Part shown: one piece after another, positions 1-27,009 of the stretch
Layout of the letters: each line of letters begins with the position of its first letter
Position numbering within the stretch: position 1 is the first letter of the stretch
Source: a virus
Length of the DNA stretch: 27,009 nucleotides
IMG/VR virus record: IMGVR_UViG_3300013104_000069
Location: 1-27,009 of that record
Reading direction: 5' to 3' (one strand)
The notes under the pieces: model-generated
What the model was told of the DNA's origin: nothing
Database searches by the model: none
The model's input: only the letters and a program-made list of their open reading frames with translations
Translations under genes and position numbers: made by a program

Positions 1-7
1 ATGCACA

Positions 8-39
8 GGGGGGGTCAATTTTGCGTGACCCCTCCCCCC
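8..39. repeat. G/C-rich inverted repeat, possible terminator
   Basis: GGGGTCA (11-17) pairs with TGACCCC (26-32) across an 8-base loop, and the G-run from 8 and the C-run to 39 can extend the pairing. On the plus strand the stem is followed by a T-rich stretch (48-52), as in a factor-independent terminator; on the minus strand there is no U-run. It may instead mark an end region. Confidence 0.45.
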
Positions 40-89
40 GTCTTGACTTTTTAAAAAGTTTGAGAGAAGTTCGGCAAAAACTTAGAGCA

Positions 90-160
90 CCAGCAGGAAC
101 TGCGAGTTTGATAGCGTGTGGATTCTTAGGCCCCATTTCGCATCTCACAGTTCCTGCTGG
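90..160. repeat. 13-bp perfect inverted repeat
   Basis: CCAGCAGGAACTG at 90-102 is the exact reverse complement of 148-160, with a 45-base loop. An RNA from either strand would form a stable long stem. It lies downstream of the last gene of the minus-strand block. The loop is long for a terminator, so a structured RNA or protein-binding site is possible. Confidence 0.6.
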
Positions 161-297
161 CAAGTTGTTCAAGAGCCCAGCAACTACTCTTCCACTGTTT
201 CGCGGGAAAGCTCCTCATTCAACGAAACCACAGTGTTGGCTCGAAGCCCATGTTTCACTGGTTTCGGAGACGATGAAAGAACAATCCGCACCTAGTG

Positions 298-567
298 TTA
301 GATCGCTGAACTCTTGAAGTCTTCTGCCCTGACCTTGCGATGTACCCCTGTCACGTTCTCGTGGGCGATCTCATCGATAGCCTGGGCGATAGCGTTGTCA
401 CGATCCATCTCTGATAGGTCGCTAGGTACAGCAGCCACACGAGCAAGCAGGCTCAGTGTGTTGTGTCCTAGGGCGAGATCCCTGTGGTACCACTCACTGA
501 AGGAGGTGAATGGATCGATGGGATTGTCTACTGTTGTGAGCATGTACTCATCCTGCACGTCAGCCAT
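298..567 (-). CDS. Conserved small acidic phage protein
   Basis: An 89-aa acidic protein without membrane segments or cysteines. Its N-terminal part contains YMLTTVDNPIDPFT followed by an EWY, and its C-terminal half is helical with an AIDEI segment. I recall small phage proteins with the same LTT-DNP-DPF-EWY pattern, often beside the RNA-polymerase-like gene, but know no function. The ATG is preceded by a strong AAGGAGG, and the TAA of the upstream polymerase-like gene is part of that ribosome site, so the two are probably translationally coupled. It is the last gene of the block before the non-coding end. Coding status is confident; function is unknown. Confidence 0.8.
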   Translation of the reverse strand: MADVQDEYMLTTVDNPIDPFTSFSEWYHRDLALGHNTLSLLARVAAVPSDLSEMDRDNAIAQAIDEIAHENVTGVHRKVRAEDFKSSAI

Positions 568-577
568 TACTACCTCC

Positions 578-3352
578 TTACGTGATGCTTCTCTTGAGAG
601 TGGTTACAGAGACCCCTAGTTGTGAGGCGATCTCTGCCTGTGTGTAGCCCTGATCGGCCATGGCCTTGGCACGGTTGGTCTTGGCACTGGTCATCAGAAG
701 GTCCTGTCTTGGCATAGCCAACTGCTTGACAACGTCAAGATCAGCGTTCTCCAAGATGGACTTCAGCTTGCTCGGACTGATGGCGCCTGCCTGGATGGCG
801 GCCCATTCCTGGGGTGTGATCTGGACGGGGGTCTTCTTGGCCCCGGTCCTTACACGAGCCTCGGCTAGTGCCTGCGACTTGATCTTCTTCAGCTCGTCCA
901 CATCCATGTCGGGCTTGTTACGCTTCTTCTCATCGACGATAGCGTTAGCCAGAATCTGGGCGGACCTCTCACGAGGCGAGTTCAGAAGAGCCGTGTTGAG
1001 CTTGCTGTTCAGGGTCGTGACCTCATGGGCATAGGCCTGCTTCGCAGAGGGGCTGTACGGGATGTCCTTGACGGACAGCGTAGCCTTACGTGCGTCGTTT
1101 GCCATAGCCTTAAGACGGTTGGAGTGATCGGCGTAGATCTGCTCCATCTTGGTGTTCTCTTTCGAGACCAAGGTGTGAGCGTTGTCCGTCAGAGCGAGCT
1201 TGTCGATCTGCTCCGTCTTGTATTTGGTCTGACCCTTGGCGTTGATCCAGTGTTCGCCAGTATCGACGAACCTCTTTTGGCCGGTGTTGGGATCGATCGC
1301 GCCGCCCTGCTTGACGGTTGCGAGCTTGCGCTTGTTGATCGTGGCCTGAGAAGTTGCCCTGGAGATGAGCGTTGAAGCTCCGCCCTGAGGGTTCTCCTGA
1401 TATTTCCGACGAAGAGCAGAGATGCCATTCTTCTGCTCGGAGTACTTGTAGTCGAGAACGTGCTTCTCCGCGTCGATGACGACCATGGAGTGCTTGACCG
1501 CTCGAGCAAGCTCGCTGTCGGTGGCACCCTTGATTGTCATATCCGTGATGAGGTTGGAAATCATCCCCATCTCGAAACCGGTTCCGCGCTTCGACTTGCC
1601 CTTTGCAGGGTAGACGACCTTGTTCTCGGCTGCACTCCAGTGCCCACCATCGATCGTGGGCATTCCGTCGTACTTCGGGAAGGCCCTCTTGGAATCGAAT
1701 CCCTTGAGGTCCTCGAGAGCGGGAGAGCTCTTCACCCGGCCATGGTTGTTCGGGATGACCAGAACCGTGTCGCCATCGAAGTCGGCACCCGACAGTCGCT
1801 CAGCGACCTTGTGGTTGATACCGACAGCATCCTTCGCAAGACCCAGAGTCTTCTTGGCCTCGCGCTGGTTGTTGTTGACGACTAGCTCAGGAATCTCGAA
1901 CGTGCCTCCGTGCGGGAAGCGAACCAGCGCGACACGTGTGCCGTTCTCGAAGTTGGGAGCGTAGATCTCCGTAGGCTTCATCGAAGGGATCGGCATCAGC
2001 ACGTGTGTGGACTGACCGGGCATCATGGCTGCCTTGAGATGGACGGACGCGCTGTCCGTTGACTCGGCGAAGGACTTCAGGAGTTCCCGCTTGATGGTCG
2101 GGTTCGTCAGCTTCATGATCTCGTCGAGCTCCGCCTTGCGGTTCGAGTAAGTCATGTCGAGCTGGCTCTTGGCGAGCTGTGCGGACTGCTTGGACAGGAA
2201 CTGAGAAGGCAGGTTTCGAGACCAGGTGTCCCATGAACCTTCCTCACCAGAACCATCCTTGTGGCCCACGATGTTCATCGCCGAGGTAACGCGTTCCTTA
2301 CCCGTGACCGGGTCGCGTTCGACCATCTGCCGGACGGTTGCACCGAACGGGTTGTCCTTGTCATCCTTCTGCGGCTTCATCGCGTCGAGCTTGTTGTCTG
2401 AGCGCGACTTGTTGGTGTGGAACATGATGTCCACGCCGGGAGGCATGTCGTCCTTGTAGACGGCCATTCCCTTGAGGTAGTGCGTGCCATCGACTGAAAC
2501 GCGAACCTGCGCGTAGCGAGCATTGCCGATAGACACGTCCTTGACGCCCGGACGGATATACATCGTTCCGTCGAGCTTGCTTCCGCCATCCTCATCCCAG
2601 ACCACCGCGACACGCTTCGAAGAAATGTCGAGGGGTTCGTGGATTCCGAGATATGAGCGACCGCCGTCCTCAGAGAACTCCTTGATCTGACGGATCTCGT
2701 GGCGCGCTGCTTTGAGATCACGGTACTCGGTACCGGGAGGGCAGAGCACCTTGAGCGTCGTCTTGTTCGAAGTTCCCAGCTGATCCACCTGAACTGAGTG
2801 AACCACGTAGCCCTGCTCCTTGAGGACGGCCACAGCAGTGGCAAGCTTGTCCTTGGAGATGCCGAGCTGTCGTTCCACTCCGGTGCCGACGTCGATGTAC
2901 TTCTTCTCGTCGACCTGCGTCTTGAGCATGGAGGCGGTTGCCTGAAGGACATCCAGCTTGTCCTGGACGCCCGGCTTGAGGTACGAGCGAACCGTGGCCT
3001 CAGGGATGCCCAGCCTGCGCGAGATCGCCATGTTGGAATATCCGGTGTCCCGAAGGGACTGGACCATGTTGATGTCGTGCTGACGCTGAGCGTTCTTGGC
3101 GATCGACCGAGCAGCGCGAAGCTGCGTGGTGTTCATGTCGAAGGCGGTTGCCACCTCGGACTCGGTCATGCCCGACTTCAGGAGCTCGCTGACGTGGTCG
3201 AGGAACTCCTTGTTGCGCTTCCCGCTCGTGTCGTCTCCACCAGAACCCCACGGGTAGCGGCCAGAGTGTCGAGGGGTGCCGTAGTGCTTCAGGCCGTCAT
3301 CGTCGGGGTGGAGTCCGATCGACCTGAGGTATTCCTCGATCCCGATGATCAA
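578..3352 (-). CDS. Single-chain DPBB RNA polymerase-like protein
   Basis: A 924-aa protein. Residues 523-528 read ADFDGD inside LSGADFDGDTVLVIPNN, the metal-binding signature of double-psi-beta-barrel RNA polymerases (bacterial beta-prime NADFDGD; YonO-like phage and QDE-1-type enzymes). Residues 308-316 (DIMFHTNKS) lie where a second barrel with a catalytic lysine would be expected, but that is tentative. Downstream residues 594-650 (MGMISNLITDM, then ELARAVKHSMVVIDAEKH) resemble the conserved region after the catalytic loop of YonO-type proteins as I recall them. The N-terminus (residues 55-125) has two helix-turn-helix-like segments, and the C-terminus (residues 896-922) a third. It starts at TTG, overlapping the TGA of the upstream exonuclease, with GGGAGA in front. 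The likely role is transcription of phage genes by a single subunit. A terminase or structural role is less likely given DFDGD. Confidence 0.82.
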   Translation of the reverse strand: MIIGIEEYLRSIGLHPDDDGLKHYGTPRHSGRYPWGSGGDDTSGKRNKEFLDHVSELLKSGMTESEVATAFDMNTTQLRAARSIAKNAQRQHDINMVQSLRDTGYSNMAISRRLGIPEATVRSYLKPGVQDKLDVLQATASMLKTQVDEKKYIDVGTGVERQLGISKDKLATAVAVLKEQGYVVHSVQVDQLGTSNKTTLKVLCPPGTEYRDLKAARHEIRQIKEFSEDGGRSYLGIHEPLDISSKRVAVVWDEDGGSKLDGTMYIRPGVKDVSIGNARYAQVRVSVDGTHYLKGMAVYKDDMPPGVDIMFHTNKSRSDNKLDAMKPQKDDKDNPFGATVRQMVERDPVTGKERVTSAMNIVGHKDGSGEEGSWDTWSRNLPSQFLSKQSAQLAKSQLDMTYSNRKAELDEIMKLTNPTIKRELLKSFAESTDSASVHLKAAMMPGQSTHVLMPIPSMKPTEIYAPNFENGTRVALVRFPHGGTFEIPELVVNNNQREAKKTLGLAKDAVGINHKVAERLSGADFDGDTVLVIPNNHGRVKSSPALEDLKGFDSKRAFPKYDGMPTIDGGHWSAAENKVVYPAKGKSKRGTGFEMGMISNLITDMTIKGATDSELARAVKHSMVVIDAEKHVLDYKYSEQKNGISALRRKYQENPQGGASTLISRATSQATINKRKLATVKQGGAIDPNTGQKRFVDTGEHWINAKGQTKYKTEQIDKLALTDNAHTLVSKENTKMEQIYADHSNRLKAMANDARKATLSVKDIPYSPSAKQAYAHEVTTLNSKLNTALLNSPRERSAQILANAIVDEKKRNKPDMDVDELKKIKSQALAEARVRTGAKKTPVQITPQEWAAIQAGAISPSKLKSILENADLDVVKQLAMPRQDLLMTSAKTNRAKAMADQGYTQAEIASQLGVSVTTLKRSIT

Positions 3353-3915
3353 AGGTCTCCCTCTTCTCTCTTCTTCTCGATGTAGGCGGAGAAGGTCTTG
3401 ATCTTCTCCATGACGTACTTGATGTCGGCCGGGATTGCATGCTCCAGCCTGATCTCGTTGTTCTGGTAGATCCGGAGTTCAATCCGGTCCATGTCCAGGA
3501 ACGGGTCGAACCCGTACTCGAGACAGAACAGAGCAGCGTAGACGAGAAGCTGCTTGAACGAGGTGGGGCCAGTGCCCGTCTTCAGGTCGCTGATGCGCAG
3601 AACGCGCTTCCTGAAGGATATGGCATCGACGGTGCCGAAGCAGTCGACCGAGTAGAACAGCACGACCTCGGGTTCCATGCGGTAGCCGATGCAGTCGTTG
3701 ACGTACATGTTGAACGTCTTCTGACTGTTCCTGGCCCACACGCCCAGCTTGATCATCTCCTGCGCGAGAGCGTGGAGACGCGTTCCGAGGGCAGCGGCCT
3801 GCGCGGTGGTGAGCAGACGATCCAGTTGATCCAGATCGTAGTTCAGCCACGAGTACTTACTTGCGGAGAGCCGGGCGTGATGGTTTTGCACCCCATAGTG
3901 CGGCGTAAACTTCAT
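3349..3915 (-). CDS. PD-(D/E)XK exonuclease, RecB/Cas4-like
   Basis: A 188-aa protein with the RecB-nuclease motif order: GTRLH with H48, GTVDA with D97, SDLKTG with D110 and K112, and QLLVY (Q122, Y126), matching the H-D-(D/E)XK-QxxxY pattern. This family degrades or trims DNA ends and commonly serves phage recombination or replication. I chose the ATG at 3915, which has a purine-rich AAGGAAGAG ahead of it; extending upstream to 4014 gives a Ser/Thr/Arg-rich translation that is only the shadow of the upstream nuclease. It overlaps that gene's last 59 bases and its stop overlaps the TTG of the polymerase-like gene. No four-cysteine iron-sulphur cluster, as found in many Cas4 proteins, is evident. 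Confidence 0.78.
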   Translation of the reverse strand: MKFTPHYGVQNHHARLSASKYSWLNYDLDQLDRLLTTAQAAALGTRLHALAQEMIKLGVWARNSQKTFNMYVNDCIGYRMEPEVVLFYSVDCFGTVDAISFRKRVLRISDLKTGTGPTSFKQLLVYAALFCLEYGFDPFLDMDRIELRIYQNNEIRLEHAIPADIKYVMEKIKTFSAYIEKKREEGDL

Positions 3916-4183
3916 GAAGGATCTCTTCCTTGTTCTCAGGGAATATGAAAGCCGCGTAGGACATGTTGCCGAAGAGCTCGACGTAGTAGTCCTGATTGGG
4001 CTGATGGTTCGCATCGGGAGAGGCTTTCACCTCAAGCATGGCCCATCGGCTGTTGTAGAGCACGATGAGGTCGGGGATGCCCTGCACTAGGTTGGCGTCG
4101 TTCTTCATGATGAAACAGCCCGGAAGCAGCTTCTTGAGTTCTTTGATCAACTCTGCCTGAAAAACAGATTCCAACTTGGACAC
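3857..4183 (-). CDS. VRR-NUC-like PD-(D/E)XK nuclease
   Basis: A 108-aa protein with KNDANLVQGIPDLIVL (D38) and AMLEVKAS (E51, K53), then NHQPNQDYYV. This D-(10-15)-ExK-Q spacing is typical of small VRR-NUC / resolvase-like nucleases that cut branched or flapped DNA. An in-frame ATG at 4237 exists, but the DNA between 4184 and 4237 is a TATAAT promoter region, and GTG at 4183 has a strong AGGAGG, so I chose the GTG. It heads a nuclease-nuclease-polymerase string. The exact subfamily is inferred. Confidence 0.72.
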   Translation of the reverse strand: MSKLESVFQAELIKELKKLLPGCFIMKNDANLVQGIPDLIVLYNSRWAMLEVKASPDANHQPNQDYYVELFGNMSYAAFIFPENKEEILHEVYAALWGAKPSRPALRK

Positions 4184-4225
4184 GGCACCTCCTAACGAGA
4201 CAAAAAGAAAGGGCTTGATCTCTTC

Positions 4226-4248
4226 ATTATAGGCCATGATTACGATGC
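4226..4248 (-). promoter_or_regulatory. TATAAT promoter, copy 1
   Basis: On the minus strand ATGGCCTATAATGA occurs here, with TATAAT at 4231-4226. The same ATGGCC/ACGGCC-TATAATGA core occurs at 13921 and 25735. It lies about 45 bases upstream of the GTG start at 4183, suitable for a host-sigma promoter with a 35-40 base leader. A consensus -35 is not visible, although a half-site TAATACCC (4253-4260) sits just upstream. Confidence 0.6.
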
Positions 4249-4265
4249 GACATAATACCCTTTTT

Positions 4266-4766
4266 CTATTCGACGAGGCGGAACTGCTGGTAGGTAGGCC
4301 AGACGAACGTTCGCTTGTGGGCAGCCACCAGAATCTCGCTCAGGACTAGCCCGTGCTTGACTGCTGCCTCTTGGATCGTGTCGTAGATGTCGCCCGTCTT
4401 CATGTCAACGATCTTGGTGTTGCTCTCCTTCCAGATGCGGGACTCGAACTGTAGGTGGTAGCGGATGGCGAAGTAGCGGGGGCGCCACTGAAGGTTGCTC
4501 GCGGCGCAGTTCGTCTTGTCGCCGTCGAGGTGGATGAGGGATATGAAGTCGTCACGGTGTGGCTCGTCGAGGAAGGCCTCGGCCACGATGTGGTTGACCT
4601 GTCTGGTCTTGGTCTTGCCGCCGTCAACGGGGAGGTTGACCTTGAGGTGGCCCTGCTGGTTCTTGCTGGGGGTGAGGGTGCGGTCGTACTTGACGTTGCG
4701 GATCTCTCCGGCGTCGCTGACCTCGTAGTTGGGGGATCGGGCGATCACTCGCCATTCGGCAGTCAT
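4266..4766 (-). CDS. NUMOD4-HNH homing-type endonuclease
   Basis: A 166-aa protein. Residues 4-30 (EWRVIARSPNYEVSDAGEIR) are a NUMOD4 DNA-binding motif. Residues 57-94 carry the HNH core: VNHIVAEAF (H59), LIHLDGDKTN (H79, N86) and SNLQW (N91). Residues 118-150 look like a NUMOD1-type C-terminal helix-turn-helix. Such proteins are free-standing homing endonucleases that cut specific DNA and spread with it. The open frame extends to 4952, but the extra residues translate the A/T-rich control region, so I take the ATG at 4766. Its ribosome site is weak. It sits between the interrupted helicase and the nucleases, which fits a selfish insertion. Confidence 0.85.
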   Translation of the reverse strand: MTAEWRVIARSPNYEVSDAGEIRNVKYDRTLTPSKNQQGHLKVNLPVDGGKTKTRQVNHIVAEAFLDEPHRDDFISLIHLDGDKTNCAASNLQWRPRYFAIRYHLQFESRIWKESNTKIVDMKTGDIYDTIQEAAVKHGLVLSEILVAAHKRTFVWPTYQQFRLVE

Positions 4767-4842
4767 CAGGGAGTCATGGGTCCTTCCGGAGGTCGATCTG
4801 TCAAATGTCAAAAATTTTCGCAACAAACTTTTTTCTTGCTTA

Positions 4843-4852
4843 GGTACTACCC
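4843..4852. promoter_or_regulatory. Palindromic operator-like site 1
   Basis: GGTACTACCC, one base short of the GGGTANTACCC consensus shared with 4940 and 5007. Symmetric, so it probably binds a dimer. A half-site (GGGTATTA) follows 12 bases away at 4865-4872. Confidence 0.55.
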
Positions 4853-4939
4853 TATTATTATTTTGGGTATTAGCGCGAATATATAAAAGAGTTTTACTAG
4901 AGATTTTTGACAAAATGACAGATTTTCGAGGCGAAACGG

Positions 4940-4950
4940 GGGTAATACCC
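4940..4950. promoter_or_regulatory. Palindromic operator-like site 2
   Basis: GGGTAATACCC, a perfect odd-centred palindrome (GGGTA-A-TACCC), the best member of the set. It lies mid-way in the control region. Confidence 0.6.
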
Positions 4951-5006
4951 AAGATTTGGGCCGTTTTTGGGCCTTCAGGACGCCGCCGACCGATGACGGG
5001 CCTGAA

Positions 5007-5033
5007 GGTATTACCCTGTTTTTTTGGGTATTA
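5007..5033. promoter_or_regulatory. Palindromic operator-like site 3 plus half-site
   Basis: GGTATTACCC (5007-5016) followed after a T-rich 9-base spacer by GGGTATTA (5026-5033). Together they can also form a small hairpin in RNA, so a terminator for the helicase transcript is an alternative reading. Confidence 0.5.
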
Positions 5034-5107
5034 AGTCGACGGCCTGAGCCGACCGAAATCGGCCGTTCCCAGATGTACCGTAGTTCAATACCCTTTTTTG
5101 GTCAGAT

Positions 5108-6721
5108 TTAGGCGGCTGTCTCCAGCGCCCGCATGCTGTACCGGTTCTCGTTGAAGTTCTTCTTCTGCCCCAGTGACTTCCGAACTGCCTGATCGATCCA
5201 GGAGTTCGACTGGAGAACGTAGTAGTGAAGCTCGGTGAACGGGGTGTTCAACCGATCGATGCGACCGAATGCCTGGTGCCACGCCTTGTAGGAGTAGGTG
5301 AGGCTCCAGAAGACCATCGCATCTGTGGTGACGCAGTTCCAACCCTCAGACCCAGCGGTGTACTGAACCAGGTAGACCCAGCGGTCAGTCTCCGGAACTT
5401 CCTGGTGCTTGTGCCCGTTCCACTCGGCGAGGGTGAACCGGGTTGTCTCTGGGGCTGGGTCCGACCTGCTCGAGCTGCTGTCCGGAACACACGACCTTCC
5501 AGATTCGTCCATCGAAGAACTTGTCCTCGACGCATGTGCCACAGCTGAGGCAGTTGTACACGATGTAGCCTCCGCTCCCTTCTGCCGGCTCGAGGACCCG
5601 GTGGAGGCAGGTGGCGGGGTTGGCCCCGTCTTCTCGGCTCCAGATGAGCTCGGCCATTCAGTCGTCCTCTCCGTCTCTGATGTGGACTCGTCCGATGCTG
5701 AAGTCGGCTGTGCGCGGTCGAAGCACGCTACCGTCGACGCCTGGGATTCGCTCTCGTAGGAAAGCGACGTGGTTGAAGTCGATCTCGTCCCCGACCTCTT
5801 CTGCGTCAACGATGTCGTCGAACACGTTGTGAGTGATTCGCTGCTTGACAAGCTCGGTGTCGTAGTCGTCGAGGAAGCCAAGGTCCTCAACATCTCCAGC
5901 TCGTAGTCGAAGTTGTAGAACACAATCAGCCGGGGGTGCCTCGTCATGAGCGATCGCACAAACTCCAATCGACTCGGATCCGAGTTCACAACCTTCCGGG
6001 CGACAGTGAACAACTCCGCGATGTCCCTCAGTGGTTTCTCTTCGAATACGTTCCATCGGCCCTTGAAGACCCTTTCTAGCGCTTCTGAGTCATGCTCTAG
6101 GCAGACTTCGCTGACAATTCGTCGGGTATGTCTTTCGTACGGCATTTCGACAAGGAGTTGTTCCTTGTATCGCACCAGCTTGCCTTCTCCCATGAAACGA
6201 TCAACCTTGGGGTACTTGGCGAATCGATTGAAGACTGCATGTTCCCGAAGGAACGCTGTGCGATTCTTGTAGAACCCGTTAGCAACAAATAGAGGGATGT
6301 AGTCAAGCCACCCATCGCCAGGCGTAGCGCTGAGCATGATCCACCGATTGCGCTTTGCGATCTTGATAAGCGCATCAGCCCAGGCCCCAGATCCAACAGC
6401 TCGTTGCTCGTCGAAGATGAAGAAGGCGTCTGTGACATCGGTGTATCTTCCTATGTTGTTCCAGGAGTCGACCGTCAGTACACCTGCGATCGTCGCGTCG
6501 GGGTTCTTACTGATTGCGAAAGCCGCGAATTCTTTCTCCCAGTCGAGAGAATTTCGCTTCTTGGCTGTGGTGATGATGTAGATGTCTTTCGGGGTCTCGT
6601 TCCGCACGTAATATGCGGCTGCCGTGATTGACTTCCCCGTACCTACATCACCCCACAACACTTTCCCGTTACCAAGCTTGGAGACAGCATCCTCTTGGTG
6701 GGGATGGAGGGTTGGACCCAC
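5108..6721 (-). CDS. SNF2-type helicase, interrupted
   Basis: An SF2/SNF2-like DNA-dependent ATPase. The N-terminal half carries Walker A (GDVGTGKS, residues 24-31), FIFDEQ (motif II, residues 102-107), MLSATPG (motif III) and ends near FYNFDYELEMLRTL (residue 281). The C-terminal half resumes at AEWNGHKH (about 5428) with YTAGSEGW (motif V) and QAFGRIDR (motif VI). Between them the frame stays open but reads as a Ser/Thr-rich string of about 150 residues with poor codon bias, while another frame there has good codon bias. The gene therefore looks split by about 430 bp of foreign coding DNA. Start is GTG directly after the upstream TAA. A functional helicase would need removal or bypass of the insert, or tolerance of it. 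Confidence 0.75.
   Translation of the reverse strand: MGPTLHPHQEDAVSKLGNGKVLWGDVGTGKSITAAAYYVRNETPKDIYIITTAKKRNSLDWEKEFAAFAISKNPDATIAGVLTVDSWNNIGRYTDVTDAFFIFDEQRAVGSGAWADALIKIAKRNRWIMLSATPGDGWLDYIPLFVANGFYKNRTAFLREHAVFNRFAKYPKVDRFMGEGKLVRYKEQLLVEMPYERHTRRIVSEVCLEHDSEALERVFKGRWNVFEEKPLRDIAELFTVARKVVNSDPSRLEFVRSLMTRHPRLIVFYNFDYELEMLRTLASSTTTTPSLSSSESLTTCSTTSLTQKRSGTRSTSTTSLSYESESQASTVACFDRAQPTSASDESTSETERTTEWPSSSGAEKTGPTPPPASTGSSSRQKGAEATSCTTASAVAHASRTSSSMDESGRSCVPDSSSSRSDPAPETTRFTLAEWNGHKHQEVPETDRWVYLVQYTAGSEGWNCVTTDAMVFWSLTYSYKAWHQAFGRIDRLNTPFTELHYYVLQSNSWIDQAVRKSLGQKKNFNENRYSMRALETAA
5385..5657 (-). CDS. Small Cys-rich protein inside the helicase gene
   Basis: Up to 90 aa, in a frame offset from the helicase. 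It starts with MAELIWSREDG after a good GGAGAGG site, directly following the TGA of the preceding reading-frame fragment. A Cys/His set (CLHRV, then YNCLSCGTC and VVCSG) resembles a small zinc-binding fold. GC-rich third positions support translation through about residue 70. The last 25 or so residues overlap the resumed helicase frame and look like shadow, so the original C-terminus may have been replaced at the insertion junction. Function unknown; not an obvious HNH or GIY-YIG nuclease. Confidence 0.55.
   Translation of the reverse strand: MAELIWSREDGANPATCLHRVLEPAEGSGGYIVYNCLSCGTCVEDKFFDGRIWKVVCSGQQLEQVGPSPRDNPVHPRRVERAQAPGSSGD
5445..5880 (-). other. Insertion splitting the helicase
   Basis: Approximate limits of the segment where helicase sequence is lost and another frame has the genome's codon bias. 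It carries the 3-prime part of one reading frame (to a TGA at 5658) and the start of a second (5657). No terminal inverted repeats, direct repeats or transposase are visible. It could be a recombinational insertion, a small intron, or a rearranged gene order. Boundaries are estimated from where each helicase half stops looking like its family, so an error of 15-30 bp is likely. Confidence 0.5.
5658..5880 (-). pseudogene. 5-prime-truncated reading frame in the insertion
   Basis: A frame one base back from the helicase encodes about 73 residues with good codon bias, from DLGFLDDYDTELVKQRI to HIRDGEDD and a TGA. It has no suitable start at its 5-prime end: the upstream part of the same frame is only the shadow of the helicase, and the first internal GTG is 20 or so codons in. 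So it looks like the tail of a gene cut by the insertion junction, or a -1 frameshift product of the helicase N-terminal half. No slippery heptamer was seen. Acidic, no recognised family. Confidence 0.45.
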
Positions 6722-7051
6722 TTACACGTCGTCCGGCTTCGGCTCGATGGCGATGCAGGGAGCGCTGGGGAACTCCGTGATCGAATGCCATGAGGGCTTG
6801 CCGTGCGTGCGACAGATGTAGGTCCACCCCGTGACCTCGCTCCAGTGGGAGTCGTAGTCGCAGGACTCCCTTGCCGGCTTGCGCTTGCGTGGGTAGACCA
6901 GCGGGTGGTTGACCAGGATCATGACGTCCCGCCCGTGAGCCTGAGCTGTTGCCAGCTCCTGCTCGAGGACACGACGCGGCCGACCTGTGAGCTCCGCGAG
7001 TTCGTCGAGGTTCCGCTCGGTCAGCTTGCGAATATCGGGCTTCTCGTCCAT
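6722..7051 (-). CDS. Small protein with C-terminal Cys/His cluster
   Basis: A 109-aa protein. The first 45 residues form a helical segment with KLTERNLDELAELTGRPRR, resembling a helix-turn-helix. The C-terminal half has C64, H69, C80 and H83 (SCDYDSH, YICRTHG), a possible zinc site. The open frame continues to a GTG at 7081, but GAGGAG nine bases before the ATG at 7051, overlapping the upstream TGA, favours the ATG. Its TAA abuts the GTG of the helicase, so the two are probably co-translated. Family unknown. Confidence 0.72.
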   Translation of the reverse strand: MDEKPDIRKLTERNLDELAELTGRPRRVLEQELATAQAHGRDVMILVNHPLVYPRKRKPARESCDYDSHWSEVTGWTYICRTHGKPSWHSITEFPSAPCIAIEPKPDDV

Positions 7052-7064
7052 GAGACGGTGCTCC

Positions 7065-7478
7065 TCAGATGTTGTTGGCACGGTAGTACTCTCCGTCTTC
7101 CCAGTAGAAACCGTTGCGCTCTCGAATCGCCTTGATGAGACCCTTGAGCACGCCCGGAGCGTGAGCCTTCCAGATGAGCGGGTGAGCGTAGTCGCCGGTC
7201 ACCTCGAAGTCGGCGGCCTTGACAGTCTTGTAGTCGTCCTTGGTGTTGCCGATCGGGAGAGGCTCGTTCACGTACCAGTGCACGATGGATCCGACGTACT
7301 CGACCCTGCGAGCCCGCTTCGGGCCCTTGTTGCGCTGACGGTAGATCGACTTCAGAACGAAATCGACCCTCCGCACGTCGCTGAGCACGTTGGAGAACCG
7401 GACGTTCTGACTGAACTCATCGTCCAGCTGGTAGAAGTGATGCTTGGGGCCGAACAGGAGGTCGGGGAGTGACTTCAT
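7065..7478 (-). CDS. Hypothetical phage protein, 137 aa
   Basis: Basic protein starting MKSLPDLLFGPKHHFYQLDD, with an Arg/Lys-rich middle (RQRNKGPKRARRVEYVG) and a C-terminus rich in aromatic residues (NGFYWEDGEYYRA). No membrane helix or cysteines. Codon bias is good and the ATG sits just after the upstream gene. The basic centre could contact nucleic acid, but there is no recognised domain. Confidence 0.7.
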   Translation of the reverse strand: MKSLPDLLFGPKHHFYQLDDEFSQNVRFSNVLSDVRRVDFVLKSIYRQRNKGPKRARRVEYVGSIVHWYVNEPLPIGNTKDDYKTVKAADFEVTGDYAHPLIWKAHAPGVLKGLIKAIRERNGFYWEDGEYYRANNI

Positions 7479-7491
7479 TATGGGGGAGTCC

Positions 7492-7779
7492 TTACTTCGC
7501 TGGGGCGATGGTGATGTCGTTGGCGGAGAAATCGAGTTCGACCGTGGTGCCGTCGTAGTCGCAGTTCATAGCGATCCCGCCCGAGCACCAGACACGGGGG
7601 ATATCGATCTGAAGCATGAGCCGGCCTCGGCTGTCCATGATCTCCTGCAACAGCTCCAACGGGAACTTGTTGATGTCGACAGTGATCGAGCCGGTGACGT
7701 AGGGCTTCTCGTAGTTGCGGATGTAGCCCTGTTCGCCCGGGACCCGCATGGGTGGTCGGAAGGTGATCTCGTCACTCAT
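7492..7779 (-). CDS. Hypothetical protein, 95 aa, beta-rich
   Basis: Starts MSDEITFRPPMRVPG, with alternating hydrophobic stretches (GSITVDINKFPLELL, RLMLQIDIPRVW) suggesting a small beta-sheet protein. Its ATG overlaps the TGA of the lipoprotein gene (ATGA), so the two are translationally coupled. The open frame extends far upstream, but that part is lipoprotein shadow. Function unknown. Confidence 0.7.
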   Translation of the reverse strand: MSDEITFRPPMRVPGEQGYIRNYEKPYVTGSITVDINKFPLELLQEIMDSRGRLMLQIDIPRVWCSGGIAMNCDYDGTTVELDFSANDITIAPAK

Positions 7780-8309
7780 CGGCGCGGAGCGGGGGCAGGA
7801 GCGCGGTAGACCGGGGCAGGAGCCTTGTAGGGAGCCGGCTTGTAGTTGTTGACCGCGCCCGGCTTCTGCTGGTACATGGGCTTGGGCGCCTGCTGGATCA
7901 CCTTGGGGGCGGTGATGTTGCTCTTGTCCTTGGGGAGGTAGGACTTCGTCGAGCCGCTCGGCGTCCACCCCGTCTTCGGCACGCCCTTGGCGATCTGAGC
8001 CGTCTGGGGCGCCTTGTAGCCGGCGTACGGGTTCATCTTGGGCGAGGAGTAGTACGTGTTGTGCACGACCTGCATACCCACACGCGGCTGAGCCAGGGTG
8101 GTGGCGATGAAGTACCAGGCGAAGGCATCGCTGGCGCTGTTGTGGTAGTAGTCGTGCCGGCCGCACTGGCTGTCGTCGACGCGCTCGCCCGTGTCCGGGT
8201 TCACGCAGACAGCGACGGACTCCTCCTGGACGTAGGTGCCGCCCTCGTCGCAGGCGGAAATGCTGAATGCTGCTGCAGCGACCATCAGGGCCGCAAGGAA
8301 ACGCTTCAT
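7776..8309 (-). CDS. Secreted lipoprotein, Pro/Ala/Lys-rich
   Basis: A 177-aa protein with a type II signal peptide: MKR, a hydrophobic core (FLAALMVAAAAF) and lipobox ISAC with Cys20. The mature part has two more cysteines (AVCVNPDTG, SQCGRHDYYHN), an aromatic segment, then a tail rich in Pro, Ala, Lys and Gln ending PAPVYRAPAPAPRR, suited to cell-wall or polymer contact. It is probably anchored on the outer face of the host membrane. Phage lipoproteins can block superinfection or DNA entry, as in some streptococcal phages; that role is inference here. The ribosome site is weak (AAAGAGA). Coupled to the next gene by ATGA. Confidence 0.78.
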   Translation of the reverse strand: MKRFLAALMVAAAAFSISACDEGGTYVQEESVAVCVNPDTGERVDDSQCGRHDYYHNSASDAFAWYFIATTLAQPRVGMQVVHNTYYSSPKMNPYAGYKAPQTAQIAKGVPKTGWTPSGSTKSYLPKDKSNITAPKVIQQAPKPMYQQKPGAVNNYKPAPYKAPAPVYRAPAPAPRR

Positions 8310-8506
8310 GGGGTCTCTTTCTTTCTCTTCCGCCAGGCTTCAACCCAGTCGGGGATATGGTCTGGACAATATCGGGTGACATTGTCTCTGCTGAAGTACC
8401 AGCCTTCAGCCTTGATCTGCCCCCACATATGCCCCTTGATCGATCGAGGACACTCTGGTTCGCTGCAGAGCAGGTCGACGGACTGATGGTCGTGGGATCG
8501 GGGCAT
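8306..8506 (-). CDS. Small Trp-rich putative zinc protein
   Basis: A 66-aa protein, MPRSHDHQSVDLLCSEPECP, with C14, C19, C47 and H50 (RYCPDH), four well-placed zinc ligands, several tryptophans and a basic C-terminus (AWRKRKKETP). Possibly a small nucleic-acid-binding or host-interaction protein. Its stop overlaps the lipoprotein ATG. The start is tentative because the ribosome site is weak and the preceding frame overlaps it. Confidence 0.62.
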   Translation of the reverse strand: MPRSHDHQSVDLLCSEPECPRSIKGHMWGQIKAEGWYFSRDNVTRYCPDHIPDWVEAWRKRKKETP

Positions 8507-8615
8507 GGTGGTTACCAGCTTCCTCGTGGTAGATCATGTACTGGTCCAGCTCTTCCATGGTGAGGCCGGTCTCTCGACAGACCTCAGCCATGTTTACTCG
8601 AGTGAGGTACTTCAT
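8406..8615 (-). CDS. Short hypothetical protein, up to 69 aa
   Basis: MKYLTRVNMAEVCRETGLTMEELDQYM is a plausible coding start: ATG overlapping the TGA of the previous gene, and a helix-turn-helix-like helical stretch. After about residue 45 the frame overlaps the next gene by 100 bases and looks like shadow, so the stop used may not reflect a selected C-terminus. Moderate confidence that a short product is made. Confidence 0.5.
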   Translation of the reverse strand: MKYLTRVNMAEVCRETGLTMEELDQYMIYHEEAGNHHAPIPRPSVRRPALQRTRVSSIDQGAYVGADQG

Positions 8616-8743
8616 CGGCCGAAGATTTCCGGGTGGAACATGGCGTCCTTCTTGCAGATCCGACAGCGCATGTGGAAGTAGCGATCCGGCCCCCAGCCCT
8701 GAAGTCGGCCGAGAATCTTCCAGCGGTGCTTGTGCTCGGTCAT
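8612..8743 (-). CDS. 43-aa basic Cys/His protein
   Basis: A very short gene, MTEHKHRWKILGRLQGWGPD followed by HMRCRICKKDAMFHPEIFGR. CRIC and nearby histidines form a possible zinc knuckle. Both ends are tied to neighbours: its ATG overlaps the upstream TGA (ATGA) and its TGA overlaps the downstream ATG. Good codon bias and this tiling make it credible despite its size. Basic and Trp-containing, possibly nucleic-acid-binding. Confidence 0.65.
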   Translation of the reverse strand: MTEHKHRWKILGRLQGWGPDRYFHMRCRICKKDAMFHPEIFGR

Positions 8744-8991
8744 GACGGCCACTCCAGGATCCCGACGCGCTCAGCTCCTCCGACGACCTCTTCCAGCCCG
8801 TCCTCATCGATCCACGTGATGGAACCGGGCTCGGGCGTGCTGTTCTCGATCTTCACGACACGGAACTCCTGCCGACGTCCGTAGATACGAACCAGCGTTC
8901 CTTTCGCCACCGCAGCAGCTGGAAGAACGCTGGTCAGGTCCTCGCCCTCCGTGTGGAGCACGTTGACGTCGAAGTCTTCTGAATCACTCAT
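8740..8991 (-). CDS. Hypothetical acidic protein, 83 aa
   Basis: Starts MSDSEDFDVNVLHTEGEDL, followed by GTLVRIYGRRQEFRVVKI and WIDEDGLEEVVGG. The beta-rich middle recalls small SH3- or KOW-like barrels, but this is only a fold impression. No cysteines or membrane helix. Joined to both neighbours by ATGA overlaps. Confidence 0.68.
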   Translation of the reverse strand: MSDSEDFDVNVLHTEGEDLTSVLPAAAVAKGTLVRIYGRRQEFRVVKIENSTPEPGSITWIDEDGLEEVVGGAERVGILEWPS

Positions 8992-9290
8992 GCGTAAACC
9001 TCCGTTGTCAGACCGTCCTCGACCCGCCGACCCATGCCGGTGGAAGAACGGTGGTAGTCGGCCGCGTGCTCCTCGTGCAGGACGCAGTGGTGCGAACGCC
9101 CCTGGCCGTCGCGGAATACCCAGGCACCGCAGATGCGAGCGGGCTCCGTGCGCCGTGCCGCGAACCGACGGATGAGCGTCTGCTTCTTCTCCTGCGCCAC
9201 CTTGAGCCGCTCGAGGAAGATGCCGAAAGCCGTGAAGACCGCGCCGAAGCAGATGCCGACGCTGAGGACGAGCTGGAACGAAACGTTCAT
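8988..9290 (-). CDS. Single-pass membrane protein with basic tail
   Basis: A 100-aa protein. Residues 6-26 (QLVLSVGICFGAVFTAFGIF) are a transmembrane helix at the N-terminus, followed by a basic helix (ERLKVAQEKKQTLIRRFAARR) and a Cys/His-containing tail (ICGAW, SHHCVLHEEH). The likely topology puts the tail in the cytoplasm, perhaps binding metal. The start ATG is preceded by AGGAGATAATC. Function unknown; not a typical holin because of the long charged tail. Confidence 0.7.
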   Translation of the reverse strand: MNVSFQLVLSVGICFGAVFTAFGIFLERLKVAQEKKQTLIRRFAARRTEPARICGAWVFRDGQGRSHHCVLHEEHAADYHRSSTGMGRRVEDGLTTEVYA

Positions 9291-9304
9291 GATTATCTCC
9301 TGTT

Positions 9305-9317
9305 GATTATGAGTTGG
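9305..9317 (-). promoter_or_regulatory. CCAACTCATAATC element
   Basis: Variant of the recurrent CCAACCCATATTC element, immediately upstream of the AGGAG of the membrane-protein gene starting at 9290. The same CATAATC form occurs at 13620. Interpreted as a candidate phage promoter. Confidence 0.45.
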
Positions 9318-9326
9318 TGTTGCGGA

Positions 9327-9569
9327 TTACTTCTTGTCGCCCGTGAGCTCCAGCACGAAGTCCTCGACGACCTTGTAGCCGTGCAGCCGGTACTCCTTCT
9401 GCACGCCACAGGGGCAGGTCACCTGCATGAACATGCGACCGTTGAAGCCCTCGTCGATCGTGCCCTTGATCTTCTGGCCCTCGCCCGGGTGGTCGTGGTG
9501 ACGCAGGTGGAACGCGATGATGCGGGGGTTGACGGCGGCCATCGCGATGAAGAAGAGGTTGAGAAGCAT
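9327..9569 (-). CDS. Small protein with N-terminal hydrophobic segment
   Basis: 80 aa. The N-terminus (MLLNLFFIAMAAVNPRIIAF) is hydrophobic and may anchor it, followed by a His-rich turn (RHHDHPG) and TCPCGVQKEYRLHGYKVVED. CPCG is a possible half zinc site. The ATG is preceded by GGGAGATAATC, the same start-site pattern as the genes at 9290 and 12707. Function unknown. Confidence 0.68.
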   Translation of the reverse strand: MLLNLFFIAMAAVNPRIIAFHLRHHDHPGEGQKIKGTIDEGFNGRMFMQVTCPCGVQKEYRLHGYKVVEDFVLELTGDKK

Positions 9570-9580
9570 GATTATCTCCC

Positions 9581-9709
9581 TTAGTGAGGTTGTCTGTCGT
9601 GGGCACGGATCTGTGCAGCCACGATCAAGAAATTATCCAGCATGTTGAACGTGCCAACAGGCTTATGACACCGTTGGCATACGACGGTGTATTTGTTCAG
9701 CGGATCCAC
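9581..9709 (-). CDS. 42-aa CxxC protein
   Basis: Starts at GTG after AAGGCGG: VDPLNKYTVVCQRCHKPVGT, then a hydrophobic helix (MLDNFLIVAAQIRAHD). CQRCHK is a zinc-knuckle half, so dimerisation or partner binding would be needed for a complete site. It overlaps the preceding gene by 13 bases. The longer frame extending to 9910 is shadow. Confidence 0.58.
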   Translation of the reverse strand: MDPLNKYTVVCQRCHKPVGTFNMLDNFLIVAAQIRAHDRQPH

Positions 9710-10056
9710 TCCGCCTTGAAGTCGGGGTGCAGACGATATGCGCCGAGCCAGGACTTGAGCATGTTCGAGGTCGGAGGATCCGTACCGAACCGCTTCTTGT
9801 ACTCCTCGTTCGTCATCCACGCAAACTTCTGAGTGGCGACGTACGAGAAGTTGTTGACGTCGACCTGCTCGAAGTCGAAGTCGGTCTGCTCCGACACAAG
9901 GATCGGCCACTGCGCGTGCAGCCTCAGCGTCTCCCGCATGCTCTGAGCGAGGTTGGCGATCGCCATGAACTCCTCGTGACTGATCTCGAAGCCCTTGTCC
10001 TTGATGTAGTCCTCGACCTCGATGATGCGAGCGTTCAGGAACTCTTCGGGGGTCAT
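9697..10056 (-). CDS. Hypothetical phage protein, 119 aa
   Basis: Starts MTPEEFLNARIIEVEDYIKD after AAGGTG, with an acidic helical first half and an aromatic, mixed second half (NNFSYVATQKFAWMTNEEY). No cysteines, no membrane helix. The ATG overlaps the upstream TGA. Several helices suggest a small soluble protein; no family recognised. Confidence 0.7.
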   Translation of the reverse strand: MTPEEFLNARIIEVEDYIKDKGFEISHEEFMAIANLAQSMRETLRLHAQWPILVSEQTDFDFEQVDVNNFSYVATQKFAWMTNEEYKKRFGTDPPTSNMLKSWLGAYRLHPDFKAEWIR

Positions 10057-10241
10057 GGGTCGATCACCTTGTTGTCGTCCGTGACGCACTTGTGGTAGTG
10101 GATCTTGCCGACTATGCGCGAGTAGTACTCTCCGCCGGCGTCTCGGCAGGCCTGCTGGTCGTGACTCTGAGCAAGCAATACCACCGCCACCAGAGCGACG
10201 GCGAACGCGACGAAGAGGGCGATGCCCGTTCCCTCCTTCAC
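10053..10241 (-). CDS. Small membrane protein, 62 aa
   Basis: Starts at GTG overlapping the upstream TGA (GTGA). VKEGTGIALFVAFAVALVAV and the next few residues form one transmembrane helix, followed by an exposed segment with two cysteines (ACRDAGG, HKCVTDD) that could form a disulphide outside the cell. Possibly another host-envelope modifier; too little to name it. Confidence 0.65.
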   Translation of the reverse strand: MKEGTGIALFVAFAVALVAVVLLAQSHDQQACRDAGGEYYSRIVGKIHYHKCVTDDNKVIDP

Positions 10242-10738
10242 TCGTCCACCTCGACCACGCGGGTGTGGACCAGGTACAGGTGCTTGTCCATCTCGATCGA
10301 GAGGAGCTCCTCCGTGTCCGCGTCGACGAGAGCTTCGCAGTCGGGGCACCGCTTGCCGAAGGGCTTGGCCGCCTGGACCAGCTCGTCGTGAGCCGCCTTC
10401 TCCGCGGCCAGCTCCTTCTTGGTCTTCGGGACGAGGCCGTCGCCGGTGAGCCCGCACTCGTCGCACCAACGGGGCTTGCCGTCACGGTGCTGGACGGGCT
10501 TGTGGTTGTGGTAGTTCAGCGCGAGGTACCGGACCCGGAGGATGGCGCCCTCGCCCTGCATCTCGCGACGGGCCATGAGCATCGCCGTCAGCTCGAGCTC
10601 GGTCTTGCCGGACTCCTGAGCGATCAGGGGGATGTTGTCCTCCGTCACCTCTCGGACGAAGATGTGCGCCACGTTGGGGACGTGGTCCTCGAGCTCCGGG
10701 TCGGCCGGCATGTCGGGAAGCATGGGCTGGTCGTTCAT
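10238..10738 (-). CDS. Zinc-binding protein, 166 aa
   Basis: The N-terminal half is acidic. C92 and C95 (WCDECG) with C131 and C134 (RCPDCEA) make a split zinc ribbon, and the last pair is followed by H153 and H158 (DKHLYLVH), giving a C2H2 alternative. A helical Lys/Ala/Glu-rich linker separates the pairs. The ATG is preceded by AGGAG. Probably nucleic-acid- or protein-binding. It is the head of the coupled run down to 9697. Confidence 0.72.
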   Translation of the reverse strand: MNDQPMLPDMPADPELEDHVPNVAHIFVREVTEDNIPLIAQESGKTELELTAMLMARREMQGEGAILRVRYLALNYHNHKPVQHRDGKPRWCDECGLTGDGLVPKTKKELAAEKAAHDELVQAAKPFGKRCPDCEALVDADTEELLSIEMDKHLYLVHTRVVEVDE

Positions 10739-10744
10739 GGGGGA

Positions 10745-11116
10745 TTAGCTCCTGGGGATATAGCGGACGTGTTCCGCGATGATTGCTTGGATGGTGCCCT
10801 TGCTCACGGCCCGCTGACGGAACGTGACTGTCGGGTCCAGCTTCTGGTCGTAGTTGTCGTACTCCGTCTGGGTGATGTAGATATGCCAGTCGAAGTTGTC
10901 ATGGTTGAGGTACTCCTCGAGAGTGATGATGAACGATATGGCGCCGTCCTCTTCCCTCTCGAAGTGGGAGGCGAGCCCAATCGAGCGACCCGCCCTCCCA
11001 ATATGCGACAGGACTGTGACGTAGTCCTTCGCAACTTCGAGCGATCCATCGAGAATGAAGATCCCGTTGCGGAGATATGAACCTTCTCGACAGACCGTTA
11101 CACGCTTCCGATTCAT
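10745..11116 (-). CDS. Hypothetical phage protein, 123 aa
   Basis: Starts MNRKRVTVCREGSYLRNGIF, joined to the upstream gene through TGATG. Mixed alpha/beta character, with an acidic and aromatic second half (NHDNFDWHIYITQTEYDNYD). No recognisable domain. The longer frame to 11437 is shadow of the neighbours. Confidence 0.7.
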   Translation of the reverse strand: MNRKRVTVCREGSYLRNGIFILDGSLEVAKDYVTVLSHIGRAGRSIGLASHFEREEDGAISFIITLEEYLNHDNFDWHIYITQTEYDNYDQKLDPTVTFRQRAVSKGTIQAIIAEHVRYIPRS

Positions 11117-11340
11117 CAGATCGTGCGGCCCTGTGAGATCTGCTGTGCCTTCTTGGACATCAGGGGAAGGCCGAAGTCGTTGTCGACAATTCCCTGCACG
11201 ACGTCGACCTCCGCCTGCTCCCGCTGAGCCAGCAGACGACGGGACTCGGACTGCTTCCAGTCCTTGATGTCGAGCCGCTCCTGGATGACGTCGATCTCGG
11301 CGACCGTGAACTGCGTGAGGATGCTGTAGTCGATGATCAT
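11116..11340 (-). CDS. Small helical protein, 74 aa
   Basis: Starts MIIDYSILTQFTVAEIDVIQ after AGGACGAGGA; helical and charged (LAQREQAEVDVVQGIVDN), compatible with a short coiled coil. ATGA overlap upstream and TGATG downstream. Function unknown. Confidence 0.7.
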   Translation of the reverse strand: MIIDYSILTQFTVAEIDVIQERLDIKDWKQSESRRLLAQREQAEVDVVQGIVDNDFGLPLMSKKAQQISQGRTI

Positions 11341-11696
11341 TCCTCGTCCTTCTTCTCGGGGCACTTCGGGTCTCGACAGACACGACGCTGTCCGTACACA
11401 TACGGGTCCCAGTCGTGTTTGTGCGGTGGCGGAACATTCGGGTTGTCGATCCGGACCGGAACCTTCTCTCGCATGACGGTGATGTTCTGGTGGATGACCG
11501 CCATCAGGTAGTCCGTGTCCCGCGTGTCGATGAGCCAGTCGAGAGCACCCCACGTGATCGTGAGGCTGTGGATTCGACGGCCCTCAAGGAATACGCGCCG
11601 AGGCAGGATGCAGTTCTTCCTGTCCCAGCCGGCCTCCATGGCTGTGGCCCGCTCCTCCTTGTCCTTCACCAAGATGCAGTGAAACTTCTCGCTCAT
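11337..11696 (-). CDS. Hypothetical protein with C-terminal zinc motif
   Basis: 119 aa. Starts MSEKFHCILVKDKEERATAM after GGAGGA. Mixed fold, then a C-terminal HKHDWD and VCRDPKCPEKKDEE with C107 and C112, which could bind zinc with the preceding histidines. Coupled by ATGA at both ends. Function unknown. Confidence 0.7.
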   Translation of the reverse strand: MSEKFHCILVKDKEERATAMEAGWDRKNCILPRRVFLEGRRIHSLTITWGALDWLIDTRDTDYLMAVIHQNITVMREKVPVRIDNPNVPPPHKHDWDPYVYGQRRVCRDPKCPEKKDEE

Positions 11697-12139
11697 TCCT
11701 CCGCCTTTCCGAAGTTCTTCTCGCGGTCCATGTACACGGCCTCGATGATGTCGTCCGTCCACGGGTGGGTAGAAATGACGTAATCGAGCTTGTTGACCAT
11801 GCGCACGCCGGGGATGGCGTACAGGTTGTTCTTCGGGTCGTCCGGTGGCTCGACGATCGTCCACACGTAATGCGGGTCCATGTTGCGGATCGCCATCCAG
11901 CTGTAGAAGTTCCCGCCGTTGTTGTCGACGTCGAACTCCGTCTCGAACTCCTCCTCTGTGAGCAGGCGTGTCGGCTGCGGACGGTGCTCGATATAGAGCT
12001 TCGCGCCACAACCCTCGACGGTGCAACGGATGATCGGCTTGACGCCACTCACGCCCTTTCGGACCTGGTAGCGCTCGAAGTCCTCGATCCACCGGTGCTC
12101 GTGCTCCGACTTGGTCATGTCGTGGATTGGGGTACCCAT
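11693..12139 (-). CDS. Hypothetical protein with N-terminal zinc motif
   Basis: 148 aa. HEHRWIEDFERYQVRKG and IIRCTVEGCGAKLYIEHRP suggest a small zinc ribbon made of His and Cys near residues 13-52, as in other HxHxW...C...GC phage proteins. The rest is acidic, with many Asp/Trp/Tyr. Start ATG at 12139 has GGAGAG; an internal ATG at 12118 is an alternative. Stop overlaps the next ATG. Confidence 0.7.
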   Translation of the reverse strand: MGTPIHDMTKSEHEHRWIEDFERYQVRKGVSGVKPIIRCTVEGCGAKLYIEHRPQPTRLLTEEEFETEFDVDNNGGNFYSWMAIRNMDPHYVWTIVEPPDDPKNNLYAIPGVRMVNKLDYVISTHPWTDDIIEAVYMDREKNFGKAEE

Positions 12140-12140
12140 C

Positions 12141-12707
12141 TCAGCTCTCCTTCTTGACGGAAACGCCGACGATCTCGACGAGGGAATATGCGTTCTCGTT
12201 CTTGAAGGGGTCGTACAGGTCCCAGCCGCCGCGGAACTCTTCTGGGTCGACCATCTTGTAGAACCTCGAGCCGAGGTGGCGCCAACCGTCATTGGCCCTG
12301 ACGATGAGGCACATGTTGCCCGGGTGTCCGAGCGTTGCCACCGTGCCGACCGGCGCGTTGTTCTGCGTCAGAGTCGGCCGGGGGGTCATCTGCTCGTAGA
12401 TGTTGGTCGCGATGAGCTCCAGCGTCACCGTGCCTTCGTCGTTCCGACGGATGATGAACAGGATCTTCTCGTCTCGATTCCAGCCATAGACCATCCCGCG
12501 CGGAGTCCTGGAGAAGCCGAGCATGTCAGCGACGTCGTTGACCGTGATGAACCGCCCGGCCTTCAGACGGTCGTTGATGTAGTTCTCCTGAGCCCGGAAG
12601 AAGAGCGCCTGGTACTCGGGGTTCGGGTTGAAGTTCGGGTTGTACTTGTCCCAGACGAAACCGAACGTGACGGTGTGGACATCGGGGTCGACCTTTTCGA
12701 ACTGCAT
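12141..12707 (-). CDS. DUF6353-like domain protein
   Basis: 188 aa, soluble. Residues 23-76 (NPNFNPNPEYQALFFRAQEN to MLGFSRTPRGMVYGW) match, position by position, a segment of the membrane protein at 23399-24337 (NPTPEYNVVFLKAQETYWND to NLGFDKTSTGAVCGW). I associate this domain with the DUF6353 family of phage proteins, role unknown. The rest (residues 80-188) is beta-rich and differs from the membrane paralog. Start ATG follows AGAGATAATC. It has no membrane helix, so it may be a soluble counterpart. Confidence 0.68.
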   Translation of the reverse strand: MQFEKVDPDVHTVTFGFVWDKYNPNFNPNPEYQALFFRAQENYINDRLKAGRFITVNDVADMLGFSRTPRGMVYGWNRDEKILFIIRRNDEGTVTLELIATNIYEQMTPRPTLTQNNAPVGTVATLGHPGNMCLIVRANDGWRHLGSRFYKMVDPEEFRGGWDLYDPFKNENAYSLVEIVGVSVKKES

Positions 12708-12709
12708 GA

Positions 12710-13141
12710 TTATCTCTTCTCTTCCAGGGTCATCTGGAGGTCGGTGTTGTGTTGTGCAGGCCAGCGATATGCTGCTCGGAGGCCGTAGTGGTTTTCGACA
12801 AGGTACTCCGTGCGGTAGCCACGCGCAGCTCCTCGCGAGAGGTGGAGGATCGTCTCGAACAGGCGATGACAACCTTTGTTCTTGTAGAGCGTGATCTCGA
12901 TCCGTCGACGTCCCATCTTGCGACGGAGGTCAAACTCGCTACCGCGGATCAAGCGCTCAAACTTCTTGCCGGCACGGAGTGGCATCAGGATATAGGCCTG
13001 TCCCATGTTGTTCTCGCACGAATACGAGGTCTCGATGCCGGCGTCCCGAAGGATGGTCATGATCCTGTGCATGCCCATGTCGACGGTCACAAGCCTTCCG
13101 TCGAGGGTTCGGAAGGGGACCTGATGGTGCTGGGTAACCAT
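12710..13141 (-). CDS. Hypothetical protein with TSYSCE motif
   Basis: 143 aa. MHRIMTILRDAGIETSYSCE followed by YILMPL resembles a widespread set of phage proteins with GI-T-x-SC-(E/Q)G and a following beta strand, often annotated only as conserved. The second half is basic (RRKMGRRRIEI, GCHRLFETI). ATG at 13141 is supported by AAGGAGA; the in-frame ATG at 13207 is upstream shadow. Function unknown. Confidence 0.7.
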   Translation of the reverse strand: MVTQHHQVPFRTLDGRLVTVDMGMHRIMTILRDAGIETSYSCENNMGQAYILMPLRAGKKFERLIRGSEFDLRRKMGRRRIEITLYKNKGCHRLFETILHLSRGAARGYRTEYLVENHYGLRAAYRWPAQHNTDLQMTLEEKR

Positions 13142-13142
13142 G

Positions 13143-13349
13143 TCAGTTCTCCTTCTTGATGCATGCAATCGATGCGGATTTGGGCCAGGGGTAGCGGTAC
13201 GTTTCACCGTTCGTCTTGAGCGTGGCGTAAAGCCAGTACGTCCGCTCGCTGTGCTCTTCGATCCTGACGAAGGTGAAGTAGTAGCTCTTGATGATGACGG
13301 TGTCGCCCGCCTCGAGCTCGCTGAGCAGGACTCGGTTGTGGTAGTCCAT
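13143..13349 (-). CDS. Small beta-rich protein, 68 aa
   Basis: MDYHNRVLLSELEAGDTVII then alternating strands (YFTFVRIEEHSERTYWLYAT), reminiscent of small SH3- or KOW-like barrels. Short overlapping neighbours on both sides. No better assignment. Confidence 0.65.
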   Translation of the reverse strand: MDYHNRVLLSELEAGDTVIIKSYYFTFVRIEEHSERTYWLYATLKTNGETYRYPWPKSASIACIKKEN

Positions 13350-13350
13350 G

Positions 13351-13608
13351 TCAGTGCTTCGGGTGGTGGACGATGATGGTGGTCGCGTTGACGACCTCGA
13401 TGCGACGCCAGTGGATCTTGTTCTCCTTGACCCAGGCGACGATGAGCGGGTCGACTCCGTCGTGCCAGACGGTGTGCTTGACCTTGGAGTTGGAGGGGCG
13501 CTTCCTCTTGCCCGTCTTCCTTGACGAGGTCTGGATGGCGATCATCCTCTCCGAAACCTTGGTGACGGTCTTGGGGTGAAGCGAGACGGTCTTACGAACT
13601 GCAGTCAT
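13351..13608 (-). CDS. Small basic protein, 85 aa
   Basis: Very basic: MTAVRKTVSLHPKTVTKVSE, then SSRKTGKRKRPSNSKVKHTV, then a beta-rich end with a double histidine (IIVHHPKH). The charge suggests nucleic-acid binding. The ATG has a good AGGAG preceded by the CCAACTCATAATC element and, further up, a terminator-like hairpin. First gene of the run 13608-12141. Confidence 0.7.
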   Translation of the reverse strand: MTAVRKTVSLHPKTVTKVSERMIAIQTSSRKTGKRKRPSNSKVKHTVWHDGVDPLIVAWVKENKIHWRRIEVVNATTIIVHHPKH

Positions 13609-13619
13609 TGCTAGCTCCT

Positions 13620-13640
13620 GATTATGAGTTGGGTATTACG
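13620..13640 (-). promoter_or_regulatory. CAACTCATAATC element with GGGTATTAC
   Basis: Minus strand CGTAATACCCAACTCATAATC directly abuts the AGGAG of the basic-protein gene at 13608. It combines the recurrent CATAATC element with a GGGTATTAC half-site of the type found at 4865 and 5026. A terminator-like hairpin lies just upstream at 13661-13678, so a new transcript plausibly begins here. Confidence 0.5.
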
Positions 13641-13678
13641 TCCAAAATTTAGAAGACCTAAAGCCCTTGTGGGGGCTT
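13641..13678 (-). terminator. Hairpin terminator candidate
   Basis: On the minus strand AAGCCC (13678-13673) pairs with GGGCTT (13666-13661) across a 6-base loop, followed by a T/A-rich stretch. It sits just after the stop of the small membrane-protein gene (13692) and before the promoter-like element of the next gene. The stem is only 6 bp, so moderate confidence. Confidence 0.55.
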
Positions 13679-13691
13679 CGGATCTTTCTTG

Positions 13692-13892
13692 TTACTTCCA
13701 GCAGAACATGGGGTCATGGGTGAAGGGCGCGTTGCAGCACGTCTGCACTGGCTTCATCATCTCCTGCAGCTTCTGGGAATCGGCGTTGATCTGCTTCTGC
13801 TTCTTGTTGGCATAGGCGGTCAGGCCGATCATGACGATGCATGCGGCGGAGATGGTGTAGTTGGCGACGGAGGCAAGGGTCTTCGTGTTCAT
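13692..13892 (-). CDS. Single-pass small membrane protein, 66 aa
   Basis: MNTKTLASVANYTISAACIV and following residues form one transmembrane helix (residues 10-28), then a Lys/Gln-rich coiled segment and three cysteines near the end (TCCNAPF, MFCWK). Size and layout could fit a holin-like or envelope protein, but the C-terminal cysteines are unusual for that. It has a strong TAGGAG and its own TATAAT promoter at 13921, with a terminator-like hairpin downstream: it seems to be a single-gene transcription unit, likely made early from host polymerase. Confidence 0.7.
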   Translation of the reverse strand: MNTKTLASVANYTISAACIVMIGLTAYANKKQKQINADSQKLQEMMKPVQTCCNAPFTHDPMFCWK

Positions 13893-13909
13893 GGTTACTC
13901 CTAAATAAT

Positions 13910-13946
13910 GGTGGGGTCTCATTATAGGCCATGAATTTCTTGCGAG
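13910..13946 (-). promoter_or_regulatory. TATAAT promoter, copy 2
   Basis: Minus strand GGCCTATAATGAGACCCCAC with TATAAT at 13926-13921, preceded by a conserved ACTCGCA. A 21-bp block (13910-13930) is repeated exactly at 25724-25744, and the A/T-rich upstream part is nearly the same, including the 21-base distance from ACTCGCA to TATAAT. About 30 bases separate it from the start at 13892. Typical of a host-sigma -10 with an unusual upstream element. Confidence 0.65.
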
Positions 13947-14156
13947 TTACGTGTTGCGCATCTCGTCGATGAGGAAGTACGTCGCGTCGATCGTGCGTCG
14001 AACGAGCCAGTTCTGAGGCTGACGACGCAGACCGTCCTGCAGAACCGTGAGGTAGTCGACGGCGTTCGATCGGGTCAGAGGGATGTCCAGCTTCTTGAAG
14101 TCCATCTTCATGTTGGAGTAGACGCCGGCGGCGAGGTGACGGGTGACGATCTTCAT
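13947..14156 (-). CDS. Small hypothetical protein, 69 aa
   Basis: MKIVTRHLAAGVYSNMKMDF, then a helical basic segment (VLQDGLRRQPQNWLVRRTID) and an acidic end. The ATG at 14156 has GAAGGA and, before it, the CCAACCCATATTC element. A GTG-started extension to 14261 stays open but runs through the promoter-like element and is less likely. Function unknown. Confidence 0.65.
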   Translation of the reverse strand: MKIVTRHLAAGVYSNMKMDFKKLDIPLTRSNAVDYLTVLQDGLRRQPQNWLVRRTIDATYFLIDEMRNT

Positions 14157-14169
14157 GATTCCTTCTTTC

Positions 14170-14183
14170 GAATATGGGTTGGG
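14170..14183 (-). promoter_or_regulatory. CCCAACCCATATTC element
   Basis: Full form of the recurrent element, positioned just before GAAGGA and the ATG at 14156. Candidate phage promoter. Confidence 0.55.
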
Positions 14184-14422
14184 TACTCTCGCGCCGAAGG
14201 CCTTTAGGTAGACCTGCTTAGCCACTGGATTGGTTTCGGGCACCTCCAGCGCGGAGTTCACTTTCGTCTTGCGTAGTATTCAATTTGTACTCAGGCAGTC
14301 GGTACCACGAATACCTTCTGCAGATGGCCTTTCCTTGGGCACCCTCCACAGGCACCGGGCGTGTATCTGACACACCCTGAAGAGGGACCCCAACTGGTGG
14401 TAGGATCCCTCAACAGGACGTG

Positions 14423-14455
14423 TCAGCCGCCCCAGCCCCAGATGCTGTTCCGCAT
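14423..14455 (-). CDS. 10-aa Trp-containing leader-like peptide
   Basis: ATG at 14455, reads MRNSIWGWGG and stops with TGA at 14423. AAGGAGG lies nine bases upstream (14471-14465), one of the best ribosome sites in the region. A strong 9-bp hairpin (14504-14533) precedes it and two hairpins follow. The two Trp codons near the end recall attenuator leader peptides, but no amino-acid gene follows, so this is only an analogy. It could also be chance. Confidence 0.4.
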   Translation of the reverse strand: MRNSIWGWGG

Positions 14456-14503
14456 AATGATGCACCTCCTTCTTCATTCAGAAGCCTTCTCAGGCCTCAC
14501 CGC

Positions 14504-14533
14504 GAGGAGCCGAGCCCTGATACCCGGCTCCTC
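14504..14533. repeat. 9-bp hairpin before the leader peptide
   Basis: GAGGAGCCG at 14504-14512 pairs with CGGCTCCTC at 14525-14533 across a 12-base loop. It is upstream of the peptide start in the minus-strand transcript and not followed by a U-run, so a structural or processing element is more likely than a terminator. Confidence 0.6.
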
Positions 14534-14649
14534 ACAGTCAAGCCTATTCCCTCCCACCATTGCCGCTGTCCCATATCTCAGCGTGACCGTATGTCGCCTG
14601 GGTCGTCACCTCGCGTTCGAGGGCTATTCGCCAGTGGTGTCTGTAACGG

Positions 14650-14660
14650 GAATATGGATC
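14650..14660 (-). promoter_or_regulatory. CCATATTC element at non-coding region start
   Basis: Minus strand GATCCATATTC, overlapping the stop codon of the gene at 14659 and opening the 500-bp gene-free stretch. There is no start codon near it, which argues that the element is transcriptional rather than part of a ribosome site. Confidence 0.5.
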
Positions 14661-15000
14661 AGCCCTGGAGCTTGGCCTTCAGGTCCTGCATGACCTTGTC
14701 GGCGCTGGTGATCTCGAACGTCTGCTTGAGCGCGGTGTCGGTGTAGACCTTGAAGCCGTTCTCGGCCTGCAGCACCCAGTCGCCCACGAAGGCACGACGC
14801 TGACGCTCGTTGGCCGGCCGATGGACATCGACCTCGATGAAGGGGCTCGGCTTCTTGCCCTGGATCTTGGGGGCGGTCTCCTTGAGAAGGCCTTTGCACC
14901 AGGCGGCGACCTCCTCCATGTTCTCCTTCGTCACCCGGATGCCGTCGACGTAGAACGGCTTTCGGACGAAATGGGTTGTTGCCAGTGGCGTCTCGCTCAT
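14659..15000 (-). CDS. Conserved small phage protein, PGDYG-like
   Basis: 113 aa. FVRKPFYVDGIRVTKENMEE, AAWCKG, then RAFVGDWVLQAENGFKVYTD. The pattern of a variable-position start, V/I-T-E-N, W-C-x-G and a GDW(V/I) followed by a Tyr/Asp strand is shared with the protein at 16789 and with many phage proteins annotated with PGDYG-like domains; no biochemical role known. Start ATG has AACAGG and an ATATTC in between. Followed by a gene-free region. Confidence 0.65.
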   Translation of the reverse strand: MSETPLATTHFVRKPFYVDGIRVTKENMEEVAAWCKGLLKETAPKIQGKKPSPFIEVDVHRPANERQRRAFVGDWVLQAENGFKVYTDTALKQTFEITSADKVMQDLKAKLQG

Positions 15001-15057
15001 GTGAATATCCTGTTCGTTCTTGTTGGGTGTTGCAACTATTGAGGGGTCTCGTTAGTG

Positions 15058-15507
15058 CTAGGCGACCTGTCGGCTGCCCTTGTCGTAGGTCTTCGTCACG
15101 CCACGGGGACGGATGACGACCATGCCGGCGTCCTGTGCCCGATGCAGCACGGCTCGGACGGCATTGCGGCTCATGCCGAACGCCATCTCGAGGTCCCTGA
15201 TGCTGAGGCCGCCCTTGGCGTACTCGGACACGATGTTCTCGTCACGCTCACGGTTCTGCTCTCGCACGCGCTCCCAGCGCTCACGAGCCGATGCCGTGAT
15301 GTTGTCGATGTAGTTCTGGTCACGAGGACCGGTCTTCAGCCCCTTGTTCCAGGGGGTCTTGCTCTTCTTCTGCTTCGCGATGATCTGACCGAGAAGCTGG
15401 GGGAAGAGATCTGGCGTGCCCGGCTCGATGCAGACGTGGTAGTTCGGGCGGTTGCACCACTCGTTCTTGCACGGCGTCTTGGGGGCGTTCCAGTCGATGT
15501 TCAGCAT
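15058..15507 (-). CDS. HTH DNA-binding protein with NUMOD3-like segment
   Basis: 149 aa. Cys/His near the N-terminus (C13, C18, H24, C26) may bind zinc. Residues 50-75 (KTPWNKGLKTGPRD onwards) resemble a NUMOD3-type motif from homing endonucleases. Residues 91-128 (NIVSEYAKGGLSIRDLEMAF, GMSRNAVRAVLHRA) form a helix-turn-helix. No HNH or GIY-YIG catalytic core is present, so either a regulator or a degenerate endonuclease accessory protein. Preceded by the CCATATTC element. Confidence 0.68.
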   Translation of the reverse strand: MLNIDWNAPKTPCKNEWCNRPNYHVCIEPGTPDLFPQLLGQIIAKQKKSKTPWNKGLKTGPRDQNYIDNITASARERWERVREQNRERDENIVSEYAKGGLSIRDLEMAFGMSRNAVRAVLHRAQDAGMVVIRPRGVTKTYDKGSRQVA

Positions 15508-15523
15508 GTTGGGGATTCTTTCT

Positions 15524-15537
15524 GAATATGGGTTCGG
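15524..15537 (-). promoter_or_regulatory. CCGAACCCATATTC element
   Basis: Full-length form of the recurrent element, 16 bases before the ATG at 15507 of the HTH gene, with AGAAAG between. It also touches the stop of the upstream gene (15543). Confidence 0.55.
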
Positions 15538-15542
15538 CCGGC

Positions 15543-15995
15543 TCAGATGCCGGTCTGCATGTTGAGGGTCATGACGCAGGAGTAGTGGTGTCGGTGCTGC
15601 TCGGTCGCTCCGCACTTGGAGCAGGGCTTGTGGTGCCGGGTGAAGCGGGTCGGGGCGTTGTTCATGCCATGGCTGCGCTCGGAGAGGAGCGTGTAGGTGC
15701 GACCGCCGTCGGTCGAGAAGGCCTCGCCGTTGCGTCGGTTCTGCCACGTGGTCTCGTCGTGCTGGCACCACTCCTCCGGGTTGTCCGTGAGGGGCGACAG
15801 GTTCTGGAACTCGAGGATGCCGGCGATGACCGCAATCCCGATCGAGACCGATCCCCCGTCGAGCTGCATCTTCTCGAAGGCTCGAATCACGTCGAGGTAC
15901 CCTTCCGTCAGCTCGGGGGTCTCCCCGATGGTCGCGAGCTCACGACGGGCGTGGGCAACGAGCTCGGACTCCTGGGCAATGCTGTTGCTGTTCAT
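15543..15995 (-). CDS. Conserved actinophage-type protein, zinc motif
   Basis: 150 aa. ARRELATIGETPELTEGYLD, a hydrophobic helix around residues 50-62, PLTDNPEEW, then GEAFSTDGGRTYTLL. I recall this order in conserved proteins of actinobacterial phages without known function. The C-terminus has C125, C128, H137 and C140 (PCSKCGATEQHRHHYSC), likely a zinc knuckle. Start has AAAAGGAATC; the CCATATCC element is upstream at 16018. Confidence 0.7.
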   Translation of the reverse strand: MNSNSIAQESELVAHARRELATIGETPELTEGYLDVIRAFEKMQLDGGSVSIGIAVIAGILEFQNLSPLTDNPEEWCQHDETTWQNRRNGEAFSTDGGRTYTLLSERSHGMNNAPTRFTRHHKPCSKCGATEQHRHHYSCVMTLNMQTGI

Positions 15996-16017
15996 GATTC
16001 CTTTTCTTGGACCCTGT

Positions 16018-16028
16018 GGATATGGGAG
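16018..16028 (-). promoter_or_regulatory. CTCCCATATCC element
   Basis: Degenerate form of the recurrent element (TATCC instead of TATTC), upstream of the gene starting at 15995. Confidence 0.4.
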
Positions 16029-16048
16029 AGAGTTGCTGCTAGGGGGAA

Positions 16049-16303
16049 CTACTCGTTCTCGTCGAAGCCCTGCTCTTCGTTGGTTATCGCCTCAGCGATC
16101 CAGGACTCGGCAGGGTTGATGAAGGCGTCCGGGTCGACGAGACCCACGGGAACGGAGTCGACGACGCCCCACTCCTCCATCTCGACGGCCATCGCGTCGT
16201 TGAGCCTGTGCTTGAGCTGGTCCTTGGGGAACGGTCCCCAGTAGGCCACGCCCTCCTCGGGGTCTTCGTGCGTGAAACGGATGTAGTGAAGTGGCTGATG
16301 CAT
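16049..16303 (-). CDS. Small acidic protein, paralog A
   Basis: 84 aa. LHYIRFTHEDPEEGVAYWGP, then FPKDQLKHRLNDAMA, later PDAFINPAESWIAEA. It aligns with the next gene upstream (16328): H-(Y/V)-x-x-(V/F)...VAY(W/F)GPF-K...L...ND-A, and a matching Trp-containing end. Strong AAGGAGG ribosome site. Function unknown, probably protein-protein interaction. Confidence 0.7.
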   Translation of the reverse strand: MHQPLHYIRFTHEDPEEGVAYWGPFPKDQLKHRLNDAMAVEMEEWGVVDSVPVGLVDPDAFINPAESWIAEAITNEEQGFDENE

Positions 16304-16327
16304 TGTCTTCGCCTCCTTCGCCTTTCT

Positions 16328-16585
16328 TTAGTCGTCGGTGAGATCGGCCGCTTGCTCCAGCCAATACGCCCGTGTGTTGATGTAGTACTTGGACGCCTCG
16401 GCGTCGGTCATCTGGAACTCGGTCAAGGGCCCGCACGAAGCGAGTGCCTCGGCGAAGTCATCGTTCATGACGACCATGAGTTCGGACTTCTTGAACGGAC
16501 CGAAATAAGCGACTTGGTCATTCTCAAGGTCGACATGATCGACATACCAGCGCTTGCGGAACTTCTGGATTAGCTTCTTGAGCAT
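16328..16585 (-). CDS. Small protein, paralog B
   Basis: 85 aa. Basic start (MLKKLIQKFRKRWYVDHVDL), then VAYFGPFKKSELMVVMNDDF and SKYYINTRAYWLEQA, equivalent to the downstream paralog at 16049. The N-terminus is more basic, possibly allowing a different contact. Start with AAGGCGAG and ATATTTCG before the ATG. Diverged tandem duplicate. Confidence 0.7.
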   Translation of the reverse strand: MLKKLIQKFRKRWYVDHVDLENDQVAYFGPFKKSELMVVMNDDFAEALASCGPLTEFQMTDAEASKYYINTRAYWLEQAADLTDD

Positions 16586-16614
16586 CGAAATATCTCGCCT
16601 TCGCGTAGGGGGGG

Positions 16615-16652
16615 GTGGAGGGGCCGGCCTCGGGTGTAACCGACCCCTCCAC
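16615..16652. repeat. 13-bp hairpin abutting promoter-like element
   Basis: GTGGAGGGGCCGG (16615-16627) is the reverse complement, with one mismatch, of 16640-16652. The recurrent element begins at the very next base (16653). A transcript starting just downstream of the element would begin with this hairpin. No U-run follows on the minus strand, so it is probably not a simple terminator. Confidence 0.6.
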
Positions 16653-16667
16653 GAATATGGGTTACGG
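16653..16667 (-). promoter_or_regulatory. GTAACCCATATTC element
   Basis: Full-length copy of the recurrent element overlapping the end of the zinc-finger gene at 16662 and followed by the hairpin. The next start codon (16585) is almost 70 bases away, so it is not part of a ribosome site. Confidence 0.5.
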
Positions 16668-16811
16668 ACGAACGGGGACTTCGTCGTCCTGGATCTGGAT
16701 CAGAAGATCCGGGTGGTTGTTCTTGATGTGCTCGAGCCACTTGGCCTCGGTCTCGGCCTCACGCTGACAGCGCGGGCAGTACCAGGGGTCATTCGGGTCG
16801 TGCGTCCTCAT
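16662..16811 (-). CDS. C2H2 zinc-finger miniprotein, 49 aa
   Basis: MRTHDPNDPWYCPRCQREAE then WLEHIKNNHPDLL. C12, C15, H28 and H33 fit a classical C-x2-C-x12-H-x4-H finger with a hydrophobic helix, and the tail is acidic. AAGGAGG precedes the ATG. It overlaps the previous gene by 23 bases. A single finger would bind DNA weakly, so protein binding is also possible. Confidence 0.72.
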   Translation of the reverse strand: MRTHDPNDPWYCPRCQREAETEAKWLEHIKNNHPDLLIQIQDDEVPVRP

Positions 16812-17142
16812 CCAGAACCTCCTTGTAGTCCTTGAACAGGTCGAACCCGTTCGTCGGGTAGCTGATCTTGCCAGCCTTGTCGAGCACGAACCACTGACCC
16901 ACGTTGACGCGGAACTGTCGGTTGTGCCGGCTGTGGCCGCCGTGGTGCTTGCTGCGCTCCGTGACGATGAAGTACAGCGCCTCCTTGATCACGACCTCGC
17001 CGTCGTCGAGGACCTCGGGGGTCCAGGAAACCGTGGTGAACGGGTCGCGGGCGCGAACCCACTCGATCACCTCCTGAGCTCCCTCAGGACCGCCCTCGAA
17101 CTTGATGGCTTCCAGCGTCTCCGGACGCTTCTCGAGCAGCAT
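16789..17142 (-). CDS. Conserved phage protein, PGDYG-like
   Basis: 117 aa. MLLEKRPETLEAIKFEGGPE, IEWVRARD, a His-rich middle (TERSKHHGGHSRHNRQF), then VNVGQWFVLDKAGKIS and FDLFKDYKEV. Same order as the protein at 14659 (gene-specific start, I/V-K-F, W, a GQW/GDW strand and a Tyr-rich end). No known reaction. ATG at 17142 is separated by 2 bases from the upstream TGA; the GTG at 17157 is less likely. Confidence 0.66.
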   Translation of the reverse strand: MLLEKRPETLEAIKFEGGPEGAQEVIEWVRARDPFTTVSWTPEVLDDGEVVIKEALYFIVTERSKHHGGHSRHNRQFRVNVGQWFVLDKAGKISYPTNGFDLFKDYKEVLDEDARPE

Positions 17143-17144
17143 GC

Positions 17145-17681
17145 TCACTCGTCCCACGGAGCGGGCTCGGCGGCGCCGTCCTCGGCGTTGTGGCCGGCGA
17201 CCGGCACGTCCTGGTACTTCTGCTCGAGGGCGTCGAGCTCCACGACGGCGAACAGCGACTGGACGTAGGCCTTGACGCCGGACCGACCGCTGACGGTGTA
17301 CTCGTAGGGGCGGATGATGATGTCCGCCGACTTGATGTCCGCCCAGTCGAGCATCTCGACCTCCTGCTCACCGAGCGGGGTGCGGTTCATGCCGCGAGCG
17401 GTCTTGGTGATCATGACGACGCGCGGGGGCGTCTTCACCAGCTGGCCGAGCTTGTCGCGGTACTTGACCGAGACGGGGATCCAGTAGTCGCCCTCCCCGC
17501 CGTCGGGGCTGTCCTTGAACTTCTTGACGGGCCATCCGTCCTCGAGCATGGCCTGGGCCAGCTCCACCGGGAGGATGACGCCGGTGTTCCGGTCGCCCTC
17601 GGCGTTGTAGTCGCCGGGCTTGCCCGTGAAGTTGCGCAGGACGAGCTGAGCGTCCTCGATCGTGACGTTGTTGAGTGCCAT
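17145..17681 (-). CDS. ssDNA-binding-like replication protein
   Basis: 178 aa. IEDAQLVLRNFTGKPGDYNA, GVILP, DGWPVKKF, VSVKYRDKLG, PPRVVMIT, then WADIKSADIIIRPYEYTVSG and VKAYVQSLF. I recall this as a phage family often annotated as single-strand DNA-binding and found next to DNA polymerases. The layout (OB-like strands and a DE-rich tail, AEDGAAEPAPWDE) fits an SSB. Directly downstream of a shorter relative and the polymerase. Start follows AAGGAGATTC and the ACATATCC element. Confidence 0.7.
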   Translation of the reverse strand: MALNNVTIEDAQLVLRNFTGKPGDYNAEGDRNTGVILPVELAQAMLEDGWPVKKFKDSPDGGEGDYWIPVSVKYRDKLGQLVKTPPRVVMITKTARGMNRTPLGEQEVEMLDWADIKSADIIIRPYEYTVSGRSGVKAYVQSLFAVVELDALEQKYQDVPVAGHNAEDGAAEPAPWDE

Positions 17682-17697
17682 TCGGGTGAATCTCCTT

Positions 17698-17710
17698 GGA
17701 TATGTGTTGG
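17698..17710 (-). promoter_or_regulatory. CCAACACATATCC element
   Basis: Degenerate but clearly related copy of the recurrent element, abutting AAGGAG of the SSB-like gene at 17681. Confidence 0.5.
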
Positions 17711-18052
17711 TTACAGCTTGGGGGTGATGCTGATGAGGAAGGCAGTCATGCCCTCTCGACCACCGTGAACCCAGTCGCGACCCTCGAGAAACAGCTCCGC
17801 CTTGTTGAAGCCGAGCGAGTCGAGGTGTGACAGATCCACGTCGTACGCAGGGTCGATCTTGACGAGGACCCACCAGGTCTGTGCGGCCTGGTTGTACTTG
17901 ACATTCCAGCCAGCGTCCTTCATGGGCTGGACGTGCTCCGGCGGGATCACGGAAACGAACATGCGCGACCCCGAAGGGAAGTACTGCTGCACGCGGCCCG
18001 TGAAGTTCCGCATGAGGATCAGGGAATCTTCGATGTGGTAAGTGGTGGACAT
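17711..18052 (-). CDS. Short SSB-like paralog
   Basis: 113 aa. HIEDSLILMRNFTGRVQQYF, FVSVIPPEHV, DAGWNVKYN, WWVLVKID, then a divergent end. It keeps the first half of the neighbour at 17145 (IED-x-(L/I)-RNFTG ... V-P ... (D/G)W-VK ... V-VK) but lacks the IIRPYEY block and acidic tail. Perhaps a partner or decoy for the longer protein. Start ATG follows AAGGAAGG and the CATATTTC element. Confidence 0.68.
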   Translation of the reverse strand: MSTTYHIEDSLILMRNFTGRVQQYFPSGSRMFVSVIPPEHVQPMKDAGWNVKYNQAAQTWWVLVKIDPAYDVDLSHLDSLGFNKAELFLEGRDWVHGGREGMTAFLISITPKL

Positions 18053-18065
18053 GACTACCTTCCTT

Positions 18066-18081
18066 GAAATATGAGTGGTTG
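18066..18081 (-). promoter_or_regulatory. CAACCACTCATATTTC element
   Basis: Related copy of the recurrent element (CATATTTC), next to AAGGAAGG of the gene at 18052 and at the stop of the polymerase gene. Confidence 0.45.
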
Positions 18082-18082
18082 A

Positions 18083-21000
18083 TCAGGCAGCGACGCTGCC
18101 CTCTCCGAGATGCTCGATGAAGTCCTCGAAATTGCCGAACTTCTCGATCGTCTTGATCGCTTCGTACTGCAGGCCCTCGAAGTAGGACATGTCGAGATCG
18201 ACGTCCCTTCCGCGAGCCTTCGCCACGTCCGCCTCGAGCCAGAAGAAGCCCTTGGTGCCCGTGACGGCGTACTTCTTCTCGTCCTTGATCCGGAACAGCA
18301 GACCGCCGCCGGACTCAGGCGTGACGGGAACGAACGTCCCGATCTTGCCGACGAACTGGAGCTTCTTGTCGCCCTCCGACAGGAACATCGGCGTGCTGAC
18401 GGACTCGAAGTCGAGGTACATCGTTCCCTGCTGGACCTGCTTCGGCTCGACGTAGTCGTTCCAGTCCAGCTTCTCCTGAGAGAACAGGGTCTTGAAGACG
18501 TACGGGTGCTGGAACTGTGCGCCCGTTGCCGTCCACTTGCCGATGAGCTCCTCGTCCTCAGCCCACCCGTACTTCGCGATATACACCGCGTCGTTGACCA
18601 GAGCCATCCGGTCGTAGGTGGCCTCGTGCTCGAACGTGTAGCCGTACTTGGCTCCGAAGTCCATGACCTCCTGGATGATCTCCGGCGTGGCGTCCGGGAT
18701 CTTGATGGAGTCCGTCTTGATGTGCGCAGCGATGAAGCCACGGCTCTCGACGAAGTCCCTCAGGTCCAGCATGAACAGCGCTCCCCGCTTGGCGACGATG
18801 TTGTCGACGTTGCGCGGGTCCCGGAAGGGGTTGTCGAACTTCGCCGACGTGAGACCGTAGACGATGTTGATCACGATCTTCAGGGCGTACGAGAGCCTCT
18901 TGGCGTCACCCGGGTCTCCGAGATATGGCTCGAGCTTCCCGTCCAGCATCTGCTTGGCCTCGTCGTACTTCTTGTGCTTGATCAGCAGACGAGCGTCCAA
19001 CAGGTCCTTGAACTTCGGGGTGAAGATATCCCCGAACGCGTTCAGCTCGATCAGGGACGTCGGGTGCATGGACGCCACGTCGAGCAGCGCCACGTTCCGG
19101 TAGATGCCGGGCTTGGCACGTACCAGACCACCCTCGCCGACGAACTCGCCCTTGTACGTGCTCTTCTCGCCCACCTTGGCGTAGGTGTCGAACTTGTAGC
19201 CCGGGAAGTCCCGGCTCAGGTCCGTGTAGACGAACTTGGACTGCGGGTTCTTGTCGTTCCCGAAAATGATCCGGGCGGTGTGCTTCTGCGTCGTGTCGTT
19301 GACCGACAGTCCACTCAGCTCCGCGAGGATCTGACGAGCCACGAGGTCCGCCTTCCGGTCCTGCAGCGTGGCGTCGGTTCCCTCGACGTCGTTGCAGCAG
19401 TAGTCGACGACCGTGTCCACGAGCTCCGCCGGCACCGGCTGGTCCCATGGGATCTCCATCTCGACCTTGTGGATGCCGAGATCGATCATGAACTTCTTCA
19501 GGCCCTGCTTCACCGAGCTGAAGTCGTAGATATCGGCGTACGAGAGGTTGTAGGCCTCCGGGAAGAACGCGCCGACACTGCCGTTGATGATCGCCTGCGA
19601 ACGCTTGTACAGGGCCATGTTGTCGTAGCCGAGGAAGCGTGCGTAGATGATGTGGTTGTCGTACTTGCGGTTGTTGAACCCCACGAGCTTCATCTTCATG
19701 AGCTCTTCGACCTGCTGCGGGGTCGGGTTGATCATCCGGACGATGGTTTCCTTGGGCGCACCCTCGTACTTCCAGCAGATGACGAAGAGGTTCGGGTAAA
19801 CCTCGACGTCGAAGACGACCAGACGGTCATCCTTCGGCTTGACCAGAGGGCTCTCCCGCTCCTGCAGGTCCTCGATCGTCTCCGAGCCCGTCCATCGCAT
19901 CGACTGCACGATCTTCAGGGCCTGAAGCGGCTGGTTGCTCGACGAGTTGGCGAACGCGAGAACCCTGGGCCTCATGTCCGTCACGTCGAACGCCATCCCG
20001 GACTCGTATGCCTCGTCGAGGATGTGCTTGATGAAGTCGATCGAGGGCTTGGTGCCTGCGTGGAACTCCTTGTTCAAGTTCCGTTGGATCAGGTCACGCA
20101 GCCCTTTCTCGCTCTTCAGGATGTTGTCGGAAAGCACTTTCTTCTCCTTAACGGGCAACTGCCCTGGATTTAGTGTCGCGACCTCGAGATTGTTGCACTT
20201 CGAGAGTCGTCGGCGGAGCGATGCGTCACCGAGAAGGGTCTTGACTTCCACGCCATCGGAATATACCGAGGCGAGTTCGGTGACGTCACCCGTGTAGTTG
20301 TAGTGCAGGTGGATGCCGTTCCCACCCTGACTCAATTCCGCGTAGGTCTTGGGCCAAGAACTGGCGGCTTCCATGTTGAGCAGGAGCGACTTCTCGCCCG
20401 ACTCGTCCTTGAGGTCGAAGTCGATGATGACGTGCTCGTCCGGGATCTTCACGTAATGGAGTTCACGTGTGTCGATCTCCGAGAGCGTGGTCTTGACCTC
20501 TGCCCACCGCTTGGACGGGATGACGTTGCCGGTCTCCTCGACGACTCGTCCATACTGAGCTGGCTGCTCGGCATAAATAAGATCGAACGAAGAGACCTCC
20601 TCGTCCAGACTCAACCCGAAGACGGGCTCCTTGTCGGGCTCCTGCTTGAGGACGACCTTGAACTTGTCGGCGTTGAAGCCCTTGAAGAAGCTCCGCACGG
20701 GGTCTCCGTCCACGGTCGTCCGATCTAGGAACTCGTCGAAGTAGTTCTTGAACTCTTCGCGGAACTTGTACGCCGGCATCACTCGGTCGATGCTTGATTC
20801 CGAGCAGTACTCCTTGTAAAGGGAATATCCCTGCTTCAGGGAAGCGCCATCCTGACTCTTGAAGATGTCGAAGTGCGCCTCGATGAAGTTGAAGAAGATG
20901 TCCGTCTGGAACATCATCTCCAAGGGCTTGTAGCCGTTGTACGCGTTCTTCCCACCCATGTTGCGATATACCTGCAGGCAGTGGTGAGCGATGGCACCCA

Positions 21001-21967
21001 GTTCGAACTGGACCTTCGCGAGAAGAGCGTGGTAGTGGTTCGGCGGGATGGTCGCGCCCGTGGGGTGGACGTCGATTACTCGCCTGATCATTCCGGACTT
21101 GGAGTCCGAGATCTTCACTGGGAGGTTCGTCCCCATGAACAGGAAGGCATTCACCCGAGCCGTGTAGCTGGGCTTGTACTTCTCGTTCATCGTCATGTCC
21201 TCGTGGGAAATGATCGAGTTGAACTTGGAGTTGTCCTCCATCTTGGACAGGTCGCCGTCCTGCTGGATAGCGACCAACGGGTTATCCTTGAAAACCTCGG
21301 TGGCGAACGCAGCGCTGGTGGACGTCAGCGCCTTTGCCTCGAACGTCGTGGTGTAGCCGACGAACAGGTCATTGATGATGTTCATGATGGTGGACTTGCC
21401 CGTACCCGCCGCACCGTAGAACACCATGAACTTCTGGATCTTCTTCGCTTCGCCTGCGACCACCGCTCCAATGGCCCACTCGATCTTCGCCTTCTCCTCG
21501 GGGGAGTACAGCACGTCGGTGAGCTCGTCCCAAGCGCTGTGATCGCCCGGTTCGAGAGAATATGGCAGCCGTCGGCTAACGTAGTCCGACTTCTTTACCT
21601 CTGTGTTGGCGAAGGTGAGGTTCTCATCCAACGGGTGGCTGTTGTCGCTGATGTTGTTCAGGAACTTGCGGAACTGACTCCAGCCATTGCTTCCGAAGGA
21701 ACGGAGCGTCTTGACCTTGTACTCGATCCCGTCCTTCTCGCTGCGCATCTTCGCGAAGTCGTAGAGCTCTTCGTCGACCAGCCGTTGGACGTCGTACTCG
21801 TCCGTGGACCACAGACCTACCGCCTCGTCCCAGATCGCATAGAACGCGCGTCCGCGAACCATGAGATCCTTCGACCTCCCGACCGTGAAGTCAGGAAATA
21901 TCTCCGGCGGTTCAGCGCCCTTCTTCGTCTCCTTGCCTTCGCGAATCCCGATTGTGAAGAAATCCAT
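18083..21967 (-). CDS. SF3 helicase-AEP primase-family B polymerase fusion
   Basis: 1294 aa with three activities in one chain (numbers include the alternative TTG one codon upstream). Residues 150-310, SF3/D5-like helicase: Walker A GAAGTGKST (186-194), acidic IQQDGD (235-240), GTNLP sensor (280-285) and arginines 296-297. Residues 480-605, archaeo-eukaryotic primase: IIDFDL (D517, D519), GGNGIHLHY (H554/H556), DGVEVK (572-576). Residues 715-1290, family B polymerase with proofreading: ExoI VFDVEVY (D721, E723), ExoII FNNRKYD, ExoIII YCCND (Y857, D861), motif A DVASMHP (D964), motif B KIVINIVYG (K1031, Y1038), motif C IKTDS (D1087). Motif C has Lys where the first Asp of DTDS is usual; the catalytic second Asp remains. 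Start ATG has AGGAGG. The replisome is probably organised around this protein. Confidence 0.85.
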   Translation of the reverse strand: MDFFTIGIREGKETKKGAEPPEIFPDFTVGRSKDLMVRGRAFYAIWDEAVGLWSTDEYDVQRLVDEELYDFAKMRSEKDGIEYKVKTLRSFGSNGWSQFRKFLNNISDNSHPLDENLTFANTEVKKSDYVSRRLPYSLEPGDHSAWDELTDVLYSPEEKAKIEWAIGAVVAGEAKKIQKFMVFYGAAGTGKSTIMNIINDLFVGYTTTFEAKALTSTSAAFATEVFKDNPLVAIQQDGDLSKMEDNSKFNSIISHEDMTMNEKYKPSYTARVNAFLFMGTNLPVKISDSKSGMIRRVIDVHPTGATIPPNHYHALLAKVQFELGAIAHHCLQVYRNMGGKNAYNGYKPLEMMFQTDIFFNFIEAHFDIFKSQDGASLKQGYSLYKEYCSESSIDRVMPAYKFREEFKNYFDEFLDRTTVDGDPVRSFFKGFNADKFKVVLKQEPDKEPVFGLSLDEEVSSFDLIYAEQPAQYGRVVEETGNVIPSKRWAEVKTTLSEIDTRELHYVKIPDEHVIIDFDLKDESGEKSLLLNMEAASSWPKTYAELSQGGNGIHLHYNYTGDVTELASVYSDGVEVKTLLGDASLRRRLSKCNNLEVATLNPGQLPVKEKKVLSDNILKSEKGLRDLIQRNLNKEFHAGTKPSIDFIKHILDEAYESGMAFDVTDMRPRVLAFANSSSNQPLQALKIVQSMRWTGSETIEDLQERESPLVKPKDDRLVVFDVEVYPNLFVICWKYEGAPKETIVRMINPTPQQVEELMKMKLVGFNNRKYDNHIIYARFLGYDNMALYKRSQAIINGSVGAFFPEAYNLSYADIYDFSSVKQGLKKFMIDLGIHKVEMEIPWDQPVPAELVDTVVDYCCNDVEGTDATLQDRKADLVARQILAELSGLSVNDTTQKHTARIIFGNDKNPQSKFVYTDLSRDFPGYKFDTYAKVGEKSTYKGEFVGEGGLVRAKPGIYRNVALLDVASMHPTSLIELNAFGDIFTPKFKDLLDARLLIKHKKYDEAKQMLDGKLEPYLGDPGDAKRLSYALKIVINIVYGLTSAKFDNPFRDPRNVDNIVAKRGALFMLDLRDFVESRGFIAAHIKTDSIKIPDATPEIIQEVMDFGAKYGYTFEHEATYDRMALVNDAVYIAKYGWAEDEELIGKWTATGAQFQHPYVFKTLFSQEKLDWNDYVEPKQVQQGTMYLDFESVSTPMFLSEGDKKLQFVGKIGTFVPVTPESGGGLLFRIKDEKKYAVTGTKGFFWLEADVAKARGRDVDLDMSYFEGLQYEAIKTIEKFGNFEDFIEHLGEGSVAA

Positions 21968-21983
21968 CAACCCTCCTTTCCTA

Positions 21984-22514
21984 TTATCTGTCGTTCTCCA
22001 GAAGATATGCGTTCATCTGAGACCAGATCTCGAACTTCCGCTGATCTCCTCGTGGATTCTTGAGAGGGAACAAGCCCCCGTCTCCGTTGGGCTCGTAGGT
22101 CCTCCAAATAACCGTGTCGAGGATCTCGTCAACGTCAGCCGGGTCGATCTGCATCCGATCATTAAAGACGTGCAGGCCCAAGTTCTGCATGAGGTGCCAG
22201 AACCACTCCGCGGGGGTGCCGTCGTCGAGAAACGACACCCGCCGCGAAAGTGCAAGCAGCATCTCGAAAAATGAACAGCCAAGGCTCATCCACCTCGGGT
22301 CCACCTCAAGACGCAGGCTGTTGACGAATTCGTCCCTCAGGGCTCTACCGTCAGCCACCCGGTTGTCGTCGTTGGCGACTTGCCAGATGAAGTGCTTCTG
22401 GTAGAGCAACCTGAGGATCCTCCGATGTGTCTTGGAGGTTTCACGAACTTGTACCTGCCCGACTTGACCGCACAGCCAGTTGAAGTAGGCCTCGTCAATC
22501 GGGACGGCTTCCAT
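21984..22514 (-). CDS. Conserved phage replication-associated protein
   Basis: 176 aa, helical, Trp-rich. EAYFNWLCGQVGQV, LRLLYQKHFIWQVANDDNR, FFEMLLALSRRVSF, WHLMQNLGLHVF, then LFPLKNPRGDQRKFEIWSQM. I recall conserved proteins with the same order in phages of both Firmicutes and actinobacteria, function unknown. It lies directly upstream of the polymerase fusion, so a role in replication or its coordination is inferred. Start overlaps the stop of the previous gene (TGATG); the ribosome site is weak. Confidence 0.7.
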   Translation of the reverse strand: MEAVPIDEAYFNWLCGQVGQVQVRETSKTHRRILRLLYQKHFIWQVANDDNRVADGRALRDEFVNSLRLEVDPRWMSLGCSFFEMLLALSRRVSFLDDGTPAEWFWHLMQNLGLHVFNDRMQIDPADVDEILDTVIWRTYEPNGDGGLFPLKNPRGDQRKFEIWSQMNAYLLENDR

Positions 22515-23365
22515 CAGTCGTCCGTGAGCCTTCGACCACGTCGCGGCATGCGCTCCACGATCTCGTCGTCATCGAACCCGAGGACCTGCACGGCGTACCG
22601 TCCCTCGTTGCGAGCCACCTCGAAGGCGAGGCCGGCCTTCTTGTTGAAGATGTAGACCAGGTGCTCCTCGCCCGACCCGTGACCGAATCGCTTGAGGTTG
22701 GCCTTGCCGACCGTGCCGTCGATGTCCCCGATGATCCCGCCGGAACCGTCCTCGAGGACGTCGTCGCCCTCGTAGTAGGTCACCTGCATCGTCTCGAGGT
22801 CACCCTCGTTCTCGAAGAACTCGTCCTTGGTCACGATGAACGGGTTGGCGTCCGTGCGTCGGGCCAGCTCCGTCTCGTAGTCCCAGCCCTCGTACTGCGG
22901 CGGGGAGACGACCTCGTCCTCGAACAGGTTGCGCGTCTCCGCCGGCTCCGGCTCTGCCGGGACCTCTTCGACCTCAGCCTTCCGAGCGCTGACGATCACG
23001 CCGTCCTCGACGACGGTGAGGTGAACGTCCTGGCCCTGGTACTTGAGCATGGATGCCTGAGCGTCCGGGTAGTCGTCCGGGATCAGCTTGTTGACGGCCA
23101 CGGAAGGCGTGTCCATGCCCTCCTTGCTGCGGTGGGCGTAGAGGATCCGTGCCTGCTGGATCTCCTCCTCCGCCATGGCCGCGTACTTCGGCTCGAGGTA
23201 CTTCTTGGCGAGGCGGTAGCCGATCAGGGCGCCGGTGCTGATCCCGATGAGGGCCGCTCCGACGATGATCAGCGGGTCGTGCTTGATGACCTCGACGGTC
23301 TCGACGACGGTGGCAACCGCAGGCTCCACGGCGTCGACGATCTGCTCAGCGATCTGCTCGCTCAT
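22514..23365 (-). CDS. Acidic single-pass membrane phage protein
   Basis: 283 aa. N-terminal acidic segment, one transmembrane helix (residues 31-50, PLIIVGAALIGISTGALIGY), then a large acidic domain ending with YYEGDDVLEDGSGGIIGDID, RFGHGSGEEHLVYIFN and RYAVQVLGFDDDEIVE. I recall the same EGDDVL...VG...FG...V(Y/F)...FE(V/I) order in conserved phage proteins adjacent to DUF6353 genes. Membrane location with most of the chain inside is likely. Preceded by the full CCATATTC element and AAGGAG. Confidence 0.72.
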   Translation of the reverse strand: MSEQIAEQIVDAVEPAVATVVETVEVIKHDPLIIVGAALIGISTGALIGYRLAKKYLEPKYAAMAEEEIQQARILYAHRSKEGMDTPSVAVNKLIPDDYPDAQASMLKYQGQDVHLTVVEDGVIVSARKAEVEEVPAEPEPAETRNLFEDEVVSPPQYEGWDYETELARRTDANPFIVTKDEFFENEGDLETMQVTYYEGDDVLEDGSGGIIGDIDGTVGKANLKRFGHGSGEEHLVYIFNKKAGLAFEVARNEGRYAVQVLGFDDDEIVERMPRRGRRLTDD

Positions 23366-23375
23366 GTTTCTCCTT

Positions 23376-23390
23376 GAATATGGGTTGAGG
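23376..23390 (-). promoter_or_regulatory. CTCAACCCATATTC element
   Basis: Near-consensus copy, directly joined to AAGGAG of the gene at 23365. Confidence 0.55.
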
Positions 23391-23398
23391 GGTGGGCG

Positions 23399-24337
23399 TC
23401 AGCGACCGACGGAGTCGATCAGCTCGTAGACCTGGCCGGCGCAGTTGAAGTCGAGCAGGATGGAGTCCTCACGACCGACCATGAAGTCGTGGAACTTGTC
23501 CATGTTCTCGTCCTTCCAGCAGCCGAAGTCGACGTAGTTGTCGCCCGGCAGGTCGGAACCGTAGACCCAGCCGCAGACGGCGCCGGTCGAGGTCTTGTCG
23601 AACCCGAGGTTCTCGAGCACGTCGTTGAGCAGGACGTAGCCGTGCGTCTGCAGGTAGTCGTTCCAGTAGGTCTCCTGGGCCTTGAGGAAGACGACGTTGT
23701 ACTCCGGCGTGGGGTTCCACGTCGAGAGCGCCGGGCCGAACATGTGGGCGTAGGGGCTGCTGCTGCCGGTCGCACGCTTGACGCGGTTGACGATCGGCTC
23801 GCCCTTCTTGCCCTCCGAGTAGATCTCGACCTCCTCGTACTCGTGCTTGAGCAGGTTGGCCTTCTCGTCGCCGAGCTCCTTGCGGACCCGGTTCTCGTAC
23901 TCCTTGTACGCCTTCTCGAGGCCGGCGTAGGCCAGAACGAGGGCGCCGTTGCGACGCTGGAGCGTGATGTGGGAGCCGGTCAGGGCACCGATCGCCAGCG
24001 AACCGACGAGGACCGCCGGTGCGTAGAGCTTCGCGATGTTGATGACACCCTTCATCTTGGCGAGGGTGACGTCCTTGCGGAACTCGTCCTCGTCCTTGTA
24101 GAAGTCCTTGCCCTCGTGGCCGTTCTCCCAGAGGAACTCGGCCTTGGTGACGTCGGCGTCGGTCTTGTCGATGACCTCCTCGAGCTTGAGGGTCGCGCGG
24201 CTGGCGAGCACGACGGTCGTGACGCCGAGAACGACGCCGGCGCCGAACATGATCGTGGGGCTGTTCTTCTTGGCCTTCAGCAGCTGGATGCTGTACTTCC
24301 GGGTCACCGTTGCGGTGAGGTCCTTGAACTTGCTCAT
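23399..24337 (-). CDS. DUF6353-like two-helix membrane protein
   Basis: 312 aa. Two transmembrane helices: residues 27-47 (SPTIMFGAGVVLGVTTVVLA) and 104-124 (KLYAPAVLVGSLAIGALTGS), with a charged loop between. The soluble C-terminal domain contains NPTPEYNVVFLKAQETYWND, NLGFDKTSTGAVCGW and a Cys/Asp-rich end. That C-terminal block matches residues 23-76 of the soluble protein at 12141. I associate it with DUF6353, found in phages; function unknown. Located beside the other membrane genes and the replication block, it may tether replication or virion assembly to the membrane. Confidence 0.74.
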   Translation of the reverse strand: MSKFKDLTATVTRKYSIQLLKAKKNSPTIMFGAGVVLGVTTVVLASRATLKLEEVIDKTDADVTKAEFLWENGHEGKDFYKDEDEFRKDVTLAKMKGVINIAKLYAPAVLVGSLAIGALTGSHITLQRRNGALVLAYAGLEKAYKEYENRVRKELGDEKANLLKHEYEEVEIYSEGKKGEPIVNRVKRATGSSSPYAHMFGPALSTWNPTPEYNVVFLKAQETYWNDYLQTHGYVLLNDVLENLGFDKTSTGAVCGWVYGSDLPGDNYVDFGCWKDENMDKFHDFMVGREDSILLDFNCAGQVYELIDSVGR

Positions 24338-24594
24338 GATGTGTAGATCTCCTTGATCTTGTTATCGCTCTTGAGGCGTTGGAAAATGACGTAGACCTGC
24401 TCGTCACTCATGTGGCTGACTCGTACTTTCCAGGCGTAACCTCGATATGCGTTTGCAACCGCATTCCGAAGCTCCCCGTTGAATACGAGTTCTTTGCGTG
24501 GACGGACGTCGAGAGAGGCGCAGTTGAAATCGCCACAGCTACAAACGTCCCGTCCTCGGTAGTGCACTACTTCGTGTAGTTCGTGTGTGTCCAT
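24334..24594 (-). CDS. Hypothetical protein, 86 aa, Cys/His start
   Basis: MDTHELHEVVHYRGRDVCSC followed by GDFNCASLDVRPRKELVF. C18, C20 and C25 plus nearby histidines form a possible metal site. The second half is basic and helical. ATG has AGGAG and ATATTCGCC between. ATGA overlap with the membrane protein downstream. Unknown family. Confidence 0.66.
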   Translation of the reverse strand: MDTHELHEVVHYRGRDVCSCGDFNCASLDVRPRKELVFNGELRNAVANAYRGYAWKVRVSHMSDEQVYVIFQRLKSDNKIKEIYTS

Positions 24595-24656
24595 GGCGAA
24601 TATCTCCTACTCTCGTCCTCGTTCGATGTGCTCTTCGTCTTCGAATTCGTCGTCCA

Positions 24657-25370
24657 TCAGCGCTCCAGCGCCTCCGGGGTCGGAAGGTCCAGCAGGTAGC
24701 CGTCGCGAACGCGAACGGCCGTTGCCCCACGGAGGTTGGTCCACCCGTGGTTGCGATCCATGTAGTTGTTCGAGGACATGTTCGCCATCTCGAAGAGCTC
24801 GGCGACGGTCACGACCTCGTACTGGGAGACGATGCTGAACATCATCTCGAGGATCTCGAGCGCCTCAGCCCTCGTGGGGATGATGATCTGCCCGATGTCG
24901 TAGCGGCCTCCTCGACGAGCCGGAGCCGCCGTCGATCGGACCGAGTTGCCCTGGCTCATCCGGTCGTACGAGACCTTCGGGCCGGTGTTGCTGGAGAGGC
25001 CCTGGCTGGGACGAGTGCCCGAGCGTCGACCGACGGAACGAACCTCGCCGTAGAGGCGCTTCTCGATGCCCTGACTGAAGGCATCGGCCACCGCGTCCTT
25101 GGCCGCCGGGATGAGAACGTCGTGAACGACGTAGTCGATGACGCTGTGCGCGCTGTCGCCGAGGAAGAAGTTCTTCAGCTTGATGCCGAGCGGGGTCTTG
25201 CGGTGGATGGCGGCGCTGCCCTCGGAGACGATCCGACCCACCTTCGGGCGACCGTCGTCTTCGATCTTGGGCGCGTCGACAGGATCCGCCTTCGACGACT
25301 TCACCTTGTTGTAGTTGGTCTCCGTGTTGCGTGTCTTGTCGGAGTTGTCCGGGAACGTCTCACTGCTCAT
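24657..25370 (-). CDS. Conserved phage protein, 237 aa
   Basis: An N-terminal hydrophilic part, a helical middle (SAHSVIDYVVHDVLIPAAKD), a Ser/Arg/Gly-rich linker, then IIIPTRAEALEILEMMFSIV, YEVVTVAELFEMANMSS, NHGWTNLRGATAVRVRDGYL and LPTPEAL. I recall phage proteins with the same final block (VSVADLYDL ... YGWT-L ... R-x-GY-x-LP) from phages of Firmicutes; no function is known to me. Start has AAGGAAAG and CTATATTC before the ATG. Probably membrane-peripheral or virion-associated. Confidence 0.7.
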   Translation of the reverse strand: MSSETFPDNSDKTRNTETNYNKVKSSKADPVDAPKIEDDGRPKVGRIVSEGSAAIHRKTPLGIKLKNFFLGDSAHSVIDYVVHDVLIPAAKDAVADAFSQGIEKRLYGEVRSVGRRSGTRPSQGLSSNTGPKVSYDRMSQGNSVRSTAAPARRGGRYDIGQIIIPTRAEALEILEMMFSIVSQYEVVTVAELFEMANMSSNNYMDRNHGWTNLRGATAVRVRDGYLLDLPTPEALER

Positions 25371-25446
25371 GAATATAGCTTTCCTTCGAGGCGAACAATT
25401 AGAGCCCTTGAATGGGCCCTAACTGGGGTTGGGTTGGACTTGCGGG

Positions 25447-25701
25447 TCAGTTGGCGTTGAGTGCGTTCTGCACCTTGCGCTTCTCGATGGCGTCGGCCGT
25501 CGCGTCGACCAGGGCGTCCGTGACCGGCTCGAGCTCTTCTGCGATGAAGTAACCGGCCACAGCTCCCGTGATCAGGGCGACGTGGTTGTCGCCGGTGGCG
25601 GGGATGAGGGCGGTTAGTGCATTGCGGACAGCAGCTCCAGCAGCGGTCTGGACGATGGTCTTGGCGGCGAACTTGGCGATCTTGCGGGGCTTGGCGTTCA
25701 C
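25447..25701 (-). CDS. Small Ala/Gly-rich membrane-associated protein
   Basis: 84 aa, start GTG after AAAAGGAG. A basic N-terminus (NAKPRKIAKFAAKTIVQT), Ala/Gly-rich stretches (AAGAAVRNAL, HVALITGAVAGYFIAEE) and a charged end. The small-residue helix could insert in the membrane; size is holin-like but only one weak helix is visible. Driven by its own TATAAT promoter (25735). Confidence 0.62.
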   Translation of the reverse strand: MNAKPRKIAKFAAKTIVQTAAGAAVRNALTALIPATGDNHVALITGAVAGYFIAEELEPVTDALVDATADAIEKRKVQNALNAN

Positions 25702-25882
25702 GGTATTTCTCCTTTTGACTAACGGTGGGGTCTCATTATAGGCCGTGTAATTTCTGCGAGTCTGGGCGCCTTTTTGCTGTGCTGGTACGCAGCCGTCGGC
25801 GGTCTTTTATAAGCTAGCGTCCGGTGAAGGGTGAGACCCTACAAGAGGCCCTCGCTGCTGCCCGTTGACTCACGGTGAAACG
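25702..25882 (-). other. Intergenic region, promoter and possible terminator
   Basis: 181 bp. Reading with the minus strand, a small AGGGT/ACCCT stem (around 25829-25841) follows the tail-chaperone-like gene, then TTATAAAAG (25805-25813), an A-run, and finally the TATAAT promoter for the downstream gene. The stem is short and not followed by a U-run. Otherwise I see nothing here. Confidence 0.45.
25724..25760 (-). promoter_or_regulatory. TATAAT promoter, copy 3
   Basis: Minus strand GGCCTATAATGAGACCCCAC with TATAAT at 25740-25735 and upstream ACTCGCA. A 21-bp block is identical to 13910-13930. About 33 bases from the GTG at 25701. Strong candidate for host-sigma transcription. Confidence 0.65.
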
Positions 25883-26422
25883 TCAGACCGGCTGGACCGG
25901 CGAGAGCTCACCGTTGCGGATGCGCTCGAAGACGGCCGCGAGGTCCTCCTGGGACATCTGGGCCATCTCAGCCGGCGTCGGCAGGTTCTGCGTCGCCTTG
26001 TCCTGCGTGGTGTCGAGACCGGCCGTCTTCATCTTGGCCTCGAGTCGTGCGGCCTCCTGCTCGAGGTTCGACGGCATGATGCCGTTGATGAAGTCCGAGG
26101 CGAAGGTCGCGTCGGTGACGAGCTCGAAGAAGAACTCCGAGTAGGCGTCGGTGCCCATGAACCACTCCGAGCGCTCCTTGGACTGCAGGAACGACAGGCC
26201 GTCCTCGGACTTCTCGCCGTAGGACATCGCGACGATCTCCTTGAACGCGTCCATGATCTTGCGGCCGTTCTTGGAGTCGATGATGCCCTGGAGCTGCTCC
26301 TTGAAGCCGCCCTCGTGGACGATCTCGAGCTCGACGAGCAGGTCCTTCTTGAGGTGGAAGTAGAAGTCCTTCTCGTGCTCCTTCCCCTCGAGGTCCTTGA
26401 ACTTGATGGTCTTCTTCAGCAT
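25883..26422 (-). CDS. Tail assembly chaperone-like protein
   Basis: 179 aa. MLKKTIKFKDLEGKEHEKDF, LVELEIVHEGGF, then AMSYGEKSEDGLSFLQSKER, AYSEFFFELVTDATFASDFI and NGIMPSNLEQE. I recall this sequence order in phage proteins encoded between the major tail protein and tape measure, often annotated as tail assembly chaperone; here the end is Ala/Gln-rich and unstructured. No slippery heptamer was found near the stop. Start ATG is preceded by AAGAAAG and CCATATTC touching the ATG. The longer frame to 26515 is shadow. Confidence 0.62.
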   Translation of the reverse strand: MLKKTIKFKDLEGKEHEKDFYFHLKKDLLVELEIVHEGGFKEQLQGIIDSKNGRKIMDAFKEIVAMSYGEKSEDGLSFLQSKERSEWFMGTDAYSEFFFELVTDATFASDFINGIMPSNLEQEAARLEAKMKTAGLDTTQDKATQNLPTPAEMAQMSQEDLAAVFERIRNGELSPVQPV

Positions 26423-26438
26423 GAATATGGCTTTCTTG

Positions 26439-26600
26439 TCAGGGTTGGACGAGCATGATGTTGATGTTGGCCTTCTTGTTGTGCACGAAGCCCAGCATGT
26501 TGGGGATCCTCTCAAGGAACTGCGAGAGATCCGAATATGATTCGAAGAACTTGGGCTCGTTGAGCGTGTCGTCTCCGAAGTCGATCGTGACCTTGAACAT
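26439..26600 (-). CDS. 53-aa phage protein
   Basis: MFKVTIDFGDDTLNEPKFFE, then FLERIPNMLGFVHNKKANIN. Beta-strand-rich and charged; no cysteines. Start overlaps the stop of the previous gene (TGATG). A separate small gene ahead of the tail-chaperone-like gene. Unknown function. Confidence 0.62.
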   Translation of the reverse strand: MFKVTIDFGDDTLNEPKFFESYSDLSQFLERIPNMLGFVHNKKANINIMLVQP

Positions 26601-27001
26601 CAGGGCTGCCGATATCCCCGCTGGTGCAGGCCCGACAGCTGCCGTGCGACAGCCGAAAGACCCGGCATCGGAGGATGCGCCGAGGACGCGTCGACGTAGA
26701 TGATGCCGCCCGGTCGGTCGTCCTCCGCGTCGGACACCATCTGGTTCCAGGCCTTCTGCTTCTCCTCGATGATGGCCCGCAGGAGGATCAGGTAGTTGAG
26801 GTGATCGGTGATCTTCTCGTTCCACTTGTCCAGCGGGAAATGCTCACCAGTCGCGATCATGTCGTAGACCGAGACGGTGTGCTTGACCATCATGCCGGCC
26901 AGAGCCTGCTCGAGCGTTTCGCCCGTCAGGTTGGCCGCGTTCCGGAAGTTGTGCAGAACGTCCTCGTCGCCGGCGTACTCGTCGCGCTTGCCGACCTTCA
27001 T
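26600..27001 (-). CDS. Conserved phage protein, start uncertain
   Basis: 133 aa from the ATG at 27001: KRDEYAGDEDVLHNFRNAAN, LAGMMVKHTVSVYDMI, then WNEKITDHLNYLILLRAIIE and a Gly/Pro-rich end. This pattern (EYA-x-ED-x-NF, GMM-KH, DH-NYL) is shared by a conserved helical phage protein family, function unknown to me. Only 8 bases precede the ATG in the window, and no ribosome site can be judged, so the real start may lie outside. Confidence 0.65.
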   Translation of the reverse strand: MKVGKRDEYAGDEDVLHNFRNAANLTGETLEQALAGMMVKHTVSVYDMIATGEHFPLDKWNEKITDHLNYLILLRAIIEEKQKAWNQMVSDAEDDRPGGIIYVDASSAHPPMPGLSAVARQLSGLHQRGYRQP

Positions 27002-27009
27002 CTCGCGGA

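Follow-up and report, generated by a model that had tools for sequence, protein, structure and literature searches.

A predicted single-chain RNA polymerase with a candidate early promoter and a putative virion tag in phages of Actinobacteria and Firmicutes

The polymerase gene, its operon and its family

We analyzed the complete 27,009-base virus record IMGVR_UViG_3300013104_000069, which is referred to as the window throughout. On its minus strand, an open reading frame at 578–3352 encodes a 924-amino-acid product from a TTG start that overlaps the stop codon of an exonuclease gene. The first-pass annotation had listed this reading frame without its strand, and the LSGADFDGDTVLVIPNN stretch it had pointed out is present in the product, with D524, D526 and D528 where they had been placed (DFDGD, residues 524–528). 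The gene belongs to an operon on the minus strand that begins with an endonuclease gene (3857–4183; phrog_93) in the VRR-Nuc/endonuclease position of relatives and continues with a gene for a Cas4-like PD-(D/E)XK exonuclease (3349–3915, with 3915 the likely true start) and the polymerase gene. A small conserved open reading frame (298–567, minus strand; phrog_4303) lies 3′ of the polymerase gene and has the same position in relatives. An identical gene order near the right genome end is annotated in Streptomyces, Arthrobacter, Gordonia, Curtobacterium and Microbacterium phages, and related orders surround the polymerase homologue in Rhodococcus and Lactococcus phages.

The helicase reading frame at 5108–6721 (minus strand) has a middle third that is not protein-like between helicase-like ends, pointing to an insertion or frameshifts, and several GGGTATTACC/GGGTAATACC elements occur at 4240–5120, around the HNH endonuclease gene.

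The profile of PHROG 4291, labelled ‘RNA-dependent RNA polymerase’, matches residues 17–923 of the protein (E = 0, 1286 bits). Homologues over at least 80% of the length were found in 249 of 50,697 phage records, none of them above 60% identity; they are mostly annotated as ‘HTH protein’, and also as ‘RNA-dependent RNA polymerase’ or ‘DNA-binding protein’. The proteins of Lactococcus phage 1706, ReqiPoco6, Rimavirus and Mudcatvirus (all PHROG 4291) are full-length homologues in the same or a related gene order. In IMG/VR, at least 516 relatives were confirmed among the pattern matches, and relatives also occur in 152 bacterial genomes, among the matches listed mostly Clostridia, including the cultured isolates [Ruminococcus] torques ATCC 27756 and Hungatella hathewayi. 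A chance reading frame is excluded by the PHROG 4291 match, the 249 homologue records and the three aspartates, invariant down to 41% identity. Since PHROG 4291 is catalogued already, the polymerase family is not new and its meaning is the question; what the present analysis adds is a fold match that takes in both barrels, together with the tag and the promoter-like motif described below.

Fold, catalytic residues and terminal DNA-binding segments

An AlphaFold2 model of the window protein was built on an alignment of 63 sequences (41–78% identity to it) and reached a pLDDT of 80.5 and a pTM of 0.68. In a fold search of the PDB, all 21 matches with E ≤ 1e-3 were two-barrel polymerases (QDE-1, P23-45/P74-26 gp64/gp62 and RDR2). 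A second structural alignment gave Z 16.7 for RDR2 (358 residues, 3.9 Å), Z 16.3 for QDE-1 (387 residues, 4.4 Å) and Z 13.7 for the P23-45-type phage gp64 (357 residues). The polymerase match extends over model residues of about 239–765; residues 241–765 align with QDE-1 683–1198, and both barrels are therefore covered, not the DFDGD barrel alone. For cellular Rpb1-type (Pol II) chains, the match is limited to the Asp-side part (439–655). Whole-chain TM-scores are low, at about 0.3, because the relative placement of the domains differs or is poorly predicted. The comparison of a predicted structure with known polymerases, which the first-pass annotation had proposed, thus bears out the single-chain two-barrel architecture in silico, including the second barrel that had been called doubtful. 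Searches of PDB sequences with the single sequence or the 63-row profile returned HTH or unrelated matches alone, so that the relation to polymerases is visible by fold alone.

The Lys-side barrel region (2273–2638, minus strand; residues about 239–360, a range taken from the structural alignment) holds K294, which is invariant in the 63 sequences, and K315, which is nearly so, the lysine being assigned by conservation alone. In the Asp-side barrel region (1733–2038, minus strand; residues about 439–540), D524, D526 and D528 (codons at 1769–1783) are invariant, as is R478-x-P480-H481 upstream of the triad, which resembles the Rpb1 stretch NRQPTLHK. The window protein is almost certainly a two-barrel RNA polymerase, with catalysis predicted. 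The prevailing label ‘HTH protein’ would also suit a regulator that binds DNA and whose polymerase core is dead, but this is improbable, as all catalytic residues are invariant across the 63 sequences, which would be unexpected for a dead core.

The protein had initially been described as YonO-type. Like YonO of SPbeta, it is a single-chain polymerase with an Asp triad, and this part of the description stands, whereas kinship with YonO does not: YonO belongs to PHROG 8308 and has the triad DNDGD, while the window protein belongs to PHROG 4291 and has DFDGD. PHROG 8308 matches the window protein weakly and around the DFDGD barrel only (residues 457–535, E = 2e-4), and a profile comparison of YonO with the 63-sequence alignment gave a probability of 2.4 and no alignment over the barrels. 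YonO was also absent among the listed PDB fold matches, although the PDB copy searched may lack its structure. Judged by these profiles, the window protein works like YonO at most and is not a member of its family.

The best fold matches over both barrels, QDE-1 and the plant enzyme RDR2 (13–14% identity over the aligned part), are eukaryotic RNA-silencing enzymes, unlike the phage protein. They are what favors an RNA-dependent RNA polymerase that copies RNA during infection, the function named by PHROG and RefSeq. We consider this reading very improbable: QDE-1 also uses DNA templates (PDB titles), P23-45 gp64, with a similar match quality, is a non-virion, DNA-dependent phage polymerase (PMC10770324), and both the DNA-binding HTH units of the window protein and the promoter-like DNA motif associated with it suggest that the template is DNA.

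The HTH segments that had been noticed near both chain ends are supported by Pfam matches at about 103–135 and 891–921, with weaker ones near 60–80 and 159–185. In the models, HTH units lie at 64–80 and 107–125, a winged HTH at about 159–204 and a C-terminal HTH at 889–923. We therefore delimit an N-terminal DNA-binding region of tandem HTH and winged HTH (2813–3223, minus strand; residues 44–180) and a C-terminal HTH (584–688, minus strand; residues 889–923), the latter seen in both Pfam and the model. When the N-terminal domain was used by itself as a fold query, no match reached E ≤ 1e-3; the two HTH units of this domain show a weak similarity to the CRISPR repeat-binding protein Cbp1.

An N-terminal tag and the question of virion packaging

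Ahead of the first HTH, residues 21–38 form a short tag, LKHYGTPRHSGRYPWGSG (3239–3292, minus strand), in a stretch predicted to be disordered (pLDDT < 50 at residues 13–43). Among the polymerases it is almost invariant as L-x-HYG-x-x-R-H/R-SGRYPWGSG, with H23, G25, S30, G31, R32, Y33, P34, G36 and S37 invariant in the 63 sequences. The same tag occurs outside the polymerase. On one viral contig (L254) it is carried by small proteins downstream of the terminase, two of which have GNAT acetyltransferase domains, and on another (L285) by a 368-amino-acid protein whose gene sits precisely between those for terminase and portal. Three of the tagged proteins are matched by the N-terminal part of PHROG 4291, with E-values of 1e-8 to 4e-5. 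A further candidate, PHYGVQNHHARLSASKYSWLN at the start of the exonuclease, was rejected because the stretch resembles what is presumably the common N-terminal start of this Cas4-like exonuclease type.

A similar tag in the same phages, HYGVKGMKWGVR, corresponds to Pfam DUF7211 (PF23847). Streptomyces phage GirlPower has seven DUF7211 copies, most of them in the genes that separate terminase from portal. One GirlPower protein (6528–7520) combines a DUF7211 tag, a GNAT acetyltransferase and a second DUF7211 tag, and the GNAT domains on tagged proteins of GirlPower and contig L254 are possible virion-delivered modifiers of host proteins. Phage records with the DUF7211 tag and those with the polymerase agree in Arthrobacter (95/95), Gordonia (55/55), Streptomyces (54/54) and Curtobacterium (7/7), and 14 of 20 contigs picked by the DUF7211 tag encode the polymerase, at least in part. 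Of 44 prophage loci whose flanks are complete, 40 show DUF7211-like tags on the polymerase strand in the 6 kb that follow (75 tags in all), with none upstream and none on the opposite strand.

Both tags are short and contain HYG..WG, but they differ in spacing and middle residues, and the Pfam DUF7211 model found no match in four polymerase N-termini. A profile comparison of the two scored 29.8, whereas none of 60 column-shuffled controls exceeded 14.8; the match rests on 11 columns around L-x-HYG and is suggestive only, because the segments compared were picked by the L-x-HYG pattern.

Records of Lactococcus phage 1706 bear on the location of these proteins. In EU081845, the polymerase homologue (orf75) and orf7, which has two DUF7211 tags, are both labelled ‘structural protein’; RefSeq later renamed orf75 ‘RNA-dependent RNA polymerase’, and the ‘structural protein’ label of the ReqiPoco6 homologue is a repetition by similarity. 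That such labels in 1706 reach beyond the structural block, to orf62 and orf71, suggests an origin in virion proteomics, which we assume to be mass spectrometry. Garneau et al. 2008 is reportedly the source of these data.

Virion delivery of a single-chain two-barrel polymerase has precedent in crAss-like phages (6vr4 title) and in P23-45 (PMC10770324). Like the window protein, gp66 of the crAss-like phage phi14:2 (PDB 6vr4) is a single-chain two-barrel phage polymerase. It is virion-packaged according to the structure title; the Foldseek match between them is weak (E = 1.4e-3), and the solved chain of gp66 has 2,166 residues, compared with 924 residues, HTH ends and a short tag in the window protein. 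P23-45 gp96, the virion polymerase that serves the pre-early genes, is fused to the tape measure (PMC10770324), a fusion in place of which the window protein has its HTH ends and tag. Taken together, we lean towards the polymerase being carried in the virion. A broader proposal is more tentative, and we give it slightly less than even odds: short HYG..WG tags may form a general cargo system that loads unrelated proteins (RNA polymerase, GNAT and proteins of unknown function) into the head for entry into the cell along with the DNA, after which the polymerase would use its own promoter to launch the infection programme, in Firmicutes as well as in Actinobacteria.

A promoter-like motif and its probable reader

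Motif finding in the gaps between the small early genes of GirlPower yielded TTACANGNCCTATARTGAGACC. Ten exact copies, all on the coding strand, lie in the early region of this phage (27.1–34.0 kb; 0 expected from shuffles), and no further site was found in GirlPower within five mismatches and none near late genes. Eight of the ten lie 11–29 nt before an annotated start. The other two overlap the starts annotated for genes 33 and 45; both annotations are probably wrong, and in each case an ATG some 30 nt further on is the likelier start. Extended to TCGCA-N6-ACA-N5-TATARTGAG (blocks TCGCA, ACA and TATAATGAG), the motif is located ahead of early genes and of the polymerase operon.

The window contains three sites, all on the coding strand (0.03 expected), each 25–39 nt 5′ of a start codon with a ribosome-binding site. 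One (4223–4250, minus strand; two mismatches) precedes the GTG of the endonuclease-exonuclease-polymerase operon by 39 nt, and several relatives likewise have a site before this operon; the others lie about 25 nt before an ATG (13918–13945, minus strand; one mismatch) and about 30 nt before a GTG (25732–25759, minus strand; exact). Eleven of 12 relatives have sites with at most three mismatches, 72 in all and on the coding strand, compared with one for a reversed control pattern. The exception is a Faecalibacterium phage, FP_oengus, with no site within three mismatches and a divergent look-alike only; here, GACGCGAAAAATNCA...TTTATGGA stands before genes at 2488, 2635 and 8244, likely a divergent form of the promoter.

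A BLAST search with one site hit 55/55 Gordonia and 54/54 Streptomyces polymerase phages, at several places in most listed records, while phages of other groups (Escherichia, Vibrio, Campylobacter) gave short single matches. Conversely, 22 of 27 viral contigs of at least 30 kb that were picked by the motif alone encode the polymerase. Among the contigs bearing tag or motif but having no polymerase match, 8 of 11 have the same replication polymerase family, often near the contig end. Shared ancestry may therefore link tag, promoter and polymerase, and their co-occurrence alone is no proof of a functional link; what weighs more is that the motif is placed ahead of genes and that the tag is conserved in an otherwise disordered stretch.

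Other recurrent elements were also seen. The element CCCC-N4-GGGGTTTGGGTTT, found first in GirlPower, was discarded as resembling a terminator hairpin: it has a stem and follows stop codons, the promoter-like motif lying after it. Nine such hairpins stand directly 3′ of early-gene stop codons at 27.9–34.2 kb; what comes next is either the promoter-like motif or CATATT with a ribosome-binding site. In the window, AACCCATATTC occurs four times on the minus strand (23384, 16661, 15532 and 14178) and never on the plus strand; three copies lie directly before a start codon, possibly as a leader or processing element. In ReqiPoco6, seven copies of CAAAATGGGAG (mostly GTCAAAATGGGAGT) are spread over the first 40 kb of the plus strand, in coding and intergenic sequence (9962, 13734, 18969, 21018, 27961, 31878 and 36064).

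Its TATAAT-like block could make the motif a promoter of a host sigma factor, possibly assisted by a phage activator. The −10 consensus of the host is likewise TATAAT, the circularised map shows the polymerase gene closely followed by the late block, and YonO transcribes the late genes of SPbeta (PMC5467207). We nevertheless regard a host promoter as unlikely, though by no means negligible. Across 232 distinct sites, the sequence 5′ of TCGCA shows no conservation, so there is no −35 box, and an extended −10 is missing as well; conservation instead extends through GAGACCCC, with TCGCA, ACA and a GAGACC downstream of the −10 block kept at fixed spacing. The same layout, with letters of their own (TTTTACATAYACTATAGTAGAAAG, TTTTACATACCCTATAATGAAAG), is found in the low-GC Lactococcus phages 1706 and P078 as in Streptomyces phages. 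The motif is, moreover, nearly confined to polymerase phages, GirlPower has no site near its late genes, and the 1706 homologue was deposited as structural. With a dead-core regulator, the motif would be its operator, or else a sequence tied to gene starts of the kind known from some actinobacteriophages, but the sites are one-sided and mostly 11–39 nt before start codons.

Within a genome the sites are more alike than between genomes (2.8 versus 4.8 differences; 0/500 shuffles), as expected if each polymerase evolves with its promoters, although duplication of sites alone would also suffice. The terminal HTH segments, suggested at the outset as promoter readers, remain plausible candidates for that role, and the conserved motif now provides a putative target. 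We consider it likely that the window polymerase acts on this motif. A literature search retrieved no paper naming the tag, the promoter-like motif or DUF7211.

Overall, we favor, at a probability of roughly 55%, a virion-carried, single-chain, DNA-dependent RNA polymerase with its own early promoter, its activity and packaging being inferred. The phage’s own polymerase would hold both double-psi barrels in one chain, and the disordered N-terminal tag (HYG..HSGRYPWGSG) would target it into the procapsid alongside other tagged proteins. It would then enter the next cell with the DNA, where the flanking HTH domains may recognise TCGCA-N6-ACA-N5-TATARTGAG without a sigma factor. Transcription, probably starting in or just after GAG, would cover the early genes and the polymerase’s own operon.

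The gene is carried by at least 250 sequenced phages, many of which belong to Streptomyces, Gordonia and Arthrobacter teaching collections, and by prophages of common gut Clostridia. If the proposed mechanism is true, these phages would possess a transcription system of their own that uses a defined promoter, and their early transcription units and gene starts would become predictable. Cultured phages would then also supply a polymerase and promoter that form an orthogonal pair, and DUF7211, a domain of unknown function, would gain a candidate meaning.

Follow-up and report, generated by a model that had tools for sequence, protein, structure and literature searches.

The stretch analysed here (the window) is a virus record of 27,009 bases in which all genes named below lie on the minus strand. 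Its sole recognisable polymerase, encoded at 578-3352, is one chain of 924 residues that matches phrog_4291 over its full length and carries a DxDxD catalytic motif whose residues D524, D526 and D528 are invariant in 56 sequences. Homologues occur in 250 phage records (Arthrobacter, Gordonia, Streptomyces, Lactococcus, Curtobacterium, Rhodococcus, Microbacterium and others), and further ones in hundreds of IMG/VR contigs. Two recurrent short elements stand among the genes (Table 1), the gene set of the window having been hand-picked from its open reading frames and that of related contigs called by a simple ORF picker.

A recurrent element ahead of ribosome sites

All eleven positions given by the original prediction hold some form of the first element, but the 13-mer by which it was described is exact at three of them, carries one mismatch at two, two at two and three at two more, and at 16018 and 3941 just a CATATYC core is retained, the rest having diverged. 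Since the divergent copies share mainly this core, the full 13-mer is over-specified, and the conserved part is CATA[T/A][T/C]C together with a C/A-rich left side. The predicted minus-strand orientation is borne out by a motif search of the window: at up to two mismatches all seven matches lie on the gene strand, and at up to three 17 of 22 do so, against 11.25 matches expected in all and with none of 100 shuffles reaching as high. A 13-bp matrix, derived from the sites of the original prediction itself, finds 18 matches on the minus strand vs one on the plus strand, where some 4-5 are expected per strand.

Table 1. Features of the window discussed in the text (SD, Shine-Dalgarno-like sequence).
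Feature	Sequence	Position	Strand	Observations
Single-chain RNA polymerase, putative two-barrel type (phrog_4291)		578..3352	-	DFDGD at residues 524-528; helix-turn-helix segments at about 94-135 and 891-923
Core copy inside coding sequence	CATATTC	3941..3953	-	One of the copies scattered in coding DNA; the start 25 nt downstream is doubtful
Early element		4224..4250	-	3 mismatches, 0 expected; upstream of exonuclease-polymerase gene block; similar one in L005
Recurrent element	CCAACTCATAATC	9305..9317	-	Exact; precedes ribosome site of gene 8988-9290; SD and start 14 nt downstream; similar element before gene of L005
Further core copy	TATATCC	10756..10762	-	Before SD and start
Recurrent element	CCAACTCATAATC	13620..13632	-	Exact; before gene 13351-13608, downstream of possible hairpin CCCCCACAAGGGCTTT; identical copy before ortholog in L016
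Early element	TCGCAAGAAATTCATGGCCTATAATGA	13919..13945	-	2 mismatches, 0 expected; before small gene starting at about 13892
Recurrent element	CCAACCCATATTC	14170..14182	-	Exact; gene start at about 14156 downstream
Element-like	CTGATCCATATTC	14650..14662	-	3 mismatches; overlaps stop codon, start far off
Recurrent element	CGAACCCATATTC	15524..15536	-	1 mismatch; L016 ortholog has CATAATC in front
Recurrent element, left half divergent	CTCTCCCATATCC	16018..16030	-	Core and SD, start at +22
15-pair hairpin		16615..16652	-	One base after 16653 element; -33.9 kcal/mol, z -4.1; without T run
Recurrent element	GTAACCCATATTC	16653..16665	-	2 mismatches; follows GTAA; hairpin, no start, next
Recurrent element	CCAACACATATCC	17698..17710	-	2 mismatches; immediately 3' of stop codon; SD, start at +16
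Recurrent element	ACCACTCATATTTC	18066..18079	-	3 mismatches; SD, start at +14; L016 ortholog with CCAACTCATAATC
Recurrent element	TCAACCCATATTC	23376..23388	-	1 mismatch; before gene 22514-23365; SD, start at +10
Early element, second promoter-like element	TCGCAGAAATTACACGGCCTATAATGA	25733..25759	-	0 mismatches, 0 expected (shuffles)

The placement of most copies just ahead of a ribosome site also stands. After ten copies of [CGT]ATA[AT][CT][CT] in the window a Shine-Dalgarno-like sequence comes next, with a start codon 10-25 nt downstream, and the reversed, reverse-complemented and complemented motifs yield none each. The pattern used for ribosome sites is permissive, and with the intragenic copy at 3941 set aside, nine copies remain at credible gene starts. 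The element before ribosome sites, on the sense strand only, is thus real in the window. Two copies had been singled out as following a stop codon far from any start, and no start is indeed near either, the one at 16653 coming after GTAA, but that at 14650 overlaps its stop codon. The segment 16615-16665 joins an element and a hairpin in the absence of a start, possibly as an attenuator or small RNA.

The proposal that the element differs from a sigma-70 signal is supported. Read as a -10 box it was rejected, the window holding two TATAAT/TTGACA-like pairs 16-18 nt apart vs 3.5 expected, and the sigma-70 form ATAAT is not enriched in the coding DNA of most members of the family. A search within 60 nt of the coding copies described below found no second box, distal or otherwise.

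The element in relatives and within coding sequence

Relatives of two degrees were examined: G001 (L004, with L012-L014), whose polymerase is 96% identical to that of the window, and G002 (L005, with L015-L016), at 78%. The element is conserved in the latter, where in L005 and L016 CCAACTCATAATC lies ahead of the ribosome sites of several genes, some of them orthologues (judged on their first codons) of window genes that have CATATTC or CATAATC. Further afield, the gaps of two phages with this single-chain RNA polymerase gene, Tanis of Gordonia and Pepy6 of Rhodococcus, hold many copies that conform to CAAC-(N)Y-ATATTY or nearly so. A stop codon often ends 2-9 nt before the copy, and in two cases in Tanis a T-tailed hairpin immediately precedes it. 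The distance from element to start in these other phages spreads widely, from 0 to more than 100 nt.

A scan of all 5-mers, which did not presuppose the motif, compared coding sequence with synonymous codon shuffles preserving proteins and codon usage; the phages scanned were picked for their polymerase, and several of the other tests were devised after the data had been seen. In most isolates tested ATATT ranks first or nearly so among coding 5-mers, with enrichment of up to 14-fold, and it heads the list in DrGrey, Rosa, Makai, Tanis, Pepy6, Pippin15, Count, G001 and G005. Observed and expected counts are 73 and 5.1 in DrGrey, 137 and 21 in Pepy6, 103 and 23 in Tanis, 150 and 40 in Count, and 50 and 5 in Pippin15; the right half of phage Qui is likewise enriched, and the window has 14-15 coding copies vs about 1.7 expected, tied with CATAT for first place. 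The best short form is B-ATATT-Y (B, not A), ATATC being also favoured by some phages. This enrichment belongs to part of the family: it is absent from Tribby, from Lactococcus phage P1046 and from many metagenomic relatives, and in L005 the gap element is kept with no clear coding enrichment.

The opposite orientation is avoided in several members. Raw counts of ATATT to AATAT on the gene strand are 125:1 in Tanis, 163:5 in Pepy6, 95:1 in DrGrey, 172:10 in Count and 24:1 in the window, and against synonymous shuffles AATAT is depleted in Tanis (1 vs 26 expected), Pepy6 (4 vs 20) and Count (4 vs 26); Makai, Pippin15, Tribby and the right arm of Qui show no such depletion. Four control phages (Patience, R4, GTE7 and Min1) show neither ATATT enrichment nor antisense avoidance, R4 and Min1 carrying little weight, given how few sites are expected in them.

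The original prediction had set most copies just before genes, but the element is not confined to gene starts, the core being evenly spread through coding sequence: enrichment is 4-6-fold at all distances to the next start, even beyond 1.6 kb, and includes the DNA polymerase and tape-measure genes, which means that the coding copies do not serve as promoters of particular genes. In Pepy6, Tanis and Qui the structural arm is not or weakly enriched and the remainder 2-10-fold. Within the left (structural) arm of Pepy6 sense copies are neutral (10 vs 9 expected) and antisense copies avoided (0 vs about 10), a combination predicted by a start signal and not by a primase or Chi-like site.

Other words also stood out in coding sequence. 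P1046 (L029), which has a distant relative of the polymerase, is enriched for another word, TTGACC (23 vs 5.4 expected from synonymous shuffles); in Tanis (L023) the palindrome GGATCC is enriched (50 vs 11.6), palindromes being depleted in other phages of the set; and several metagenomic relatives (L037, L061, L063, L082) are enriched for CTCGAG, which is absent from the coding sequence of Rosa and Makai (L020, L021).

The TCGC-N15-TATARTGA element

The second element, TCGC-N15-TATARTGA, has a rigid length of 27 bp and was found in 74 copies, all sense and none antisense. Of the 12 polymerase-bearing phages or contigs in the initial scan 10 contain it, none of the four controls does, and the window has three copies. 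A finer form, TCGCA-N14-TATARTGA with a conserved TTACACG-like spacer, describes copies in L019, L021, L023, L024, L026 and others. It lies for the most part ahead of the small early genes, and the block of exonuclease and polymerase genes has it upstream as well; it is likely to be an early promoter of this group of phages. It occurs as well in polymerase-bearing phages without ATATT enrichment, is absent from Pippin15 and P1046, both of which bear the polymerase, and occurs rarely in metagenomic loci of 10 kb adjoining the polymerase.

The two elements tend to exclude each other. Among gaps of at least 30 nt, BATATTY is present in 8 of 47 with the early element vs 56 of 126 without it (odds ratio 0.26, p = 8e-4), and the other 70 of these 126 have neither. 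Two promoter classes would be the simplest reading of this exclusion. Window positions 13560-13950 hold both elements, an early element and its small gene being followed by the possible hairpin and then by the recurrent element and the next gene.

A proposed reading of the element as a transcription start signal

Taken together, these patterns suggest that the element, with its core of ATATT plus a pyrimidine, probably tells the phages' own expression machinery where to begin transcription. The proposal that ATATTY acts as a start-proximal signal for non-early genes has about an even chance of being correct. On that proposal the gap element would be a longer version of BATATTY, a short transcription signal specific to one strand; the window would also use ATATC and ATAAT. 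In short co-directional gaps it would serve as a start-proximal promoter, RNA beginning in or just after ATATTY, and the resulting short leader would keep the ribosome site. The genes served would mainly be those lacking the early promoter, and coding copies would act, or be tolerated, as weak sense initiation sites, antisense copies being purged by selection because they would fire against genes. Its reader would most likely be phage-specific, with the 578-3352 polymerase as the leading candidate and not the sole one.

The identity of the reader is where the strongest rival lies, and this rival is compatible with ATATTY as a promoter. It is a serious possibility, somewhat short of an even one, that the 578-3352 polymerase reads the early element, ATATTY then being left to the host polymerase with a phage factor or to some other role. 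The abundance and fixed length of the early element, its occurrence in polymerase-bearing genomes and not in controls, and its position upstream of the polymerase block would all suit such an assignment, and its conserved spacer and short distance are ill-suited to sigma-70. The record of Lactococcus phage 1706 notes that gp75, a relative of the polymerase, is a structural protein, as would befit an injected polymerase starting early genes. ATATT enrichment, in turn, is scattered on the polymerase tree, requiring 11 changes vs 14 with shuffled labels, a weak co-inheritance assessed on metagenomic loci most of which span only about 10 kb upstream of the polymerase. However, the early element holds a perfect TATAAT, so that the host polymerase could read it, and some carriers of the polymerase lack it or, among metagenomic relatives, rarely have it. 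Given this scatter, and with no clear coding enrichment in the close relative L005, nothing specific ties ATATTY to the polymerase, and the suggested link of the element to this particular enzyme is a candidate assignment; the early element, for its part, also occurs in polymerase-bearing phages that lack ATATT enrichment.

A signal at the RNA level is an unlikely alternative in which AUAUUY in the leader would aid ribosome loading, mRNA processing or protection, like the start-associated sequences (SAS) of cluster K mycobacteriophages. AUAUU may fit an RNase E-type cleavage consensus, and the element is confined to the sense strand and lies near ribosome sites in the window, L005 and L016, but in other phages its distance to the start is highly variable and copies lie deep in coding DNA. 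An RNA signal does not require antisense avoidance, and element sites were no more unpaired than shuffled ones when RNA accessibility was assessed.

Still smaller is the probability of a strand-oriented DNA signal outside transcription, for example a primase initiation site or a counterpart of Chi recognised by the phage exonuclease. The even spread of copies through coding DNA would suit it, and the annotated polymerase-bearing relatives also have their own DNA polymerase, most with an exonuclease gene adjoining the RNA polymerase. All genomes examined (annotated relatives including Qui, over the parts covered) are unidirectional, so that gene strand and genome strand are inseparable. Against such a site stand the concentration of the extended form in gaps, the weak or absent enrichment in the structural arms of Pepy6, Tanis and Qui, the antisense avoidance and the exclusion with the early element. 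An artefact of composition or codon usage is very improbable: these phages are strand-skewed in composition, but synonymous shuffles, reversed and complemented controls and the negative control phages speak against it, and shuffles and controls rule out chance or composition for the isolates listed.

Some known systems bear comparison in part. Late promoters of phiKZ consist of a very short TATG motif overlapping the transcription start with no upstream boxes, a motif too frequent to account alone for specificity (PMC7598289). The parallel drawn with phiKZ in the original prediction is apt as regards mode of action alone, a short motif that in the case of ATATTY would likewise lie at the start; it breaks down in the core (ATATTY, not TATG), in the polymerase (one 924-residue chain, not a multisubunit, non-virion enzyme) and in the hosts, and the available part of PMC7598289 describes no coding-wide sense enrichment. 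Similar in architecture may be YonO of SPbeta, a single-chain two-barrel polymerase (PMC5467207), of which the 578-3352 protein would be a distant relative at best. It matches phrog_8308, the family of YonO, weakly over the catalytic barrel (E 2e-4), and a whole-protein profile comparison with YonO by hhalign is not significant (probability 4.7%); a PDB sequence search returned helix-turn-helix-like and other weak matches and no polymerase, and the structure model is poor (mean pLDDT 57.5). In Bacillus phage phi3T (L116 10904-13811) the yonO homologue is annotated as two pieces about 0.4 kb apart. Thermus phage P23-45 likewise has single-chain two-barrel polymerases and two promoter classes, one AT-rich, but its motifs lie upstream of mapped starts and one of its two polymerases is fused to the tape measure protein (PMC10770324).

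The SAS of cluster K mycobacteriophages (PMC12699233) and cluster EF Microbacterium phages (PMC7302621) are, in the available parts of these sources, likewise short, asymmetric and placed just upstream of many starts, mostly of non-structural genes. They differ in their sequence, GGGATAGGAGCCC, in including the ribosome site, in having few coding copies and in lacking an ATATT core, and the window element does not conform to the cluster K consensus at starts. The available part of PMC7302621 describes Microbacterium repeats for clusters EC, EF, EG and EI and mentions none for EL, the cluster of Count. A literature search found neither the ATATTY element nor the early element described.

The two elements offer concrete candidate promoter sequences in isolated phages whose hosts are grown in the laboratory, a matter of some consequence given that, according to PMC5467207, it was still to be determined which promoter YonO recognises. 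A strand signal written into coding sequence through the choice of synonymous codons would be unusual for a promoter. It is conceivable, if doubtful, that a single-chain two-barrel phage RNA polymerase uses BATATTY as its initiation code, with coding sites set by synonymous choice and antisense sites purged, the strongest cases having roughly 100-220 sense BATATTY sites per genome. If that were true, these phages would initiate transcription across whole gene blocks instead of at gene starts alone.

Follow-up and report, generated by a model that had tools for sequence, protein, structure and literature searches.

A fused helicase-primase-polymerase gene of phages with a conserved internal start probably encodes a second, shorter polymerase

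How four activities fit into a single chain has been asked by the authors who characterised GP55 of Lactococcus phage 1706, in which helicase (UTP/dTTP-dependent), RNA primase, polymerase, and 3′-5′ exonuclease activities were shown, and who suggest a division of labour within a dimer, with priming by one subunit and extension by another (NAR 2025, PMC12205980). The question returns with a gene on the minus strand (18083–21967) of the window analysed here, a virus record of 27,009 bases, which the original prediction described as one fused protein. This gene is a GP55-type HelPrimPolB replicase, and its architecture is already known. Codon conservation indicates, however, that this protein probably makes up only half of what the gene produces, as a conserved internal start would yield a 684-residue aHD-polymerase in addition to the 1294-residue replicase.

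The frame begins at an ATG at 21967 and ends with the stop codon at 18083, comprising 1294 codons plus stop without an internal stop, and the plus strand across 18083–21967 is interrupted by stops. A Shine-Dalgarno-like AAGGAGG lies just 5′ of the main ATG (within 21968–21980, minus strand) and contains the sole AGGAGG found 5′ of any start-like codon in this frame; a TTG at 21970 is an alternative start codon. The protein matches PHROG 4210, labelled DNA polymerase, along residues 1–1286 (1953 bits). A chance open frame is excluded by this match and by those in public phage records, which number 277, with 252 of them over at least 80% of the length, usually annotated "DNA primase/polymerase" in phages of Gordonia, Arthrobacter, Streptomyces, Rhodococcus, and Curtobacterium. 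A scan of IMG/VR returned at least 599 matching stretches, at least 566 of which are relatives, and 136 stretches encoding relatives came from GTDB genomes. The frame is single and uninterrupted in 198 of the 201 loci fetched from IMG/VR and GTDB, on which ground a frameshift or split gene is rejected; as in the original prediction, no frame change was detected. The three exceptions carry an insertion (L206), one frame change (L208), and many frame changes that likely reflect assembly (L052). In L206, which derives from a Clostridia genome, about 1.2 kb (7694–8890) splits the replicase copy between residues 918 and 921 and contains an HNH-like open reading frame and a phage antirepressor-like one; this may be an intron or a homing insertion within the part that encodes the polymerase domain. 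Between the window and a 92%-identical contig (L012), dN/dS is 0.09–0.19 in every domain.

Along the chain, an SF3/D5-type helicase is followed by an archaeo-eukaryotic primase (AEP), an alpha-helical domain (aHD), and a proofreading family-B polymerase (PolB) with its exonuclease, confirming the three domains originally predicted, helicase, AEP, and PolB, and their order in one 1294-codon frame. Two AlphaFold models were built from 78-row alignments, covering residues 1–700 (mean pLDDT 90.9) and 430–1287 (mean pLDDT 89.8); among the fold matches listed, the first model is matched in its helicase part and the second in its PolB part. Residues 1–440 (20648–21967, minus strand) comprise a D5_N-like region, the SF3/D5 helicase, and a C-terminal region, as indicated by DUF5906, by TIGR01613 (below its cut-off), by fold match, and by residues conserved across 174 homologues. 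All four SF3 helicase features are present at the N-terminus, namely Walker A (K191), Walker B (region D237/D239), sensor 1 (N281), and the Arg finger (R295/R296). Model residues 7–424 match the SaPI5 primase-helicase with a Z score of 22.1 (374 residues, rmsd 4.5), followed by pox D5/E5 (Z about 19) and the helicase parts of ASFV PrimPol and NrS-1.

The AEP (residues 458–612; 20132–20596, minus strand) is PriS-like, and its identity is supported by sequence profiles and invariant motifs. Following the motif definitions hhhDhD, sxH, and hD/E (PMC5862659), motif I is D516-x-D518, motif II is G-I-H553, and motif III is E574, with D516, D518, H553, and E574 invariant in 174 full-length homologues. 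The window protein alone gave no significant AEP match against Pfam, and an AEP profile gave nothing significant against PDB sequences. Across the family, PF09250 Prim-Pol matches 30 of 41 members (best 7.4e-4) and the primase profile phrog_3022 matches 40 of 41 (best 9e-8). The aHD (residues 613–700; 19868–20131, minus strand) is defined by the alignment and by four model helices (620–631, 639–655, 663–674, and 680–688). The 3′-5′ exonuclease (residues 712–905; 19253–19834, minus strand) carries D720, E722, D770, Y856, and D860, and is identified by invariance in the 174 sequences, by alignment of GP55 D712/E714, and by the PolB fold match. The PolB polymerase (residues 930–1294; 18086–19180, minus strand), assigned from invariant or nearly invariant residues, alignment of GP55 D949, and fold, contains motif A (D963xxS966), motif B (K1030/N1034/Y1037/G1038), and motif C (K1084-T-D1086). 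Model residues 698–1281 match the family-B polymerases KOD (Z 17.0), Pol alpha (16.9), and E. coli Pol II (15.5). Throughout the 174 homologues, no variation is seen at K191, D516, D518, H553, E574, D720, E722, D770, D860, D963, K1084, or D1086.

The original prediction had left undecided whether this order was already described. It was, in both PMC7544198 and PMC12205980, and the fusion itself is not new since GP55 has been characterised and the HelPrimPolB group named. GP55 and the window protein share the order helicase, PriS-like AEP, aHD, and PolB, full-length homology (38% identity over 99% of the length and 40% over aligned columns), and catalytic residues. All of the following residues mutated in GP55 are kept in the window protein: K189 (K191), D509 (D518), D712 (D720), E714 (E722), D949 (D963), and F667 (F672). 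GP55 primes RNA synthesis at CCAAC-like sites, loses priming in the D509A mutant, and needs the aHD residues Y655 and F667 for priming (PMC12205980). Where GP55 has Y655, the window protein has F660, a conservative change in a column with Y in 164 and F in 10 of 174 homologues. In a 2020 study, the HelPrimPolB group is named for an SF3 helicase, PrimPol, and PolB order identical to that of the window protein, its members are treated as single multidomain enzymes, and the architecture is credited to a 2016 paper, NAR gkw322 (NAR 2020, PMC7544198). The phage proteins of PHROG 4210 form a full-length family in whose annotations the helicase is mostly unnamed. The two-part make-up is already recorded for ReqiPoco6, with COG3378 at the N-terminus and PolB at the C-terminus. 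The SaPI5 primase-helicase, pox D5/E5, ASFV PrimPol, and NrS-1 PrimPol likewise combine an SF3/D5 helicase fold with an AEP in one chain. However, in these proteins the AEP precedes the helicase and PolB is absent, and the window protein, with its order of helicase, AEP, and PolB, falls outside the NrS-1/D5-type PrimPol-helicase class.

When the replicase gene was scanned for start codons that lie in frame behind an SD-like sequence, a GTG at codon 611 (20135–20137, minus strand) behind AAGGAG was found besides the main ATG. This codon lies at the AEP/aHD boundary, after the final strand of the AEP and before helix 1 of the aHD, in the linker modelled with the lowest confidence in this region (residues 611–620, mean pLDDT 65). 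Translation from it would produce a predicted protein of 684 residues (611–1294; 18083–20137, minus strand) comprising the aHD, the 3′-5′ exonuclease, and PolB. The aligned site, nine codons before the conserved Glu620, carries a start codon in 170 of 174 full-length homologues (ATG 96, GTG 70, and TTG 4, with GTT 2, ACG 1, and ATT 1 in the others), and the flanking codons follow no such pattern. The same scan yielded an ATG at residue 1102 behind an SD-like CAGGAG, which was rejected as an internal start because no more than 47% of clusters have a start codon in that column.

The choice among synonymous codons at the site bears on a single fused protein as the only product, the view of the original prediction and of the published account of GP55, in which Met or Val at 611 would be a hydrophobic linker residue and its codon meaningless. 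Such a reading agrees with the study of GP55 as one chain and with the chemical similarity of Met, Val, and Leu. Yet across 118 clusters at 80% identity, Val at 611 is encoded by GTG in 49 of 50 cases (98%) against 22% for Val gene-wide, a preference that an amino-acid constraint cannot yield. Among 116 Val-rich columns, codon 611 is the sole internal one that is nearly always GTG, followed by the gene's own start at 93% and then by a column at 44%. Leu at the site is encoded by TTG, and the neighbouring codon lacks any bias toward start codons. Codon 611 shows 0.04 of the synonymous diversity expected, compared with a gene mean of 0.97 and 0.54 at the next lowest codon. When 1265 five-codon windows are ranked, the bottom five each overlap codons 607–615. 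By parsimony on a 118-sequence tree, the type of start codon at 611 changed 28–29 times, and the pattern holds separately in viral contigs and in GTDB genomes.

The observation was repeated out of sample, with the site fixed beforehand, in 74 new clusters less than 80% identical to the first set. There, 70 of 74 clusters carry a start codon (ATG 45, GTG 23, and TTG 2, with ACG 3 and ATA 1 in the others), and Val is encoded by GTG in 23 of 23 cases against 21% in those genes. Binomial P values (1e-31 and 3e-16) ignore the relatedness of the sequences, which makes them overstate the evidence, and should be read as indications only. In total, 7 of 192 clusters (3/118 and 4/74) lack a start codon at the site, having GTT, ACG, ATT, or ATA instead. 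In phages 1706 and P118, a candidate start lies two codons earlier, as TTG behind AAGGAGG in 1706, near the internal-start place of the GP55 gene, and as ATG behind AAGGAGGAG in P118. Given that the same preference recurs in genes whose Val codons are otherwise 21–22% GTG, we consider it unlikely that the fused protein is the only product.

The SD-like AAGGAG lies 6 nt before the internal GTG (20144–20149, minus strand). The median anti-SD energy upstream of 611 is -9.0, whereas synonymous shuffles reach -6.9 and the remaining start-like codons in frame have -2.1, and the local RNA structure at the internal start is weaker (-3.3 versus -6.3 kcal/mol), values to be read with the composition of the linker in mind, as its richness in Lys and Glu accounts for much of the SD and part of the low structure, and purine-rich stretches are weakly structured in any case. 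In 109 of 118 clusters, the SD at 611 is stronger than in synonymous shuffles of the same gene, and Gly in this stretch is encoded by GGA in 42 of 47 cases versus 31% gene-wide. The choice of Val and Leu codons at 611 is left unexplained by the amino-acid content of the linker. The codon that follows is GTA in 38 of 50 Val cases, and the one after that is often AAT, which resembles the A/T-rich bias that typically follows start codons.

Constraint on the nucleotides of codons 605–615 could also stem from another element, such as a DNA site bound by a protein, an RNA with a regulatory role, or the remnant of an ancient gene fusion. The synonymous constraint around codons 607–615 speaks for such an element, and a fusion relic would sit exactly between domains, as this site does. 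However, almost only the three start codons interchange there, through 28–29 changes and together with an SD and low structure; no Rfam match was found in the window; and a fusion relic would have decayed, given that synonymous sites elsewhere are near saturation. An element of this kind is very improbable. That one domain has degenerated, or that sequencing or assembly errors created the frame, is practically untenable, since the missing AEP matches of the window protein alone in Pfam and of the profile among PDB sequences are outweighed by catalytic residues that vary little or not at all among 174 homologues, by purifying selection on every domain, by AEP profile matches in most relatives, and by the loss of priming in GP55 D509A (PMC12205980).

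The best explanation, to which we assign a probability of about 0.84, is a HelPrimPolB replicase made together with a predicted short product from codon 611, the two forming mixed replisomes. The earlier description as one fused protein holds insofar as the fused enzyme is encoded; the conserved internal start suggests that a separate polymerase product is made as well. T7 gene 4 gives rise to a long and a short product, gp4A and gp4B, a primase-helicase and a helicase, through an internal in-frame start, and the feature of this gene type, a conserved internal start codon with an SD at a domain boundary, is found here. Similarly, plasmid pIGRK produces a long Rep and a truncated Rep, RepR and RepR′, from an internal in-frame start (PMC6854812). 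These two, likewise replication genes, are the nearest analogues of the gene organisation, and differ in that the short product predicted here is a polymerase, whereas that of T7 is a helicase and that of pIGRK a truncated Rep. No plasmid match for the aHD-PolB part was found. The internal start in HelPrimPolB genes appears new: PMC12205980 describes no internal start or second product of GP55, the PHROG 4210-type phage records examined list no second product, and no report of an internal start in fused replicase genes was found in a literature search that covered few subscription journals.

In the proposed mechanism, the N-terminal D5/SF3 helicase would unwind DNA, the AEP together with the aHD would make RNA primers, which the PolB at the C-terminus, aided by its exonuclease, would extend with proofreading. 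Ribosomes would also initiate at codon 611, in the flexible AEP-aHD linker, to produce the 684-residue protein, which would retain the proofreading polymerase and the aHD needed by GP55 for priming. GP55 is mainly a dimer, with the helicase domain as its point of contact, and has a primase and a polymerase that are able to work in trans (PMC12205980); extra polymerase chains could therefore extend the primers of a full-length chain. In such mixed replisomes, full-length chains would unwind and prime while short chains supply polymerase in trans, and the number of polymerases would be uncoupled from that of helicases and set by internal initiation.

Directly downstream of the replicase, two tandem genes with a Phage_ssDNA_bind domain (17145–18052, minus strand) match PF24083 partially at 18052–17711 (about 50 residues, 4e-14) and almost fully at 17681–17145 (4e-52). 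By domain match, the pair is a putative duplicated and diverged ssDNA-binding protein, whose products may be partners at the replicase's fork. Elsewhere on the minus strand of the window, a 924-residue protein (578–3352) containing ADFDGDTVL matches PHROG 4291, "RNA-dependent RNA polymerase", with 1286 bits, and may represent a YonO/QDE-1-like RNA polymerase that consists of a single chain and carries HTH domains at its two termini. A NUMOD4/HNH homing-type endonuclease gene (4266–4952, minus strand) is followed in coordinate order by a helicase gene (5108–6721, minus strand) 62–65% identical to the helicase of Streptomyces phage RosaAsantewaa. The latter bears an in-frame insertion of about 450 bases (about 5432–5884) that is absent from the relatives seen and contains, in another frame, a Cys-rich open reading frame (YNCLSCGTC).

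It is likely that the HelPrimPolB genes of this large family, whose phages infect actinobacteria and gut Firmicutes, each encode two nested proteins, the replicase with four activities and an aHD-polymerase, the dose of polymerase being set by internal translation. If so, the "self-contained" replisome would be a mixed assembly, the reconstitution of fused replicases should change, and many annotated phage genomes would be missing a replication protein. By supplying polymerase chains that lack helicase and primase, a conserved internal start would provide the dimer model of GP55 with a genetic basis and a simple test.
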